Virus record (IMG/VR): IMGVR_UViG_3300049847_000416
Location: 1 to 64,000 of that record
Strand: one strand, 5' to 3'
Source of the DNA: a virus
DNA: 64,000 bases
In this document: piece by piece, positions 1-64,000 of the stretch
How positions within the stretch are numbered: the stretch's first letter is position 1
Layout of the letters: every line of letters starts with the position of its first letter
Translations under genes and position numbers: made by a program
Notes under the pieces: generated by a model
Databases searched by the model: none
What the model was told of the DNA's origin: nothing
What the model saw: only the letters and a program-made list of their open reading frames with translations

Positions 1-1112
1 GGCGGTGGGGGAGCCGCGTTCTTACGAGCCGGAGGCGGCGGGGGAGCCGGAGCAGCCGTCTTACGAGCAGCAGGTGCAGCAGGCGGGGTCGCCACAGGAG
101 TAGCCGCACGAGCAGCCGTAGGCGGAGCAGCAGCCGCTGTAGGGCGAGGCGTAGGGCGCGGAGCCGTGGTCTGGACAGGAGCAGCCGTGGGCGGAGGCGG
201 AGGGACCTCGAACGGAACTTCTTCAGCTTCAGCTTCAGTTTCCGCTTCAGTTTCCGCTGGGGCGTCAACCGGTTCATCCCAAGTGGAGTAATCCACTTCC
301 TCAACGGGAGCCTCTTCCTCAGGAGTCTCGTCCTCAGGAGTCTCGTCCTCAAGGTAGTCGTAGGTGGGACCACCGTCCCCGTCACTGCTGGGCATGGTTG
401 CCGCAGTGTACCGCTGAACCTTCACATCCTTGCTCCACGCGGCTCCATCCGCCGCGAGTTGCGCCATGTCCTCAGAGTAGGCTGCCACTTCTACTTCCGG
501 TCTAGCCGAGAAAATTTCTTTCGGCACAGCCGGAATGTCCGACAGGATCGAACTCTTGTAGGACGCACGGTTCTCGCCGCCGAATCCTTCGCCCTTCTTG
601 TTGATGTTGAGCGCTGCGCCGCTCGCCGGATGGCAAGCGTCACCAGGGAAGTCCATGATTAGGCGGAAGTAGGAGGCACCCCAGGAGGCTGCCCCACCGA
701 TGGTGATGGAGAAAATTTTCGCCGGGCTGAACTTTCCGTCGGCTCCGAATTCCGTGATGCAGCACAAGCCATCTTTCTTGGCTCGGCTGTCATCGGCCAA
801 CTTGCCCGCCATCACATCCGGCTTTCCGTTGGGCAACTTGCGGGATGTCAGATCCGGCAGCATGGTGTCACAGATGAGGCACCCAGCCCCATTTGAGCCA
901 AGGACCTCGTCGTACCCGCAGGTAACGTATCCTTTGAACTCGCCGTACTTGATATAGTGCCTCAAGACGACGATGAAAGGCGGCAACTCCGAATTCGGCT
1001 TCCAGCCCTTGATGGGGGGAACCAACCGATGGGGATTATCTCCCTGTTTCGGCTTGAAAAACGCCGTAGCGGCTCCCACCTTCGAGCGCATTTGATCGCG
1101 CCAGTTAATCAT
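1..1112 (-). CDS. Single-stranded DNA-binding-like protein (partial, runs off left edge)
   Basis: The minus-strand frame is open from an ATG at 1112 to the left edge, so the C-terminus is missing. The first ~200 residues look like the zinc-containing phage ssDNA-binding family (T4 gp32-like logic): a PHRLVPPI strand, RHYIKYGEF, then CGYD and CLICD cysteines that could bind zinc. A strongly acidic stretch follows (EDETPEDETPEEE, then Glu/Ala/Thr repeats) and then a Pro/Ala-rich low-complexity tail; an acidic tail is typical of phage SSBs that contact replication partners. It is the last visible gene of the replication operon and overlaps the upstream gene by 8 bp. The family call rests on motif appearance and context. 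It could instead be another zinc-binding replication or recombination mediator. Confidence 0.55.
   Translation of the reverse strand, partial: MINWRDQMRSKVGAATAFFKPKQGDNPHRLVPPIKGWKPNSELPPFIVVLRHYIKYGEFKGYVTCGYDEVLGSNGAGCLICDTMLPDLTSRKLPNGKPDVMAGKLADDSRAKKDGLCCITEFGADGKFSPAKIFSITIGGAASWGASYFRLIMDFPGDACHPASGAALNINKKGEGFGGENRASYKSSILSDIPAVPKEIFSARPEVEVAAYSEDMAQLAADGAAWSKDVKVQRYTAATMPSSDGDGGPTYDYLEDETPEDETPEEEAPVEEVDYSTWDEPVDAPAETEAETEAEAEEVPFEVPPPPPTAAPVQTTAPRPTPRPTAAAAPPTAARAATPVATPPAAPAARKTAAPAPPPPPARKNAAPPP
316..345. repeat. Tandem 15-bp repeat inside the SSB-like gene
   Basis: TCCTCAGGAGTCTCG occurs twice head-to-tail (316-330 and 331-345) and encodes the acidic ETPED repeats. A second degenerate cttcag/tttccg repeat at about 225-260 encodes the Glu/Ala/Thr run. 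These are likely slippage-prone coding repeats. Confidence 0.75.
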
Positions 1113-1563
1113 GATTATTGTTTGCTTTCTCGCTGATTCCGGGCTCAGACGCAGCCACACATGAAGTGTCTAACGAGGCGATGGCTTCCGCCATCGTCTT
1201 GAACTTGGGACGCCCGTCGGTTGCTAGGAGGTGGAGATTCTCCCCGCGTACGATAAATGGCAGTGCGCCCCAACCGTTCCTAGTATAGTATAGCATAACC
1301 GGGTGACCGTCTCGGGTTCCTCGGGCGATCACCTGGAAGGTTTTGGCCAGCCAACCTGACGGCGTCCAGGGCCGGCGATCCCACATGATGTTGTGGGTCT
1401 TTACCGGGTAGGCGTGAAACAGATTGAGAATTGCGAGCGCTGCCCTTGCCGTTCCAACGCCGATGATCTCCACCACCAGCAGGATGGTTCGGATCACGAG
1501 GTAGGCTACGCCAAAGACCAGAAAGAGTAGGATATTCCAGAGTCCCTTGAAAAACTTCTTCAC
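1105..1563 (-). CDS. Membrane protein of unknown function
   Basis: I place the start at GTG 1563, which overlaps the stop of the upstream gene as GTGA; a longer in-frame start at 1644 would overlap that gene by about 80 bp. The 152-residue product starts KKFFKGLWN and has a long hydrophobic block at about residues 9-50 (LLFLVFGVAYLVIRTILLVV and following), enough for two membrane passes. A soluble C-terminal half of about 90 residues follows. The family is not recognised. It sits in the replication operon between two other unknown small genes. Confidence 0.7.
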   Translation of the reverse strand: MKKFFKGLWNILLFLVFGVAYLVIRTILLVVEIIGVGTARAALAILNLFHAYPVKTHNIMWDRRPWTPSGWLAKTFQVIARGTRDGHPVMLYYTRNGWGALPFIVRGENLHLLATDGRPKFKTMAEAIASLDTSCVAASEPGISEKANNNHD

Positions 1564-1967
1564 GTGGTGGCCCTCTGTGAGTAGTGCAGCGACTTGAGTA
1601 TTTCCAACCGTTCCTTGTGCAACTCGCGGGCAAGCCGCAAGCACTCCAAGTTCGTCTTGGCCACGTCGATAGCTTCCTGCGCCCCTTGGACACAGTGATG
1701 ACCCTGGAGCATGGATTTCATGGCGTCTGCCGTGTACTTCACGCCGTCTGCCAGGAACTCAGACCGAATTTGCTCATACACGAAATCGTAGTTCCGGTCC
1801 GCCGTCGCCACATTCGCGTGCGCCGTGCGGAACACTTGCATCCAATCTGAAAACGGAATTACGTGGGTCTGGAGAGCCGCGTCGATATCAGCGTCCACGC
1901 GGAAATCAAGCTGGTCGCAGAAAATTTCTGGAGTCAGCGGTTCGGGGATAGGGAGTTTCTTCTTCAT
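1560..1967 (-). CDS. Hypothetical protein
   Basis: The start is ATG 1967 (MKKKLPIPEPL), chosen because it overlaps the upstream stop as ATGA; an upstream in-frame ATG at 2051 would lie deep in the previous gene. The 135-residue product is soluble and mostly helical. Its C-terminal half (AQEAIDVAKTNLECLRLARE and following) looks amphipathic and possibly coiled-coil. No family is recognised. Translational coupling on both sides places it in the replication operon. Confidence 0.7.
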   Translation of the reverse strand: MKKKLPIPEPLTPEIFCDQLDFRVDADIDAALQTHVIPFSDWMQVFRTAHANVATADRNYDFVYEQIRSEFLADGVKYTADAMKSMLQGHHCVQGAQEAIDVAKTNLECLRLARELHKERLEILKSLHYSQRATT

Positions 1968-2236
1968 TTGCCGTCCTTGAGTCCGAGGTAGGGAGCCAGG
2001 GCTTCTGTGTTGCGGTCCACAGAAGCCAAGATAATTTGCTCCATGTTCCACAGTTGAGCGTGCGGATCGTCGCCCATGGGCTCAGACATCCCGCTCTCGA
2101 CCTCGATTACTTGGTAGTTCTTGCATAGCTGCACCCGCACTTTGCACCACACTTTCCCGGCGTCGGTGCCAGATGCGCTGTCTTTGGTATCGAAGTCTTG
2201 CGCTGTTGCAACGACCTCAGTTTTCTTCGCCATCAT
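1964..2236 (-). CDS. Hypothetical protein
   Basis: A 90-residue product starting MMAKKTEVV; the second Met is an equally good start. The middle (WCKVRVQLCKNYQVIEVESG) looks like beta strands, followed by a helical tail. It lacks a signal peptide and membrane segment. It is coupled to the downstream gene by ATGA overlap, and the tail of the 36-residue membrane peptide upstream overlaps its 5' end. Function unknown. Confidence 0.65.
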   Translation of the reverse strand: MMAKKTEVVATAQDFDTKDSASGTDAGKVWCKVRVQLCKNYQVIEVESGMSEPMGDDPHAQLWNMEQIILASVDRNTEALAPYLGLKDGK

Positions 2237-2327
2237 GTCCTTTCAATCTTCGTTCTAGCCACTCGTATAAGCAGATGCAGCCGACTGCAAAGCCACCTAC
2301 CAAACCGAAGAATACAAGCACCATCAT
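2217..2327 (-). CDS. Small membrane peptide (36 aa)
   Basis: The gap between the polymerase stop and the next gene holds an open frame starting ATGATG at 2327, three bases after the polymerase stop codon. It encodes a hydrophobic N-terminus (MMVLVFFGLVGGFAVGCIC) and a charged tail (EWLERRLKGHDGEEN). This is a typical single-pass small phage membrane protein. Its last six codons overlap the next gene in another frame. The call rests on operon position and composition; homology was not tested. Confidence 0.55.
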   Translation of the reverse strand: MMVLVFFGLVGGFAVGCICLYEWLERRLKGHDGEEN

Positions 2328-2329
2328 TG

Positions 2330-5182
2330 TTAGATTAGCCTGTTCTGGTAGCCATACTCGATGGACTGGAAGTACTCGTCCTGCCAGTACTTGATCAGCC
2401 AGTTCAAAAGCAGGTCACCGGGCTCAGTCAGTTCCTTGTCAAACATCGCTTCCGTTCCCATCGTGTAGCCATAGGATGGCTCCGCGACCACGGGGATGTC
2501 AAAATTCACACCAAAGACTTCACGGGAGTAATCCACGTTGGCTTGCTCCATGAGGTGCTGGATCTGGTCACGGCCTTCTAGAATATCTCGCAGCGCCACC
2601 TTGGCGTAGAACGCGTCATGGACTTCGAGACTCAAGCCGGAATTGGTGCCCGTGACAATCAACGGGTAGTCATCAGGCCGCTCGGCCAGCACGGCCAGGG
2701 AGCACAACATGAGTTGGTGAGCAGAGCCCTGTACTTCTGTATTGACGCTGACATTCGCCATGTTGGTTTTCACCACTTTGGAGTTAATGTGTCTTACAAA
2801 TCCCCACTCTGTGACAATCTGTCCGGTGGCTTCGTATTCCGCGTGCTGAGCGTCGATAAATTGCTTGACCAGCGGGAATGCTTCGAAGTAGGCTGCGTGC
2901 AGAGCGGCAGCTTCCGCCTGCGTAATGTCTGGCACCATGGGTTTCATGTAGTAATACAGACCTGTGGGTGAGAGACCGTAGGCTAGACCAAAGTTGAGAT
3001 TCTTGACGCGGGTGCGGAGCTTCTTATTGCTGAGCACGTACTCATACGTGCCCAATCCCATCATCTCGCCGACAGCGGCATGGATGTCGCGTCCACTCTC
3101 AAAGATGGCTTTGAGATTGGGATCCTGTGACAGCCAGGCAATAACACGAGACTCTGCACCACCCAAATCGGAAATCAGCAGAGTGTTCATCGCCAGCAAC
3201 CACTGTGGTAATGCCAACTTCTTCCGCATCTTGGTGAAGTCGTTCTTGATAGCTTCTTTGAACAGTTTGTGTTCGTCGGCGTTCGAACTCGGGCGCGGAG
3301 CTTTCCGCAGCATTTTCAACACGGGTTCCGCGTGGGTCAACACGCGCCGCCAGTGGGCGTCCGAACAAATGCAATTTTTGACAAACCCAGCACGAGGAAC
3401 GTTCTGAAGATTGAGCTTCCGCGTAAGGCCCGTTGGCTTATCTTTCTCACCAGACGAGCGGAGGCGTCCCGACGCTGCGCCGGCCACCTGGAAACGTGTA
3501 CGAACTTCCCCATTGTAGAAAGACGCAGACTCCTGGAATTTCAGAGCATACTGGGCGTGCTTAGAAATCGTGCGATATTCGAGAATGGCTTTCGGGAATG
3601 GGTGATCCGTTTCGTGTGCGATGCGGGTTAACGCGTTGGCATCCGTAACGTTGGGATCGTCTTCGTCATCCACGTCATCATCAATGTCTCCCAGGCGAGG
3701 AAGCTTGAAGACATCAAACATGTACTTCTTCACCGCTGGCCCGGATCCTGGATTGAACGTGGTGTCCTTGGTAAGCTGGATCAAGTCTTCCTGGATCGTC
3801 AGCAACTTCAGTTGAGCCGTCTGGGCGACCAGTTTACAGTGATCCGGGTCCGCGTATAGGCCGTTGTCCTCCGCCCTGCGAAGGGCGATAGACGCTCCGA
3901 TATAGCACCGCATGAGCGGAGCCGGCACGTCGTCGGAGTAGAGCACGTCGGCTTTGTGGGTGAGGATCCCGTCAGCCCCGTTGTATTGGACCAAAATATC
4001 TAGGGGGCAGTTGGCAAGACCGACGAATCCTCGATCACTCGACGCCGACTCTTCATCGGTTCCGTCTGCTTTCGCATAGTATTGTGAGACGACGGTTTTG
4101 TAACCCGCGAATAGGGGGAACTCCCGTTGTGCAATCGCTTCCAAGCCGTGTTTGCGATGGTATGACTCTCGCAGGTAAGAACCAATGAGCGTGTCGAACT
4201 GATACCCATTGACAACAAACTGGAACTTGTCTTCCAGTTCGATGGAGTCATACGCTCCGTATTGAAAAGTCTTGGGAATAGTTTCATCCGCCAAGAATTC
4301 GTAGAATAGCTGCCAGATTCCGTTTTTCTCAGACTCCCAGTATTCATTATCCGGGTGGTCCATGACCAACACGTGACTGTATTCATCAGTAACCGTAAAG
4401 CAGCAGCACAACAAGCGCCCGTGTCCATCGTCTTCGATGTCCAAGGTCACGCGCCGATCAATGCTTTTCAGCCAGTCCTTAAGTTCCCGAAATTCGGCGG
4501 CTGTGTAGATGGGCCGCACGTCCAGGGAGTGCAACCAGGCGTACCGGCCAGGATTGTTGACGTGCCAGGCAGCCGCATTCAACAGGCGAAAGAACGCAGG
4601 ACTATCCTCCGCTACGCCGGTGAGCACCGACTTGGTGGGCAGCGGTAGAACATACACGGTCGCTTGCAAGTCTTCGCGCCAGAATACCGGAGCGTCCATC
4701 TTGTACACGCCGGGACTGTGCGTCTTTCCCGCGTGGTAGCCAAACATCACGATAACTGACGGACTCGTCCGTCGTTGTGCTTGAACCGCCGTGATCGTTT
4801 GAGTGTGGGTCGAACACGAGTTATAGTCTGCTTCGGTCGGCTTGGACAGCAGCCGGTTTCCGTTCATCTCATGAACCGGCGCACACTTCACAGAGTAGTG
4901 AAGCTGGAAGCGCTCAAAAGGCAACCCATAGTCCGCCATGACGCGGCTGAGTTGGTTCCAATCAGACGTAGGATGCCCTGTCATGCCAGGGTAAGGCAAC
5001 CACAATTCTGGCTTGTCGCTGATCACAGCGGTATCCAGAAATTTTCGGGAACCGCAGTCGGTGAGTGCACACTCCTCGCACCCCGTCTGCACGCCTTCAA
5101 TCCGGCGTGACATCGGCTTCCCTGCCGATGAGAGGGTGATAGGTTCTCCATCCAGGAACGATTTCCAGATTGACTTTGCCAT
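2330..5182 (-). CDS. Family A DNA polymerase with UDG-like N-terminal domain
   Basis: A 950-residue replicative polymerase. The 3'-5' exonuclease shows TLDIED (about 246-251), QYGAYD (about 307-312) and QYNGADG with Tyr400 and Asp404. The polymerase shows motif A ISDLGGAESR (Asp672), motif B RTRVKNLNFGLAYG (Lys727, Phe731, Tyr735) and motif C EVHDAF (His855, Asp856). Motif C has Ala where Glu usually follows the catalytic Asp. About 60 residues are inserted between NLQNVPR and motif A. Residues ~30-190 resemble the alpha/beta uracil-DNA-glycosylase fold: CEECALTDCG, the KCAP motif, PSVIVMFGYHAG and a degenerate final motif. It starts directly after the clamp gene stop. Known family A polymerases of this kind copy the phage genome. 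Confidence 0.93.
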   Translation of the reverse strand: MAKSIWKSFLDGEPITLSSAGKPMSRRIEGVQTGCEECALTDCGSRKFLDTAVISDKPELWLPYPGMTGHPTSDWNQLSRVMADYGLPFERFQLHYSVKCAPVHEMNGNRLLSKPTEADYNSCSTHTQTITAVQAQRRTSPSVIVMFGYHAGKTHSPGVYKMDAPVFWREDLQATVYVLPLPTKSVLTGVAEDSPAFFRLLNAAAWHVNNPGRYAWLHSLDVRPIYTAAEFRELKDWLKSIDRRVTLDIEDDGHGRLLCCCFTVTDEYSHVLVMDHPDNEYWESEKNGIWQLFYEFLADETIPKTFQYGAYDSIELEDKFQFVVNGYQFDTLIGSYLRESYHRKHGLEAIAQREFPLFAGYKTVVSQYYAKADGTDEESASSDRGFVGLANCPLDILVQYNGADGILTHKADVLYSDDVPAPLMRCYIGASIALRRAEDNGLYADPDHCKLVAQTAQLKLLTIQEDLIQLTKDTTFNPGSGPAVKKYMFDVFKLPRLGDIDDDVDDEDDPNVTDANALTRIAHETDHPFPKAILEYRTISKHAQYALKFQESASFYNGEVRTRFQVAGAASGRLRSSGEKDKPTGLTRKLNLQNVPRAGFVKNCICSDAHWRRVLTHAEPVLKMLRKAPRPSSNADEHKLFKEAIKNDFTKMRKKLALPQWLLAMNTLLISDLGGAESRVIAWLSQDPNLKAIFESGRDIHAAVGEMMGLGTYEYVLSNKKLRTRVKNLNFGLAYGLSPTGLYYYMKPMVPDITQAEAAALHAAYFEAFPLVKQFIDAQHAEYEATGQIVTEWGFVRHINSKVVKTNMANVSVNTEVQGSAHQLMLCSLAVLAERPDDYPLIVTGTNSGLSLEVHDAFYAKVALRDILEGRDQIQHLMEQANVDYSREVFGVNFDIPVVAEPSYGYTMGTEAMFDKELTEPGDLLLNWLIKYWQDEYFQSIEYGYQNRLI

Positions 5183-6211
5183 TTACAGAGTCCGAGTCAA
5201 CATCAATGCTGGGTGCGCCAGCCCTTCTTCCTCAAACAAGCATAGCGCCACTGGGGACGTTGGGTCAACCCCGAGTGTACACGCCAGTCCGGGGGGCGCG
5301 AACGCCATAAATTTGAGTAATGGCGCAATCGGAATCGTCATCTCAAACGTTCCGGTAGCTGAGCACGGAATCTCCAGAGTGACTTGCGACCCAGCACTCT
5401 TGAGAGATAGGATGGCTTGCCCCGTGGGGTCCGCTTGAACGTGGAGAGCTTGGTCTTCCGCAGACCACGGCTTTAGCGCTTCCAACAAGTCTGCCGGCCA
5501 GAAGGTCAGCATGTTCGCCAGATTCTCGTAGGCGCGAGCGTACACCTTCGCCACTTTCCCAAACACGGGATGTGGGTCGTACGCGCTGCGTAGTCCGAGA
5601 TACCAGCCGTGCTCGTCGATGACCGCCAACTCGTTGTTTGCCTGCTCGTAAACAGTGACTTCAGTATCTACGTCAAACAAACGCGCTGGCAGATACGCAG
5701 ACGTGGTTGTCAAGTTTTGTGGCACAAAAACTGCGGCCACCGCATCCGTAGCGACTAAGTTACCATTCAACAGAGCCACCCCTGCCATCGTGCGATTGTT
5801 CGAGCGGTAGGCTCGGATCATGCGGGTTACCGCTGGCGTGAGTTCAAACACGCTGCGCGCCATCTCTTTGTATCGCGCAAGATCCGCCGGCGGCTTTGTG
5901 TGTATGTGGGGAATCGGGCTAATGGGCATCTTGGCCGTGCCCTTTCCCTTCACGTTCAACGCAGTTTCTGAAAACTTGAGGGTGATCGCATCCACTCCGT
6001 TGGATACCCGGAGAAGGGTGGGCATCACCACCGTAGTGGACGGATGATCGGTCACGTCTGTGATTTTGCATTGGGTCACCCCGAGGGTATTTGCCCACAG
6101 GTGGCCTTGCACAAAACTGGCTGTAGCTCCAGCTTTGAGAGCAGCATAGCCGGAGATGAAATCAATCGCGGCAGTCAACCGCGAAGCATCGAGAGTAAGA
6201 GAACTGGTCAT
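5183..6211 (-). CDS. Sliding clamp-like protein (DnaN/beta-clamp fold, probable)
   Basis: A 342-residue product from ATG 6211, which overlaps the previous stop as ATGA. The C-terminus has the look of beta-clamp domain 3: a FEMTIPIAPLLKFMAFAP helix/strand unit, a SPVALCLFEEE strand and a final PALMLTRTL resembling the usual MPxRL end. The N-terminus (LTLDASRLTAAIDFISGYAA, then MPTLLRVSNGVDAITLKFSE) fits clamp domain 1. Its length matches three clamp domains. It lies directly upstream of the polymerase gene, where a processivity factor is expected. The assignment is by pattern and context; a structural comparison would settle it. Confidence 0.6.
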   Translation of the reverse strand: MTSSLTLDASRLTAAIDFISGYAALKAGATASFVQGHLWANTLGVTQCKITDVTDHPSTTVVMPTLLRVSNGVDAITLKFSETALNVKGKGTAKMPISPIPHIHTKPPADLARYKEMARSVFELTPAVTRMIRAYRSNNRTMAGVALLNGNLVATDAVAAVFVPQNLTTTSAYLPARLFDVDTEVTVYEQANNELAVIDEHGWYLGLRSAYDPHPVFGKVAKVYARAYENLANMLTFWPADLLEALKPWSAEDQALHVQADPTGQAILSLKSAGSQVTLEIPCSATGTFEMTIPIAPLLKFMAFAPPGLACTLGVDPTSPVALCLFEEEGLAHPALMLTRTL

Positions 6212-6570
6212 ACGTTTTCGTCCGTAAAGGGGCGCAGATTGCGAAGTTTCAAGTGGGTGGGGGTGATGAGGATGTCCCACATCCATCCGTTCTTAGTAAC
6301 ACCAGCGGTCAAGCGGCGGCGGAGCCAGGCGGCATCCACTTCGGCCCAGGTGCAAATAGCATGGAAGTCTTTCCAGGCAACCCCTTCAGGCTTCAATGCC
6401 TGCCGCATAAATGCCGCTGTCAAGCTGCATTCTGCGACCGGAAAGTCAGGGCGCTGTTCCAGGTTCTCCCCTTTGAGTACCCATTGCCGGTATTTTTGCA
6501 CACGGTCATGGTTTGCTTTCACCGTGGCAGCACGAGCTTTTGCTATAGCTCGGAGATCAGTCGAAGACAT
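6208..6570 (-). CDS. Hypothetical protein
   Basis: A 120-residue product beginning MSSTDLRAIAKARAATVKA. It is basic and helical at the N-terminus and tryptophan-rich near the C-terminus (ICTWAEVDAAWLRRR, KNGWMWDI). No catalytic motif is visible. It is translationally coupled to the clamp-like gene (ATGA) and lies in the replication operon, so a replication accessory role is possible but unsupported. Confidence 0.65.
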   Translation of the reverse strand: MSSTDLRAIAKARAATVKANHDRVQKYRQWVLKGENLEQRPDFPVAECSLTAAFMRQALKPEGVAWKDFHAICTWAEVDAAWLRRRLTAGVTKNGWMWDILITPTHLKLRNLRPFTDENV

Positions 6571-6572
6571 GG

Positions 6573-6758
6573 TTACCTTTCTTGAATGCGCTTCAGCAAC
6601 ACGTGATGCTCAGGCGATGTAGCGGGCGCGTGCTCTGCACAAAGATTCAACTGGGCGGAAGCAACCAGGGCGTACACCTCCGCTACGGTGTAGGGACAAA
6701 AACACCGTGAACACATCCCAGCGATGTCAGGATATGATGCTTCAGAAAAAGGACTCAT
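6573..6758 (-). CDS. Small Cys-rich protein, possible zinc-binding
   Basis: A 61-residue product from ATG 6758, overlapping the exonuclease stop as ATGA. It holds CSRCFCPYT near the N-terminus and LCAEHA about 25 residues later, a spacing compatible with one zinc site (C-x2-C ... C-x2-H). The family is not recognised. Its position suggests a co-translated accessory factor of the replication genes. Confidence 0.6.
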   Translation of the reverse strand: MSPFSEASYPDIAGMCSRCFCPYTVAEVYALVASAQLNLCAEHAPATSPEHHVLLKRIQER

Positions 6759-7678
6759 ACAGGTCTCCACTTGTTGACGACATCAGCATATTGTAGCAGT
6801 TCCCGTGCGTCAACGTCGTAAACGCTCAGATTTTGCTGGAGTTGTTGGAGGCGTGCACGATGCGTAGCGGTACACGATACCCATTGGTTGAAGTGCTCCA
6901 GGTCCCGCAGGGCCTGATTAACTCCGTATTGTTCTTTCGCGTCTGGGAGATCGTAGACACGGCGGGGGACGTTCACCAAGGCAAACGTTTGCCGCCCCTG
7001 CTCCCACTGTTCCGGTGTCAGCAACTCCTGGAATTCTTCGCTTTGATCCCGGTCCAAGCGGACGCCGGCTTGAATGAGGGTAGTCGCTTTCACTGGCCCC
7101 AGGCCCGCGATACCACGGAGCGTATCGCTAGAGTCCCCGGTGATCGCCTTGAAGTGTGGGAACACGCTGGGCTCGAATCCGTACGTGCTTCGGAACGTGT
7201 CGGGCGTGAGCGTGCGGTAGTTGTTATCGCCAGCCCCCGGACACAAGATGCTTACCGTTTCAGATAGCAGACTTTGGTAGTCGCCGTCGTTCGACACAAT
7301 GACCACGGGAATTTTCCATACCCGTGTAATCCGGGTGGCCAGAATGCCGATAATGTCGTCTGCTTCCACGTAGGGGACTTCGATCACCGGGTGGCCCGCC
7401 GTGCGAAACATGTCCAAGATTTCGGGCATCAACTCATTTACGTGCACCTTATTTTTCTGCAATTGAGGTGCGTCCCTCTTCTTGTAGCCGGCGAACAGCC
7501 GACGACGCCAGGTCGGCATGATGCCATCATTGCAGATCACCACGCGCGTAGACCGCAACCTATGCATTACGCACTGCATCTTGTACAGGATGTCCAAGTG
7601 GGGAGCGTTTGCTCCCGCCCCGAATAGCGAGCGATACACCATGTTGCGTATGTCAACAAGGATTATAGGTTCGAGCAT
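6755..7678 (-). CDS. 5'-3' exonuclease (FEN / PIN-like nuclease)
   Basis: A 307-residue protein with the metal-binding acid pattern of flap endonucleases: LVDIRNMVYRS at the N-terminus, VICNDG, EADDIIGILA, VSNDGDYQSLL, and GDSSDTLRGIAGLGPVKA, which is the helix-3-turn-helix DNA-binding segment. The family removes RNA primers or flaps during phage replication and may degrade host DNA. Here it is a separate protein, whereas in bacterial Pol I it is fused to the polymerase. The 5' end overlaps the primase gene by 16 bp. Confidence 0.9.
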   Translation of the reverse strand: MLEPIILVDIRNMVYRSLFGAGANAPHLDILYKMQCVMHRLRSTRVVICNDGIMPTWRRRLFAGYKKRDAPQLQKNKVHVNELMPEILDMFRTAGHPVIEVPYVEADDIIGILATRITRVWKIPVVIVSNDGDYQSLLSETVSILCPGAGDNNYRTLTPDTFRSTYGFEPSVFPHFKAITGDSSDTLRGIAGLGPVKATTLIQAGVRLDRDQSEEFQELLTPEQWEQGRQTFALVNVPRRVYDLPDAKEQYGVNQALRDLEHFNQWVSCTATHRARLQQLQQNLSVYDVDARELLQYADVVNKWRPV

Positions 7679-8568
7679 TGTTCCATCCAGTCGTCCAGCT
7701 TTTCCTGCGTGACGAGAGCCACGCTATCCAGTACGTCGAAAACCCGTGGAGCAGTATCCTCATCGGCTTGCAGCAGCGGAAAAGGATCGGGGGCGTACAG
7801 TGTGACGCCATAGTCACGGGCCAACTGCCACGTCAATTTCATTCCAGTCACGCTAGGAATTGACAGAGGATCAGGGTAGTATACCATCTCGGTACAGCCC
7901 CCGTCCACTAGTTGCTCCATCTGAAACTCGGTCACCATGTTCCCGAGGCTGGCGGTCATTCCCAGTGTCGGGCTGGAGCAATACCGCTGGAGCGCCAAAG
8001 CCTTGAAAATCCCTTCCGCCACGACTGTGTACCGCTTCACACGGCCCCACAAAGCACGTTGCCCGCCAGGGGCCATGAGATACTTTGGCTCACTGTCTGG
8101 GTCTGTGGCACGTGCACACCAACTGTACAAGGTGCCCCCGCCAAAAACGGGAAAGACCAGTCGGTGATTGACTCGCGTGTCTGCGATCACGCCCCCAACG
8201 TACCATTCTTCATACTGGGCTGGCGTGATACCTCGGGCATCCCCGTACGCCCGAATCCGTCCGAGGCCCAAGCTGCTGGGACTAACGCCGGCCAATGGCG
8301 CAAAACCTTTGGGGAGGTCCATCACTGGCGCGGCAGCCGGAGCGAGGTTGGAGGCCAGGAGAACCACACCAGGGGTGGCTCCTAGCTGATGTAACAGGCT
8401 CCGAAGACTCCCACGCGTCCCACAATTGAAACAGTGGTAGGCATTCTTGGTGGTAGTGATCCCCAACCGGTATCGGGTGTCTCCACAATGGAAACAACAC
8501 AGTTGAAACCCATGAGGTTTCACCTTGAACCGAATACCCTTCGTGATGAAGAACTGGTCTAGCGTCAT
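7663..8568 (-). CDS. DNA primase (zinc finger + TOPRIM)
   Basis: A 301-residue product from ATG 8568 (ATGA overlap with the upstream gene). The N-terminal zinc ribbon is CCFHCGD (Cys25/28) and CFNCGTRGSL (Cys46/49). The catalytic part shows a RLVFPVFGGG strand, an AEGIFKALAL motif for the conserved TOPRIM Glu, and YYPDPLS for the TOPRIM Asp. The length fits a compact phage DnaG-like primase without a fused helicase; the helicase is the separate gene two positions upstream. It synthesises RNA primers for lagging-strand synthesis. Confidence 0.87.
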   Translation of the reverse strand: MTLDQFFITKGIRFKVKPHGFQLCCFHCGDTRYRLGITTTKNAYHCFNCGTRGSLRSLLHQLGATPGVVLLASNLAPAAAPVMDLPKGFAPLAGVSPSSLGLGRIRAYGDARGITPAQYEEWYVGGVIADTRVNHRLVFPVFGGGTLYSWCARATDPDSEPKYLMAPGGQRALWGRVKRYTVVAEGIFKALALQRYCSSPTLGMTASLGNMVTEFQMEQLVDGGCTEMVYYPDPLSIPSVTGMKLTWQLARDYGVTLYAPDPFPLLQADEDTAPRVFDVLDSVALVTQEKLDDWMEQCSNL

Positions 8569-8786
8569 TCGGACACCGCAAACCACGCACGAACTCGGTT
8601 AGATTCAAAGAACCGTCGAATAACGAATCGCCGTCCGAAAGAAAGGGCAGTAAACGCGGGCATGCCCATCAGTGCCTGCCAGAAGCTGACCTTGAAAATC
8701 AGCATATTCAAAAACACGCCCAGCAGCACGCCCACAAGGCTGTCCAAGATTGTCTCGACCCACGACCCCAGCTTTGACTGTTTCAC
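8565..8786 (-). CDS. Small membrane protein (DUF7220-like)
   Basis: A 73-residue protein beginning MKQSKLGSWVETILDSLVG, with two hydrophobic segments (about 15-35 and 38-52) and a basic end (RRFVIRRFFESNRVRAWF). The opening MKQS and the RRxFE ending match what I recall of a widespread small phage membrane protein family (DUF7220). Function unknown. It is wedged between primase and helicase with ATGA overlaps on both sides, so it is co-translated with replisome genes. A membrane-anchoring role for replication is only a guess. Confidence 0.7.
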   Translation of the reverse strand: MKQSKLGSWVETILDSLVGVLLGVFLNMLIFKVSFWQALMGMPAFTALSFGRRFVIRRFFESNRVRAWFAVSE

Positions 8787-10216
8787 TTCTTGCGACCTTT
8801 CTTTTTCGGCGAGTCGGCGGCAGCTTCCGCCTTTTTCATACTAGCACTCACGGCGTACTGTTGGGTGAGGTTGTTGTCAAAAAACGTACTTAGATCGAGG
8901 TTTCCGACCACCTGGACCGGTTTGCCTTGCGGGATGATCTTACTGCGCATCACACTCAAGGTGCGACTATGATGCCCGTTTGGCTCGGCTTCCTCCACGT
9001 AGGCCCCGTACCCAATGGACAAGGCTATGTCCACAGTGCGGATAACACCCTTGGCTTCCGCGATATCGCTGGGTTCCAACATCATTTTCTTGAGCGCCTT
9101 TTCTTCCAGCGTGGACTGACAGGCAGTCCACAACAGCAAGTTCTCGCCAGTCGCGACCTCGCGCAACTCGGAGGAGATGAGTTGCAGGTCTTCGTGCCGC
9201 TTCTCCAGGGGACGGCCCCGGTTGTTCGACATTTCACCCAGGTAGTCTACGACGCACACGTCGAACTTCACACCCAGGGCGGATTCTTGCCGGCGGATCT
9301 CTTCCCGGATCTGGCTGCTACTCCACTTCTGGCCCGACGCTGGCACAAACTGGATGACCGCGTTACTGCCCACTAGAGCGCGGCGCTGCGCTACAGCGGC
9401 CCGAATTTGGGTCAAGCGCTCCCGGTGTTCCGTCGGCAACATCTTGTCAGCCTGCGGATACTCTATCTTCGAGAGAAACGCGGCAGAACGCTGCTGGACA
9501 GTGTCTTCCGTGTCCTCAAACGAAAAGTGGATGACGTTCCTCCGCATGAACCAGTAGCCCCACGACAAGTTCAGCAGCAGGAAGGACTTGCCAGATTTTG
9601 TGGGACCGACAATCACGCTGTACTTGGGCTTGGTCAGGCCCCGGCCCAGCAAGGTGTCAAACAGAAATATACCCGAGTACAGGATACTCCGCCAGTCTTG
9701 CGCTTCCGTGTTGTCCAAAAACGCCAAGAGGTTGTCCACACCAGGAACAACCGCAACGCGTGGCTCTGTCTTGGCGACCAACGACGCATATAGGTCCATG
9801 CTGGCACCCAGAGCCGTCAGCTTTACTTCTGGGTTCTCCAGATCCGCCCGAAGCCTAGCCTTGACAAAGTTGGTTTGGAGTCCCTGAACAATTTCTCGCA
9901 TCGTGTCAGGAGCTACCAACTCGGCAGTAGACAGCGCGTTCGCATAGCCTTGCGCCGCTTTCCATTTCGCGGAACTGTACGCGTTGGCTTGAGCGTAGTT
10001 TGACAGTAGGGCGCGTAGTGCCGAAACCCCTAACGCTTGTTGGTGTGTCTTGCCATAATCAATGGCCCGAAACAGGATTTCACGCTTGTGGTTGGTGAAA
10101 TCACCACTCATCGCCAGGAACAAATCGGCGTTGAGTAGTTCGGGGTACGTTTGGACGAACGCGTCACTCCGCACTATGTGAGCCAGCAAGAAATCTAGTG
10201 TTTCTAGTTCAGGCAT
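8783..10216 (-). CDS. Replicative DNA helicase, DnaB-like
   Basis: A 477-residue protein with a RecA-type core. Walker A is GPTKSGKS (204-211), with catalytic Glu in FSFEDTED (about 234) and Walker B VCVVDYLGEM (320-329). A LWTACQSTL sensor strand and a C-terminal lysine-rich tail (KKKGRKK) are also present. The N-terminal ~150 residues are helical, as in the DnaB N-domain. It unwinds DNA at the fork and is expected to act with the primase two genes downstream. Its start overlaps the previous gene by 8 bp. Confidence 0.9.
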   Translation of the reverse strand: MPELETLDFLLAHIVRSDAFVQTYPELLNADLFLAMSGDFTNHKREILFRAIDYGKTHQQALGVSALRALLSNYAQANAYSSAKWKAAQGYANALSTAELVAPDTMREIVQGLQTNFVKARLRADLENPEVKLTALGASMDLYASLVAKTEPRVAVVPGVDNLLAFLDNTEAQDWRSILYSGIFLFDTLLGRGLTKPKYSVIVGPTKSGKSFLLLNLSWGYWFMRRNVIHFSFEDTEDTVQQRSAAFLSKIEYPQADKMLPTEHRERLTQIRAAVAQRRALVGSNAVIQFVPASGQKWSSSQIREEIRRQESALGVKFDVCVVDYLGEMSNNRGRPLEKRHEDLQLISSELREVATGENLLLWTACQSTLEEKALKKMMLEPSDIAEAKGVIRTVDIALSIGYGAYVEEAEPNGHHSRTLSVMRSKIIPQGKPVQVVGNLDLSTFFDNNLTQQYAVSASMKKAEAAADSPKKKGRKK

Positions 10217-10706
10217 TCGCCCACTTTTCCACTGCCATACTGATCTGGTTGTAGAGGTCTGTCCGTGCCTGCATGGCGGCTTGCACTGACTGCTGATACT
10301 GGTGGTGAGCCACGTCAGCAGACTGCCCGGAAACCAACGTGTCGGCGAAGTCTACGGGTGTGGAGAGGCGAGCTTCCAAGGTGCCAGACTTCAGCAGGTT
10401 CTGGACCACGACACTCACTACCCTCGAATTCGTCAATTGGGCGATGCTCAGGCCCAGCCCGGCGTTCGTGCGAAACGCATAGTGTCCCCGGATCTCGGCC
10501 ACCAGCCGGAGCACTGGAATGTTGAGCGCGTGGGCAATGGAAAACAAGAGAAACGCCCGGATCCGCGTGTCTGCTGTCTGCGCTGAGGCCAAGTTCGTAC
10601 TGTACTTTCGATCAATCGCTGTGAGAACGTGTGTGGCACAACGCATCATGTGCTGATACTGCGCGGTGGCCGTTCTCTCAGAGACCACGTTGGAATGTCG
10701 GACCAT
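10209..10706 (-). CDS. Hypothetical protein; possible HTH protein upstream of DnaB helicase
   Basis: A 165-residue helical protein and the first gene of the replication operon, behind its own promoter. Residues ~45-95 (TRIRAFLLFSIAHALNIPVL, a small loop, then RTNAGLGLSIAQLT) loosely resemble a DnaA domain-IV-type DNA-binding unit, which would fit an origin binder or helicase loader next to a DnaB gene. That resemblance is weak. The -10 element ends 6 nt before the ATG, with no room for a Shine-Dalgarno site, so the mRNA is probably leaderless. Confidence 0.6.
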   Translation of the reverse strand: MVRHSNVVSERTATAQYQHMMRCATHVLTAIDRKYSTNLASAQTADTRIRAFLLFSIAHALNIPVLRLVAEIRGHYAFRTNAGLGLSIAQLTNSRVVSVVVQNLLKSGTLEARLSTPVDFADTLVSGQSADVAHHQYQQSVQAAMQARTDLYNQISMAVEKWANA

Positions 10707-10712
10707 GCTTAG

Positions 10713-10721
10713 AGTATACCA
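10713..10721 (-). promoter_or_regulatory. Extended -10 promoter, leaderless start
   Basis: The minus strand reads TGGTATACT, then six bases, then ATG at 10706. A start site about 7 nt past the -10 would fall on the start codon. No -35 element is obvious. A terminator hairpin lies just upstream. Confidence 0.65.
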
Positions 10722-10751
10722 TGAGCCCTACGTTATAGCACGAAAAAGAGA

Positions 10752-10778
10752 ACGGCCCCGGAAGAAAACCGGGGCCGT
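10752..10778 (-). terminator. Rho-independent terminator
   Basis: A perfect 10-bp stem (acggccccgg / ccggggccgt) with a 7-nt loop, followed on the minus strand by a pyrimidine run tctctttttc. It ends the PAS-protein transcript and precedes the replication-operon promoter. A (GA)n tract at about 10787-10804 lies between the gene end and the hairpin. Confidence 0.85.
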
Positions 10779-10821
10779 CAACCACAGGAGAGAGAGAGAG
10801 AGAACTAACGACTGAACAATT

Positions 10822-11424
10822 CTAGGATACCACAGCCCTCGGAATGCTGTCAAGGGGGGCCAAAGTGCCCATCCACCCGAGGACTTTGTTTTGGTGTTGG
10901 GTAATCTGTATCTGGAGTTGAACGCTTGATCCATCCAGCAAGACCGCTGAACACAACCAGGTAGAGTTGGTGCGGACCGCGTCTGCCCAGTCTTCACGGA
11001 GATCCGTCGAGTTCTTGAAGGCACCCAACCAGCCGCTGCCCTTGTAATCTAGCCGCTCCAAGCGGAGGCGCTCAAGCGCCGGCTGGTTGATCCACGTACA
11101 CTGCCCTTCCCGATCAAAGAGTAAGACTGGGGTGGTAGCTTGGTTGGTGGTCAACTTGACCAACTGGGAAATGAACATCACTTCATCGTGCGAGCGAGTT
11201 ATCGCATCGCGCATGGAACTCCCGCCGTTCGGCTGTATTTCTTTTTCCATTGCAGTGATACGTTGTTGAATATCGTCGATCTTGGCAAACCGGGCTGCGA
11301 TCCCGGAAAGCTTGTTGTGGACGACAAGTAGATGACTGGCCACTACCGTCACCCCGCCGGCGATAGCGGAGTAGTCGGAGAGCCACCCGGAGATTGTAGA
11401 CAGGTCCAGTGTCAATTTCTGCAA
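10822..11424 (-). CDS. PAS-domain protein with N-terminal membrane segment
   Basis: A 200-residue product starting at TTG 11424 behind an AAGGA site. A hydrophobic segment (about residues 15-36, SDYSAIAGGVTVVASHLLVV) is followed by a coiled-coil linker (KIDDIQQRITAMEKEI). A PAS-like domain follows: TPVLLFDREGQCTWINQPAL, a helix, GWLGAF, then two beta strands (WLCSAVLLDGSSVQLQIQI, VLGWMGTL). It has no kinase, GGDEF or HTH output domain. PAS folds sense ligands or mediate dimerisation. A membrane-anchored PAS protein alone in a phage operon is unusual, and its signal and partner are unknown. It is flanked by terminators on both sides. Confidence 0.7.
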   Translation of the reverse strand: MQKLTLDLSTISGWLSDYSAIAGGVTVVASHLLVVHNKLSGIAARFAKIDDIQQRITAMEKEIQPNGGSSMRDAITRSHDEVMFISQLVKLTTNQATTPVLLFDREGQCTWINQPALERLRLERLDYKGSGWLGAFKNSTDLREDWADAVRTNSTWLCSAVLLDGSSVQLQIQITQHQNKVLGWMGTLAPLDSIPRAVVS

Positions 11425-11439
11425 GTTCCTTTAACAAAT

Positions 11440-11476
11440 GGGGCGGGCAGACAATAACTGATGTCTAACCCGCCCC
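11440..11476 (-). terminator. Hairpin terminator after helicase gene
   Basis: Inverted repeat ggggcgggcagac / gtctaacccgcccc around a short loop, with a weak T-rich tail (atttgtta) on the minus strand. It sits between the intein-containing helicase and the PAS gene. Confidence 0.65.
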
Positions 11477-11525
11477 TGGCTTAGATGTGGATCACCCCCT
11501 TAAGACAGGAAGGACATACCCACTT

Positions 11526-14051
11526 TTATGATCGTAGGCTGGAAGCCGCTACGTTCCAAACGCGCTTGGCTTCCGCCACGGGATCTTTGTAGCTGTCTAC
11601 CACAATCTCCTGGTATGGATAGGTAGCTTGCACATGTTTCCGGCGATTGTGTGCGGATATCGCGAACGGGTGCGGCAACGAGATGCCGTACCGGCCCGGT
11701 GGGGACGTTAGAGCCACGTCGAAATACACGGCGTAGGGCTTTGTTTCGTGGAGCCGCATCAATCGGCCAATGGACTGGATCGTACCTTCCCAGTTGCCTT
11801 GAGACACGCCGACGCCGGCACTCAGGGTGTGCACAGACGCGCCCTTCGCAAACGTAGCATTGGTGGCTACCAGAACGTCTTCGGTCTTTGTCGCCGACAT
11901 CTCTTTGCGCTTACTGTACCGCCGCGATTTCGATATCCGGCCCGAGTGCTCAAATGGATGCAGGCCATACGGACGCAGTGCCGCACAGACTCGGCTAATG
12001 TGCTCGCGGTAGTGGCAGAACACGACTGGAGAAAATTTCTCCAGACTCAGTTGAAACGTCAGTTCCGCAGTGAAAGCGTGGAGCCACTCATTTTCCATGA
12101 TGTACTTTTTGTGGAGGTCCAGGGGTCGCAGATCGCCATCCGTTGCCACCACCATAGGAATGCTGACACCAAAAGTAAGCACCTTAGTAACGACTTTCGC
12201 CGCCAGGGCTTCCCCAGGAGTGTAGTAAATGATTTCAGGACTTGAGAGTAATTGAAGAAGTTGGCCTTTCTTATAGGGTTTATCGAGATCAAACGTGCCC
12301 GTCAGACCGAACACGACTTTGGGTTCTACCGCGTGCACAGCACGCAGAGCCCTTGCATTTATCTGAGTATGTACTTCGTCAACAAACACAACGTCGGCTC
12401 CCTGAAGGAGCTTTGCGGCTTTGGTGTGTGAACTCTGAAACAAGCAGACCGTCACCCGCTGAACGTCGTGCTTACCGGCCCCAACGAGCCCCACCGGCTC
12501 CTGGAGAACTCGCTGAAGGTCGTCACGCGTCTGCTGGCCCAAAAGTTGGTCGTCTACGAAGAATACAGCACGACCTTTCAACTGCCGGCAGTAGTGGCCA
12601 GCGATGAACGTGTTGTGTGTCAGGATGCAGTGATCCGTAACATACAAGCGATCAGGTGCCGCTACACGGATGCACTGCTGCTCCACGTCTCTCACGTACT
12701 CAACGGATATAACTGGACGTTGCGGTTCAGCACACTTTCCCCTGACTTTAGCGGCTATGAGGGCTTTGCGCACAAGACGGAATGGAGCAATCGCTGTTGG
12801 CAACTTCAGTACCAACTCGTATTCCACGCTCTTGCGCACGTACTGCTTATCACCAACCCTGTAGGTCTGGCCACGCCGGTCGTAAGACCTAACGCGCACC
12901 GATCCTCCGAGCCCCTCAACAAGCTCTGACACTTGCTGCACTAGGGGCTCCACACACGTGGAAAAGCTGAGAGACCCGCTGGACTTAGAGATGGTACCAT
13001 CTGCATCCATGAGGCCCTGCAACAGGGCAACACGGAAGGCAGGAGAAGCGTGGAGAGCTTCCCGAGGAATGTGCTTGTACTCAGCGTCCTCCCGACTAAA
13101 GTGGGTCCACACATACTGCTGTAGCTCAAGTCCGGGAGCAAACCGGTGAGAACGGGTTCCCTTAGGCGTGTACCCGTCAGTAGCGCTACTGAACTGATTC
13201 TTCACGTCGTCCGCATCACGGGAGTCACAGTAGATAACCACTTGGCAGTTTCGGTTAGTTAACAAAGACCCGTTCCCGATGAAGTACCCGAGTTCGTAGC
13301 CAGAGATTCCTGCGGGGTCTGCACCCGCGAACTCCACAGGAGCAGAGAGCATGGGGATGCGATCTTTCCACACGAGTCTGTTTGTGGCGTTCAACACGGC
13401 TGGTCGCAGATCCTGTGTGCGGACGGTGTGGTACCGTCCAGTACTAGAGCGCTCAACCGTCCATAAGTGATCGGCCCCTGCCTCGACTGAAGCACCGTCT
13501 CCAAATGTAACACGGTAGGCAGGCTTGACACCTTGAGGGTAGATAGCCAGCACCTGGGTGGGCTTTCCGTTGCTCCCGACTACGTAGTCCCCGACCTTCA
13601 GCGCCCCCATGGTCGTCCAACCTTCCGGGGTGAGAATAGGCGTGTCTACTGGCTGCTCTTTGCCACTGCTGGTGGAGGCTAGGATGAGACCACCCCAACC
13701 CATCCGCCCGTCAATCATCTCAGTCAGAATCTCATGCTGCTTACCGACAAGCTGGCTAGGGTCTAAGCCATCCATGGTGACATCGGGTGGAGTGCGCGTA
13801 TCTTCCCACCCGGTGTAGTACTCCATGATCGCGTCGTAGTGGTGCAGAAACGTCGCTGTGGGGATCTCGTCCCTGTGCACCGGAACAATCGGAGGGACAG
13901 GCCGCTCACTCTTGTAAACGTGCTTCATTTTGTACTCTTCCGGCGTATCTGGGTACGACAAACGCATGTGCAGCCGGTCATCATGTTGCACCAAGTCCGA
14001 TAGACCCGGCACGAACGTAAGCATGTTGCCGATTTGGACCATGGACGACAT
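11526..14051 (-). CDS. SF2 DEAD/DEAH-type helicase (UvsW-like) interrupted by an intein
   Basis: An 841-residue precursor; the start ATG 14051 overlaps the upstream stop as TGATG. After removal of a 349-residue intein, the host protein is about 492 residues: Q-motif region GLDPSQLVGKQHEIL, Walker A STSSGKT (split by the intein between Lys131 and Thr481), Walker B VVFVDEVH, motif III GLTGTF, and motif VI QSIGRLMR. This matches phage UvsW-type helicases, which act in recombination and fork rescue. It lies between tail-tip genes and the PAS gene, away from the main replisome operon. Confidence 0.88.
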   Translation of the reverse strand: MSSMVQIGNMLTFVPGLSDLVQHDDRLHMRLSYPDTPEEYKMKHVYKSERPVPPIVPVHRDEIPTATFLHHYDAIMEYYTGWEDTRTPPDVTMDGLDPSQLVGKQHEILTEMIDGRMGWGGLILASTSSGKEQPVDTPILTPEGWTTMGALKVGDYVVGSNGKPTQVLAIYPQGVKPAYRVTFGDGASVEAGADHLWTVERSSTGRYHTVRTQDLRPAVLNATNRLVWKDRIPMLSAPVEFAGADPAGISGYELGYFIGNGSLLTNRNCQVVIYCDSRDADDVKNQFSSATDGYTPKGTRSHRFAPGLELQQYVWTHFSREDAEYKHIPREALHASPAFRVALLQGLMDADGTISKSSGSLSFSTCVEPLVQQVSELVEGLGGSVRVRSYDRRGQTYRVGDKQYVRKSVEYELVLKLPTAIAPFRLVRKALIAAKVRGKCAEPQRPVISVEYVRDVEQQCIRVAAPDRLYVTDHCILTHNTFIAGHYCRQLKGRAVFFVDDQLLGQQTRDDLQRVLQEPVGLVGAGKHDVQRVTVCLFQSSHTKAAKLLQGADVVFVDEVHTQINARALRAVHAVEPKVVFGLTGTFDLDKPYKKGQLLQLLSSPEIIYYTPGEALAAKVVTKVLTFGVSIPMVVATDGDLRPLDLHKKYIMENEWLHAFTAELTFQLSLEKFSPVVFCHYREHISRVCAALRPYGLHPFEHSGRISKSRRYSKRKEMSATKTEDVLVATNATFAKGASVHTLSAGVGVSQGNWEGTIQSIGRLMRLHETKPYAVYFDVALTSPPGRYGISLPHPFAISAHNRRKHVQATYPYQEIVVDSYKDPVAEAKRVWNVAASSLRS
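12612..13658 (-). other. Class 3 intein with LAGLIDADG endonuclease, in helicase P-loop
   Basis: Residues 132-480 of the precursor. The N-terminal residue is Glu (EQPVDTPILTPEGW), so the usual Cys1/Ser1 nucleophile is missing. The class 3 WCT set is present: Trp66 in DHLW (block B), Cys329 in QQCIRV (block F) and Thr347 in LTHN (block G), followed by a Thr +1 extein residue. The endonuclease region has two LAGLIDADG-like motifs, LGYFIGNG (about 123-130) and LLQGLMDADG (about 212-221). The first carries Asn where the catalytic Asp is expected. It is clearly homologous to the terminase intein. Confidence 0.9.
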
Positions 14052-15277
14052 CAGCCACCCACCTTTGTGCGGCTGCTGAAGTAGGATACGCCCCCCGTTT
14101 CGCGAGCGGTGTGTAACCGAACGATGTACAGTCCCGATGCGTCCGTAGGACCATCTGTCTCGAAACCAAACACGTAGGGGAATCCGACCGACACGAATTG
14201 TGACTCCAACCAATCAACTGAGGTGTACGGGTTCTTTGGGAACACAAGATCGTAATTGAAGTAGTCCCCGGTCATGGTTTTCCAGGGACTGAAGAACGTA
14301 GCGGACCGGGCTGGGTCCGACACAACGCCACGGATCCGGGTAGGCGTGGCCGTCGTCGCCTTGGCGGTCACTCTGATAGACAATGCGTGGATCGGTCCCA
14401 CCGGCGTGCACTTGTCGATCCCAAAGAGCGCCAGGCCTTGGCCTGAGATCAGGGCATGGTTGTCTGTGATGTTGGGGTAGGAAGGCCCCCAGGGGGCTAC
14501 ATTCCGCGCTCGCAGCACGCCGCCCACGCGTGGGGGCTCCTGGGTGGCCAGAAAGGGCCACTGAAAGGTTGGTGTCCACCCGGTTACCTGCACGTCCGCA
14601 GTTTCCCAGGGTGCAATCAGAGCGACCGAAACTCTACCGTAGTCTACATTAAAGTCGCTGGCTGCATAGAAGTGTGCCACCGCAACGCCTGCGCTGCCGA
14701 AGTTTTCCAACTCGTGCACGGTCATGCTGTTGTACAGTGGGGTATTGGCCCAGCATTGGGCGTTGACGGTTGCAAACAGTACCCGGTTCCGGTAGATACG
14801 GACCCGATTGTTTGGAGCATCCACTTTCAGATCGAGATGTACCCAAGTTGGGGTGGACGACGGCCCGCTGTCCAAAAAGAAATTCGGCGGGGAGGTATAG
14901 ATGATCGTCCCAGAGAACTGCCCACCCGGTCGTCCGACGTACAGTTCCAGCCGGCGGTCAGGCGTAACCGCCAGGGCCAGGGACTGCACGTTGTTGTAAC
15001 TCAGGTGAGAGAACACGGTGCGGAGATTCCAGGATCCCGACAGGTTGATGGGGGCGCACCACATGCCCCAGTCCACCACCCCACTGGCGACGGTGTCGTA
15101 CCCGTTCGTATTGAAAAACGACTGTCCAAAGCCCGAGTTGAACACGAGGATGCCCTGCTGCAAGTACTGCCCGGCCTGCGGAAAAGCATCCTGTGTAAAA
15201 GTGAACTGCGTGAACCCAATGTTCCCGTATTGCAGGGACATGTTGGAGGTCGTCGAGAACGAGTCAAAGTACAGCAC
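14051..15277 (-). CDS. Virion structural protein, lectin-like (tail tip/fibre region)
   Basis: A 408-residue, beta-rich protein (GTG start). The N-terminal half has a concanavalin/LamG-like pattern, with a SLALAVTPDRRLELYVGR strand pair and a WVHLDLKVDAPNNRVRIYRN strand pair, as in phage adhesin modules. The C-terminal half, SGLYIVRLHTA, is unrecognised. It follows the hub-like and other tail genes and resembles the lectin-like protein at 17947-18951 in style, so a tail tip or fibre role is inferred. Its start lies 6 nt from a -10 element, suggesting a leaderless mRNA in addition to read-through. Confidence 0.65.
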   Translation of the reverse strand: MLYFDSFSTTSNMSLQYGNIGFTQFTFTQDAFPQAGQYLQQGILVFNSGFGQSFFNTNGYDTVASGVVDWGMWCAPINLSGSWNLRTVFSHLSYNNVQSLALAVTPDRRLELYVGRPGGQFSGTIIYTSPPNFFLDSGPSSTPTWVHLDLKVDAPNNRVRIYRNRVLFATVNAQCWANTPLYNSMTVHELENFGSAGVAVAHFYAASDFNVDYGRVSVALIAPWETADVQVTGWTPTFQWPFLATQEPPRVGGVLRARNVAPWGPSYPNITDNHALISGQGLALFGIDKCTPVGPIHALSIRVTAKATTATPTRIRGVVSDPARSATFFSPWKTMTGDYFNYDLVFPKNPYTSVDWLESQFVSVGFPYVFGFETDGPTDASGLYIVRLHTARETGGVSYFSSRTKVGG

Positions 15278-15283
15278 GTGTTC

Positions 15284-15292
15284 AGTATAGCA
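15284..15292 (-). promoter_or_regulatory. Extended -10 promoter, leaderless start
   Basis: TGCTATACT on the minus strand, then six bases, then the GTG start at 15277. It sits in the 20-bp gap after the hub-like gene, within a small palindrome (gtatagcacgctgctatac). Confidence 0.6.
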
Positions 15293-15297
15293 CGCTG

Positions 15298-17943
15298 CTA
15301 TACGAAGCCACGTAGCACGACCGAAACGTCGGTCACCGCATTGGAACTGATTTGAACGATGTCGATGGTTATCAGATCACCCTCGAACAAATTGGACTGA
15401 AGCCAGGGGCCACCATAAGTAAGCAGAGTGCCACCCAAGTTCCCCACTGGGATTTCCACAGGGTACTGATTGATGAGCAGGCCATTGCGCTTCAGATTGA
15501 ATTTCACCGACGCGCCAGAGACGGCAGTTGCAGACTTGAATGTAACCGCGATATCCCGGACGGACACAGACTTCTGCCGTACTGGGAAGGCGTTCGTAAC
15601 ATTCACGCCCACCTCGATGCCCGTATTGGCTACCGACGGAGACGAGGACGCCGCCAAGTTGAACATAGCCACGTCCGTGGACGGCTTGGACTGGTTGGAC
15701 AGCCGCTTAATGAGACGCGAGAACGCAGCGATTCCGTCGCGTTGAGCGATGGTGTTCGAGACTTTCAAGGAAGTCCGCAGCAGGGTCATTGCCTCTTCCC
15801 TCCACGACATGGACTCCACCTTGTACAGTGTATCGGTCAAGATGTTCAACTTAGGCAGATTCACCATGCAGGACTGACCGGGATCCCAGTCCACTGTGTC
15901 GGTGTCGAATGTGATCTCGCTACCCATGCGGTTGTAACGTGCCAGCAACGCCTGCGCATACTGGAGCACCACTGCCGCATCCGTGTAGGTAGAGAAGTCT
16001 TCCACAGCTTCGTAGATGCCCGTGCCGAAGCCTTCGATACTCTGCCGAAGCGCGATCTCTGTTGGATCCGAGATCAGATCTGGAGGTGGTGAGCCGCTGG
16101 GGATCTCGATCACCACAGTCAATACGTCGCCGGCTTTCGGCCAATTGAAACTGGGTGTCAGAACGTCATACAGCAACTGAATGGTGTTGTTGCTCATCAC
16201 AGTCCATTTGTATGACGCAGGGGCCGGATCGCCAACCACATAAAACGGCTGAGGTACGCCGTTGAGACGGATCTCCACAATGCGTTGCACCTGTCCATCG
16301 TACGTGGTGTCGATCAGGAATGGAGCCCGCACGTTGGTGCCGCTCCCATCGACGAAAGTGTTGAGTTGCCACTGCTTGAAAAACGGGGTGGCTTCATCTA
16401 CACCAGCATTGTAGGTCAGGGTCAGCGTGTTCGACTGCACGGCAAAGATACCGGAGATACGTTGCTGGTTCCGGTACAATGCTCTGCTCTGCAACACTTT
16501 CAAATCCCGGAAAATTTCGGACTGCGGTCCTACTGTGACTTCGCGCACGTCAAACGGTGCAGCGGTGACGGCGGACGGCAGATCAAAGATACGCACATTG
16601 CGGTCGTTGTCTACCCGGAGATTGTAGTTCGTGAGGTTAGCCAGGTTCTGTAGGGCTTCAAGCAACGTAATGTTGTTGAATTCCACATCACCTGTCATCG
16701 CTACGTCTACCGGTGCATCTACCCACGTGAGCCCTTCAGGCGTGAGATAGTGCACGGCGATGTCTTGCATGATGGCGTTCAATGTCGGGAACTGCAAACG
16801 CGGGTACTTCGCCTTGATCACGCGGCGTTGCAGTGTGTAGTCGAATCCCGACAGGTTGATGTCGAACTTGACCTCGCTGGTAACGTCAGACTGGTAGCTC
16901 GATGCCACCTCATAGATCTGTCCCGCAAACTGCTTAACCCACTTGTTCGTGCGGTGTGGCATATCGCAGTAGTCCCCATCGTAATACCAGATGACTACGG
17001 GCATCCCGACTTCGGGGAAGAAAGGCATCGGCGGAACAAAGTCGGCACTCACAATCTGGTGGTCCACCGTCGCGCCAGCCAAGTGAGACGCGGGGGTGGA
17101 ACTGTAGTAACCAGGAGTGACAGAGAGCACGTTTCCAACACGCGCGTACACCCAGAAGTATTCGTTGTCCACCTTAACCAGGAAGTTATCGGAGGGGAAC
17201 GTCGCCGCGCTCACGACCGTCATAGTGGGATTCCCCACCGTGAAAGGCAGTGCCAACGTCGTGCGGTGTGTCGGAAAATTGTAGATAGCGTTCGGACGAT
17301 TCTTTACCTGAAACAACGTCATCCGCGCACGGGGAGTGAAGTTGAGTTGGACATCGCCTGACGCCGAGTTGGGAGCCACCCACTTGGTAAACTCCACACC
17401 CTTCACGTAAAACTTGAACCGCGTCTGGGTGGCTGGATCAAAGATGGCTCCGCCTTCACCCATGCGGATACGGAGTTTGAGACTCGTGTTACCCAGGGCA
17501 ACCGGAATGATCTCTGCGCCAGTGCCTTGCCGGATACGGAGGTTCTCCGAGACCAGAAGCTGGGCCGTCGGTCCAGCGAAGGTTCCGGTGTTTGGAACAT
17601 ACTCGACAACCAGCGTGTTTTGGACGGTGGCGGTTGGCGAGAGAAGCAGGGTCGTTCCCGGCTGGGGCACATACTCGACCACCAACGTGTTTTGAACGGT
17701 AGCAATGTACGCCACCTGAGAAAAGGTGGTAGAAAAGATCTGAGAAACGCGCCCTCGAACCGCATTCGCCGCCGCGCTGGAAAGCACTTCAGACGCGAAA
17801 ATCTCCGACGCCCGAGCGAGCGGGGTTGTACCCGTACTCGCTACAGCCGTGGAGATAATGTCCGACACCCGAGCAGCAGGATCAGTGCTGCTCGATTGGA
17901 CGGACGTGTCAATTATTTGAGATACGAGAGCTTCATCAGCCAT
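15298..17943 (-). CDS. Tail hub / baseplate-type protein
   Basis: An 881-residue virion protein. The N-terminus (~1-75) is Ser/Thr/Ala-rich and helical. Residues ~78-120 hold two copies of a TVQNTLVVEYVP beta repeat. The middle (GFDYTLQRRVIKAKYP, then NNITLLEALQNLANLTNYNLRVDNDRNVRI) matches the hub-domain pattern of siphophage tail proteins. Beta-sandwich material follows, and the C-terminus ends in a small domain (VSVVLRGFV). It lies among tail genes downstream of the tape measure, where the distal tail and hub genes usually are. Confidence 0.65.
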   Translation of the reverse strand: MADEALVSQIIDTSVQSSSTDPAARVSDIISTAVASTGTTPLARASEIFASEVLSSAAANAVRGRVSQIFSTTFSQVAYIATVQNTLVVEYVPQPGTTLLLSPTATVQNTLVVEYVPNTGTFAGPTAQLLVSENLRIRQGTGAEIIPVALGNTSLKLRIRMGEGGAIFDPATQTRFKFYVKGVEFTKWVAPNSASGDVQLNFTPRARMTLFQVKNRPNAIYNFPTHRTTLALPFTVGNPTMTVVSAATFPSDNFLVKVDNEYFWVYARVGNVLSVTPGYYSSTPASHLAGATVDHQIVSADFVPPMPFFPEVGMPVVIWYYDGDYCDMPHRTNKWVKQFAGQIYEVASSYQSDVTSEVKFDINLSGFDYTLQRRVIKAKYPRLQFPTLNAIMQDIAVHYLTPEGLTWVDAPVDVAMTGDVEFNNITLLEALQNLANLTNYNLRVDNDRNVRIFDLPSAVTAAPFDVREVTVGPQSEIFRDLKVLQSRALYRNQQRISGIFAVQSNTLTLTYNAGVDEATPFFKQWQLNTFVDGSGTNVRAPFLIDTTYDGQVQRIVEIRLNGVPQPFYVVGDPAPASYKWTVMSNNTIQLLYDVLTPSFNWPKAGDVLTVVIEIPSGSPPPDLISDPTEIALRQSIEGFGTGIYEAVEDFSTYTDAAVVLQYAQALLARYNRMGSEITFDTDTVDWDPGQSCMVNLPKLNILTDTLYKVESMSWREEAMTLLRTSLKVSNTIAQRDGIAAFSRLIKRLSNQSKPSTDVAMFNLAASSSPSVANTGIEVGVNVTNAFPVRQKSVSVRDIAVTFKSATAVSGASVKFNLKRNGLLINQYPVEIPVGNLGGTLLTYGGPWLQSNLFEGDLITIDIVQISSNAVTDVSVVLRGFV

Positions 17944-17946
17944 GCG

Positions 17947-18951
17947 TTACACAGTGATTTCGTAACCGATTTCAGCCGCATTATAGGCAGCGGCGGTCCA
18001 GGGCAAGCCTGTGTTGGGATCCACCAGGAAGGTGGCCCGGACTTCCCCGTACGTGGATGCCAGATCAAGATCTGGGCTGAGACTGACCGTGGGACCGCTC
18101 TTGGTGACCAGCGCAATCTTTCTGGTGCCAGGGTCCACTTTGCGAGCGAACACCGTATTCTGTACAGCCTTGATAGACTGCCCAGTGATGAGGGTGAGCG
18201 GCGGCTTGGTAAACAGGTCCCGTGCCCCCACCGTGTTGGCCTGATTGTAGGAGCCATCAAAGTCGAAGTTGGGGAGAGGGTCATCCACTTCGGTGTAATT
18301 GTTGGGGCCAGCCAGCGGAGTCCATTGGATCGTGGACCCGTCGCCCGTAGGCAGCCGGTGGGTGCTGGTGATCTCACCTTCCCACGTGTTGTTGGCTGCA
18401 CCCGACGCGTCATTGAGGTACACGTCTTGGAAGAACTGACCGCTGTACCAACAGATGCGGTCAAAGTCAGAATACGCACCACCGTACGAGGTGTCTCCCA
18501 CGAACGTGATGATCGGCGTATTGTGCAATCGGACTTCAATCGTGCCGGCTGCATTGACCAGCAGGTGAGCTTCCAGGTAGTACCACTGGCTGTAAGCAAT
18601 GGGGGCCGTAGACGTAGCAATGATGGTGTTCGCATTGTTGAGAACAACCACAAACCCCGATGCGTTGATTCCCACCTGGTATAAGATGTTTGTGCTGTTC
18701 TGGAAGGTCAAGAATGTAGCCTGACTGCTCACAAAGCTCTGCAACGCCCACCCGACGTACCCTTCAGAGATAGGGGTAAACGCAAAGAACGTGTTCCCAT
18801 TTCCGGTGGGACCACCGGAGTACGTCCCAGGAAACCGGCCCGGTTGGCCCACAACCACTGAGGCCGAAATAGACCAGCCCGGCGCGGCGGTAACCGCGTA
18901 AGTCTGAAACGGGCTGGGGTACATGATGGAATCGAATAGGAGGTTCGCCAT
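17947..18951 (-). CDS. Virion structural protein, lectin-like
   Basis: A 334-residue protein, beginning MANLLFDSIMYPS. Residues ~20-190 show the jelly-roll/LamG-like strand pattern (GWALQSFVSSQATFLTFQ, QWYYLEAHLLVNAAGTIEVR, ITFVGDT, DRICWYSGQFFQDVYL) seen in many phage tail proteins. The C-terminus holds a second beta domain. It is separated by only 3 bp from the hub-like gene, so the two are co-expressed. A distal-tail or carbohydrate-binding role is inferred. Confidence 0.65.
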   Translation of the reverse strand: MANLLFDSIMYPSPFQTYAVTAAPGWSISASVVVGQPGRFPGTYSGGPTGNGNTFFAFTPISEGYVGWALQSFVSSQATFLTFQNSTNILYQVGINASGFVVVLNNANTIIATSTAPIAYSQWYYLEAHLLVNAAGTIEVRLHNTPIITFVGDTSYGGAYSDFDRICWYSGQFFQDVYLNDASGAANNTWEGEITSTHRLPTGDGSTIQWTPLAGPNNYTEVDDPLPNFDFDGSYNQANTVGARDLFTKPPLTLITGQSIKAVQNTVFARKVDPGTRKIALVTKSGPTVSLSPDLDLASTYGEVRATFLVDPNTGLPWTAAAYNAAEIGYEITV

Positions 18952-18954
18952 GGG

Positions 18955-19401
18955 TTATCCTTGCTTCAACTTGATGATGCCTGTCACCGGCCAGACAACG
19001 CCGAAGCTACTGCCGTTGACCAGATAGGGAAGGCCTGTGACACCGGGGGACGACAGCCGCGCGATGAGGCGAGAAGTCGTGGGCACGCCGGTGTAAATGC
19101 ACAACACGAGTGAGTCCACGTTCTGCCCAGCAATTCCAGTCACACTGGGGAACGTGTAGTCGTCCGCATCCAGGATAACGTCATTTCCGACCACCGTACG
19201 CGTCTTGTTCAGTAGATTCGCGGCATTGAGTTGTGCACCAGCCGGGATGTCCGACAAAAACGTGTCGGTCAGTGCGTTAGGTGTGTACTGGGGAATCGTC
19301 CCTGACTCGTTCACCAAGACGAGACGGATGTTGTCGGTCACCCAGTTGAAGGATCCAGTAGCCTGCCACTGGAGGAATGGTGTGTAAATGATGTCTGCCA
19401 T
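18955..19401 (-). CDS. Tail protein, paralogue of the next gene upstream
   Basis: A 148-residue protein. It shares with its neighbour an N-terminal MxxxYTxFxxWQ segment, a NxLTDTxx...LVNExG...YTPN region, FLSDIPAGAQL and DADDYTFPSVTG. This pattern is common in small phage tail-tip proteins of unknown function. It overlaps the neighbour by one base at the stop/start. Confidence 0.65.
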   Translation of the reverse strand: MADIIYTPFLQWQATGSFNWVTDNIRLVLVNESGTIPQYTPNALTDTFLSDIPAGAQLNAANLLNKTRTVVGNDVILDADDYTFPSVTGIAGQNVDSLVLCIYTGVPTTSRLIARLSSPGVTGLPYLVNGSSFGVVWPVTGIIKLKQG

Positions 19402-19844
19402 TAGATGTCCGATAGGCTGAGGAGCTTGTCAACGCTGTTGGGCAGCAAGAAGATGAGGGCTGCACCAAATGGCGTAAAAGGGAAACCACTCACTGACGTG
19501 TAGTGGCAGATCAAGCGGGACGTGGCCGGGTTGCCAGTGTCGATCCAGAAGATGGCAGCGTCCACCTTGGACCCCGTCACTGCGGGAAAAAGCACGTCGG
19601 CAGCGTCCAGCACCACCTTCCGCGCGATCTGGGTAAGCGTCTTGCTCGTAACCGGAGCAGACACGAGAATGCTGCCGGCTGGCAACACATTGATGAATTC
19701 GTCCGCCGCGATATTCGGCGTGTATGTCGGGGCGGCTCCGGTCTCGTTTACCAGGCTGCACATGAGAGTGTCAGTGAGCGGATTGAAAGCTCCACCGCTC
19801 CACTGCCACATCTCAAATTTCGTGTATACAAAGTCCACATTCAA
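19401..19844 (-). CDS. Tail protein, paralogue of the next gene downstream
   Basis: A 147-residue protein, with conserved VYTKFEMWQWSGG, LVNETGAAPTYTPN, FINVLPAGSILVSA and DAADVLFPAVTG, aligning end to end with the 148-residue protein downstream. It lies just after the tape-measure gene, the usual site of distal tail proteins. The pair looks like a diverged tandem duplication. Confidence 0.65.
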   Translation of the reverse strand: MNVDFVYTKFEMWQWSGGAFNPLTDTLMCSLVNETGAAPTYTPNIAADEFINVLPAGSILVSAPVTSKTLTQIARKVVLDAADVLFPAVTGSKVDAAIFWIDTGNPATSRLICHYTSVSGFPFTPFGAALIFLLPNSVDKLLSLSDI

Positions 19845-19858
19845 TAGAATCGTTGGAC

Positions 19859-22800
19859 CTACACGGGAACGCCCGCAGATCGCACAACCTGCATGATCTG
19901 CGTGGCGATGTCCGCTGGATTAGTCACGCCAGGCGGGACGTGTACCGTGATGTTGAACGTCTGCGGAGTACTGCCGACAGACGGCTGACTGGCGATCAGG
20001 CCCGCCCGTACGCTACCTTCAGCGTAGTTCGGGCGCGTCAAGGCTCCCGTTTCGTAGCTGATCGGCGTGTACACCGGCAGTGGGTTTGACGCATTCCACG
20101 GGATCACGGGTGGCAACACCGGCAGATTAGACTGAGACATGCCCGGTCCATTCCAGCCAGTATAGTTGGCGATCCACTGTGATGGATCCGGTTCTGGCTG
20201 ACCAACGCGCGAGCGCTCCTCTTCGCGCCGCGTCTGCTGAAGCAAGTCCTCCAGAGTGGGCATGATCGTCCGGGCATTCCTGGTGTCAATCACTGGACCC
20301 GGAGGAGTCAAGCTGTTCGCCGACTGAAAACCTACTGGACCTTCGCCAGGGCCGTACCACGGGCGATTTGGTTGTGAGACCTGATTGGTGCTTGGTCCCG
20401 GATACGGGGGCAGGCCACTCGGGCCTGACGAACCGGCTTGGGAAGATCCCATGGGCTCCATCGCAGTCCCTGTACCACCCTGACCAGACTCAACCTTCCC
20501 GGCTGCGCCCGGTGCATAAAATTCAACCGGAGCGGTGTACGCTGTTTGTTTGTCCACTTTTGCCGCTACGGCACCCACCGCTCCCGCCAGGGAGTTGGCA
20601 GCCTGCCCCACAGCATCCAGGGAGTCTCCAGCGTTCTGGGCCGCGTACGCCAAGTTGCTAGTGGCCTGTGTGGCTCCAGCCGCTGTGTCGCCCGCTTTGA
20701 CAAATTCGGCAGCAACCGCGTTGGTCGCAGCGGTCAAATACTCGTCACTGCGCAGCACCCGGACAATCTGATTGTCGTAGGCGTTCACGAGGAACCGGAC
20801 GTGCGTTGTGGTGTCCTCAATGATCGCGTGCATGCCATTGTCATACAACTGATTGGACGTGCGAAGATTGGACCCAAACTGCGTAACGTAGCTGTGCAAC
20901 TCCTTGCTCGACTTATCTACGAAGTCTCCCAGCTTTTCGGTGTACTTCACAGTCGTGGCCGACAAGCCGTAGGACGCGATGGCTTCGCTGGCGGATACAG
21001 CAGAAGCAGCCGTCCCCGCAAGAGCGGTGCTGGTCATATCGGCGGCGGCACTCACAGCGGTAGCAGACACAGCCCCGGCCTGATTGGCATAGGCACTGGT
21101 TTGTAGCGCCGTGTCCAATTGACGCAAGTTGTCTTCGGTATCAGTCATAGACGCACCGAGAGACGCGGTATACTGTGCAGCGAGCTTCGCCGCTTCTTCC
21201 ACGTATGGATTCGTTACGCTGGGAGAAAAAGTACCGGCTGGCGGGACGGGCGTATTGGGAGTGCCCGTCTCTGTATCCGGGCGTGCCGACTCTCCACCAC
21301 CGCCGCCACCGACTCCGCCGGCGAGGATAGCTTCGTAGATCCGCACCAAGTCCCCATTCAAGATGCTGCTCATGGCTTCAATGTGGTTCACCATTGCATT
21401 GAAACCTTCTACCATGTTTAGCTGGAGTTCAAAAATCCGGCCATTGATCGTCTCATTGATTTGGGCGAGGTTGTCTTCCAGCATTCCTTGCCCCATCGCC
21501 TTTTTCGTGAGTGCAATAAGGTCCTGGAGCAACCCTTTAGTCCATCGGGTGGACTCTTCAATGCGGGCGATATCTTTCTCCATCCGTCGCTGTACTGTGT
21601 AAGATAAGATCCCCGTTACAAACGTACCGATCTGGGAGATCATACCCGCGATAGACATCACCGACGACATGATCGACGACACGGATTTCGTCGCGGAGAT
21701 GGTAGCGTTCGTCGCGGCGGCGGTTCCTTCTGCCACCTTGGCCGAAGCTGTGGTAAGTGCGGTTCCTGCCTGACCGACTGAGGAAACACTATCCCACATC
21801 TTGTTTGCGGCTGCACCAATAGCTTCGGTGCCCTGCGCGGTCATCGCAGCGGCTTTAGCCGTCTGAACGGCTGCGCTGGTGGCGGCGTTCGCGGCTCCAA
21901 CGATGTCTTTCGCCCCGCCGAATGCGGACGCCAGTGCGCCCGACAGAGAAGGAATGTGCCCAACAATCTGCTGCATCCCTTTGTACAGGGTGCCCAGAAC
22001 TACGTCACTCACGAACTTACCGACAAGGCCAGTGATTCCGTTCAGCAAATTGTTGAACATATCGTTGACGGGATCGCTGAAAGACTTCTTCAGCGCATGC
22101 CACATCTTCGTGCCCATCTTCCCGATGCTGTCAATCGCCCCTTTTCCATCGAATTTGAATATGTCGATGTTGAAGAGGCTGCCCATCGTCTTCACGAACA
22201 TGGCGCTCGTGTCAGAAAATGCCTTAGTGAAACCTGCCACGCCCGTCTGAATGGTCTTGTCCCACAGACCTTTGTACATGTCAGCAGCAGTTGATGTACC
22301 GATTCGGAGATGATCAAAATACGTATCGACGGCGGCCAATTTCTGCTGCTCGATCATCGCCACAGACGCCATGATCTGCTCATTCGAGAGCATGCCAGCT
22401 TGGCCGTACTTCACCAGGTTGGCGGTAGCTTCCTGGATGCCATCAGAAATTTTCTGGAAGCGCAATTCACTCCAGACCGACTCCATGGACAATCCAATGG
22501 TTTTTAGTTCTGCATCAACTTCCGCTAAGCTTGCTTTGAACTTCGCAGAGAAGCCAGCGTCCTGCATGTCGTTGTACAGCTTCCGCAGATAGGCCGCAGA
22601 GATGCCGGCGGTCTTGGAGGCTTTGTTATACATCTCCGTCGCGGCTTCGTACGTCTGCTGGAAGCGGTCTGGACCAGCCGCTACCTGATCAAAAAATTCC
22701 TTGGTAGATATGCCCAGCGCAGTCATCTTCGTGTGGAACTCTTCCAGGTGGACGCCAGCATTGGTGGCCCACTCACGGAGGCGCACGTTCTCTGCCTGCT

Positions 22801-25800
22801 TTTGCAGTTCGGCAAATCCCAGCCCAGTGAGCTTCACCCGCTTCTCGATATCTGCATACAGCGTCTTAGCGGCTTCCAGATCATTCGCCTGCGCCGGAGT
22901 CATGGAAGCGTTCTTCCACACGTCTTTGATTTCCGTGCCCAGTTCGCGTGCTTGGGCTTGCAGGTCTTTGAAGCTTTTCCCGGTGGCTTCGTCCAACTTG
23001 GCATTCGCCAACTGATTCTTGGCGTTTACCAATGCTTCAGGGATTGTCAGCAAACCGGCCCGCATCAGGTCTTCCACCATCTTCAGGTTCGTTTCCGCAG
23101 TTTTGCGGAGTCCAGTAAACCCGGCTTCCCCACCCTGCTTAATCGCTGAACCCAACTCTTTGGCTTTTACCCCAAGCGTGGAAAAGCGAGCTTCCACTTC
23201 TTTGAACGACATGCCGGCTGCGGCGGCAATCTGTGCCTCGCGGACTTTTTCGTCTAGCTTATCTTTACCACCCGGCGTCATCTCCCGGCCACCTGAGAAC
23301 TTCAGGCCTCGGAGAATGTCCGCAGCTTTCTTCGCCTCGTCGGCCACCACCTGCAAATCACTGACACTGCCAGTGATGTCTTTCTTGAAGAAGTCCTTGA
23401 TGGGATCCAGGCCCGCCTGCGCCAGATGCTTCCATGCTGCGACAGATGCGTTGATCTTTTCAGTGGCCGAAGAAAATGACCCTTCCACCGTCAAACCTGC
23501 GTTGTCAGCCATCTCCATCAGTGCGTCTTCCTGCGCCTTGACAGCAGAGGTCAGAGAGTCTTTAGCCTTCGCGGTAAGGTCTTTGTTGTTCAGGACACCT
23601 ACCCGAAATTTCTCTAGGCTCTCCAACGCCGTCTGCACCGACTTCGGATTCATAAACTTGTTGGCGAAATCCTCGGCGTCCGTGGGAACGGTGCTGATCA
23701 TGATTTCCAACTGCTTGTGAGCCGCTGCGAAGGCGTTCTCGGCGGCTTTGGCCCCTCGCGTCACGCCCCCAGTGGTGCGGTTAAGGGTCTCACCAAATCC
23801 AATGTACCGCTGAGAGAAGTCAGTGACGACTGCCGCTGTCTCCGAAATTTTCTGTTTGAAAGCCTCGAACTCTACGGGAGTGACCTTCCCCGCCTTTTGC
23901 AAGGCTTTCAGATCCAGAGCCAGTTTTCCCAACTCACGAGACGCTGCATTGGCCCCCGGCAGGAAAGCCGCTGCCCCCGCCTGCGTCTTCGTCCCTATGG
24001 CGATTTCGTTGTTGATCGCTGCATACTGGGCTCGAATCGCAGAAATTTTCGCGTTCCACCCAGTTAGAGCCCCAGTCTCGATATCAGGAGCACCCGACTT
24101 AAACTTGGCGTTGAAGTCATTTGGACGCAGACCGACAAACGCGTCTTGGAGGCCAGCCTTCGCGCGAGTGGATGGATCCACAACACTGTTGAAGACTTCT
24201 GACACCAACCCACCAAAACCCGAGTTTTGCAAGTCGGCACGCAACTTCGGCACCAACCCCTTGAACGGATTTACCTCCAAAATGGCAGAGGCCACGCTGT
24301 ACACCGTGCGGCGCACGGCATCGCCCCACGACATAAACTCCCCGATGTTGGCCTGCAACACTTGGCGTAACCCAATGAACTGGGGAAACAAAGTGTCGAA
24401 ATAGCCTGCGATCACCGGGATCAGCTTCGAGATCTCTGAACCAAGGATATGGAAGTCCTCTTTCAGATCCCCGAACATAACCTTGACATTTTCCCAGTCG
24501 GAAATAATCGTATAAGCGACGACACCCAAGGTGCCGGCAGCAATCCCCATGGAGACCATGGCGGCAGTGGTCATCTCGAAACCTAACACCACCTGGGACA
24601 ACCCAGCAGCAGTCCGCCCTTGCTGGGTCTGAAGCGCGGCCTGTGCCGCCGCTTGGGCGTTGGTTTCAATCGTGGCTGCCCGGAGGGCTGCTGCTTCCGC
24701 CGCAGCGGCTCGCTCCAACTGGGTAGTCGTTTGGATGGTTTGGAGCTTGGCGGCATTGACCGCCAGTAGCTCAGCTTCCGTAAACAGCCCTTGCTGAACC
24801 GGGCTGGTCACGGAGGGCTTTGTAAAAAAGCTCAGTTGCTCTGCGACTTTGGCTCCTGGTCCCGTCAAGTTCGCAAGCTGCCCCTGCTGTTTCACGGTCA
24901 AGGCCGCTCGGGCTGCTACCGCTTCTTCAGCTTCTGCTGCCGCCAGGCGCTGGGTAGCCACGGTCATGGCATTAACCGACTGGGTGGCTGCCCCAATGGC
25001 TACGGCGGATGTGGTAGCCGTTGTCTGCATGGCCTGAAATCCACGTGCCGCCATGAACAACGCTTCTAGGCCCGCTCGCATTGAGTTAAACGCACTCATG
25101 CTGCGAACCAGGCCCGCCACCGCAAGGAATGCAGGACCGACCACCGCAGCCAAGCCACCGATCACTGTGGCAAACGTCCGCGTTTCTAGACTGAGAGACC
25201 CGAACCACCGCGCCGCGTCTACCGCAAAGTTGGCGACCTTGATCCCAATGTCTAACAGGGATTGTGCAATGGGAGCCAACGCGGTGCCAAACTCGATGAA
25301 AGCCACGTTGATGGTGGCCGTGAACTTTTTCCAGGAGTTCACGACGTTATTCATCATGATGTCGGCCATCTCTTTGGCCGACCCCTTGAAAGCATCGAGT
25401 TCTTCGATTTTTTGTTTCAGCCCCATGGAGTTGGAGATGATAATGTCCACAGAGCTAAACTGCCGACCAAAAATCTTCCAGCCCACCGACGCATTCTCGA
25501 CAAGGGGCTGAAGCGCATTCACCACGTCAGAGAAGCTTTTCATGTGCCCAGTAGCGTCAAACACATTGATGCCCAGTTCCTTGAGCATCGCGGCTTTCTT
25601 GGGGCTGAGAGACTCCAGGGCCGATTCCAGAAGTCGAACTGCGGTACCAGCGGATGTGGCGCGGATACCAGAGTCACCGAGAACAGCCAGACCTGCGGCA
25701 ACCTCTTTCAGACTCCAACCAGCGATCTGGGCTGCCGGCGCAGCATACTTCAAAGAGTTTGTGAGGTTGGTGAGTGTGACCGCAGAGATAGCGGAAGTTT

Positions 25801-26311
25801 TCGCCAGGATGTCCACTACGTCACTCGCGCCTTCCGCAGAAATGTGGAAGCCCTTCATCACGTTAGAGAGAGCGATGGACGCTTTCTCTAGGCTGATGCT
25901 TTCAATCTGCGCCAAGCGCATCGTAGCGGGAATCGTTTGAAGGACGCTCTCTGCTGAGAATCCAGCCGCCGACAATTCGGCCATGGCGTCCGCGACATTC
26001 TTGGCTGAGAAAACACCTTGCCTGCCAAACTCTTTTGCCGCCTCGGTCATCTGGCCGAACAGTTCGCGGTCCGCGACAGAGCCCAAGGCTTTGACACGCG
26101 CCATCGCGGCATCAAATTCGCCAAAGGCTGTCAGGCTTTCCCGCACCGCACCGATGATGGGCGCACTGATGGCCGTACTGAGGACGAGCCCGGCTTCCGC
26201 GAAGCCTCGGGAGATCTCGTTCAACCGCCGAGACGTTTGCAACAACTGGCTGTTGAAGTCCGTGGGGTCTAACGACAGCGTTGCAATGAGTTCGCCTACA
26301 GTGATGGACAT
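19859..26311 (-). CDS. Tail tape measure protein
   Basis: A 2150-residue protein. The N-terminal ~400 residues have the classic tape-measure core: TVGELIATLSLDPTDFNSQL, GEFDAAMARVKALG, FSAKNVADAMAELSAAGFSA, then VTLTNLTNSLKYAAPAAQ and hydrophobic helices near 380-410. Long helical and coiled-coil stretches fill the middle, with Ala/Thr-rich low complexity at ~1500-1900 and a Pro/Gly-rich C-terminal region. At the usual ~0.15 nm per residue the tail would be about 320 nm. It is preceded by the frameshifted tail chaperone, as in lambda-like phages. Confidence 0.95.
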   Translation of the reverse strand: MSITVGELIATLSLDPTDFNSQLLQTSRRLNEISRGFAEAGLVLSTAISAPIIGAVRESLTAFGEFDAAMARVKALGSVADRELFGQMTEAAKEFGRQGVFSAKNVADAMAELSAAGFSAESVLQTIPATMRLAQIESISLEKASIALSNVMKGFHISAEGASDVVDILAKTSAISAVTLTNLTNSLKYAAPAAQIAGWSLKEVAAGLAVLGDSGIRATSAGTAVRLLESALESLSPKKAAMLKELGINVFDATGHMKSFSDVVNALQPLVENASVGWKIFGRQFSSVDIIISNSMGLKQKIEELDAFKGSAKEMADIMMNNVVNSWKKFTATINVAFIEFGTALAPIAQSLLDIGIKVANFAVDAARWFGSLSLETRTFATVIGGLAAVVGPAFLAVAGLVRSMSAFNSMRAGLEALFMAARGFQAMQTTATTSAVAIGAATQSVNAMTVATQRLAAAEAEEAVAARAALTVKQQGQLANLTGPGAKVAEQLSFFTKPSVTSPVQQGLFTEAELLAVNAAKLQTIQTTTQLERAAAAEAAALRAATIETNAQAAAQAALQTQQGRTAAGLSQVVLGFEMTTAAMVSMGIAAGTLGVVAYTIISDWENVKVMFGDLKEDFHILGSEISKLIPVIAGYFDTLFPQFIGLRQVLQANIGEFMSWGDAVRRTVYSVASAILEVNPFKGLVPKLRADLQNSGFGGLVSEVFNSVVDPSTRAKAGLQDAFVGLRPNDFNAKFKSGAPDIETGALTGWNAKISAIRAQYAAINNEIAIGTKTQAGAAAFLPGANAASRELGKLALDLKALQKAGKVTPVEFEAFKQKISETAAVVTDFSQRYIGFGETLNRTTGGVTRGAKAAENAFAAAHKQLEIMISTVPTDAEDFANKFMNPKSVQTALESLEKFRVGVLNNKDLTAKAKDSLTSAVKAQEDALMEMADNAGLTVEGSFSSATEKINASVAAWKHLAQAGLDPIKDFFKKDITGSVSDLQVVADEAKKAADILRGLKFSGGREMTPGGKDKLDEKVREAQIAAAAGMSFKEVEARFSTLGVKAKELGSAIKQGGEAGFTGLRKTAETNLKMVEDLMRAGLLTIPEALVNAKNQLANAKLDEATGKSFKDLQAQARELGTEIKDVWKNASMTPAQANDLEAAKTLYADIEKRVKLTGLGFAELQKQAENVRLREWATNAGVHLEEFHTKMTALGISTKEFFDQVAAGPDRFQQTYEAATEMYNKASKTAGISAAYLRKLYNDMQDAGFSAKFKASLAEVDAELKTIGLSMESVWSELRFQKISDGIQEATANLVKYGQAGMLSNEQIMASVAMIEQQKLAAVDTYFDHLRIGTSTAADMYKGLWDKTIQTGVAGFTKAFSDTSAMFVKTMGSLFNIDIFKFDGKGAIDSIGKMGTKMWHALKKSFSDPVNDMFNNLLNGITGLVGKFVSDVVLGTLYKGMQQIVGHIPSLSGALASAFGGAKDIVGAANAATSAAVQTAKAAAMTAQGTEAIGAAANKMWDSVSSVGQAGTALTTASAKVAEGTAAATNATISATKSVSSIMSSVMSIAGMISQIGTFVTGILSYTVQRRMEKDIARIEESTRWTKGLLQDLIALTKKAMGQGMLEDNLAQINETINGRIFELQLNMVEGFNAMVNHIEAMSSILNGDLVRIYEAILAGGVGGGGGGESARPDTETGTPNTPVPPAGTFSPSVTNPYVEEAAKLAAQYTASLGASMTDTEDNLRQLDTALQTSAYANQAGAVSATAVSAAADMTSTALAGTAASAVSASEAIASYGLSATTVKYTEKLGDFVDKSSKELHSYVTQFGSNLRTSNQLYDNGMHAIIEDTTTHVRFLVNAYDNQIVRVLRSDEYLTAATNAVAAEFVKAGDTAAGATQATSNLAYAAQNAGDSLDAVGQAANSLAGAVGAVAAKVDKQTAYTAPVEFYAPGAAGKVESGQGGTGTAMEPMGSSQAGSSGPSGLPPYPGPSTNQVSQPNRPWYGPGEGPVGFQSANSLTPPGPVIDTRNARTIMPTLEDLLQQTRREEERSRVGQPEPDPSQWIANYTGWNGPGMSQSNLPVLPPVIPWNASNPLPVYTPISYETGALTRPNYAEGSVRAGLIASQPSVGSTPQTFNITVHVPPGVTNPADIATQIMQVVRSAGVPV

Positions 26312-26332
26312 ATCACTAGTAAGATCGTGAAA

Positions 26333-26353
26333 GGCCCTGGTAGCTCCAGGGCC
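26333..26353 (-). terminator. Weak hairpin between chaperone and tape measure
   Basis: GGCCCTGG / CCAGGGCC stem with a 5-nt loop. The minus-strand tail (tttcac) is short, so termination is probably partial, or the hairpin may limit translation or protect mRNA before the tape-measure gene. Confidence 0.4.
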
Positions 26354-26356
26354 TGG

Positions 26357-26821
26357 TCAGCTTTTCTTCAGGATTCGGAGGGCTTCTTCGGGCGTGACTT
26401 TACTGACGGTGGGAGCTACATAACCACCCATAGCGGAGGTGATATAGGCTGCGTGCGCCTTGACCTTTTCCCAGTCAGGAGCTTGTGCAGCGGCTTTGGC
26501 GTCGGCTGCCTTCCCAGCGTTCTCCGGCATGCCCCCAAATGGGAATACCACGTCAGCATACACGGGAGCTACGTAATCAGCCGCCTCTTTGTTCAAGTGT
26601 GTAGTAAGATACAGGTACCGCAGATTAGCGACTTGGTACTGTTGGAGATCGAGGAACTCTTTGTGTGACCGACGCAGCAACTGGATCTCGTGAAAGGTGC
26701 GAGACAAAAACTCCTCGTCCGTCAGGCGGAGATGCACGCGGCAGTCAGCCCAGAGGTCTTCCAGGCTCTCTGCGGCTGACTTCTGAGGAACTACCCGGCC
26801 AGCATCTCGTGGCCCAGGCGA
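26357..26821 (-). CDS. Tail assembly chaperone, -1 frameshift extension (gpT-like part)
   Basis: This frame is open from the slippery site to the stop and has no good start of its own; the first in-frame GTG (26737) lacks a Shine-Dalgarno site. It encodes 154 residues after the slip: SPGPRDAGRVVPQ, then LEDLWADCRVHLRLTDEEFL, then a soluble tail. Joined to the upstream frame it gives about a 269-residue fusion. In lambda-like phages the G and GT products hold the tape measure soluble while the tube assembles; the order here (tube, G, GT, tape measure) is the same. Confidence 0.82.
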   Translation of the reverse strand, partial: SPGPRDAGRVVPQKSAAESLEDLWADCRVHLRLTDEEFLSRTFHEIQLLRRSHKEFLDLQQYQVANLRYLYLTTHLNKEAADYVAPVYADVVFPFGGMPENAGKAADAKAAAQAPDWEKVKAHAAYITSAMGGYVAPTVSKVTPEEALRILKKS

Positions 26822-27165
26822 AAAGGGCGAACACGCTCGGGGTCTCCCTCGTTCGAGGTCTGAAACGCCCCCTGCAAGGCGGTAATCACTGCATACGCCG
26901 ATGGGGCATCCAGTAGTTCCAAAAAGTCCGACGCCGTCCGTTTGGGGGTGACGTGTTCGGTGGCCATCACGAGTAGCTCTGCTACGTCTTCGATGGGAAG
27001 GCTATTCCAGTCTTCCATGTTCATAATCGAGCGGCCATCTTTCTCCAGCACGTTGACCACAGAACGCATGGTAAAGCGGAGAGGAAAGTCGATTCCCCCG
27101 ATGCGGACATTCACGAAGGGCGTGATGTATGCCACGTCTGGGATGAGTTGCAATTGGTCTGACAT
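26791..27165 (-). CDS. Tail assembly chaperone, short form (gpG-like)
   Basis: A 124-residue protein. Residues 20-60 (VRIGGIDFPLRFTMRSVVNV, then WNSLPIEDVAELLVMATEHV) match the helical chaperone pattern of gpG-type proteins. The frame ends MLAG-stop, with a slippery heptamer ten codons earlier. The ATG at 27165 lies 7 nt after a TATACT element, so this mRNA may be leaderless. Confidence 0.82.
   Translation of the reverse strand: MSDQLQLIPDVAYITPFVNVRIGGIDFPLRFTMRSVVNVLEKDGRSIMNMEDWNSLPIEDVAELLVMATEHVTPKRTASDFLELLDAPSAYAVITALQGAFQTSNEGDPERVRPFRLGHEMLAG
26821..26827 (-). promoter_or_regulatory. Programmed -1 ribosomal frameshift site
   Basis: The minus strand reads CCCTTTT, with zero-frame codons split as C CCT TTT, the X XXY YYZ form. 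It lies ten codons before the end of the short chaperone frame. Slipping back one base joins exactly to the frame that ends at 26357. Confidence 0.82.
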
Positions 27166-27172
27166 CAGTTCT

Positions 27173-27181
27173 AGTATAACA
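27173..27181 (-). promoter_or_regulatory. Extended -10 promoter, leaderless start
   Basis: TGTTATACT on the minus strand, then 7 nt, then ATG 27165. It directly follows the T-run of the terminator at 27187-27208, so it restarts transcription for the chaperone and tape measure. Confidence 0.65.
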
Positions 27182-27186
27182 GAAAA

Positions 27187-27208
27187 AGGCCACCCGGTGG
27201 GGTGGCCT
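27187..27208 (-). terminator. Rho-independent terminator after tail tube gene
   Basis: 8-bp stem aggccacc / ggtggcct with a tttttc run on the minus strand. Confidence 0.85.
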
Positions 27209-27233
27209 CTTTGTCAGTCACGTACTGGCTGGG

Positions 27234-27677
27234 TTAGGCAATAACTAGGTTGCCCGCGATCTTGAAAGTGCAGGAGGCACTGAGGATCGCGGCGGGGTCA
27301 GCGGTCACGTCAAAAGACGTAATGAACGCCGAGAAGGCCCACGTGGTCTGCGTCGGATCCGGGAAGACCAGTTGGAAATTCCGGCATGCTCGCGTAACGA
27401 CACAGAACGTCAATCCACCCGTCGCGCCGTGGGTCGGCTCTTTGGGGTTGAAGTTGATGGTGGTGCTGACATCACCGAAATTGATGAGACCCGGCACGTA
27501 GCGGCGGGTAGGACTCGCCGAATTGTGCACGGTGGTTTCGAGCGCGTCGGTGCTGATCTTGGGACCAGACAAGGTCTTCAGTTCCGCGATACGCATAAAC
27601 GTTTCGGGACTGCCCCCATCTCCCATTTTCAGCAGCATTCCGAACGCGGAGAGGGCTGCGGAGCTAGAACAACTCAA
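27234..27677 (-). CDS. Major tail tube protein
   Basis: A 147-residue protein; the start appears to be TTG 27677 behind GAAAGGA. It shows the tail-tube (gpV/TP901-like) signature: MLLKMGDGGSPETF, IAELKTLSGPKISTDALE, TTVHNSASPTRRYVPGLINF, GDVSTTINFNP, then FCVVTRACRNFQLVF and FITSFDVTADP. In a high-copy gene with its own terminator, the polymer forms the tail tube around the tape measure. Confidence 0.88.
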   Translation of the reverse strand: MSCSSSAALSAFGMLLKMGDGGSPETFMRIAELKTLSGPKISTDALETTVHNSASPTRRYVPGLINFGDVSTTINFNPKEPTHGATGGLTFCVVTRACRNFQLVFPDPTQTTWAFSAFITSFDVTADPAAILSASCTFKIAGNLVIA

Positions 27678-27712
27678 AGTGTGTGTTTCCTTTCTTCAGA
27701 GATGGTGGAGAG

Positions 27713-28042
27713 TTAGAGCCGAACCACTGCGTACGACAACGTCGCGGCAGAACTCGTGATCTTGATGCCTTGCGATCCGATCCACCCGATGGTGGTGTCG
27801 AACAGCTTGAAACGGTATTCACCCGCCGCACTGGTGTGCACTTCATTCAGCGAGCGAGCTTCCAAATCAGGAGTTCCCTCGATGGTGGCCGTGCCAACCC
27901 CTTTGATGACGAGCAAGTCGTAGCCGCTCGGGTTGAAGAAGTTACCGTTGACAGTGTCGCCAGCGGTGAACGTCAAAGCATGGATGTTTGCGGCAGTCGG
28001 GTAATTTCCCGTGCCTTGCGTGATGGCAATAGCGGTAGCCAT
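27713..28042 (-). CDS. Small beta-rich virion protein (decoration/neck-like)
   Basis: A 109-residue protein with strands such as NPSGYDLLVIKGVGTATIEG and SLNEVHTSAAGEYRF. The core pattern (a GxxNGxFF strand, a DLLxIKGxGTATI strand, a final SYAVVRL strand) resembles the genes at 28042-28386 and 28421-28753. All three lie between the tail terminator and the tail tube, a place where decoration or neck components are found. Function unproven. Confidence 0.6.
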   Translation of the reverse strand: MATAIAITQGTGNYPTAANIHALTFTAGDTVNGNFFNPSGYDLLVIKGVGTATIEGTPDLEARSLNEVHTSAAGEYRFKLFDTTIGWIGSQGIKITSSAATLSYAVVRL

Positions 28043-28386
28043 TATTTCTTGTTGACCTCCATAACGCGGACGACGGTGTCAGCCGGTGTGCCGGCGATAA
28101 TGTTGATTTTGCCCGAGGGCGTGGCCCAACCAACGGGGAACTTGAACGGTCCCAACACAATGTCCGATCCCGCTGGGATCGAAAATGTGGTATCCACCGC
28201 TCGGTCCGAACCATCCGGTTCACCCTTAACGGTGAAGTTCACCGCACCTGCGCCCGTGTTCGTCACGTGGAGCAATGTGAACCCCAAGCCAGGGACGCTG
28301 TCTCCGGTCGCTACCGGAGTTTGGGCCGGAACAAGGCTACCCTGCCCCCGCCCGGAATCCAATTCAGTACTTAGCAAAGCTGCCAT
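28042..28386 (-). CDS. Small beta-rich virion protein
   Basis: A 114-residue protein with TLLHVTNTGAGAVNFTVKGE, a SIPAGSDIVLGPF strand (typical of small coat-decorating folds), then a GWATPSGKINI turn and a final VVRVMEV strand. It overlaps the next start by one base. Same architecture class as both flanking genes; role unknown. Confidence 0.6.
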   Translation of the reverse strand: MAALLSTELDSGRGQGSLVPAQTPVATGDSVPGLGFTLLHVTNTGAGAVNFTVKGEPDGSDRAVDTTFSIPAGSDIVLGPFKFPVGWATPSGKINIIAGTPADTVVRVMEVNKK

Positions 28387-28420
28387 TTGTCTTTCAGACC
28401 TCTTTCATCTAATATGATCG

Positions 28421-28753
28421 TTACCGCGCGACGGTGAGAAAGGCTACGTCCACCAAACCCACGGAGTCAATGTACAGTGATCCGTCAAGTTGTTGGAATC
28501 CAGTCTGGACCAGAGGAGCCACAATCTGGACGTTGGCACCCGGCACCACCGTAATGTCGTTGGTTCGGCCAAACGGATCCGCCACACTGCGAATCGTGGC
28601 TGTACCCGCACCCCGGAACAGCAGAATGTCGCCGTAGGTGTATTGCAGAAAATTTCCGTTCAACGAGTCCAGTGGAACCCACGTTATGGTGGACTGGTAC
28701 GGAGCCGCGTACATGCTGCTGACCGGCTGCCGTGTGATGTATGTTCTAGCCAA
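28421..28753 (-). CDS. Small beta-rich virion protein
   Basis: A 110-residue protein. GDILLFRGAGTATIRSVAD parallels LLVIKGVGTATIEGTPD in the gene at 27713-28042, and VVPGANVQIVAPLVQTGF plus a VDVAFLTVAR end gives the same fold plan. It overlaps the upstream gene by 8 bp. It is probably the third member of a small diverged family. Confidence 0.6.
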   Translation of the reverse strand: MARTYITRQPVSSMYAAPYQSTITWVPLDSLNGNFLQYTYGDILLFRGAGTATIRSVADPFGRTNDITVVPGANVQIVAPLVQTGFQQLDGSLYIDSVGLVDVAFLTVAR

Positions 28754-29120
28754 TTCCGAGATCCTCCAGGCTCAATGCGCCTTTGTTGATTAGGTCGTTC
28801 AACGCGCTGTCCAGCACAGAATCAGCCGCCTTTATCTGTTCTTCGACGCTCGGCAGGGCGGGAACTTTTTCTTTGTCGGGTACAGGATTCGCGTTCTTGT
28901 AGGGAATCCAGTGCCGAACAACTAGGTGTTCGAGCACGTCTGCCAGCAACCCGGAGTCATACGCACAGAAGTTGCAGCAGAACAAATCGACATCTACGCC
29001 CCACTTGCGGAGATGCCACCCCTTGGAGTAGCTGTCTTCCGGGGGTATCCGGTCGGCCATGGCCAAAATATTGGGGTAGTCAGGCCGTGGGATGGGAGTG
29101 TAATCGAATTTGTAAGCCAT
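28746..29120 (-). CDS. Hypothetical protein with C2H2-like zinc-finger motif
   Basis: A 124-residue protein from ATG 29120, which overlaps the previous stop as TAATG. Residues ~40-65 read CCNFCAYDSGLL, then EHLVVRHW: C-x2-C followed by H-x4-H, a C2H2-type zinc site. The C-terminus is helical. It sits inside the neck/tail gene cluster, so it may be a small structural or assembly factor; no function is claimed. Confidence 0.65.
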   Translation of the reverse strand: MAYKFDYTPIPRPDYPNILAMADRIPPEDSYSKGWHLRKWGVDVDLFCCNFCAYDSGLLADVLEHLVVRHWIPYKNANPVPDKEKVPALPSVEEQIKAADSVLDSALNDLINKGALSLEDLGIG

Positions 29121-29560
29121 TAGGGAGTAGGTTGTCCTTTGACCCGGAATCGCATAATCCCGTGTCGGTTGTTGTCGCCGGTGGTCAGCACGTTCTGTGA
29201 CTGCTTGACCATCATGATGGTGCACCAACCGGGCGTTTCCAGTTGGGCTTCTTGCCGATGCAACAGCAAGTGAATTCTATCGCAGATCGTAAGAACTTCT
29301 TTCGAGCCACGATAGTTGGAAAATACTTCGATGAGCAAGAAGGTATCGCTGCCAGTCCGGTTCAACGTGTCCTTCATCCGCTCATCTGTTTCTCCGATGA
29401 TGACGTAGGGCATCTTTGCTGACGCCCCATGATTCGTTTCTACTAGCCCGTCGTGGATCCCACCCGGACACATAGCCCGAAGCGTAGAATCCTGAGACAG
29501 GCGTTTGTACACGCCAGTCAACAGCGGGAGAATGAACGAACCACCCAGAACAATATCCAT
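29120..29560 (-). CDS. Tail terminator / completion protein (DUF3168-like)
   Basis: A 146-residue protein: VYKRLSQDSTLRAMCPGGIH, then MPYVIIGETDERMKDTLNRT, then FLLIEVFSNYRGSKEVLTIC and a closing HGIMRFRVKGQP. This matches the pattern of siphophage tail-completion proteins that cap the tail tube and join the neck. Position between connector genes and the tail tube agrees. Confidence 0.75.
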   Translation of the reverse strand: MDIVLGGSFILPLLTGVYKRLSQDSTLRAMCPGGIHDGLVETNHGASAKMPYVIIGETDERMKDTLNRTGSDTFLLIEVFSNYRGSKEVLTICDRIHLLLHRQEAQLETPGWCTIMMVKQSQNVLTTGDNNRHGIMRFRVKGQPTP

Positions 29561-30153
29561 TAGCGACCTCCCCGCTGTTCCACGTATGCCAGAAAATTTC
29601 TCAACGCCGCTTCGTACTTCGGTTTGACGGTCTTAAGGGCTGGCACCAAATATGGGCGGGCCTCAATGCCGTTGCGGGCGATCTCTCGCGCGATCAAGTA
29701 CGCAATCTGCTGCGTCGTCTGGGATCCGTCCCCCATGCCTTTACGGCGTACCCAAGCTTCAATGATGTCGAGTGGCGGCATCCCACCTGATCCTGTGTGG
29801 TGTTCATACACCTCAGGAACGTCTTCCGCTGTAGCCCGGCCTTTGGGGCCAGTGCCCCATTCCAAATACGCCGCATGATCCGCGTTGGAAACGACGTGCC
29901 AAGAAACACCGTCGGCATCGTCTCGGACTTGAATCCCCGCGAGCAGGCGTCCTTGGTCCACAGGGGCAGACAAACCACGTGGACCATCCAGGATGTTCGC
30001 TCGCGCTTGCGCTGCCAAGTCCAAAGCGTACATGTGCGTGAGCTTGCTGGCACCCTCTTTAACGAGCTTCGTGGTGCGTAAGGACTTGTCCTGAAAGTCC
30101 GCGATGTTCTTCAGTTCAAAAGAAACCTGGAGCACTTTAGGAGAGCCCCGCAA
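29560..30153 (-). CDS. Neck protein, HK97 gp10-like
   Basis: A 197-residue protein with the HK97 gp10-family hallmarks AAQARANI, PVDQGRLLAGIQVRDD, SNADHAAYLEWGTGPKGR and RPYLVPALKTVKPKYEAALR. These are head-tail joining proteins. The true start may be a few codons into the frame, because it overlaps the upstream gene by 17 bp. Confidence 0.8.
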   Translation of the reverse strand: MRGSPKVLQVSFELKNIADFQDKSLRTTKLVKEGASKLTHMYALDLAAQARANILDGPRGLSAPVDQGRLLAGIQVRDDADGVSWHVVSNADHAAYLEWGTGPKGRATAEDVPEVYEHHTGSGGMPPLDIIEAWVRRKGMGDGSQTTQQIAYLIAREIARNGIEARPYLVPALKTVKPKYEAALRNFLAYVEQRGGR

Positions 30154-30529
30154 AATTGTGGGTGTCGAGGTCTTTGCGGACCCGCGTTTCTACGATCACC
30201 CGGCGCTTCTCTAAGCTCTGTTGCCGGATGCCTTCAATGGCAAATACAATCAATTGTTGTCGCGTCTGGAATACGATGACGTGCTCAGACTTGAGACGCG
30301 GATTGTACAAGATGTCCCACTGTGCGTAGGACTCTTGCAGATTCGCCTGCCGGGTTTCAATAGTCTCGAAACTGTCATTCCAGATGAGTGCGCCGTACCC
30401 TGAGTAAACGGGGGTCCAGGTGATGCCACCGCCGCCGAGTTCGTCAGGAACGCGAGTCTCTTCGTAGACCGTAAATTTGTGGCGACGTAAGCCCGCGCAC
30501 GTGGTGATGTCTTGTCTGGGGTAGGCCAT
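30137..30529 (-). CDS. Head closure / head-tail adaptor protein
   Basis: A 130-residue protein: LRRHKFTVYEETRVPDELGG, then TWTPVYSGYGALIWN and a beta core ending VIVETRV. This follows the plan of SPP1 gp16-type head-closure proteins. It is coupled by stop/start overlap to the connector gene upstream. Confidence 0.75.
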   Translation of the reverse strand: MAYPRQDITTCAGLRRHKFTVYEETRVPDELGGGGITWTPVYSGYGALIWNDSFETIETRQANLQESYAQWDILYNPRLKSEHVIVFQTRQQLIVFAIEGIRQQSLEKRRVIVETRVRKDLDTHNFAGLS

Positions 30530-31266
30530 TACACCAGCCCATCCAAACGCATACCACCACGCGGCCCCAACAGGAGCGAGATGATGTTGGGCGTCAAATC
30601 GCTCAGCTTAGCTTCCGCCTGATACTTGGTAGGAATCGCCTTGTCACCCTCGCGTGACTCGAACAAAAAGCCCATCAGGTTGTAGGCAGCCATGCGGTCG
30701 AGTGGATTCACCTGACTCTGCGCTAAAGCGATGTCGGGCGCAGTCGGCACCAGGGGATAATCCACGTCCCCGCTGTTGTATGTGGCTACAAGGCCCGAGG
30801 TAGCCCGAAGTGGAGCCGGCGGAGTGTTGACAATCTGAATCGTGCCACGATCCGCAATGTAGTACTCGGTGGGAGCCAGCGTCACCAAGGTCGTGGGATC
30901 GCCCGCTAGGTAATAGCCGACCGTGAGTTGCGGGTTGCTCTCCATGATGGGATAAACCACTCGGATACAACTTCCCTCGAACCGGTTGCTCGTCATCTGC
31001 CAGCGACTCCGTAACATGGGTTCAGCCGTGTAGTGCTCGATGAACTCCACTACAGTTGCGATGATCTCCAGGGCGTGCTTGTCGTCGTCTGTGATCTCAG
31101 GACCCACCGGGGTGTCTGTGCGGAGATGGCTGGCGAAGTCCTGCAATGTGAACGGCAGGAAGGGCGCTGGAACAATCCGCTTGTGCTTGCGGTTTACCGG
31201 ACTGGGCCGGTTGTGCAGGGGCGCATTGAAAAACTCGTTGATCTGAGGCGGGAACGTTACAGGCAC
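30529..31266 (-). CDS. Head-tail connector (adaptor) protein
   Basis: A 245-residue protein, GTG start at 31266. The helical middle (ITDDDKHALEIIATVVEFIE, then YTAEPMLRSRW) and later MAAYNLMGFLFESREGD are typical of gp6/gp15-like adaptors that dock on the portal. Its position between capsid and head-closure genes is standard. Confidence 0.75.
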   Translation of the reverse strand: MPVTFPPQINEFFNAPLHNRPSPVNRKHKRIVPAPFLPFTLQDFASHLRTDTPVGPEITDDDKHALEIIATVVEFIEHYTAEPMLRSRWQMTSNRFEGSCIRVVYPIMESNPQLTVGYYLAGDPTTLVTLAPTEYYIADRGTIQIVNTPPAPLRATSGLVATYNSGDVDYPLVPTAPDIALAQSQVNPLDRMAAYNLMGFLFESREGDKAIPTKYQAEAKLSDLTPNIISLLLGPRGGMRLDGLV

Positions 31267-31295
31267 AATAGTAATATCGCCAGCCTAAAAAGCAG

Positions 31296-31324
31296 ATGGC
31301 CCCGCTGCTCAAAAGCGGGGCCAT
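31296..31324 (-). terminator. Rho-independent terminator after capsid genes
   Basis: 11-bp stem atggccccgct / agcggggccat, with ctgctttttag on the minus strand. It separates the capsid transcript from the connector/tail transcript. Confidence 0.85.
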
Positions 31325-31371
31325 ACTGCCGGGAGGAGAACTGAACTTCCTCTAGAGTACCACAGGTCTGC

Positions 31372-31869
31372 TTACGACACAACCGTGGTGGTCGGCTGCG
31401 GCATGTTGCGGGGCTTCGCGAACGCGTAGACCGAGTGCGTGTAGTTCGGCGCACCGGCAGCGGTCAGGTTCAAGCGGACGTACCGCTTAACTCCTGCCCT
31501 GTAGGTGAAGAAGTGCAGCGCATTCGCCACGACGCCGGCGTCGGCGACGAACGGACCTGAACCGTACAGATCGGTGCCCAACGGCATCGGAGTGACGGGC
31601 TGCGGATTGAAGGTCGAGCGATTCTTCGGCGTGACGTACTGCTGGCTGTCCGCTAGCGGGGTCCAGGTGGCGTTGTCATCCGACTCTTCGATGGTGTAGG
31701 TGACCTTGTTAACCGCTGAGAGAGCAGTCACAGTCGGGAAGTGGACCAAAAATTCCACCTTGTCCATCGTGTTAAGCAAATCGATGGAAGGAAGCGCGGC
31801 AGAAGCATTCACGGTAGCGTTAAACGCGACCAAGAAGGGCTTCATGTTGTTGGTGAGATTGTTAACCAT
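31372..31869 (-). CDS. Virion structural protein next to major capsid
   Basis: A 165-residue protein behind an AAAGGAAAA site. It is beta-rich (KVEFLVHFPTVTALSAVNKV, then DDNATWTPLADSQQYV), with a repeat-like DNATWTP unit as in many phage decoration or fibre domains. It lies directly downstream of the major capsid gene, so a head decoration protein is likely but not shown. Confidence 0.6.
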   Translation of the reverse strand: MVNNLTNNMKPFLVAFNATVNASAALPSIDLLNTMDKVEFLVHFPTVTALSAVNKVTYTIEESDDNATWTPLADSQQYVTPKNRSTFNPQPVTPMPLGTDLYGSGPFVADAGVVANALHFFTYRAGVKRYVRLNLTAAGAPNYTHSVYAFAKPRNMPQPTTTVVS

Positions 31870-31896
31870 GTCTTGTTTTCCTTTCTGGTCAGCCGA

Positions 31897-33180
31897 TTAC
31901 GCGGAGATGACCAACTTGACCAGAGCTTCCGGCACCATGACAGCGCCGCCGACGCGCTTCCACGCGTAGATGACGGTGACAGCCTGATTCGCCCTGCTAT
32001 AGGGGTCAACCATGAAACGAACGCTCAACTGGTCAACCAGGAGATAACCCACCTTCAGGTTACCGAAGAGAACAGCGGCGTTGCCGTTGGCGACATTCGG
32101 CATCTGCTGGCTGCGCTTATACGGGAAACCCAGAACCATATTCGGTTCTTTTCCCGTATAATCCATATTCCACAGGTACCTCCCTTCCCCGTCCTTGAGG
32201 GTCCGCAACCGACGTGCGGTATCACGAGAGAACATGAAGCTGGCACCGTTCAGGTACATGGACTTCGGAGTCTCCGTGATGGAGATAAACGCGTCTGCCG
32301 AGATGTTGCTCGCATCACCCGAGAGAACAATCGGGATATCGACGTTGTTGAGAATGCCTTCCGGCTTGTTCCCAACGTTCGCGCCGGTCAGGATCTCGAT
32401 GTCTTCGGTCAGCGAGAAGGCCACGCCGATCTCGTTGCGGATGTCGCCGAGAATATCGAACATCGGATTCTGCTGGTCTTCACGCGTGATCTCCGCCTTG
32501 GCCGACAATTCAGCGGTGCGGATGATCTTTGCACCGTACTGCACGGTAGGAGTCTCGGGACGAACGTCGAGTTCGCCAACCCAGGTCGCACCACCGTGAC
32601 GCTGCCGGGTGGGACGGTGAGTCTCCACAGCCATCGTCGAGTACGTGCCGACAAGCGAACGCATGTCCGACAACTCAACCTGATTCAGGTTGATCAGATC
32701 GTTCACGAAATCCACCGGGGTGAAATAGCCACCCGAGGTATCGTTCGCGTTGGTCAAAGCCTTGACAGCTTCGACGCCGAACTCCGCTTCGAGGACGGCT
32801 TGTCTCTCGACGATGTGCTCAGCCTTGTAGCCCTTTCGCACGACGTGATCAAACGCCTTGATCACGGGATTGATGTGCTTTTGGTCGGAGGTATTAGCAC
32901 GCCGGCCAAGCTTGGCCTCAAGCGCCTCCAGCTTCTCGCCGAACTCACGTCCGTACTTGTCGATCAGTTGCTCGTTGTTCGCTTTCAGCTTCTCGTCCAG
33001 CTTGTCAGTGGTAAGAACTTTGTCGAACTTCGACTCGTGGGCGTCGATCACTGCGTTCATCTTGGTGATCTTTTCCAACGTATCGGACGACGCGGCGCGA
33101 TTGTTTTTCGTCGCTTCCTCGACCGAGGAGCGAAGCGCTGCTACGCCACTCGCGAGGTCGTCAATGGTCTTGCTATCCAT
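31897..33180 (-). CDS. Major capsid protein (HK97 fold) with delta domain
   Basis: A 427-residue precursor, start ATG 33180 behind AAGGAG. The first ~100 residues are a coiled-coil scaffolding (delta) domain, then the HK97 core: SGGYFTPVDFVNDLI, VETHRPTRQRHGGATWVGE, AELSAKAEITREDQQNP, SLTEDIEILTGANVGNKPEG, and SQQMPNVANGNAAVLFGNLK. The prohead protease encoded just upstream would remove the delta domain. Confidence 0.93.
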   Translation of the reverse strand: MDSKTIDDLASGVAALRSSVEEATKNNRAASSDTLEKITKMNAVIDAHESKFDKVLTTDKLDEKLKANNEQLIDKYGREFGEKLEALEAKLGRRANTSDQKHINPVIKAFDHVVRKGYKAEHIVERQAVLEAEFGVEAVKALTNANDTSGGYFTPVDFVNDLINLNQVELSDMRSLVGTYSTMAVETHRPTRQRHGGATWVGELDVRPETPTVQYGAKIIRTAELSAKAEITREDQQNPMFDILGDIRNEIGVAFSLTEDIEILTGANVGNKPEGILNNVDIPIVLSGDASNISADAFISITETPKSMYLNGASFMFSRDTARRLRTLKDGEGRYLWNMDYTGKEPNMVLGFPYKRSQQMPNVANGNAAVLFGNLKVGYLLVDQLSVRFMVDPYSRANQAVTVIYAWKRVGGAVMVPEALVKLVISA

Positions 33181-33302
33181 GATTACTCCTTGAAAATTTT
33201 CGTGAGCACTTGATCTCTCTGTGGAAGTGGAGTAACCCGGCTTCGACAAGCGGCTTCAGCCCGGCTGAAGTGCGATCTGGCTCTACCAAATACTATCGAA
33301 GC

Positions 33303-34199
33303 TTACAGAACCGCGATATGCGCCATCACCAAATTGGCTTTGATCGCACTCAGTTTATCCCGCATTTGGGCGTCCGCGTCCAACCCGGTCGCCGGATTCT
33401 CCAGAGTCAGGCCGATTCCTTTCGCATGCGCGGCTAACAGATCCACCAGCGTGGACTTGGCCACAGGGGTAGAAGCGTCTGTGATCAAAGCTGAGTGAAT
33501 GGCTTTGAGCGCCGCCGGCACAACTACCGGTCGGTCATCCACAATGTCCACAAACTGGTAGGCGGGGCCGTCGGTGTCGTCAAATACCAGGGAACCGAAA
33601 CCTCGCATTGAGTCGTGCTTGTTTTGAACCCATTTCTGGTATCGTGCAGTCGCCGCCACTGCGTCCCAGGGAGTGTCCCCCGGAGCAACCGGGAAGTACG
33701 ACGTGTGATTGTTGAGGGATTTCACGGCGTCCATGCGGCATTCCATGTTCGCTGGATCCATAACGACAGAAATTTCTTTGAGGCCACACTCGGTGATGTC
33801 GCGGCAGTCTGCGTCCGCGTTATATTGGTGCTTCACCAACCAAATGCCCACAGAAAAGTCTTTGAGCATGTCAGCCTGACACAGCTTCCGAATTTCTTGG
33901 GCTGCTTCCGTGGGGGCAAATGCGGCAGTAATGTGGAGTCCATGATTGTCTTCGTGGCCCATTTCCACCATGCCAAGGACGGACTGGTGCAAAGCACCAT
34001 ACGTCTGATGATTGTTCACAAGGCGGACCCGCTTTGTTGCCACCCGCTCTTGCAGGGTTTTTGTATATGCGCCCTTGGCGATCCGGTCGCCCGTGAGGTC
34101 AATACTCCAAGTAGAAGCGTAACCAGAGATGTACCCATGCGGGTACTGATCACTGGCCTTTACCTCAAACGCACCGCTTAGAACCTTTTCTTGTTTCAA
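33303..34199 (-). CDS. Prohead protease (HK97 S78-like)
   Basis: A 298-residue protein from TTG 34199 behind GAGGAAAG. It shows GYASTWSIDLTGDRIAKGAY, a catalytic His region VNNHQTYGALHQ, and a Ser motif ADMLKDFSVGIW, as in HK97-type head proteases. The C-terminal half (about 160-298) is extra and unrecognised. It lies between the MuF-like and major capsid genes. It cleaves capsid delta domains before packaging. Confidence 0.88.
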   Translation of the reverse strand: MKQEKVLSGAFEVKASDQYPHGYISGYASTWSIDLTGDRIAKGAYTKTLQERVATKRVRLVNNHQTYGALHQSVLGMVEMGHEDNHGLHITAAFAPTEAAQEIRKLCQADMLKDFSVGIWLVKHQYNADADCRDITECGLKEISVVMDPANMECRMDAVKSLNNHTSYFPVAPGDTPWDAVAATARYQKWVQNKHDSMRGFGSLVFDDTDGPAYQFVDIVDDRPVVVPAALKAIHSALITDASTPVAKSTLVDLLAAHAKGIGLTLENPATGLDADAQMRDKLSAIKANLVMAHIAVL

Positions 34200-34224
34200 A
34201 TCTTTCCTCTTCTATAGAATCGTC

Positions 34225-35067
34225 TCAAAGTACTGGGACGATCAAGGTCATTGAACACCGGCAGTTGACCAGTTCCTCATACGGCAAGGCCGGATCTCCC
34301 GGATACTGGCACTCGTATCCACCCACCATGAATGGCTGATCAAATGGAATCCGTTTTTGAGTCACCCCTGCGGTCTCGTGGGTGGGGCGCACCCGGTCGT
34401 CTTCTGTAGCTTTCCAGGTCTTGAGAAGCCCGTTTTGCCGATAGGACAGGGCTGCAATCTCGTACTGTCCTGCCATGCCCGCCGAGTGAATCTGCGTGCG
34501 CACCATTTGCAGTGCGCGAGCACTGCTGAATCCGAAAAACTGTTGGATCTTGAGAACAATCTGCTCTACAGTGAGCTTGGCGATGATGGCAGCCGTGATC
34601 ATCCGTTTCAATTGCAACTGGAGAGACAGCGCTACGCTAGACACAATCTCGGAGGCCTTCGCCCGGAAGCGATTGGCAAACCCGGTAATACTCCAGGGTT
34701 CTTGAGTCGCGGCCTTGCTGTTGTATTGGGTGAACAGCGCTACGAGGGGGCCGACCTCCGTGGACGCATCCCGGAATAGCCGAACCAAGAGAGGTTCCAA
34801 GTGTAGCCTCAGGTGGGTGACTATGACGTGATAAAGATTGTCAGGATTCTTTCTGGTCCGGTAGGCGGTGGCGGTAGCCCGAGCCAGGTCAGCATACACC
34901 CGAATGAAAGCCCGGCCATACTTCCGCTCTATCTGTGCATTGGTCCGCTGGAGATACAACCAACTTTGCGCAAAGCTGAGTTGGCCTTTAGTGACAAGAG
35001 AGCGAGGGAAGTACTCTCGCACGAGGGCAGAGGCGTACGGTCCGCTTTTAGGAGTGGTCAGGCACAT
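34225..35067 (-). CDS. Minor head protein, Mu gpF-like (head morphogenesis)
   Basis: About 280 residues from ATG 35067. The C-terminus holds the MuF hallmark: ARALQMVRTQIHSAG, then KTWKATEDDRVRPTHE, FDQPFMVGGYECQYPGDP and LVNCRCSM with paired Cys. The N-terminus is helical. These proteins sit at the portal in a few copies. Its start overlaps the end of the small zinc protein by 20 bp. Confidence 0.82.
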   Translation of the reverse strand: MCLTTPKSGPYASALVREYFPRSLVTKGQLSFAQSWLYLQRTNAQIERKYGRAFIRVYADLARATATAYRTRKNPDNLYHVIVTHLRLHLEPLLVRLFRDASTEVGPLVALFTQYNSKAATQEPWSITGFANRFRAKASEIVSSVALSLQLQLKRMITAAIIAKLTVEQIVLKIQQFFGFSSARALQMVRTQIHSAGMAGQYEIAALSYRQNGLLKTWKATEDDRVRPTHETAGVTQKRIPFDQPFMVGGYECQYPGDPALPYEELVNCRCSMTLIVPVL

Positions 35068-35146
35068 TGTCTTCGCAGCCCATTGGGCACGTGGCACTCC
35101 ACACGGGAGTGCCACAGAATGGGCAGTGCTTGTGCGGGGGTTTCAC
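35048..35146 (-). CDS. Small zinc-ribbon peptide (32 aa)
   Basis: An open frame starting GTG 35146 that overlaps the endolysin stop as GTGA, the same coupling used elsewhere in this genome. The product reads HCPFCGTP, then TCPMGC, a compact C-x2-C / C-x3-C zinc ribbon, ending DNVPDHS. The composition makes it unlikely to be a chance frame, but the size keeps confidence modest. Confidence 0.5.
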   Translation of the reverse strand: MKPPHKHCPFCGTPVWSATCPMGCEDNVPDHS

Positions 35147-35799
35147 CCGCACAGCCAATCTTGGTCTACGAGAACACCAGTGTCCCACTTCCAAGACACA
35201 AAATTGTGGTGCGCCACAATTCCTTTGTGGCTGCACGCCAGGGCGGGACACACGTCTAATCGCTGAGCTTTGGGAAGCGGGACGAGCGGGATATTCCAGC
35301 GCTTCGCGAGCATCTGCACCAACTCTTTGAGGGCTTGTTGCTGCGGTGGGGTGATTGCAGCCCAGAAGTCAAATCCCCGCCATGCCTTCGCCACATACTT
35401 CGTGGGTTCGTCCAGCGAACAATAGACTTTCCCGTACGTGTCCAGGAGTTGCTTGCCCTTCAGCTTCAGCGGTCCTTCACACACGACTTCAATTCCTATG
35501 GACCGTGTGTTAACGGATGTGGGACATACGTCCGTTCCGCCAATGTGCCAAGCCCACCCCTTGGCTGGATCAAAACATTGGTAGACCACGGACACACCTT
35601 TGACAGGTTTGTCTACCAAATAGGGGGTGGCGACTCTCACTTCGTGCCCGTCTTGCTTGTCTGCGACCCAGCCAGCGTATGCGCCGGCTGCTGTGTACCC
35701 AGCGGTGTAGTGCAACAAGATACGGTCATAGGTGGGAGTCCCTACGTGCGCCACCCATTGATTGGGTGCCAGAGAAAATTTCTGAGTGTCCAAAATCAC
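35143..35799 (-). CDS. N-acetylmuramoyl-L-alanine amidase endolysin (Amidase_2)
   Basis: A 218-residue protein. Zinc ligands are visible: His30 in ILLHYTAG and His197/198 in VAHHNF, with KWDTG (Lys204, Asp206) at the active site. WHIGGTDV and NTRSIGIEVV are standard for the family. It lacks a signal peptide and a separate wall-binding domain. It cuts the lactyl-L-alanine bond of peptidoglycan for lysis. It sits between portal and MuF genes inside the head cluster, away from any obvious lysis cassette. Confidence 0.88.
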   Translation of the reverse strand: MILDTQKFSLAPNQWVAHVGTPTYDRILLHYTAGYTAAGAYAGWVADKQDGHEVRVATPYLVDKPVKGVSVVYQCFDPAKGWAWHIGGTDVCPTSVNTRSIGIEVVCEGPLKLKGKQLLDTYGKVYCSLDEPTKYVAKAWRGFDFWAAITPPQQQALKELVQMLAKRWNIPLVPLPKAQRLDVCPALACSHKGIVAHHNFVSWKWDTGVLVDQDWLCG

Positions 35800-37163
35800 G
35801 TTTTCGAGCCCTCTACCAGGTCTTCAGCTTGGGGGTTGTCCCGGCTGTCTGCGGTGCTGTCGGGCTGATTGTTCGGATCCTCGCCACCCAGCACATCCAG
35901 TTCAGGTCCATCAATCGGCTGGACATTACCCATCCACGCCACGTCTCCCCAGGGAACGGGGTCGAAGCCCAGACCAAGCCGCTCATTCACGGCATTGATT
36001 GGCCAACCAGTGCTCACCAAGACCTTGGCCGTGTTGGCTTTGTCCATGAGCGCTTTGCGCATGGCCGTGTTCTTGGTGAGATCATACCGAATCTCGATGT
36101 CGTCACCCCAGTGTGGGGTGAGTGAGTTATTGAAACTCGCCGCGATCCAGTCCAGCATCGGCACCAGCCGGTCTTCCAGGAAGCTCAAACGCGCGGTCTG
36201 GGCATTGGAATAGTTGGGATCAGGAGTTGCGCCGACCAAGATGGCAGGCACTTGACAGATGGCGCAAAGTTCGTGCTTGGCGATCTCTCGGCCCTGCGTG
36301 AATTGCAGATCCGTGTGAGTCATCATCGTCTGCTGCCACTTCAGACCGCCCGTCAAGAGCATGGGGCTGTACAGATTCGCACCCGAGTACTGCTCTCGGA
36401 CCGATTCTTTCAGGTCCTCTCGCTGTTCGGGGGTGACAAACGAATCGGTGTAGAGCACACCGCTAGGCTGGGCGAAATTTTCCAGGAGGGCGGTATTCCA
36501 GGTGTGGGCGGCGTCTTCGTTCTGGATAGCTCGCACTGCCGCCGAGATGGGAGACAGGGACGTATATGGATTCAGGGGATCAGCATACCGCATGTACGAG
36601 ACTTCCTGCGGCGGGAAAGTGACATCAGGAGCCGAGCTAGACTCCATCCCCGATACCAACCGAAATCCCTTGATGAATTGGAGGGGATCGGTCACGACCT
36701 CCACCCAGTCAGGCCGCATGGGCCACAATTCTTTGACTTTGGTCCCACTGCGGGTGGTCTTTTTCTGGTCAGTAACCAGCACCTTCTGTGTGTACGACGC
36801 ACCAGCCAAAAATAACGAATACAACATCACAGAGAACAGGTCCCGCTTAGTCATGTGCGGGTTCGGTTTCTGGATCAAGAGTTCCAGTTCGTGATCTCGG
36901 ATAACCGTGTTCGTGCCCTTGTGGTGCACTTTCCAGTCAGGAGACACTAGCGACGTAGCCCAGTACTCCAGGCACGCACGAATCCACACAATCTGCTTCA
37001 CGCCGTGCTGGATGCTCTGTTGAAACGACAGAGGCGCACCCTGATTGGTGCGGATGCCAAATCCGCTACCAAACCCAGATGTACTACCGTACAACTGGTT
37101 CAGGCTGGCGAGCCACAGGTTCGCCTTACTCCGTCTGGGTTTCAGAAGACTGGTGAGATTCAT
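35796..37163 (-). CDS. Portal protein (HK97-type)
   Basis: A 455-residue protein. It shows QQSIQHGVKQIVWIRACLEY, LELLIQKPNPHMTKRDLFSV, YMRYADPLNPYTSLSPISA, VLYTDSFVTPEQREDLKESV and FLEDRLVPMLDWIAASFNNS, all typical of the phage portal family. It forms the dodecameric DNA channel. It is followed by endolysin, MuF, protease and capsid genes. Confidence 0.92.
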   Translation of the reverse strand: MNLTSLLKPRRSKANLWLASLNQLYGSTSGFGSGFGIRTNQGAPLSFQQSIQHGVKQIVWIRACLEYWATSLVSPDWKVHHKGTNTVIRDHELELLIQKPNPHMTKRDLFSVMLYSLFLAGASYTQKVLVTDQKKTTRSGTKVKELWPMRPDWVEVVTDPLQFIKGFRLVSGMESSSAPDVTFPPQEVSYMRYADPLNPYTSLSPISAAVRAIQNEDAAHTWNTALLENFAQPSGVLYTDSFVTPEQREDLKESVREQYSGANLYSPMLLTGGLKWQQTMMTHTDLQFTQGREIAKHELCAICQVPAILVGATPDPNYSNAQTARLSFLEDRLVPMLDWIAASFNNSLTPHWGDDIEIRYDLTKNTAMRKALMDKANTAKVLVSTGWPINAVNERLGLGFDPVPWGDVAWMGNVQPIDGPELDVLGGEDPNNQPDSTADSRDNPQAEDLVEGSKT

Positions 37164-37183
37164 TGGTTCACTGTTTAAGATCG

Positions 37184-37753
37184 CTACTTTTTCATCCGGC
37201 TGCGTAGGATCATAAGCGCACGGGTATGGGCTTCAGCCGCTTCCGCTTTCGTGATCCCCAATTTTTGGGCGATCTGGCCCATGGGACTATCCTGGAAGTA
37301 CTTGTGATAGATGACCGCGCGTTGAAGGGCAGTCAAGTGGGGCAGGGCATCCCGCAGTTGCTTCTTCAGGACCTGCATGTCGTGTGCTTCTTCCACAGCC
37401 GGGATACCGCCAAGCGTGGGGTCTGCCCGCTGCTGGTGAGGCGCGCCCCAGGGTTCGGTCCGCTTCATGTAGTTCATCTCAACGCGCATCAAGTCGAGAT
37501 ACGCCCCTTTGATGTGGGGGATCAGGAAAGAGGATAACGCGGAAGACTGGTCGTACCGATTGTGCGCTCGCATCACGCGAACTACCGCCGCACTCAGAAA
37601 GTCTTCGAATGTTGACGTGCCCGGATCCGCCGCCTTGAAGCTCTTGCAAGATCGCATGACGTACTGAACGATCATGGGGTAGACCTCGCGGGGCTGGCCG
37701 TCTTTGCCTTTAAGTTCGAGACTGAGGCGTGGGAACTGTTTGTGAGTTCTCAT
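37184..37753 (-). CDS. Sigma-70-family-like RNA polymerase sigma factor
   Basis: A 189-residue protein from ATG 37753 behind AAAGGA. Region 2-like: FEDFLSAAVVRVMRAHNRYD, then SSFLIPHIKGAYLDLMRVEM. Region 4-like HTH: LTALQRAVIYHKYFQDSPMG, then IAQKLGITKAEAAEAHTRAL. It lies between the large terminase and the portal. A phage-encoded sigma could direct late genes and may recognise the TGnTATACT elements found in this window; that link is inferred. Confidence 0.75.
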   Translation of the reverse strand: MRTHKQFPRLSLELKGKDGQPREVYPMIVQYVMRSCKSFKAADPGTSTFEDFLSAAVVRVMRAHNRYDQSSALSSFLIPHIKGAYLDLMRVEMNYMKRTEPWGAPHQQRADPTLGGIPAVEEAHDMQVLKKQLRDALPHLTALQRAVIYHKYFQDSPMGQIAQKLGITKAEAAEAHTRALMILRSRMKK

Positions 37754-37764
37754 GTATTCCTTTG

Positions 37765-40209
37765 TTACGGATTCACACGGGAAATTCCCGGTGTGGACAT
37801 CAAAAATTCGGTGCACATGGTGTTGAACGCGCCAGCGGTAGCGTCCCCGATATCATCGTGCAGATCGTTGTCGCCGGTCAGCCCGCAGATTTCCTGGAGC
37901 CAGTCTGTGGCCCAGACGCTATTGACCAACCAAACGTTTTGGTTCTGGGCTTGAGCCGCGAAGGGACTCCACCGGGCGCGTTTCGGTCCGCCTGGTGCTA
38001 CGCCCATGATGTTATATCCCGGCAAGGACCGGACGAAGTGGGACACCAAAGACTTACCGGACGCGCCAGGTTCCCGCTCAATGCGCTGAAACACGTTAAC
38101 ACCATCGGACTTCATCGTGCCAATCACCCGCTGTTCAACAATGGCGGGGTTCGACCGGAACCGCTGCATGTCTTCCACGACGATCCTGCCGATGGAATCA
38201 CGCGCCATGAGAATGCCCACGGTGTAATCAGGATCCGTGTTGGGCTTGGGATCGGTCGCCGCCAAATCCCAAAACCGCAAGCGCAGGCACTTTCCGGCAA
38301 CGGGCACCGGCTGCATCAGGAACCACTCGCGCTGGAACACCGCATCAGTACGGGTGGCCATCCAATCGCCATACCGGCGTTGCCGGTAAGTGAGAGGATC
38401 CAGGTTCTTCAGCGACTTCTCATATTGCACTAAGTCAATTGCGGGGTTGTCCTCGATATAGAACGGAATGTACGCAATGTCAGGGTCTTTTCCCTGGTTC
38501 AAAACGTATTTGTCCCGCAGGAAGATGTGCGAGATGCCACCCGGATTACTGACGAGTCTATAGCGCAACGGGATCGGATCCGTGATGACTTTGCGCAATC
38601 GCAGGAAGATGAACTCTAGCTGAGTCTGAGAAAACTGCCCGGCTTCGTCAATGCCGATGAAGTGGAATTCGGGACCGTCGTACTGGAACTTGTCTTGTTC
38701 CGTATTCATGTGACCGAACTTTAACACGGCCCCAGCCGGAAAGCGCACCTCATGGGTATCGCTGTTGAAGTGGAATGGGACGCCTGCCGCCTGCATCCTC
38801 CGCAAGGTGCGGTCCATAATCGAATTGGGAGACGCCAACTGACCAAGAGTTCGGCGCAGGATGAGCGCCCGGTAATTGGGCCGCGTCACATACTGCAACG
38901 CCGCCCGGATCAGGACTTCTGAATTGTGAGTCAGGATGTAGTGCTTCGTGCAGAACAAGTGGTCTTCGGCTTCCACCGCAATGCACGTACACTCTTCGGG
39001 CGCAACTGGCTCCACCGTGCGCACACTGCGCTTGGGCGCTACCATGCCCTTCTTTTTGGTGTAGTCAGGTTGATATAGTGCAACCTTGCGCGGAAGCCGG
39101 AACGGCTGGACCCACGATGGGAGCCTCAAGCTGATCGGGTACTCTATGCCCTTACCCGCCGCTGTGCGGTCGGCTGTGCTGATGACGGCTCTACCGCCCA
39201 GTCCTTCCACAAGCTCCCGGAAATTTTCTGCCAACTTATGGGAGGTAGTGTCAAACCGGATTTGGTGCGTGTTCTTCTTTCGGAACGCCATCCCGTCCGA
39301 GTCCATTAACCCCTGGAGAACGGCGATTCGGTAGGCGGGGGACGCACGGAGTGCGACTTCTGGGATAAACCGCTCGCCGGAGTATAGGCCGAGCAGACCG
39401 AGCTTATCCAGCGCATCGCGCTTACTGGCTCCGTAAGTTACGTGGAAAGAGTGCGTCCCTTGAGCCAAATACGTGCGGTCAGGAGATCCCAAGTGCACAA
39501 GGATGTCAGGTGCGTCCCGGTCGTCCATCGCGATGCTAACTTGCCGCCCAGCTAAAGAAGTAAGCTCACCATTACCGATGGCGTATCCTAGGAAGTACCC
39601 GTCTAGCTCAGGATCTGGTCCACAATCAAACTCCACTGGACCGCTTAGCATCGGGATCGTGTCAGCCTTGCGGGCGCTGAGGCCCCGCAGTTCATCCGTG
39701 CGTACCACTCGTGTCTGAAGAGGCTTCCGCCCCGTTACTTCCCGAGACACCGTCCACAAATGATCGTCGGCGGCAGTCACCGAACTGCCGTCAGAGAATG
39801 TAACACGGCTGCAAGGCCGAATACCCTGCGGATACACTCCGATGACCTTGGTGGGTTTGCCGTTGGAGCCGATGACGTAGTCACCTTCCCGGATGTTTCC
39901 GAAGCGTCGGTAACCCTGTGGAGTCGGTATAAGTTGTTGATTACAAAGGGCTTTGCCGTTACCACTTGCACCTCCGGCCATTGCTTGGTAGTGTGGCAAC
40001 ATGCAGAATGCCTTCTGCTTCGGGAACATAGGAAACACTTTCGTGTAGATGTTCTCCGTCTGCAAGTACTCTGCTTGGAACTTGCGCACGTCCACCATCC
40101 CCGCTCTCACTTTTTCCAGATTGGCTTGAAAAACAGAGAGGGGGAGCCCAGCCTTCCGGGCCATGTCTGCGTAGTCTATCGTGGGCAACTTAGTACTATC
40201 GTACCACAC
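37765..40209 (-). CDS. Large terminase subunit interrupted by an intein
   Basis: An 814-residue precursor; the first start is GTG 40209, with an ATG at 40164 (MARKAG) also possible. Walker A GGASGNGKS is split after Lys86 by a 343-residue intein. The mature protein is about 471 residues: Walker B FIGIDEAGQ, coupling motif SNPGG, nuclease acids RFWDLAATD and HDDIGDATAGAF. It is the packaging motor and nuclease. It is the most upstream gene of the head module, following a hairpin at 40235-40261. Confidence 0.93.
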   Translation of the reverse strand: MWYDSTKLPTIDYADMARKAGLPLSVFQANLEKVRAGMVDVRKFQAEYLQTENIYTKVFPMFPKQKAFCMLPHYQAMAGGASGNGKALCNQQLIPTPQGYRRFGNIREGDYVIGSNGKPTKVIGVYPQGIRPCSRVTFSDGSSVTAADDHLWTVSREVTGRKPLQTRVVRTDELRGLSARKADTIPMLSGPVEFDCGPDPELDGYFLGYAIGNGELTSLAGRQVSIAMDDRDAPDILVHLGSPDRTYLAQGTHSFHVTYGASKRDALDKLGLLGLYSGERFIPEVALRASPAYRIAVLQGLMDSDGMAFRKKNTHQIRFDTTSHKLAENFRELVEGLGGRAVISTADRTAAGKGIEYPISLRLPSWVQPFRLPRKVALYQPDYTKKKGMVAPKRSVRTVEPVAPEECTCIAVEAEDHLFCTKHYILTHNSEVLIRAALQYVTRPNYRALILRRTLGQLASPNSIMDRTLRRMQAAGVPFHFNSDTHEVRFPAGAVLKFGHMNTEQDKFQYDGPEFHFIGIDEAGQFSQTQLEFIFLRLRKVITDPIPLRYRLVSNPGGISHIFLRDKYVLNQGKDPDIAYIPFYIEDNPAIDLVQYEKSLKNLDPLTYRQRRYGDWMATRTDAVFQREWFLMQPVPVAGKCLRLRFWDLAATDPKPNTDPDYTVGILMARDSIGRIVVEDMQRFRSNPAIVEQRVIGTMKSDGVNVFQRIEREPGASGKSLVSHFVRSLPGYNIMGVAPGGPKRARWSPFAAQAQNQNVWLVNSVWATDWLQEICGLTGDNDLHDDIGDATAGAFNTMCTEFLMSTPGISRVNP
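38923..39951 (-). other. Class 3 intein with LAGLIDADG endonuclease, in terminase P-loop
   Basis: Residues 87-429. The first residue is Ala (ALCNQQLIPTPQGY). The class 3 WCT set is present: Trp66 in DHLW, Cys323 in TCIAVE, Thr341 in LTHN; the +1 residue is Ser. LAGLIDADG-like motifs are FLGYAIGNG (about 120-128) and VLQGLMDSDG (about 211-220). As in the helicase intein, Asn replaces the first catalytic Asp. Long stretches match the helicase intein (VIGSNGKPTKV, YPQG, RVTF, DHLWTV), so the two share an ancestor. Confidence 0.9.
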
Positions 40210-40234
40210 TTAGAGGACAGTGTGGGAAAGCACG

Positions 40235-40261
40235 AAAGCACCCTGGGTTACAGAGTGCTTT
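40235..40261. terminator. Hairpin between ThyX region and terminase
   Basis: AAAGCAC / GTGCTTT stem around a partly paired 13-nt loop. The T-run is better on the plus strand than on the minus, so termination of the minus-strand ThyX operon here is uncertain. Confidence 0.45.
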
Positions 40262-40276
40262 TAGGGATGGGGTGGA

Positions 40277-40399
40277 CTACTTGTTCTTCCAGGCGGATTT
40301 ACAGTCCGCCCACCAATACCGGACTTCCCGGATAGCGCCGGGAAGACCAGGTAACAAACCGACGAGGAACGCGATCAGGCCGGCGATGACGATTTCCAT
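40277..40399 (-). CDS. Small membrane peptide (40 aa)
   Basis: An open frame from ATG 40399, starting two bases after the ThyX stop. MEIVIAGLIAFLVGLLPGLP is one hydrophobic segment, followed by a charged, Trp-rich tail ending SAWKNK. It looks like the other single-pass peptides of this genome. It is unrecognised. Confidence 0.55.
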   Translation of the reverse strand: MEIVIAGLIAFLVGLLPGLPGAIREVRYWWADCKSAWKNK

Positions 40400-40400
40400 G

Positions 40401-42242
40401 TTACTTTCGGAAGCCGACCAGGGCTTGTCCCGCTCCTCGGGCTGGATGGTGTCTCCATTGTGTCCAGCCTACGAAATTTCCCTTGCCGGAACCAGGGGTG
40501 CAGGCATGTTCGAACGGCGACCCATGCTCCGGCTCCGCTGTGCTCAGATCGTTGTACAACCGGAGGTCTTCCTTATAGTCAATCTTCCCGGACTGGGTCA
40601 AGTAGGACGTGCGGGCGCTCCGAGCGCACGAGATCTGGATCCGCATCAAGATGTCTGCCAACTCCGTTGGTGGTTTATCAGCCAACGTCGCCGGAATGAA
40701 CGGAAGGTGCCACTCTCCCTTTTTGACCAGTTTGGGAATACTGGCCGCGAGGGCTTTGCGCATCTCGCGGGATGGCGCAGCAATCTCCGGTTGCGCCAAC
40801 TCGGAATCTCGCTGGGCAAAGTAGTTGTCCCACTCAGTACTGGTGACAAGAACCGTATGCCACAAGAACGGTTCCAGCACCCGGTTGGCAATCTGCTTGT
40901 GCAGACCCAGCACGTCCAGAGTGAAAGCAATTCCACAGGCGAGTAGCGCGCCGACGCGCCAGGCCACGCGGGCTACAAACTGTTTCCACCCAGTGATGGG
41001 TTGCCCAGCCTGCATGCCCTTTTTGTTCCGACCCCAATCCAAGGGGAAGGCGCAGTCGAACAGAACACTCTTAATGCGTTTGCGGATAGGGATAGCGCGT
41101 GAAGATGCGGAGTTCCGGGAATTGTGAACCACTACTCCGTTTGCGAAGAAATTGGGATATTCGCTGTCTATCTCAAGATCATAAGTAGGTTCGTCGCCTC
41201 GATAGGTCACTGACTCAACCTGGGCGGGTGCCGCGTACAGGTGATTACCACTGTCCTGCCAGCCCTGTACTTTGTGTTCTGTTTGATGACAAGAGGAGCA
41301 AAGCAACGTCACATTCGTCGGATCATACACACGCTCAGGAGCTTGGTAGACTGGGATGACGTGGTGAACTTCGACCCCGAGGTTATCACACCTTCGACAA
41401 GAGGGATTCTCTTTCTGCAACCGAGTCCGCTGCTCACGCTGCCACTGGGCTCGCCACCGCCCATCAAGGTACTTTAACCGGTTCGCGTCTTTCCGCTCAG
41501 ACGCAGGGCGACCAAACTTCTGCGTGAGGATAAAATCTGCCGTGGTCAAGTCGCCAATGGTCTTCCAACCTGCCGTAGTTAAAACGCGGTGGTCCAAGCT
41601 CCCAGCTACGCAAAAGGCACCGGCTTTGACTTCGTACACCGGTTTCGTTCCTGAAACCTGCACGTTCTTCACACGTGCCCACTGAACAACGCCAGTCTGT
41701 TCATTAACCTGGCGAATTCGCATGGACTGCAAACGTGCCCGCATGTCAAAACGCGTGTGTGGCGGAACAGCACTCCGCCATGCCTTCAAGTCCTTCCCCA
41801 AAACCTGCCAATCCTCACTGCGTTGTGTTTTGGTCCCTAGGCATGCTCCTGACCGGCATGCCACCCGAATAGGTCCCGGCGTAGCCATACCCATTTTTTC
41901 CGCAGCATCTTTCGCGGTGTACACAGCCGAATCTTCACACCAACTTAGATCATACGCGAGTTTGGGATTGGCTCCATGTCGGTTCGCACCGTGTAGCCAC
42001 CGATCCACAAAAGTGTCCAAGCGCACTCGGTGCGAACGTCGAGAGCCGCCCTTCTGGGGCGTGGGTAAATCAAACTCTAGCTCAGCATCTCCCGCTAAGC
42101 AGAAGGTTCTGTGAGTGTTAAATTCCGGCAATACAAATCGGTGCATGACTACCAGTAGAGTAGTCACGCGCACGCCGGCGGTAGAAATCGAGTCTGCAAT
42201 CACCTCGGCAGACGGCTTTGTTCGGTTGTAGAGATTGATCAT
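40401..42242 (-). CDS. thyX: Flavin-dependent thymidylate synthase ThyX with intein
   Basis: A 613-residue precursor, start ATG 42242 (ATGA overlap). After removal of the 327-residue intein the enzyme is about 286 residues. The signature is rebuilt across the splice site: FNTHRTF | SRNSASSRAIP. Further ThyX features are LGLHKQIANRVLEPFLWHTV, TSTEWDNYFAQR and ISCARSARTSYL. ThyX makes dTMP from dUMP using FAD and methylene-THF. Together with the dCMP deaminase two genes upstream it would feed phage DNA synthesis. Confidence 0.9.
   Translation of the reverse strand: MINLYNRTKPSAEVIADSISTAGVRVTTLLVVMHRFVLPEFNTHRTFCLAGDAELEFDLPTPQKGGSRRSHRVRLDTFVDRWLHGANRHGANPKLAYDLSWCEDSAVYTAKDAAEKMGMATPGPIRVACRSGACLGTKTQRSEDWQVLGKDLKAWRSAVPPHTRFDMRARLQSMRIRQVNEQTGVVQWARVKNVQVSGTKPVYEVKAGAFCVAGSLDHRVLTTAGWKTIGDLTTADFILTQKFGRPASERKDANRLKYLDGRWRAQWQREQRTRLQKENPSCRRCDNLGVEVHHVIPVYQAPERVYDPTNVTLLCSSCHQTEHKVQGWQDSGNHLYAAPAQVESVTYRGDEPTYDLEIDSEYPNFFANGVVVHNSRNSASSRAIPIRKRIKSVLFDCAFPLDWGRNKKGMQAGQPITGWKQFVARVAWRVGALLACGIAFTLDVLGLHKQIANRVLEPFLWHTVLVTSTEWDNYFAQRDSELAQPEIAAPSREMRKALAASIPKLVKKGEWHLPFIPATLADKPPTELADILMRIQISCARSARTSYLTQSGKIDYKEDLRLYNDLSTAEPEHGSPFEHACTPGSGKGNFVGWTQWRHHPARGAGQALVGFRK
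41121..42101 (-). other. Class 1 intein with HNH endonuclease domain, in ThyX
   Basis: Residues 48-374 of the ThyX precursor. Starts Cys48 (CLAGDAELEF) and ends FFANGVVVHN before Ser375, a standard class 1 arrangement. Block B appears as GSLDHRVLTTAGW. Nested within is an HNH endonuclease: CRRCDNLGVEVHHVIPVYQ, then LLCSSCHQTEH with paired zinc cysteines. About 120 residues lie between block A and block B, longer than usual. It is unrelated in detail to the two class 3 inteins. Confidence 0.88.
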
Positions 42243-42433
42243 CGCAGCATCAGTTGAACGACTTTGGCCGTGAGGCCGATGTACAAGGGGAGGGCAACAA
42301 CCACAGCCACGCCCAGGGCGACCAGTCGCCACTGACCCACGTTCTCAGCGTGCTCCTCGGCATCAGCTTGAAGTTTCAGAACATACTCCGCCAACTGCTG
42401 CGGCGTGAGTTTGGATAAATCAGGTTGGTTCAT
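42239..42433 (-). CDS. Small membrane protein
   Basis: A 64-residue protein with an acidic N-terminal helix (PQQLAEYVLKLQADAEEHAE) and one C-terminal transmembrane segment (LVALGVAVVVALPLYIGLTA). It is coupled by ATGA overlap to ThyX. Function unknown. Confidence 0.65.
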   Translation of the reverse strand: MNQPDLSKLTPQQLAEYVLKLQADAEEHAENVGQWRLVALGVAVVVALPLYIGLTAKVVQLMLR

Positions 42434-42445
42434 GCAACTCCTATG

Positions 42446-42892
42446 TTAGGGGTGGACCACTCGGTAAGGAACGTCCGCCCAGAGCAAGTATTTCTTGCCC
42501 GCTTCTTGGGCTGTATGCAGCCCGCCCGTACCGGCCATGGTAGCGGCTACCACGCGGCGGATTCCCGCTGCCACAATCATTTTCGCGCACACGTCACAGG
42601 GACCGTGCGTCAAGTACAGCGTACTCCCGGCTGTGGCGTGCCCGGCTGCGGCAGCCGCGCCCAACGCGTTTTGCTCAGCATGCAGGACCAAAAAGTACTT
42701 CAGGTCTCGGTTGTTCCACAGTTCGGGAGTCTCGGGAATACCTGCGGGAAACCCGTTGTACCCGGTGCCAATGATATGCCGACTGTCATTCACCAGCACG
42801 GCTCCCACCTGCGTGGAAGGGTCTTTGGACCGGGTGGCCACCACCTCAGCAATGTTCAGAAAGTATCGATCCCAACATGGGATACTTCGCAT
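42446..42892 (-). CDS. dCMP deaminase (cytidine/deoxycytidylate deaminase family)
   Basis: A 148-residue protein. Zinc-dependent deaminase motifs: HAEQNAL (His and catalytic Glu) and PCDVCAKM (paired Cys). The N-terminus WDRYFLNIAEVVATRSKDPS and GTGYNGFPAG match phage dCMP deaminases. It converts dCMP to dUMP, the substrate of the nearby ThyX. It has a GGAG site upstream. Confidence 0.9.
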   Translation of the reverse strand: MRSIPCWDRYFLNIAEVVATRSKDPSTQVGAVLVNDSRHIIGTGYNGFPAGIPETPELWNNRDLKYFLVLHAEQNALGAAAAAGHATAGSTLYLTHGPCDVCAKMIVAAGIRRVVAATMAGTGGLHTAQEAGKKYLLWADVPYRVVHP

Positions 42893-42893
42893 G

Positions 42894-43040
42894 TCATCTC
42901 CTACTACGTTCTATTTCATCTTCTGGCTCCTCTACGGTTTTGGCCGTGAAAGAGCCCGCATACTCAGGCAGAGGGCGGGAAACGTATTCCCGAATCGGAA
43001 TAGCCAATGGGGGAATGGGGATTGTCCAGTAAACTTCCAT
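42894..43040 (-). CDS. Small hypothetical protein (48 aa)
   Basis: Start ATG 43040 chosen over an upstream in-frame one at 43139, which would overlap the previous gene by about 60 bp. The product is Pro/Ile-rich (MEVYWTIPIPPLAIPIREYV) with an acidic end (EEPEDEIERSRR). It sits two bases before the dCMP deaminase start. Unknown function. Confidence 0.5.
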   Translation of the reverse strand: MEVYWTIPIPPLAIPIREYVSRPLPEYAGSFTAKTVEEPEDEIERSRR

Positions 43041-43077
43041 GCCCCATCCTATCACGTTTTCCGCCCAGTTACAAGGT

Positions 43078-43446
43078 CTAGGTCTGCCAGGGGCCAGCGG
43101 AACCCTCGACCACGATATGCGACCACACCGGAGTGACAATGCCGCTCATCCCGTTCCGGCAAACCACATGATGGTTACCCGACTTGCGGATATGGACGGT
43201 GGTGACATTCGAAAAACAGACACGACTTCCGTTGTGCAGCCAGTAGGTCCGCAAGCGTTCATTCACGTGCAGCGTGCGCTCTTGATGCTGAACCGGACAT
43301 TGAACCGGACAGGGCCGGCATTCCTGCTGGTACTTCGCTGCGAGTTCGATAGCTTCATCGCGCTGGCGCAGGATGGCGTCCCGGTCTTTGCGGGCAGCCT
43401 CCAACTGGAGTTCACAGACCGTGGGGTAGTGACAACTCGTAGGCAT
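43078..43446 (-). CDS. Hypothetical protein, Cys-rich coiled-coil
   Basis: A 122-residue protein. A helical N-terminal part (ARKDRDAILRQRDEAIELAA) is followed by ECRPCPVQCPVQHQ, which may bind a metal, and a beta-rich C-terminal domain (GSRVCFSNVTTVHIRKSGNH). The N-terminal pattern is seen in unrelated short phage proteins. Function unknown. Confidence 0.6.
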   Translation of the reverse strand: MPTSCHYPTVCELQLEAARKDRDAILRQRDEAIELAAKYQQECRPCPVQCPVQHQERTLHVNERLRTYWLHNGSRVCFSNVTTVHIRKSGNHHVVCRNGMSGIVTPVWSHIVVEGSAGPWQT

Positions 43447-43449
43447 AGG

Positions 43450-43881
43450 TTATTCGTCATCTTTCTGGGTCACCCACGCGGGGACCTCGGTAGTAGCAAC
43501 ATAGCCAACAAAACTCGCGTGGTTGGCGAAGTACGCCAGCGGCGAGCCTGCAAAATCGGGATTCACCCGAGCATCAGCAAGCAGCGTGTCGAACCACATT
43601 GCCTTAGCCAAGTGATCGGCTGTATGGATGTCGTCCTCACCCGGCGTTTTCAAAAGCTCGCGCAAGTACGGCATTTGCCACATCAACCGGTGGCGAGCCG
43701 CGTGCATCACCCGGTCTCGCACCCAGGCAATATTCCATGCCCCGTAATGCCAGTTCGGTCGATCCCCTGAGGGGGGATATTTGATGTGACCCTCAGCAAA
43801 CACCGCGCCGACGGCGAACAGCGCGCCTCCAGGGATCAGTTCCACGCCGCTTTGGGTTACAACAGACGTGCCCCCTTTCAT
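43450..43881 (-). CDS. DUF5664-like protein (possible dNTP pyrophosphohydrolase relative)
   Basis: A 143-residue protein: LIPGGALFAVGAVFAEGHIK, RPNWHYGAWN, AARHRLMWQ, GEDDIHTADHLAKAMWF. This matches the DUF5664 pattern (a K/Y-W-Y-G segment followed by a His-containing HLAKA helix), a family linked in some phages to dATP/dGTP diphosphohydrolase activity. Next to ThyX and dCMP deaminase this would fit dNTP pool control. Activity is not shown. Confidence 0.6.
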   Translation of the reverse strand: MKGGTSVVTQSGVELIPGGALFAVGAVFAEGHIKYPPSGDRPNWHYGAWNIAWVRDRVMHAARHRLMWQMPYLRELLKTPGEDDIHTADHLAKAMWFDTLLADARVNPDFAGSPLAYFANHASFVGYVATTEVPAWVTQKDDE

Positions 43882-44789
43882 TCAGACACCCTGAAGATCT
43901 GGTTGGCCAGACTAACCGCGATCAACTCGTGGTCTTCTGTGGTCATGTTGTCGATGTCGATAGTGTGACTGGAGTGCTCCCCAACCACGAAGTGGTACAT
44001 GCGGTGTCTAACGCCCTGAAAGGTCTCGGTGACAACCGCCTGAGGATCCCACCCCGTAGGAATAAAATCATGCATGATGAAGTGGGTGCCTGCTGGTGTC
44101 CGCTTGAACTGTTCCGCCATGGCTGCCACGATATCAGGCATGAGGTACATGAATACGGCGCTATTCGGCGGCAGGGTGGAAAAGTCGAATTCGAGGGCGT
44201 TCTGCTGCTTGACAGTGGCAGTGGTTACTGCCACTCCCAGTTTTGCTTGCACCTGAGCCAAGAGATGCGTGGCTGTAGCCACCTGATCAGAGTTGGTATC
44301 CACGCCGGCGACATTGGGAATACCCCGCTTCAACGCCAACGCCAGCGCCCGCCCGTCGCCGCACCCAATATCAAAGAAGTGCTGGACGCCAGCCGGCAGC
44401 ATGTCCAAGCCCTTCGTCAGGAAATCGATGGGTGTAGGGACGTAGGGAGCCGTCAGCTTGGTGATTTCCCTGGGTCTGTTTTCGATGAGTTCACCCATGA
44501 CACTCGTCATGTCCTGTAGGTGACAGGCGTAGATGCAGTCCAGGAACTTTTCGAAGCTGACGGTTCCGTGGATGTGCTGATCACTCATACTGGCGGCATA
44601 CAAGATCGTAGCCACGTCTCGGATACAAGCGGGGGTCCATCCCGACTTCAGGTCACAGTTAGCGATCCGCAGATACTTGAGCGCGGGTCCATTGAGTTGC
44701 AGATCGCGCGGCTTGTCCAATAGCACCCGGATTTTGATGCGTCCAGTGGTACGTCTGGCGGTGGACTTTAGGTAGATTGTTTTTGCCAT
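43878..44789 (-). CDS. SAM-dependent methyltransferase-like protein
   Basis: A 303-residue protein from ATG 44789. Motif I FFDIGCGDGRALALALKRG and acidic GVDTNSDQVATATH, then VFMYLMPDIVAAM and MHDFIPTGW, form a Rossmann methyltransferase fold with VPTPIDFLTKGL upstream. The N-terminal ~130 residues are extra. The target (protein, nucleotide or RNA) is unknown; its place among nucleotide genes suggests modified bases but does not prove it. The upstream gene overlaps it by 22 bp. Confidence 0.75.
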   Translation of the reverse strand: MAKTIYLKSTARRTTGRIKIRVLLDKPRDLQLNGPALKYLRIANCDLKSGWTPACIRDVATILYAASMSDQHIHGTVSFEKFLDCIYACHLQDMTSVMGELIENRPREITKLTAPYVPTPIDFLTKGLDMLPAGVQHFFDIGCGDGRALALALKRGIPNVAGVDTNSDQVATATHLLAQVQAKLGVAVTTATVKQQNALEFDFSTLPPNSAVFMYLMPDIVAAMAEQFKRTPAGTHFIMHDFIPTGWDPQAVVTETFQGVRHRMYHFVVGEHSSHTIDIDNMTTEDHELIAVSLANQIFRVSE

Positions 44790-44977
44790 TGAGCTTTCTG
44801 GAGTAACAGATTGAGATTGGTTTGGTTGAAGGTAATGATAGCGACAAGGGAAGCATGTGCGTCTGCGTATTCTAGCAGACGGTCTGGAGAAATTTTCGCC
44901 AACTCCCCCGATGCCCGAGACATGCACTCTTGCATGTCTCGGATCACACTGGCGAGTGTAGGAGCTATGGGGGCCAT
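44768..44977 (-). CDS. Small helical hypothetical protein
   Basis: A 69-residue protein, helical throughout (TLASVIRDMQECMSRASGEL, then LLEYADAHASLVAIITFNQT), possibly coiled-coil. One base separates it from the previous gene's stop. Function unknown. Confidence 0.6.
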   Translation of the reverse strand: MAPIAPTLASVIRDMQECMSRASGELAKISPDRLLEYADAHASLVAIITFNQTNLNLLLQKAQWQKQST

Positions 44978-44978
44978 G

Positions 44979-45884
44979 TTAGCGGCTGAACAGCGTCACT
45001 GGTCGGGGAAGCGGGGCAGCCGGGGCAGCCGGGGCAGCCGGGGCGTTCATGTTCAGCAGCGTTAGACGCCGCACGGTACCTTCCAACGCGGCTACCCGGT
45101 CTTCTAGGGATGCGGCAGACGGGGCGTCAGGTGAGGGAAGCGCACCCTTTACACCCACCAACCACGACCCTGTGAGTTCGAATCGCGCCCACTCCTCATC
45201 CGCGCGGAGCATTCGCTCCCGGACCGGAATTGAAACCGTGTTTGAGCCAAACACGTCCTCCGGGCGAGGACTGACGAATACCACAGTGTCCACTGGACCG
45301 GGCTCCGCGAAACGACCGGGATATCCGACACCGTTTTGTGTCTGGAGCGCCCGCAAGTCCCCACAATTAACCCAAAACGGGGCAGTCTTCGGACCGGTGA
45401 CCTGGAACATGAACTGCCGACGGGGATCTCCGGCATCATACATCACCTCGAACGGACCCGCAACACCATAATCCTGGACGGGACCAACTTGCCAGCCGGC
45501 CTGTGTCAGCGCAGCCGACAAGCTCGCCGCTTCCTCGGGGGTCGTCAGTTCCGCTGGGTTGATGGTGACCGGCAGCATTCCCGGTCCCTGGAATGTTTTG
45601 TGCTTGGTTGGTGGCAGTTCGAGCGGAAGGTACTTGCCACCCGGAAGATTGGGGCGCGAGAAATCTTCAAACGGGGACACCTTCTGGTCTTTGTAGACCG
45701 GAGTTAGCGCCCCGCCCTCCGAATAGTATCCATACGCCTCGATTCCTTTCGGCAAACTGAGGTCCACCCAGTCTCTGTGCGGACGGGTGGGATCAAACGG
45801 CGGGAGATCGCTGCCGAACTTGGCTCGCCAAGTGTCGCGCGTGTACCGCGTAGCGGTGGTAAGAATTGTGCGAGGAGAGATCAT
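44979..45884 (-). CDS. Hypothetical protein with coiled-coil and Ala/Pro-rich tail
   Basis: A 301-residue protein from ATG 45884, which has an AAGGAAA site and its own promoter. The body is mixed alpha/beta without a recognised motif. The end is a short coiled-coil (SLEDRVAALEGTVRRLTLL) and an Ala-Ala-Pro tandem repeat. The length and good start make it a real gene. First gene of the nucleotide-metabolism operon. Confidence 0.65.
   Translation of the reverse strand: MISPRTILTTATRYTRDTWRAKFGSDLPPFDPTRPHRDWVDLSLPKGIEAYGYYSEGGALTPVYKDQKVSPFEDFSRPNLPGGKYLPLELPPTKHKTFQGPGMLPVTINPAELTTPEEAASLSAALTQAGWQVGPVQDYGVAGPFEVMYDAGDPRRQFMFQVTGPKTAPFWVNCGDLRALQTQNGVGYPGRFAEPGPVDTVVFVSPRPEDVFGSNTVSIPVRERMLRADEEWARFELTGSWLVGVKGALPSPDAPSAASLEDRVAALEGTVRRLTLLNMNAPAAPAAPAAPLPRPVTLFSR
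45011..45045. repeat. 9-bp tandem coding repeat
   Basis: Four near-exact copies of ccggggcag encoding the APAAPAAPAAP tail of the protein above. Confidence 0.75.
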
Positions 45885-45908
45885 GCTTATGTTTCCTTCT
45901 ACGGTTTT

Positions 45909-45917
45909 AGTATACCA
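45909..45917 (-). promoter_or_regulatory. Extended -10 promoter (with leader)
   Basis: TGGTATACT on the minus strand; the ATG is at 45884, about 24 nt further, with an AAGGA site between, so this transcript has a normal leader. It follows the terminator at 45929-45953. Confidence 0.6.
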
Positions 45918-45928
45918 CAAATAAAAGT

Positions 45929-45953
45929 GAGGCTGCCGGGTAAGGGCAGCCTC
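45929..45953 (-). terminator. Rho-independent terminator
   Basis: GAGGCTGCC / GGCAGCCTC stem, followed on the minus strand by acttttattt. Ends the transcript that carries the exported-protein gene at 45976. Confidence 0.85.
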
Positions 45954-45975
45954 AAAAACAGACGCGAGATGAAAC

Positions 45976-46470
45976 CTATCGTTCTTCGTACTTGATCGAG
46001 ATGGTGACGACACCCGTCATCACACCTGTGTGAATGGCGAAGGCCTGGTTCATTCCGATTGAAGCATCCACGGGGATCGTCGTGGAACCACCGGCTCCCA
46101 GTGAAAACGCCTTGAAGATGATTTGCCCGGACGCAGCCGCCTGTGGCATGTTCGTCCGCACTTCCGAAAACCCCTGGAGGGTGTCTTGTAGGCCGACCGC
46201 CGCAATCACCGTTCCAGTAGTGGCAACAGTGTGGCGGATCTTTTGGGTAACCACACACGCCGCTGAGCACTCGATGTAAAACGACTGAATGCGGACTTGG
46301 CGTCCACCGTCTTTCAGAACGGTGGATACGGGGTTTACGATGGACAACGCCGCTACCGAAGCAGCGGGAGACAGCGTAGCCGTCGCGACGAACGTTCGCG
46401 AGGTCAAAGAGGACTGGGCAAAGACACAGCCCCCCAGAGCGAACGCTACTAACAGCATTCGCGCGATCAC
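45976..46470 (-). CDS. Putative exported protein (signal peptide ending AQ)
   Basis: A 164-residue protein. The N-terminus MIARMLLVAFALGGCVFAQ is a signal peptide by pattern; LGGC could also be a lipobox. The mature part is beta-rich with a disulphide-like pair (IECSAACVV). It ends the block of exported genes. No family is recognised; adhesin or capsid-associated fold is possible. Confidence 0.65.
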   Translation of the reverse strand: MIARMLLVAFALGGCVFAQSSLTSRTFVATATLSPAASVAALSIVNPVSTVLKDGGRQVRIQSFYIECSAACVVTQKIRHTVATTGTVIAAVGLQDTLQGFSEVRTNMPQAAASGQIIFKAFSLGAGGSTTIPVDASIGMNQAFAIHTGVMTGVVTISIKYEER

Positions 46471-46472
46471 GA

Positions 46473-46949
46473 TTACACTCGCTCCACGGAGAATTCAACC
46501 ACGATGCCAACAGGCACAGTGGTAACGATGGATCCACCGGTGACAGTCACCGTCAGGGCTCCACCATTGGCTCCCGCCGCTTTGTCCGGGGTGATAGACA
46601 GCGGAATCGCGACTCCAGCAGCCACCGCCGCCGTCAGGTTAACGGCTGCCTTGGCAACACCACCCACGTTGAGGGTGACGGTGAGCCCGCCGGCGAGCGG
46701 GGCAATGGCAGCGTCCGCAACCGCCGACACGCTATGAATGCGAATGCGCTTGGTGCTGGGCGGAACGTTCAGGTTGAGCGCCGGCTGACCGGCACGGGCG
46801 TTCAACAAGGCTTGACTGAAGTTATACACATACTTCAGGACCTGATCCTGGTTTCCCAGCTTCTTGTGGTTCTGGTCGTCATGACCGCCAGGAATCAGCA
46901 TACCGCTGTTCATCTGACGGTTGTAGTCGGCAATGTAGTTGGTGCTCAT
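46473..46949 (-). CDS. Hypothetical beta-rich protein
   Basis: A 158-residue protein: N-terminal HDDQNHKKLGNQDQVLKYVY (helical, His/Gln-rich), then a repetitive Ala/Val/Thr beta domain (GGLTVTLNVGGVAKAAVNLT). No signal peptide. It lies two bases upstream of the exported gene, so the two are co-expressed. Confidence 0.6.
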   Translation of the reverse strand: MSTNYIADYNRQMNSGMLIPGGHDDQNHKKLGNQDQVLKYVYNFSQALLNARAGQPALNLNVPPSTKRIRIHSVSAVADAAIAPLAGGLTVTLNVGGVAKAAVNLTAAVAAGVAIPLSITPDKAAGANGGALTVTVTGGSIVTTVPVGIVVEFSVERV

Positions 46950-46967
46950 GTCACTTTATAAGATCGC

Positions 46968-47357
46968 TCAAAACATGCTCAACGAAAAACTCTCGTACCA
47001 CTGAATCTCCAACACGAGAGATTCCATCGCCGACTCGAACACCTTATCGATACTCAAACTGGTTTCCATCACGTCTCCCAGGCTGTCCTTGAGGAGAAAT
47101 TTTCCGTTCTGATGCTGGATCTGCACACTCCAGAGCATTTCAGACAGCTTGCCAGCCGTCTCCTCCCAGAACGCCAGGTAACACTTTTCCTTGTGCATCA
47201 TCAATCCCACGACAAACTGAAACCCATTGAACCGGTATCGACAGGCGTACATGTTGGGTTGATCTGTGGCCGTGAACTGAATCTGAAACTTGACTTGCGC
47301 CCGTTGCGCAAACATCGGGAGACCTTCAGGGATCAAAAATCGCTGCCAAATCTTCAC
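46968..47357 (-). CDS. Hypothetical protein
   Basis: A 129-residue protein, GTG start overlapping the previous stop as GTGA. It is beta-rich (VKFQIQFTATDQPNMYACRY, then CYLAFWEETAGKLSEMLWSV) and ends WYESFSLSMF. No motif is recognised. Confidence 0.65.
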   Translation of the reverse strand: MKIWQRFLIPEGLPMFAQRAQVKFQIQFTATDQPNMYACRYRFNGFQFVVGLMMHKEKCYLAFWEETAGKLSEMLWSVQIQHQNGKFLLKDSLGDVMETSLSIDKVFESAMESLVLEIQWYESFSLSMF

Positions 47358-47563
47358 GCGCCGTACCCCACACGGACCGTCTGACCGGGGTACCAGCGTT
47401 GCACCATCGCGATCTTGCTGGCGATGTCTTGGTCCATCTCCCGGAGAGGTAGGACCCGGCGAGGAGGGCCGTCCCCATACACATACACGCCGTACTTGGT
47501 TGTGTGGCTGGAAAGTTGCTGTTTAGCGAGTTTGCGAAACTCGTCCGTGGTGATGACTGACAT
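47354..47563 (-). CDS. Small hypothetical protein
   Basis: A 69-residue protein from ATG 47563 (MSVITTDEFRKLAKQQ), chosen because a promoter and terminator sit directly upstream; a longer in-frame start at 47590 would lie in the terminator. Basic, mixed fold. Coupled by GTGA to the next gene. Its mRNA may start within 1-2 nt of the ATG. Confidence 0.6.
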   Translation of the reverse strand: MSVITTDEFRKLAKQQLSSHTTKYGVYVYGDGPPRRVLPLREMDQDIASKIAMVQRWYPGQTVRVGYGA

Positions 47564-47571
47564 GAACTTAT

Positions 47572-47580
47572 AGTATAGCA
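47572..47580 (-). promoter_or_regulatory. Extended -10 promoter, near-leaderless start
   Basis: TGCTATACT on the minus strand, then eight bases, then ATG 47563; directly downstream of the terminator T-run. Confidence 0.6.
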
Positions 47581-47588
47581 GAAAAAGC

Positions 47589-47615
47589 AAACGGACCCCG
47601 CTGCGGAGTCCGTTT
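47589..47615 (-). terminator. Rho-independent terminator
   Basis: Stem aaacggac / gtccgttt with an inner CCG/CGG pairing; minus-strand tail gctttttctg. Ends the operon from 49863. Confidence 0.85.
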
Positions 47616-47643
47616 CAAATTGCTGACGGGAAATGTACGGGAC

Positions 47644-47994
47644 CTACGAGGGGCGGATAGCCGCGCCCAATGCAGCGATCTTGTCAGCGATGCTGTCAAA
47701 ACGGGCTGCGACGGCATCTTCGGCTTCCGCCGAAATCCCACCAGCCGCCAGCGCCTTGACCAACTCTTCCTTCGTGCTGTTCAACTCTGCCAAAATGGCG
47801 TTGACGCCAGCTTCGACCTGTTGTTCGCCCTGTTCCAGCCTAGCTGCGATTTCATCGAACTTTGTTTTGGTTGCCATGTGTCCTTTCTGCACCTCGCGTT
47901 GGAGATGCTTAATTTCATTTAGAACCACGTCCAATGTGTTCCGAACACCTTCGACATCTTTGGACGCCACAATCTTCCACATACCTGAGTTCAT
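47644..47994 (-). CDS. Coiled-coil protein
   Basis: 116 residues from ATG 47994 (ATGA overlap). An in-frame ATG at 47875 (MATKTKFDE) may be an alternative start. Long heptad-like helix (FDEIAARLEQGEQQVEAGVN) suggests oligomerisation. Low-complexity end. Unknown function. Confidence 0.6.
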   Translation of the reverse strand: MNSGMWKIVASKDVEGVRNTLDVVLNEIKHLQREVQKGHMATKTKFDEIAARLEQGEQQVEAGVNAILAELNSTKEELVKALAAGGISAEAEDAVAARFDSIADKIAALGAAIRPS

Positions 47995-48314
47995 GATACC
48001 ACAGGTTTGCGCCGACGCCGGGCCGGGTAGGCTCGTAGAAAGGCATTCGTCAAATGCTCGACGGTGGACTCCACCGCAGCTTTGGGTTTGTCCCAGCGAT
48101 GCATCAGGATATGACACAACTCATGGACAAGTACCCGCTCCATAATGCGGGGGTTGCCAGGCAGCAAACTGATCTTTGCAGAGTAGTTCGGATCCCACTC
48201 ACAATGGCCAGCGGTGGGCAAGGTCGCATCAACGACGACGGTGATGCTCCAGTCGTCGAGCAGCATTCGCTCTTGCCAGACTATCGCCAGTGCTCCGACC
48301 TGTTTCTTGGTCAT
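47991..48314 (-). CDS. Small HExxH metallopeptidase-like protein
   Basis: 107 residues from ATG 48314 (ATGA overlap). VLVHELCHILMHRW holds a HExxH zinc motif, preceded by a beta strand (SITVVVDATLP) as in SprT/ImmA-type zincins. Other ligands cannot be fixed by eye. The target is unknown; ImmA-like proteins cleave phage repressors, others act on host proteins. Confidence 0.65.
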   Translation of the reverse strand: MTKKQVGALAIVWQERMLLDDWSITVVVDATLPTAGHCEWDPNYSAKISLLPGNPRIMERVLVHELCHILMHRWDKPKAAVESTVEHLTNAFLRAYPARRRRKPVVS

Positions 48315-48589
48315 TGCCCCAACCACCGTACTGACCCAAGAATCCCCACGACGGTGCCCAGCACACCGCCCGCCGCGTAGAAGAACCACAGGAGCAAAGA
48401 GTCTTCGTCCTTGTTTTTGATGAGTCGCCGAAACACGAAGAATTGAAGAGACGCGAGGGTGAAGTCTACGACGATGGAAGTGGGTATGTTGGCCTGACTC
48501 ACCGAGCGCCAAGATACTGTGCAGAGGCCCCAGCTTAGAAACTGGGACAGGCCCATGTAGCAGGCCTCTTTCCAGGGATAGTTTTTCAC
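48311..48589 (-). CDS. Membrane protein with three hydrophobic segments (holin candidate)
   Basis: A 92-residue protein with segments at about 11-27, 38-55 and 65-84 and a short basic loop with KNKDED. The size and topology resemble small holins. It is not next to the endolysin, so the holin idea stays weak. ATGA-coupled to the HExxH gene. Confidence 0.55.
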   Translation of the reverse strand: MKNYPWKEACYMGLSQFLSWGLCTVSWRSVSQANIPTSIVVDFTLASLQFFVFRRLIKNKDEDSLLLWFFYAAGGVLGTVVGILGSVRWLGQ

Positions 48590-49863
48590 ATCCCCTCCGA
48601 CACGTTGAAGATGGCAGTGGCGATCAACCCGTGTTCCGCATTGTAGACAAAGGCCTCAGCCCTACGCAGGTTGCCAATGTAGAACTTTGCCGCATGCCAG
48701 ATGTCTGACGGGGTTAAAGAACTGATGCGGCGAACAATGCAGCCGGGGAACTCGTCCACCTGGGTCTTGTGGAGATGTCCCAAAAACACCTCGTGGAATT
48801 TGGTAGCCCCCCAGATTTTTGGCTGGTCTGCCGCGAAGATCTGGGCATAGTTGGTAGAGCGTGGCGCATCGCCGTGGGTGAACATAAATGCACATTGTCC
48901 CCAGGTGAAGTACTTGCGGTTGACCGGGGCGTTCCACACTTCGACAGAGGGAGTCGCACGATAAGCCAGTTCCAGACTGTGGCCCAAGTGCCACACGGAA
49001 TTGGCATCATGATTGCCGGCTACCGGGATTACCACGACGCGGGGAGCATACTCCCGGCACCGGGCGATGGCCTGTTCGACCATGCGGAACCCTCGCAGGA
49101 AATTTTCGTGGTATGTGGAGCTATAATCAATGCGGGTGCCACCCGTGGTCATGCCTTGCGGATTGTCAATGTGGAGGAAGTCGTTTCCCACGACCAGGAC
49201 AATCGTCTGCGGGTTGTAGTCTTTCGTACGTTCCAGAAGAGAGTGCGCCGACGTGTGAAACAGGGTCTCGGCAATCTCGGGCGTGTAGGCCGCGCAACCT
49301 GTTTCAGCGGATACGCCGGGTTTCCCAATGTGCAGATCTGAGATGCTGAGAACTACGCAGTTCTGCTTGACATTCTTGGCGCAGAAATTTTCTGTGAACT
49401 TCCGGGGTCTGACAATCACTTCGGCGGAAAGCCGAGCGATCTCATCGAGCGCGATACTCGCTTCGACATTCAGGACAAACTTGGCTTGACAGCGGCGCAG
49501 CAAGGTCTTGACGAGTTTTTGCGACCGCTTGTCTTTGATGAAGCCTTCCCAATCGGTTCCGTTCCATTGCACGCACTTCCATCTACGCAGGTCAATCCCA
49601 CGTTGAACCGCCATCTCTTCCGGCGTCAGGGCTGGCCCGACATAATGGACGGATACGGTGTCCGCTGTGCGCGTTTCAGTAACCTGCGTTTCTACAGCTA
49701 CACTGGGGGCAGAGTCCTGGGGTTCGTCCTTGGGGGTATGCGGCTTCTGCTTCGATAGCGCCAGCGCACAACGCCGGCTGCACACCTTTGTGCGGGAGTC
49801 TCCCGCAACAAAGTCACGGGAGCATACCTCGCAAGGCTTTAGTATATCTTTCTTTCTCGCCAA
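48586..49863 (-). CDS. Calcineurin-like metallophosphoesterase with N-terminal zinc ribbon
   Basis: A 425-residue protein; the start is TTG 49863 behind GAGGT. Phosphoesterase motifs: SDLHIGK, GNDFLH, GNHDAN, THGDA and GHLHKT, the full metal-binding set. The N-terminus CEVCSRDFVAGDSRTKVCS, RRC looks like a zinc ribbon. It may be a nuclease or phosphatase; the substrate is not known. Confidence 0.85.
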   Translation of the reverse strand: MARKKDILKPCEVCSRDFVAGDSRTKVCSRRCALALSKQKPHTPKDEPQDSAPSVAVETQVTETRTADTVSVHYVGPALTPEEMAVQRGIDLRRWKCVQWNGTDWEGFIKDKRSQKLVKTLLRRCQAKFVLNVEASIALDEIARLSAEVIVRPRKFTENFCAKNVKQNCVVLSISDLHIGKPGVSAETGCAAYTPEIAETLFHTSAHSLLERTKDYNPQTIVLVVGNDFLHIDNPQGMTTGGTRIDYSSTYHENFLRGFRMVEQAIARCREYAPRVVVIPVAGNHDANSVWHLGHSLELAYRATPSVEVWNAPVNRKYFTWGQCAFMFTHGDAPRSTNYAQIFAADQPKIWGATKFHEVFLGHLHKTQVDEFPGCIVRRISSLTPSDIWHAAKFYIGNLRRAEAFVYNAEHGLIATAIFNVSEGM

Positions 49864-49895
49864 TATAACCTCACAGATAAAGATCGTTAGGGGAT

Positions 49896-50429
49896 CTAGG
49901 GGATCAGTTTGGCGAACGGAGCCACCGTACCACGGTACTCACCAAAAAACAGGCGAGTGTCACAGCCCCCGACAGGGAGACTGATTGTGCGGTTTGGAAC
50001 CGCGAGAGCTTGCACAATAGACGCCGGCGTCTGCACCGGTCTGAATTCCTGGGCCAGGCGGCGGAACGTCGCGCCACCCAAAGCACTGAAGTACCGCATC
50101 TGCGGCCCCTTGGACGGACCCGGCAAGGTACTCAATGCATCAGACAGGAATCCAAGAGCCAGAAACAGCTTGTGCTTCTTGTTGGGCTTGTGGGCTGTCT
50201 CTAAAATCGTAAGATTCAGTGCTGGCGAAATCACGGAGATCTGATCCACCTGGATCAGCCGACCTTCATCTACCGCGAGGGCTGCCGTAGTTGGGTTGCA
50301 TACTGTGACCGAGTACAAACCAACACGGTGCTGCTTTTCTCCCACGGCTGACCGGAACGTGCTCAGCGGTACGTGAGAGTATTGGGCCACCGCCTGCGCC
50401 AGCGTAGCAACGACAAGGGGAAGGATCAT
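49896..50429 (-). CDS. Putative exported protein
   Basis: A 177-residue protein. N-terminus MILPLVVATLAQAVAQ is a short hydrophobic signal with an AVAQ end. The mature part is mixed beta/alpha (GLYSVTVCNPTTAALAVDEG) with paired Cys (SLPVGGCDTRLF). ATGA-coupled to a 30-residue membrane peptide. Unknown function. Confidence 0.6.
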   Translation of the reverse strand: MILPLVVATLAQAVAQYSHVPLSTFRSAVGEKQHRVGLYSVTVCNPTTAALAVDEGRLIQVDQISVISPALNLTILETAHKPNKKHKLFLALGFLSDALSTLPGPSKGPQMRYFSALGGATFRRLAQEFRPVQTPASIVQALAVPNRTISLPVGGCDTRLFFGEYRGTVAPFAKLIP

Positions 50430-50518
50430 CTACGCCTCTTGGCGGCTGCGTTCACGCAGAAGCAAAAGGCGGCAGCGACCGCCCAACCGAGACAGAACTG
50501 TAGTATGGTGATGATCAT
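50426..50518 (-). CDS. Small membrane peptide (30 aa)
   Basis: An open frame from ATG 50518 immediately after a promoter. It encodes a single hydrophobic segment (MIITILQFCLGWAVAAAFCF) and a basic end (KRRR). Its stop overlaps the next start as ATGA. The promoter spacing suggests a leaderless start. Real-gene evidence comes from that promoter and coupling. Confidence 0.55.
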   Translation of the reverse strand: MIITILQFCLGWAVAAAFCFCVNAAAKRRR

Positions 50519-50524
50519 ACGCTT

Positions 50525-50533
50525 AGTGTATCA
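50525..50533 (-). promoter_or_regulatory. Extended -10-like promoter, leaderless start
   Basis: TGATACACT on the minus strand (one mismatch to TATACT), then six bases, then ATG 50518; follows a terminator. Confidence 0.5.
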
Positions 50534-50545
50534 CACTGTGGAAAA

Positions 50546-50567
50546 GGACGGGAGAAAGCTCCCGTCC
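50546..50567 (-). terminator. Rho-independent terminator
   Basis: GGACGGGAG / CTCCCGTCC stem, minus-strand tail ttttcc. Confidence 0.8.
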
Positions 50568-50591
50568 CAGCCCAGAACAAACCAAACAAAA

Positions 50592-50792
50592 TCAAGACAG
50601 CTTTTCCCACGCGGCTTGCACACGCTTCCACTGCTGGATGTCGCGGATCCCCGATTCCAGACGTGCAATATACCGGTTGAACTCGACCCCGAATGCGTTG
50701 AGACGCACGTCGTCCGTGGGAGCAGCCGCCGGCACTTCCTCTGCCTTCCGGCGAGCCCACTGGATCCATGCCCTACGCGTAATACTGATCAC
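50592..50792 (-). CDS. Small hypothetical protein
   Basis: A 66-residue basic, helical protein (ITRRAWIQWARRKAEEVPAA, then IQQWKRVQAAWEKLS). Coupled by ATGA to the upstream gene. Function unknown. Confidence 0.55.
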   Translation of the reverse strand: MISITRRAWIQWARRKAEEVPAAAPTDDVRLNAFGVEFNRYIARLESGIRDIQQWKRVQAAWEKLS

Positions 50793-51085
50793 GGAGCCAG
50801 GAGAGTGATCTCAGGCAGACTGTCCACAGTAGGACTGTCCATCACCCACCCCTGGTTTTGAAAGGCGTCCCGGAGGATGCTATACAAATCCCCTTGCTGG
50901 CTGGACGCCCACAGAGGAGCAGTCTCAACCAGAGTCGCGTAGGAGAAAGGCACAACAACCCCGGACGGAGCCCCGAGCGCTTGCATTGTCGCGAGCAGCT
51001 TGGCTGCTAGCACGTTCCCTTGCTTGACCAGAGCAGCCCCCTGGACATCGCTGGGTTTCGGAATCGTTAGTGTGATAGATGGCAT
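50789..51085 (-). CDS. Hypothetical protein
   Basis: A 98-residue protein: MPSITLTIPKPSDVQGAALV, a helix, then a beta end (VDSLPEITLLAP). No motif is recognised. It starts directly after the glycine-rich gene, so it may be an accessory of that protein. Confidence 0.55.
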   Translation of the reverse strand: MPSITLTIPKPSDVQGAALVKQGNVLAAKLLATMQALGAPSGVVVPFSYATLVETAPLWASSQQGDLYSILRDAFQNQGWVMDSPTVDSLPEITLLAP

Positions 51086-51087
51086 GA

Positions 51088-52308
51088 TTACATTGACACC
51101 ACGAACACCCGACCTGCGCCACCTGCGCCACCTGCGCCAGAGGTAGTAGGAGGCCCTCCAATACCAGCGCTACCGCCGCCGCCGCCGCCACCAGGAACAC
51201 CACCGGCACCACCGGCACAACCAGAAGTAGTAGTGGTCGAACCTCCACCTCCGCCCCCTTCGCCTCCACGCAGATCTGTATAGCTAGTCCCGGCTGTTCC
51301 AGCCGTGCATGTGATACCGTTGTTGCCTGTAGCTGTTCCAATGATGACGGCTTCAATGGCTCTAGCAGACGCACGAGCGGAAGCCGAAGTGGTACCAGCC
51401 GCACTCGTCCCACCGCCGCCACCTCCTGCACCTGCTCCACGCAAACTAGATTGGGCGGTAACAACAGGTGCTGCTACAGCAGCAGCCCCATTACCCCCAT
51501 TCACTCCTGGGATCTGGTTAGGGGACACCCCAAGCACGGCACCGGCACCACCAGCAGCGGCAGCAGTGCCACCACTTCCACCACTAGGCGCATTAGCCGG
51601 AGCGAAAAGAGTACCAAAGCTGCTCAAGCCTCCTGTACCTCCTGAAGCCCCATTAGCTGGTGAAATGGCGGGTGCCCCCGCACCCCCACCGGCACCTACA
51701 GTAATGGTCACCTGTGAAGGGAGTGCCGAGCACGCGAAGTCCATGAAGAACATCGGAGAACTTGCGCCACCTCCCCCGCCACCATGAATCTGCACGGCCA
51801 CGTTGTCAACACGGCCTGATCCCCCGCCACCACCTCCATGCCAGAGGTACACAGACACCTTACCGCATTTATCCGGTTTCTTCCACGTGCCGTTTGCCGC
51901 GAACATCTGATAGTTAGCGCCGTTATCCGCTACAGATTGCTGAGTAATCAACTGCCACAAGTTCTGCTCCCCATTCCACTGACAAGTGAAACTTGGGTAA
52001 ACCGAGGTGGGTACCCCGTCGGGGGCGGCGGGGAGCGCCGTAGGGCAGTCCCAGTTGGAAGAGATTGTAATCGTCGAGATCGGGAAACCGCTAACGTTAG
52101 AAATCGTGATGCGCTGACCATCTACAATCCCAACGTCCACTACCACCGGAAGGGCGGCGGCAGACGGATTCAACCGAACGTTGATCTGCTTGTCACCAGT
52201 TATCGGGACCGTAAACCCGGCTGTGAGATTGGTGATGTTGTAGGTAACTGTGTCGGTCTGACCAACCAAAACTGATGAAGCCACACAGGCGAGGAAAAGT
52301 AGTCTCAT
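51088..52308 (-). CDS. Exported glycine-rich protein (adhesin-like)
   Basis: About 406 residues from ATG 52308 (52320 is an alternative start). N-terminus MRLLFLACVASSVLVGQ is a signal peptide. A beta N-domain is followed by about 250 residues of Gly/Ala/Ser-rich sequence with GGGGGG runs between short strands, resembling polyglycine-rich phage adhesins such as gp38. In that family the poly-Gly helices form a tip that binds host receptors. Combining this with a signal peptide is unusual; a surface protein is the alternative. Confidence 0.65.
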   Translation of the reverse strand: MRLLFLACVASSVLVGQTDTVTYNITNLTAGFTVPITGDKQINVRLNPSAAALPVVVDVGIVDGQRITISNVSGFPISTITISSNWDCPTALPAAPDGVPTSVYPSFTCQWNGEQNLWQLITQQSVADNGANYQMFAANGTWKKPDKCGKVSVYLWHGGGGGGSGRVDNVAVQIHGGGGGGASSPMFFMDFACSALPSQVTITVGAGGGAGAPAISPANGASGGTGGLSSFGTLFAPANAPSGGSGGTAAAAGGAGAVLGVSPNQIPGVNGGNGAAAVAAPVVTAQSSLRGAGAGGGGGGTSAAGTTSASARASARAIEAVIIGTATGNNGITCTAGTAGTSYTDLRGGEGGGGGGSTTTTSGCAGGAGGVPGGGGGGGSAGIGGPPTTSGAGGAGGAGRVFVVSM

Positions 52309-52322
52309 AGTAATTTCCATAT

Positions 52323-52781
52323 CTAGAGCTTGTTCACAATGAAACGAATGTTGTAGCTTGCCGTGCCAGTGGTGCAAGTATTCCCAACCGTAGTTTCGTA
52401 GGAGATATCTTGGCCTGAGGCCAAATGAACGAGGATGCTACCAGACACATACCTCCGAGTAATACCAACTACTCCGCTACTCGCCTGCACAGAGGGACTA
52501 CTGAAGATTCTGGCACCACCATCATTCCAGCGCAAGCGAATAAAGTTGGTGGTGAATCCAGTTGTGCAAGCCGCATTCATCCACATGTGGTAGTCAATTC
52601 TACGCAAACCAACCGCGCCGCTCGTGACGAGATTGGTCTGTGCAACAGACGCTGAAGACGCACTAATTGTAATGTCTGCCTCAGGAGGAGCGGCTGCCCC
52701 ACCTCCACCGCCACCCGTGCTGCCCGTCGATTGTGCGAGGAGTGCTGTTGCCAGCACTCCAATCATGAAAAGGTATCGCAT
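52323..52781 (-). CDS. Putative exported protein with Gly linker
   Basis: 152 residues from ATG 52781 (TAATG overlap with the giant gene). N-terminus MRYLFMIGVLATALLAQ is a signal peptide; a GSTGGGGGG linker follows, then a beta-rich domain with paired Cys (NAACTTGF, NTCTTGT). Co-translated with the giant repeat protein, so likely a partner. Unknown family. Confidence 0.6.
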   Translation of the reverse strand: MRYLFMIGVLATALLAQSTGSTGGGGGGAAAPPEADITISASSASVAQTNLVTSGAVGLRRIDYHMWMNAACTTGFTTNFIRLRWNDGGARIFSSPSVQASSGVVGITRRYVSGSILVHLASGQDISYETTVGNTCTTGTASYNIRFIVNKL

Positions 52782-55700
52782 TACTTTACCTGACCTCCGA
52801 AGAACACGGACGCGGACGCTGTCTGAGTGAAACACCCGGTCGTCGAGAACACGGCCACAATTCCTGTGGAGAAGTGGGCTGGGTACGTTTGATGGCTGAG
52901 ACTCGTGGTCTGGTTGGCTGGAGCCACCACGCAGTGCACCGGAGTAACCGGCCCATCGGCGGGTGCTGTAGTTGAGTTGAACAGCATCAGATACCCGGCT
53001 GTGGCTCCCACCGTCACGTGCAGGCTGTACAGATTACCTGCACTCGTCTTCAGTGCGATGCTGGACGTAATCGCAGGCGAGGCCACCGGCAACAGAGCGT
53101 TTGCAGCCAACGAAGTTGGTGCGTTGATAATCTCCGTGCGTCCGCTGGCGTCACGAACTTCGGGGTTCGCCACTGCGATGGGGCCTTGCCCCTGGGAGGG
53201 ACTCGTGAACCATGACAAATTCACAGAACCCGACGTATAAGAAGTGGCTCTCAAACGCACGTCCACCAAACCCACGGTGTTGATCGTGCCAATAACCGGC
53301 CCAGTAAAAGGCCCGTATGTGAGAACTTCGCCACCCGTGGCCCCACTGACTTGCACCGGAATGCGAATCCATGCAGTGCCACCCTGTCTACCCTCAACTA
53401 CCAGCGAGGCCACAAATGGACCCGCGTTGGACAATCTAAAGGACATGCTGGGAGACCCTGGGGGCACAATCAAAGACGCTGACGAATTGGCTGTTGGTGT
53501 ACCTGTGATGAGCGTTTGACCAAACCCGGTTGACGTGGTCACTGACGCCACGTCAGCAGCAGATATCACGGCACCCGCCGATCCGTTGGCGTAGCTACCC
53601 TGCACTGCAAACAGCGGTTGACTAGCCGTACCACCCTGCCCATTCGGAGACAGGCTAACAGGTACTGAGGTTTCTGTGCCATCCGTGGAAGTGGATGGGG
53701 GCACAAGCGTCAGGCTATTGATCCCGTCTGACTGCTGCACAGTGAAAGGTGTTGCGGCATCGTTTTGATCGACCTTCAAACCATCCTGAACCTTTACAGC
53801 GTTCAAGACAGCTTTCAACACGCCATCGGGCATCGTTGCGAACTGAACATCCGCTTGACCAGTCATCGGTGCAATCGAACGAACGCGGATACGAATCATA
53901 CCCGAAGTGCTAACCAATCCAGAGAAAGGGCTTGTGAAAGTTGAAGCAGCAGTCGTTACTCCCATCTGGTGTAGAGGCAACCGGGTCCAGTAGGCATTGT
54001 CAAACGTACCTTCGACTGCTAGAGTGCCCGTGAACGTATTTGTCACCTGAATGTAAGCCGCGTTCACCTGAGACAGTCCGCCAAGATCATGGAAAGACAG
54101 GGCCGTCGGTGTTCCAGTGACGACGATCTGCCCATTTGCAACCGCCACAGCGGTTGACCCTGCGTCTTGAGTGGTGATGGCCGTGATGCTGGTAAGAGCC
54201 TGTCCACGGTTAGCGAGAACTGTACGCAGCGTACCGGCGTCAGAAACTCCGTAGTTGACGGAAGGCGCGATGTTGTTGATCCCCAGCAAATTCGTAGAAG
54301 ATACCAGAGCGTCAGGAATGTGGTCCCCGGAGTACAGCGTAGTAACCGTAAGCAGACCTCCGGTAATCGCACTGTTTACCCGCATTTTCACAAAGCGATA
54401 TGGCGTGTTAACAACGAAGAACTTAGCTGTGTTATTTGCCACAACCGGCTGGAGCGCGACAAAACCAAACTCCTCATCTCTCACAGAAAGAGTATAGTAG
54501 TCCGTCCCGTTGTTGGACCCTTGGAAGACGTAGGAGCCGCCAGTGACACCAGAGCCGGTAACGCCAATGCGCAAAGAGCGCACCGCATAACCCACGCCGG
54601 TCTGCTGAAGGTCCACAGCATCAGCCGATCCATCCTTAGCCAGGAGATTACCACCCACTACGGTTACGCCCGTGGTGGTCACGGTAATTTCCTTGGATGG
54701 CGGAACGTTGCGATACCCGCCGATTTCGATGTACCCGGTCCAGGTTGCCAAAGACGGATCCGCTGCTACGCTCGCACGCAAATAAGGTGCGTCGGTCACG
54801 AAGCTGAAAAATCGATTCCACGCATTAAACTTGTATGTGGTAGTTGGACGCCACGTAACTGCGTCGTTGCTTTCTTCCACTGTGATCGTCGATGTCAGCG
54901 CATCCGATGTTGCGGAAGCTTGAGCCGGAATAGACACCTGCCAATAACGGCAACCCCGCATTGAAGCAGGCTGCCCACTCGGGGTAGCAATACCCGTGTT
55001 CTTGTCAATCGTCTGATCGTAGCTCCACGGTGTACCTCCGCCCACGCCGGGATTCCAGGTATCCCGGCAAAGTGCTTCATTGGCGGTATACAGCGTGTTC
55101 TGCTGATTGCTAATCGGACGGGTGCCAGACCCATCTGCTTTGGAGCTTGCGTACTGATCATGGGCAGCATACTTGAACTGTCCGCTTGCTAGATTCCACT
55201 CAACAGGAACATGCGCCTGTCGCCAACCATCCAAACGGACGGTGTAAACCGCACCAATCGGACCAGTGCTGTTAACACGAAGTTGGTTTGCACCAAAGCC
55301 GAGGACAGACGGCTGAATAGCGAAGTCTCTGTAGCCCGGTGAAACGAGAGTTCCGCTCAGGTTGACTCCCCCAAATCCGGCGGCGGTGTGCAATTCGTAC
55401 ACCCCAGAGGAGCTAACCGTACCAGCCGCGTTCGCAGCTTCAATAAATGTGGCATGTGAACCCGCCGTGTTCACACCAGGTAGAATCATTCTCCAGAACA
55501 TGCACCCGCGAACATCGGAGACAGACTGGCTCTTGTTGTCGTAGAAGGCTGACGCAACCGGCGCGCCGGTACCTGTGAAGGTGTACGTGATGGAGCAATC
55601 TGGCACCGGCTGAGAAGAAGAGCTACTCACTTGAACCAGACCGCCCAGGATCGGCAGCTTTTCAGATACCGTAACGTAGGATTTCGTGATCACAACATTC

Positions 55701-58700
55701 GCAGTTCCAGTCATAACAGCGGTTGACCGAACGCGGACGTTCGTCATGCCCACCGTGCTCACGGTTCCTTGGAAATTCTGAGTGAACGACGTACCAGGGG
55801 CAACCATCTCCGTTTGAGAAACAACCGCAGGCGTCCAGGTAGTTCCATTGTCCGCTGAGACTTCCAGACGAACCGTACCCGTCCAGGTTCCTTTGACCAG
55901 GACATGCACGGATGGGACGCTCACGAGGCTGATTGCCGCAGCAGAGAGCGCTGTAGGCGCTCCCGTGATGAACAACTGACCGTTGGCACCAACAGACTGC
56001 ACAGAAACGATGTCCTGTGTGCTGATCGAGATGCTATTCACCTGATCCTGTGGGCCGACAGTGTCCACCAACAGGCGATTGGTGAGAGGGGACTTCGGGA
56101 GATTGTTCACCGACACATCATTGACGCCGACTGTCTTGATGATGGAAACGCCCACCGTACCTGAAGTCCAACTCAACAGGCGAATGCGGTAGTGGGTCGC
56201 ACCCAAGGTGGATACCACGCCCACGAACGAATTTTCGTTGGCAACAGGGGACACAAAAGACGTAGCATTGTAAGCCACTCCATTCTGCTGAACAGAGGCG
56301 GGTGTGTAGGTCAAGCCACCGTCGAAGCTGATCTCTGAACTGATAGCCGACACACCAACCTGAACCGCAGTCACCCGGATAGCGGAAACAGACGACAGAG
56401 GGAACACCGCTGCGGAACCGGCGTCAGGGACACCAGCAAACGTCTGTTGACCATTCGCCAGAGTGGTGGTAACCACTGTAGCGTCATTCACCGTCAAGGT
56501 GATCGGACCAGCCGTTGTGTCAGCAGCAGCCGCTGTATTGACCTGGAGCACACCTCCCGAAATGGGGAGCTTTTCCTGCAAAGGGCTGTAGGTCGCCAGG
56601 AGTACAACGTTAGCCGTACCAGTCATGACAGCGGTGGAGCGCACGCGAATGTGTGTAGCACCATTCACAGAGACAGCGCCCACGAAGTTGGCAATAAAGG
56701 AAGTCGCCGGAGCCGTAGTATTGGTTTGGGAAACGGCTGTAGGCACCCACGTGGTTCCACCATCAATGGAGGTTTCCACCTGCAAAGTACCGGTCCAGAT
56801 TCCGGTCACTTGGATACGCGCCGTCTGGTTGCTGGTAAGCGTGGCCTGCACGAAGGACGCAACGGTAGGAACACCCGTAATCAAAGACTGCCCGTTCGCT
56901 CCAGCAGTTGATACAGACACAATGTCCTGGGCTGTGATCGCCGCAGAAGTGGAGGTGTCGGGCGGGTTCTGAGCATCCACTTGAACGCGGCTGGTGACCG
57001 TGTTCTGGGGCAGATTCGAGATAGACACAGAGGACGGCCCTGCCGTCTTGACCACGGTAACACTGAGTGTACCAGAGGTGAACGTGGTGACACGAACTCG
57101 CAGATGAGTTGCACCCTGCGTGTTGACCGTACCCACCAAGTTCATCTGGGTGCCGACTGCACCGGTCCAGGCCGAGAAAGGCTTGACAACCTCAGGCTGC
57201 AATATGTCTGCCCGGTAGAATCTAACACCACCGTCGAAGCTGACTTCAGCCACCGCAGTACCGATCATGTTTCCAGTCGTTTGCAACTTCACAAGGGGAA
57301 CGGACGCCAGAGTGAACAAAGCTTCAGAGCCGGCAGTAGCCAAGCTTCCGTTGGTGAAAGTTTTTCCGTTGGCGAGAGTGCCTGAGGTGGTTCCGCTGTC
57401 ATCGACGGTAAGAACAACCGGACCTGCGGTGGTGTCCGCAGCCGATGCCGTGTTCACCTGAACCTTGCCGCCCACGATGGGCATTTTGTCTTTGGCTGTG
57501 GTATAGCGGGCGTACAGCGCAACCTGCGCAGTTCCGGTATGAACAGCCGTCTCGCGGATTCGGACGCCCACGGCACCCTGGGTGTCCACGGTTCCAGCAA
57601 AATTCTGCGTAAACAGTGTGGAAGGCGCAACGGTGTCAGTCTGAGACACGGCTACAGGGATCCAGATGGTTCCGTCATAGGTGATTTCCGCTTGCAGGCT
57701 GCCCGTCCAGGCGTTTGATGCCTGAACCACCACTGAAGGAATGTTGTTCAGTGTGGCGGTTGCGAAAGATGCAGCGGTAGGAACACCAGTCACAAAAGAC
57801 TGGCCGTTCGCCCCGGCTGCGGTAACCGAAACAACGTCCCGTGCGGTGATGTTGCTGGTGCTGAGCAGCGCATCGGGAACAGGAGCCGTCTCCACCTGAA
57901 CGCGGTTGAGAGCGCTCTTGGGTAAGTTGTTGATGGAAACGACGCCGGCAGTCGGGCTCTCCACAATGGAGACAGCCGCATTTGCGGCGGTGAACGAGGT
58001 GCAACGAATCCGGTAGTGAGTGGCTCCCGCCGTGTTCACCTTACCCGTGATCTGGTCTTCAGTACCTGTGGTGGTAAAAGCCGAGCTACCGATGGAGGTG
58101 CCTTCTTGGAGCACGGGGGCCGGGAACCAAGTCCCGCCTCCGTCAAAGCTGATTTCAGACAGCAACGTACCAGCGAAACCACCGGTGACCATGTTCACCT
58201 GTACAGAGGCGGCAGACGCCAGTACGAAGGCCGCAGCGGATCCCGCTGTGGGAACACCAATCGTGTAAGTCTGGCCATTCACGCCGGTGGTAGTAACCGC
58301 CACGGCGTCTTGCGCACTGATGTTGATCGTGGCAGACGGGATGTTTGCGGGAGCGCTGGCCCCGCTCACCTGGAGCTTGCCGCCCAAGATGGGCAACACC
58401 TGTGGTCCCGGCTGGTAAGACGGGACGAGGGACACAATCGCTGTGCCAGTCATAGCGGCGACCGCACGGATACGCAGGTTCGTCGCACCAACCGTATTCA
58501 CTTGGCCGATGAAGTTCTGGGTGAAGGAAGAGGACGTGGCCGTAGAATCGGCCTGCACAACGACTGCCCGCGTCCAGGTGACGCCGCTGTCAATCGAAGT
58601 TTCTACCTGGAGGGTACCGCTCCACGTACCCTTCGCCTGAACCATGGTCGTTTGGTTGCCGATCAAGGCAACCTGTGCAAAAGAGTTCACGGTCGGCGGT

Positions 58701-60295
58701 CCATTGGTGAAGAACGGTTGCCCATTGGCTCCCGCTGAAGTGACAACCACGGCGTCTTGAGTCGTGATGTTGATGGCGCTCGCAACACCGTCAACCGGAA
58801 CGCTCACCTGAACTTTATTGTTCGAGATGGGCAGCTTGTCGGGGACCGCACCTGAGGACTTCACGAACGCCACTGACGCGGAACCCGTCATGACAGCAGT
58901 CGAGCGCACGCGCACGTCGGTTGCGCCAATAGTCGTCAAGGAAGCGATGAAATTCTGGGTGAAAGAACTGGCTGGAGCAGTGGTGCCAGTCTGTGAGACA
59001 ACAGTCGGGGTCCAATTCGCCCCGTTGTCCATCGAAGTTTCGACCTGGAGGTTTCCCGTCCAGGTTCCGGTGACTTGGATCCGTGTGGTTTGGGTACCAC
59101 TGAGGGTAGTCGCCGCGAAGGATGCGGCAGTCGGAACACCAGTCACCAAGCTTTGGCCATTGGCAGCGGCAGCAGTAGCGGACACGATGTCCTGCGTAGT
59201 AACCGCAACGGCGGCAACTGCTGTGTCTGCTGTACTGGTGGCAGCGGCGTAGCGCCACTCGTTAGCGGTTGAGTTGTAAGTTACCGGAACCGGAGCCGTG
59301 CGCCAGCCATCGACCCTAATTTGATACACGATACCCGTGCCGCCACGAGTGCGGACGCGCAACATACCTACACCATTGGAGGTAGCAGTGACGTTCGGAA
59401 CAACCGCAACGTCTTGGTACCGGCTGGTGGCGTGGGTACCAATCAAAGACGGCACACCTCCGCCGTCCAGGCGATAGAACCCGTTGACGCTGGTCGTACC
59501 AGCCAATGTTCGCCCCTCAAGCGTTAAAGCAGCCATCAAAGCCGCAGAGGTATTCGGCAGCATGACGATACGCCAGAAAGTGCAACCCCGTCGATCCGCA
59601 GCCGACTGCGGAGCATTCGAGTAATCAGCGCTAAACAAATCCGTTGCCGCACCGGCTCCCGTGAATGTGGTGGTAAAAGAACAGTCGGGCGTGCTCAAAC
59701 TCGCTTGTGGAACGGTGGAGAGCAGTTCGGCGGGGGGTGTTCTGAAACCAAACAACTTGGCTTCGAGTGTCGTAGCTCCCGCAGCCGTATACGTCAGGCG
59801 CAGCCAGGGCGTGTAGCCAGACAGTACGGCTGCGCCGTAGCCAACGGCTTCAGTGGAAGTCTGAGACCCGTTGACGGGGGTGAGACCAGACGTGGCGTAC
59901 ACACCAGGAGTACCGCCCACATCCGCCGCCGTTTGGAGGTTGACGGTAGTGGACGTGGTGTTAGGGTGGTTCCACACCAGCACCCAATACCGGCAGGACG
60001 TAGTCGCGGCGCTGTTCGTGCGATTGTCCAAATCGGTGGACGTACCGCTGGTGGCGGCGGCTGTGACAGAGTAGGTCAGAGCGCAGTCGGCAGAAGCGGT
60101 GGACCCAGCCACCAGCAAATTTCCAGACGCGTCCACCTTGAGCGTTTGTAGGACTAGGCCGGGGTCAATGCCCTGGACCGCGACGGGATTCGTCACCGTA
60201 ACCGCACCCGAAGCACCCGAACCACCCCCGGACGGGGGAAACTGAGCGAACGCCGAAGCGGTCAATAGCGAAACAGCAATCCAAATCTTGCGCAT
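52781..60295 (-). CDS. Giant exported repeat protein (2504 aa)
   Basis: Starts ATG 60295 with signal peptide MRKIWIAVSLLTASAFAQ and then a Gly/Ser linker. Residues ~200-335 and a later copy share a PDCS-FTGTGA ... RGC-FWRI ... IRVDGWR domain. Between them lie eight beta repeats of about 140 residues in two alternating types: type A with QDIVSVTAAGANGQS, TGTWTGTLQVETSIDG, VRVRSTAVMTGTA; type B with a SEISFDGG core. Two more diverged repeats and a beta tail follow. It resembles repeat fibres or surface adhesins, but the signal peptide implies export through Sec. Confidence 0.75.
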   Translation of the reverse strand: MRKIWIAVSLLTASAFAQFPPSGGGSGASGAVTVTNPVAVQGIDPGLVLQTLKVDASGNLLVAGSTASADCALTYSVTAAATSGTSTDLDNRTNSAATTSCRYWVLVWNHPNTTSTTVNLQTAADVGGTPGVYATSGLTPVNGSQTSTEAVGYGAAVLSGYTPWLRLTYTAAGATTLEAKLFGFRTPPAELLSTVPQASLSTPDCSFTTTFTGAGAATDLFSADYSNAPQSAADRRGCTFWRIVMLPNTSAALMAALTLEGRTLAGTTSVNGFYRLDGGGVPSLIGTHATSRYQDVAVVPNVTATSNGVGMLRVRTRGGTGIVYQIRVDGWRTAPVPVTYNSTANEWRYAAATSTADTAVAAVAVTTQDIVSATAAAANGQSLVTGVPTAASFAATTLSGTQTTRIQVTGTWTGNLQVETSMDNGANWTPTVVSQTGTTAPASSFTQNFIASLTTIGATDVRVRSTAVMTGSASVAFVKSSGAVPDKLPISNNKVQVSVPVDGVASAINITTQDAVVVTSAGANGQPFFTNGPPTVNSFAQVALIGNQTTMVQAKGTWSGTLQVETSIDSGVTWTRAVVVQADSTATSSSFTQNFIGQVNTVGATNLRIRAVAAMTGTAIVSLVPSYQPGPQVLPILGGKLQVSGASAPANIPSATINISAQDAVAVTTTGVNGQTYTIGVPTAGSAAAFVLASAASVQVNMVTGGFAGTLLSEISFDGGGTWFPAPVLQEGTSIGSSAFTTTGTEDQITGKVNTAGATHYRIRCTSFTAANAAVSIVESPTAGVVSINNLPKSALNRVQVETAPVPDALLSTSNITARDVVSVTAAGANGQSFVTGVPTAASFATATLNNIPSVVVQASNAWTGSLQAEITYDGTIWIPVAVSQTDTVAPSTLFTQNFAGTVDTQGAVGVRIRETAVHTGTAQVALYARYTTAKDKMPIVGGKVQVNTASAADTTAGPVVLTVDDSGTTSGTLANGKTFTNGSLATAGSEALFTLASVPLVKLQTTGNMIGTAVAEVSFDGGVRFYRADILQPEVVKPFSAWTGAVGTQMNLVGTVNTQGATHLRVRVTTFTSGTLSVTVVKTAGPSSVSISNLPQNTVTSRVQVDAQNPPDTSTSAAITAQDIVSVSTAGANGQSLITGVPTVASFVQATLTSNQTARIQVTGIWTGTLQVETSIDGGTTWVPTAVSQTNTTAPATSFIANFVGAVSVNGATHIRVRSTAVMTGTANVVLLATYSPLQEKLPISGGVLQVNTAAAADTTAGPITLTVNDATVVTTTLANGQQTFAGVPDAGSAAVFPLSSVSAIRVTAVQVGVSAISSEISFDGGLTYTPASVQQNGVAYNATSFVSPVANENSFVGVVSTLGATHYRIRLLSWTSGTVGVSIIKTVGVNDVSVNNLPKSPLTNRLLVDTVGPQDQVNSISISTQDIVSVQSVGANGQLFITGAPTALSAAAISLVSVPSVHVLVKGTWTGTVRLEVSADNGTTWTPAVVSQTEMVAPGTSFTQNFQGTVSTVGMTNVRVRSTAVMTGTANVVITKSYVTVSEKLPILGGLVQVSSSSSQPVPDCSITYTFTGTGAPVASAFYDNKSQSVSDVRGCMFWRMILPGVNTAGSHATFIEAANAAGTVSSSGVYELHTAAGFGGVNLSGTLVSPGYRDFAIQPSVLGFGANQLRVNSTGPIGAVYTVRLDGWRQAHVPVEWNLASGQFKYAAHDQYASSKADGSGTRPISNQQNTLYTANEALCRDTWNPGVGGGTPWSYDQTIDKNTGIATPSGQPASMRGCRYWQVSIPAQASATSDALTSTITVEESNDAVTWRPTTTYKFNAWNRFFSFVTDAPYLRASVAADPSLATWTGYIEIGGYRNVPPSKEITVTTTGVTVVGGNLLAKDGSADAVDLQQTGVGYAVRSLRIGVTGSGVTGGSYVFQGSNNGTDYYTLSVRDEEFGFVALQPVVANNTAKFFVVNTPYRFVKMRVNSAITGGLLTVTTLYSGDHIPDALVSSTNLLGINNIAPSVNYGVSDAGTLRTVLANRGQALTSITAITTQDAGSTAVAVANGQIVVTGTPTALSFHDLGGLSQVNAAYIQVTNTFTGTLAVEGTFDNAYWTRLPLHQMGVTTAASTFTSPFSGLVSTSGMIRIRVRSIAPMTGQADVQFATMPDGVLKAVLNAVKVQDGLKVDQNDAATPFTVQQSDGINSLTLVPPSTSTDGTETSVPVSLSPNGQGGTASQPLFAVQGSYANGSAGAVISAADVASVTTSTGFGQTLITGTPTANSSASLIVPPGSPSMSFRLSNAGPFVASLVVEGRQGGTAWIRIPVQVSGATGGEVLTYGPFTGPVIGTINTVGLVDVRLRATSYTSGSVNLSWFTSPSQGQGPIAVANPEVRDASGRTEIINAPTSLAANALLPVASPAITSSIALKTSAGNLYSLHVTVGATAGYLMLFNSTTAPADGPVTPVHCVVAPANQTTSLSHQTYPAHFSTGIVAVFSTTGCFTQTASASVFFGGQVK

Positions 60296-60375
60296 ATGAT
60301 GTCTACCTGATAGTATCGGCAGCCTCACATCTGTGTGGGCTGAACAAGCGGTTCAGAAATTTTCTGAGCCCACCA

Positions 60376-60597
60376 AAAGAATTGGACCAAGGATGTCCTT
60401 GGTCCGTGGAGATAAACTACTTAGGTCAGTTGAAACCGCCGACGGGGTCATCCCGCATTACCCCAGGCTTGTGGGGGGTTTCTTTGAACTTACAGCGGTT
60501 CGAATGGGGCAGGAAGATGTGGTCGGTTTTCTGGGATAGAGGTTGATACCTCGCATGTTCCAGTAGAATCCGGTTAGTAAGACCCTGCCCACTCGAC
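60376..60597 (-). ncRNA. Candidate structured RNA or leader (~220 nt)
   Basis: A TGCTATACT promoter at 60604-60612 and a terminator at 60384-60405 bound about 220 nt without a gene. A 7-bp helix pairs GGGCAGG (60590-60584) with CCTGCCC (60513-60507), enclosing a hairpin GAGGT/ACCTC (60552-60539). Downstream, GAAACC (60482-60477) pairs with GGTTTC (60437-60432) around two hairpins, CCCC/GGGG and GCGGG/CCCGT. AACCGC at 60500-60495 can instead pair with GCGGTT at 60439-60434, an exclusive alternative. It may be a free RNA or an attenuator of the giant gene. Confidence 0.5.
60384..60405 (-). terminator. Strong terminator upstream of the giant gene
   Basis: GGACCAAGGA / TCCTTGGTCC perfect 10-bp stem with a 2-nt loop and aattcttttgg on the minus strand. 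It lies between the promoter and the giant gene. Confidence 0.85.
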
Positions 60598-60603
60598 ACT
60601 TTC

Positions 60604-60612
60604 AGTATAGCA
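60604..60612 (-). promoter_or_regulatory. Extended -10 promoter
   Basis: TGCTATACT on the minus strand, starting RNA near 60597. The next start codon is about 300 nt away, so this promoter makes the candidate RNA or a long leader. Confidence 0.6.
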
Positions 60613-60616
60613 CGTT

Positions 60617-61258
60617 CTAGAGCAGCGAAATGCGGTAGTGCTTCACTTCCGTGGCGATCTTATCCCGCTTGAGCGCGTCCACGTCGGCTTTGAGCTTGGA
60701 GATCGTCTCATAGTCAGCTAGCGCTTGTTTCGCGTAGGCTGTGCAATGCGTACGCAAAGAGTGGATCTGTTGACGGAGCGTCTGGGCGTCCAGCACGTCG
60801 GTTTGCCACGACTTCCACCGTTGGACCTCCTCGTGGAGAGCCGCGTTTTCGGTCATGTACGACTGCAAAGACTTGGTCTTGCGGTCTCCTTCCGCGCTTA
60901 GCGTTTCCCGTGCGTCTTGTTCCCGGCGTAACTGCTGCTTGAGGGAGGCGATTTGAGCGTCCTTCATAACAATGGCCTCGCAGAGTTCCTTTTCTGTCTC
61001 AGCGTTACCCTCGTTCAGGTGCTTCTGTGCAAGTAATTGCCGCGTCAGGTCCTCCACCTCGGCACTGCTTTTGGCAAGCTTCTGCTGGAGTTCCTGCTCG
61101 GCTGCCTCCTCGCGGTTTGCGGCGGTCTTCCAGGACTCTACCAGGGCTTCCCAGCGCCAAGTCTCTTGGTGCAGGCCCTGAATGGTGTCAGTTTGGCGCT
61201 GGGCTACACCTTTCCAGTAATCACGCTCTTGTTGGATGGAATCGTTAAGTGATGGCAT
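60617..61258 (-). CDS. Coiled-coil protein
   Basis: 213 residues from ATG 61258 (MPSLNDSIQQERDYWKG), supported by a TATACT element 6 nt upstream; the longer frame start at 61360 lies inside the next gene. Near-continuous coiled-coil (ETEKELCEAIVMKDAQIASL, LKQQLRREQDARE). No motif is visible. Possible structural or scaffold role. Confidence 0.65.
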   Translation of the reverse strand: MPSLNDSIQQERDYWKGVAQRQTDTIQGLHQETWRWEALVESWKTAANREEAAEQELQQKLAKSSAEVEDLTRQLLAQKHLNEGNAETEKELCEAIVMKDAQIASLKQQLRREQDARETLSAEGDRKTKSLQSYMTENAALHEEVQRWKSWQTDVLDAQTLRQQIHSLRTHCTAYAKQALADYETISKLKADVDALKRDKIATEVKHYRISLL

Positions 61259-61264
61259 GCTCTT

Positions 61265-61270
61265 AGTATA
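61265..61270 (-). promoter_or_regulatory. -10 element, leaderless start
   Basis: TATACT on the minus strand, then six bases, then ATG 61258. TTGCAA lies 18 bases upstream as a possible weak -35. It lacks the TG extension. Confidence 0.5.
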
Positions 61271-61301
61271 CGAGGAAGCGTGACAAGTTTGCAAGCCTTT
61301 T

Positions 61302-62114
61302 CTACAGCGGAGAAATTTTCCGCAACTGTTCCAACACCGCCCACAGCCCGTGCCGCTCACGAAAGGCCACTGGCATTGGCACGCGGGATCCGAAAGCGGT
61401 AGTCCGCGCGTAAGTCAAGTACCGCATGCACCAGCTTCGCGTCCTTACAGGCATTGAAATTTTATGCTGGCTGATCAAGGAATCCAATTCCAGCCAGTCT
61501 AGCGGCATGTCGTTGTTCCATTTCTCCCGAGCTTCAGCGTACGCTTGATTGCGTTGTTTCCGGTGCAGCACCCGCATCTTCCGCTCAAACCCAATTGACT
61601 TCACCCGTTTATTGGTCGGGAGAGCAGCATTCCGGTCCCGGATCCATTCTTCCGGGTTCTCCCACAGATGCAGCAACCAGGTCTTGTAGAGAGTCAGTTC
61701 GTCCTTGGTGACTTTTTCCGGCATTGGAAACCAACCAATCACACCGTCGGCGATCTCGATGAACCGGCTGTCCTTGAGCATCTCCCCTGTTCTCCTGTGA
61801 TTTGGTGGCTTCCAGTAATCTGGCATAGGCCAGGAATCCGTGGTTTTCTCCAGCTTCCAGAGCTTCATCCCATGCAGCTTACTTCTGACCAATGAGAGAT
61901 CAGTCTTGCTGACTGTGCGAACATCCACGTACAGAGCTTCAGCCTGCTTCGATATAACTGGAAGAACGACTTTCAGAAGATCAGATTGCTTGATTTCCAG
62001 GAGTTTGTCAACGATCTGAGAAACCAGGCTTTCATCGAATGAAAGAACGGGTGAAATTTCAGATGGCTGTGACTTTGGTGTTTCATGATGAGTCTGACGA
62101 GTAGATGGTTTCAT
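61302..62114 (-). CDS. Hypothetical protein; first gene left of the divergent region
   Basis: A 270-residue basic protein from ATG 62114. Helical N-terminus (SFDESLVSQIVDKLLEIKQS), a middle GWFPMPEKVTKDELTLYKTW, a Trp/Arg-rich C-terminus (MRYLTYARTTAFGSRVP). No recognised domain. Its place at the divergent intergenic region suggests a regulatory or replication-start role, unproven. Confidence 0.6.
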   Translation of the reverse strand: MKPSTRQTHHETPKSQPSEISPVLSFDESLVSQIVDKLLEIKQSDLLKVVLPVISKQAEALYVDVRTVSKTDLSLVRSKLHGMKLWKLEKTTDSWPMPDYWKPPNHRRTGEMLKDSRFIEIADGVIGWFPMPEKVTKDELTLYKTWLLHLWENPEEWIRDRNAALPTNKRVKSIGFERKMRVLHRKQRNQAYAEAREKWNNDMPLDWLELDSLISQHKISMPVRTRSWCMRYLTYARTTAFGSRVPMPVAFRERHGLWAVLEQLRKISPL

Positions 62115-62198
62115 GGTTAGATCAATGAATGGGTGAAATTTCAGATGTCAGTGATAGCTGTGATTTAAGTTGGGACTGTGTCCTTTGATCATGGAATG

Positions 62199-62217
62199 CT
62201 GATCTCTTCGAGATCAG
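62199..62217. repeat. Palindrome CTGATCTC-TTC-GAGATCAG
   Basis: 8-bp inverted arms around a 3-nt centre; the next palindrome starts 13 bp away with the same core TCTCTTCGAGA. Confidence 0.75.
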
Positions 62218-62230
62218 ATTCTGCTGATCG

Positions 62231-62249
62231 GAGATCTCTTCGAGATCTC
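62231..62249. repeat. Palindrome GAGATCTC-TTC-GAGATCTC
   Basis: 8-bp arms, each self-palindromic, followed at 62250 by ttgaagagat. Likely a pair of protein-binding sites with the palindrome at 62199. Confidence 0.75.
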
Positions 62250-62365
62250 TTTGAAGAGATGGAGCTATCCTTAAACCCATCTATCAGTCTCACGTCTAGC
62301 CATCCAGGTGTTCAGCCATCCAGCAGCCAGACGGGAAGGAGTTTGACCGCTCATGAACGGGAAAA

Positions 62366-62440
62366 GGGCATGGGAATAGCCTAGGAGTAGCATCAGAATG
62401 GTTAGATTCTTAACACTAAACCCAGACTATTCCCATGCCC
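62366..62440. repeat. 14-bp inverted repeat
   Basis: GGGCATGGGAATAG (62366-62379) and its exact complement CTATTCCCATGCCC (62427-62440), 47 nt apart; the core includes gttagattcttaacac. Confidence 0.75.
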
Positions 62441-62924
62441 CTCTCACTTCTACAAAGTACCTTGGACTTGACCAGCCCAAGTTACGATGAATGAGGGTGA
62501 AACGTTCTCGACCCGGCGTCACGTGGAGTCATTGGAAGAGCCGCTGAACACCATCGCTGGCCCAGGCTGGTTGGTCTCCTGCTTGCGCAAGAATCGAACC
62601 AGTTGGTCCTGTTTGAGTCTTTAGACCTATCACCCCCATCGGTTGCCCGAATCGTGTGTAGGAAGATGCCCCGTCGTTCCAATTATCTTGAGTGGGTGCT
62701 GCTCAGCATCATTGCCCATGGTATGGACCATCCCGTCTCCAGGACAACCCACCGGGGAATCTCACCCCGACAGCGCTTGCGTACATCTCAGCCCACCGCC
62801 ATCGTTTTATATGCCGACCCAGTGAACCTACATACACAGTATCTCACATTTCAGGATTTCTGTCAAGCCCTCGTGCAAAGAAACCTTAGGGAGCTATTTT
62901 CTGCTTGCGTCTGTGGCCTACATC

Positions 62925-62933
62925 TGGCATGAT
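62925..62933 (+). promoter_or_regulatory. Extended -10-like promoter for rightward genes
   Basis: TGGCATGAT, then six bases, then ATG at 62940: the same leaderless spacing as on the minus strand, with a weaker -10. Confidence 0.4.
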
Positions 62934-62939
62934 TGACTT

Positions 62940-63236
62940 ATGAACTTGGACAACTTCCAGAAAGTGCTAGACCAGATCGAAGCACATCCTGAGACTTGGG
63001 AGCAAGCAGTTTGGCATACGTCCTGCGGGACGGCTCACTGTTTTGCCGGCTGGGCTCAGCTTCTCGCTGGGGACGAAATGTCAGAAGATGCCGTTGCAGA
63101 TGACGCGATCCGGTTTCTGGACTGCACCGAGGATGAAGCAGACTACCTGTTCGAGCCCGAGCGCACCCTGGCGGACTTCCGGCACGTTCTCCAAACGGGA
63201 ACGGTCCCAGGCTACGGATGGGGCGATGAGTCTTAA
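62940..63236 (+). CDS. Conserved hypothetical protein
   Basis: A 98-residue acidic protein: FQKVLDQIEAHPETWEQAVW, HTSCGTAHCFAGWAQL, an acidic helix, then TLADFRHVLQ. The CGTxHCFAGW pattern is, as I recall, common in small phage and bacterial proteins of unknown function. Possibly the first rightward gene. Overlaps the ATPase gene by 11 bp. Confidence 0.7.
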   Translation: MNLDNFQKVLDQIEAHPETWEQAVWHTSCGTAHCFAGWAQLLAGDEMSEDAVADDAIRFLDCTEDEADYLFEPERTLADFRHVLQTGTVPGYGWGDES

Positions 63237-64000
63237 GCGCAAGGCGGCAAACACCACCACCACCGCCGCCGCCGCGTGGCCCGAGCCGGCAGCCATTGCT
63301 ACGTGGATGCGGGCTCGCGTGGCTGGGCAAGACGAAGCTATCGACATTCTCGCCAATTACGTACACATGTACATGGCGGGATTGAACCCAGACCACCGCC
63401 CAGTGGGAGTCATACTCCTGCTTGGAGTATCAGGTTCCGGCAAAACTCACCTCGTGAAAACCCTGGCGCACGCCATTCACCGGGATCCTCGAAAAATGCT
63501 GTACATTAACTGCGGGGAATACACAGCAGGACACGAAGTGGCGCGCTTGATAGGAGCGCCTCCGGGTTACTTGGGCCACAGAGAGACCCAGCCACTGCTC
63601 ACCCAATCCGTCCTGAACGGACTCACTACGGAGCACAGTTCGCTCCAAATCGTGCTGTTAGACGAAGTGGAGAAAGCGCACCCGAAGTTTCATCAAGCTT
63701 GGCTGAGTCCGTTTGATGAAGCACGGTTACAACTTGGTGACGGTGCTATCACGAACTTTCAACACACCTTGTTTGTGCTCACGTCAAATCTCGGGTCTAG
63801 AGCCTTGCAACAGCGGTTCACGGCATACTCCCCCTTTGACTCAGTAGAACGGGTGGTAACCCCGGCCAAGTTTGGGGCCACCGTGGTGGGAAAGGAATTT
63901 CCACCGGAGTGGATAAACAGGCTGGACGAAACCATCACGTGCAACGTGTTGGGCCGACCGCAGTATGAGCAGATCCTGACTCTAGAACTCCGGGCTGTTG
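63226..64000 (+). CDS. ClpB/ClpA-type AAA+ ATPase (partial, runs off right edge)
   Basis: Starts ATG 63226 and stays open to the edge (258 codons). Walker A LLGVSGSGKTHL, pore loop GAPPGYLGH, Walker B IVLLDEVEKAH, sensor TSNLGS, and PPEWINRLDE match the second AAA+ domain of Clp chaperones. A Thr/Ala-rich start then RVAGQDEAIDILAN gives only one AAA+ domain, with no N-terminal D1. A role in protein remodelling is inferred. Confidence 0.85.
   Translation, partial: MSLKRKAANTTTTAAAAWPEPAAIATWMRARVAGQDEAIDILANYVHMYMAGLNPDHRPVGVILLLGVSGSGKTHLVKTLAHAIHRDPRKMLYINCGEYTAGHEVARLIGAPPGYLGHRETQPLLTQSVLNGLTTEHSSLQIVLLDEVEKAHPKFHQAWLSPFDEARLQLGDGAITNFQHTLFVLTSNLGSRALQQRFTAYSPFDSVERVVTPAKFGATVVGKEFPPEWINRLDETITCNVLGRPQYEQILTLELRAV

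Follow-up and report, generated by a model that had tools for sequence, protein, structure and literature searches.

Two inserts in a viral genome, one in the P-loop of a helicase and the other in the P-loop of a terminase large subunit, are very probably class 3 inteins with LAGLIDADG homing-nuclease domains, members of a single clade that inhabits the P-loop ATPases of a phage group. Elements of this type are well known. The pair is genuine, and alignment and phylogeny establish its common origin, but it is old, and on the same comparisons the two inteins, though close kin, are probably not each other's nearest relatives. Both lie in a 64,000-nt stretch of DNA (the window, meaning the whole of the DNA that was analysed), which belongs to a virus record of 95,140 bases. 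A profile built from both inteins found no third copy in the 95-kb record. The span 12612–39951 runs from intein to intein, and the 25 kb in between is outside the feature, whose parts are as follows.

11526..14213 (−): intein-interrupted gene for the helicase precursor (SF2, ResIII type); an ORF, with PF04851 in the C-extein (3.7e-8) and the PHROG assignment DNA helicase
12612..13658 (−): putative class 3 intein 1, in the helicase P-loop, 349 aa, with a LAGLIDADG nuclease domain
13461..13463 (−): intein 1, codon for block B Trp66 (W of the WCT triad)
13272..13274 (−): intein 1, codon for Asn129 in nuclease motif 1 (IGNG), Asp in most relatives
12672..12674 (−): intein 1, codon for block F Cys329, the proposed first nucleophile (C in 139/139)
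12612..12620 (−): intein 1, codons for Thr347-His348-Asn349; the +1 extein residue is Thr
37765..40209 (−): intein-interrupted gene for the terminase large subunit precursor; an ORF, with PF17289, PF03237 and TIGR01630 (1.4e-15)
38923..39951 (−): putative class 3 intein 2, in the terminase P-loop, 343 aa, with a LAGLIDADG nuclease domain
39754..39756 (−): intein 2, codon for block B Trp66
39571..39573 (−): intein 2, codon for Asn127 in nuclease motif 1 (IGNG)
38983..38985 (−): intein 2, codon for block F Cys323
38923..38931 (−): intein 2, codons for Thr341-His342-Asn343; the +1 extein residue is Ser

The host proteins, a ResIII helicase (PF04851) and a large subunit of the Terminase_6N/6C, TIGR01630 type, are both P-loop NTPases but of different families. 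In the helicase the junctions (marked ^) read ASTSSGK^EQPV...ILTHN^TFIAG, with the insertion between the Walker A Lys and Thr; in the terminase they read ASGNGK^ALCN...ILTHN^SEVLI, with the insertion between the Walker A Lys and Ser. An earlier note on this DNA, made from its letters and reading frames, had placed both inserts after the Walker A Lys, exactly before Thr/Ser, and had described them as alike in length and sequence, and the junctions and alignment confirm it: the inteins have 349 and 343 aa and are identical at 154 of 358 aligned positions (43%, BLASTP E 1e-79), a value that rules out chance similarity. The DNA flanking the two insertion sites matches at 15 of 40 positions, essentially a GGCAAA core, and no longer recognition tract common to both sites was seen across the 40 positions compared, which makes it difficult to explain homing through sequence similarity alone.

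The residues at the splice sites are those of class 3. Position 1 of the intein is Glu in the helicase and Ala in the terminase, with no nucleophile Cys, Ser or Thr there. The W-C-T triad is complete in both inteins: Trp66, two residues past the block B His; Cys329 or Cys323 at position 4 of block F; and Thr347 or Thr341 immediately before the terminal His-Asn (Asn349 and Asn343), which is followed by a +1 residue of Thr (helicase) or Ser (terminase). Among 139 non-redundant inteins (the pair and 137 relatives, described below) the block F Cys, the Thr and the terminal HN occur in every one, and the Trp in 138. Profile searches of the PDB with the splicing half gave class 3 DnaB inteins as top matches (6rix, MchDnaB-1, best at 7e-29, and 6bs8). 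An AlphaFold2 model of the helicase intein (pLDDT 92, pTM 0.91) matched PI-SceI overall in Foldseek (7.5e-17) and, over the splicing domain, the class 3 DnaB inteins with TMt 0.84–0.85 (MchDnaB-1 0.85). The earlier note had assigned both inserts to class 3 from the missing Cys1, the Trp, the block F Cys and the Thr before His-Asn; each of these is borne out in both inteins, and so, by the triad together with kinship to 6rix and 6bs8 in profile and fold, is the assignment itself. The Pfam splicing-domain model PF14890 misses both and finds only an intein in the ThyX gene of the window, so it is no test for class 3. The mycobacterial class 3 DnaB inteins (MchDnaB-1, 6rix; M. smegmatis DnaB, 6bs8) share with the window inteins the W-C-T triad, the lack of a position-1 nucleophile, the THN end and the HINT fold; they are mini-inteins in DnaB, whereas the window inteins retain LAGLIDADG and interrupt an SF2 helicase and a terminase. 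One relative (L080) stands alone in having Phe for the block B Trp, FCT rather than WCT, in an otherwise intact intein, and is a natural test of whether the Trp is needed.

In the class 3 route the block F Cys attacks, a first branched intermediate forms, and transfer to the +1 residue follows (PMC4031507). In the window proteins C329 or C323, aided by Trp66 and the Thr of THN, would attack the N-terminal splice bond; the N-extein would be handed to the +1 Thr or Ser and the Asn would cyclise, rebuilding the Walker A GK-T/S and leaving a competent helicase and a competent packaging motor.

The nuclease domain of both inteins, which lies between the splicing blocks and has two LAGLIDADG motifs, scores above the cut-off of the LAGLIDADG model PF14528, and Foldseek gave matches to PI-SceI and I-DmoI. 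The motif 2 Asp is kept in both (LMDADG and LMDSDG). Motif 1 is IGNG in both, with Asn for the usual Asp, and neither intein therefore has an acidic catalytic residue in both motifs. An Asn in LAGLIDADG motif 1 may leave the enzyme weak, able only to nick, or inactive. The predicted nuclease retains its fold; judged by these residues, its activity is doubtful, and cleavage may be weak or absent. The IGNG motif was considered as a private mark of the pair and rejected, as Asn recurs in 26 of the 139 inteins (Asp in 111).

The best outside matches in INPHARED are at 38–39% identity (Phrappuccino gp2), and next come helicases and terminases of many phages. Querying IMG/VR with single intein proteins yielded few or no loci; alignment queries were productive, and alignment-based scans of IMG/VR and GTDB genomes gave ∼280 intein copies. 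Insertion directly after the Walker A Lys was found in 126 of 137 non-redundant relatives, in many ATPase families: insertion at GK^S/T is a habit of the family and no peculiarity of the window pair. Actinobacteriophage class 3 inteins (Phrappuccino gp2, Bixzunavirus helicases such as that of Stubby, and Omegavirus TerL) are like the window inteins in class and length, at 32–39% identity, and those of Phrappuccino and Stubby occupy the same site, directly after GK; in the tree the actinobacteriophage TerL and helicase inteins fall outside the clade of the window pair. Elsewhere in the family, pairs such as L067/L122 share one helicase P-loop site, with exteins 65–73% identical and inteins of two clades 37–40% identical, which marks repeated independent occupation of one site.

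A sister phage is represented by two IMG/VR contigs from one sample, 3300049825_000401 (L185) and 3300049825_000268 (L186), syntenic with the window at 40.2–36.1 kb and 18.6–6.2 kb, respectively, and likely belonging to one genome. The L185 terminase has a C-extein 81% identical to that of the window and an intein at the same GK^S. The syntenic L186 helicase, with a C-extein 73% identical to the window's, is intein-free and reads continuously through TTSGGK^TWLAG, so that a close relative carries an intein-free allele of the helicase site. The sister terminase intein also has GNG in its nuclease motif 1, and another portion of its nuclease domain has been lost. Despite the 81% identity of their exteins, the window and sister terminase inteins are only 42% identical; other same-site pairs with C-exteins at least 75% identical have inteins 63–98% identical or more. 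Either these two terminase inteins have evolved unusually fast, or one has undergone replacement by, or recombination with, another member of the clade, and on both readings the split between the helicase and terminase inteins is not recent. A 10-aa insert common to the helicase and sister inteins was dropped as proof of kinship; other members have inserts there too.

The two window inteins and the sister terminase intein (hereafter the trio) form a clade with support of 100/98 in a tree of 70 rows and 100/97 in one of 35 rows; the clade is also recovered from the nuclease domain alone (99/95) and from the splicing domain alone (89/85). A tree that puts the helicase intein among the neighbouring helicase inteins is worse by 36.6 log units and is rejected (p-AU 0.0145). 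The common descent of the pair, as proposed in the earlier note, is upheld by these results; the jump of one copy between P-loops inside one genome, proposed with it, is not supported. Of the three possible orders within the trio, the one uniting the helicase and sister inteins is best under a mixture model at full length, that uniting the two terminase inteins costs 4.1 (p 0.32), and that uniting the two window inteins is worst at 7.7 (p 0.21); the last is excluded under LG+F+G4 (p-AU 0.008) and by the nuclease domain alone (p-AU 0.033). Exclusive derived residues number 4 for the helicase and window terminase inteins, 17 for the helicase and sister inteins, and 19 for the two terminase inteins. 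The window copies are thus probably not each other's closest relatives, the sister intein being as near or nearer to each. A phylogeny placing each intein nearer to its homologues in the same gene of other phages had been named beforehand as evidence against a jump, and half of this is seen: for the terminase intein, the same-gene intein of another phage is equally near or nearer, and for the helicase intein this does not hold.

We favour a history in which the trio clade, established at the terminase P-loop of at least two related phages, also supplied an intein to the helicase P-loop, either in the window lineage or from a close relative. The deep divergence would then reflect an old transfer, or terminase copies that were later replaced or recombined. 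Clade membership, the exact sites and the empty helicase site of the sister phage are shown; movement would have been driven by the nuclease, presumably towards the helicase site. As the mixture model rejects none of the three orders within the trio and the sister contigs are only assumed to be one genome, this direction and movement inside one genome are not provable. A recent duplication, with a copy of the terminase intein entering the helicase P-loop once the sister phage had diverged, would suit the sister helicase that is intein-free at the exact site and the placement of both inteins within one clade. It is nonetheless very unlikely, given an identity of just 43%, a split equal in depth to the one that separates the terminase inteins, and the last place of the corresponding order in both likelihood and derived residues (4 against 17 and 19), an order excluded under LG+F+G4 and by the nuclease domain but still at p 0.21 under the full-length mixture model.

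It is possible, if doubtful, that the two inteins were instead taken up independently from outside, out of a diverse pool of P-loop inteins and for example during co-infection with related phages, with no move from gene to gene inside any one genome. The habit of inserting after the Walker A Lys of many ATPase types agrees with such uptake, as do the two intein clades that share a helicase site in other phages and terminase inteins that differ between the sister phages far more than their exteins do. The trio clade was, however, not found beyond the phage pair in pattern scans (non-exhaustive) of IMG/VR, INPHARED and GTDB genomes, and the pool would consequently have to be the phage group itself. 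A somewhat unlikely reading, compatible with the history we favour, makes the sister terminase intein a mosaic of a splicing domain from the terminase lineage and a nuclease domain shared with the helicase lineage, the two resident inteins having swapped nuclease halves by recombination. In trees of the separate domains, the two terminase inteins indeed join on the splicing domain (97/93), and the sister intein joins the helicase intein on the nuclease domain (98/92). The site likelihoods divide likewise (+7.6 and −8.7, with p 0.008 by permutation); but a circular-shift test gives p 0.14, AU tests on single domains leave some alternatives unrejected, and residues near the splice sites may converge, facing the same extein. 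We treat the mosaic signal as a lead, short of a result. The broader proposition, that resident P-loop inteins swap homing-nuclease halves while each keeps a splicing domain fitted to its host, is unlikely; if it is true, the P-loop inteins of a phage group make up a family that evolves with recombination among its members.

To call the pair a rare within-genome invasion, as had been done, is too strong. About 84 records were searched whole for class 3 inteins. In none of the nine other two-intein class 3 records examined first was the partner the nearest relative (closest ranks 2 and 4), and a majority of the genomes surveyed that carry several such inteins have members not closely related to each other. 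Raoultella phage VB_ZK_P1 (PV662128.1; L295/L299/L293) has three class 3 inteins in one published genome. Two of them lie in separate P-loop genes, at 42243 and 187508; at 61% identity, against 43% for the window pair, they are a better candidate for recent within-genome spread. VB_ZK_P1 resembles the window in having class 3 inteins in the P-loops of two different genes; it differs in that its pair is closer and, by best matches, belongs to another branch of the family. Kindred inteins in different phage genes have also been published: the class 3 inteins of mycobacteriophage RecB and TerL1-d are related, lie in unrelated genes and share 48% identity (PMC5050341), and the cited passage does not place them in one genome, where the window pair lies. 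The GLT and CHS inteins of fungi, also in unrelated genes, have 48–57% similarity and were read as a case of intragenomic mobility (PMC5784728); these are nuclear inteins, unlike the phage pair of the window. What the window phage and its sister offer is a concrete setting for spread, with one small clade at terminase and helicase P-loops and an intein-free helicase allele in a closely related phage.

Several further inteins and hosts were noted. A third intein of the window, at 41121–42101, interrupts a ThyX thymidylate synthase ORF (40401–42332, −) that adjoins the terminase gene. Its junctions are THRTF^C...VVVHN^SRNSASS; it is of class 1 type, with Cys1 and a block F Asp, carries an HNH nuclease, and has its nearest phage match in Virus Rctr197k (48%). 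For the helicase C-extein, INPHARED gave no match; for the terminase C-extein (37765–38922), the nearest named phages are psiM100 and psiM2, viruses of methanogens (38%). The terminase of Gordonia phage GMA6 (L287), of the same terminase type and annotated only as terminase, has an uninterrupted P-loop and carries its intein at a different position (YKFQ^C...). Two proteins each have a pair of divergent class 3 inteins in one ORF: a phage P-loop protein (L283, G055:C1:21001-25259) and a PhoH-like protein from a Neisseriaceae MAG (L256), where one occupies the P-loop site and the other an RGR^T site.
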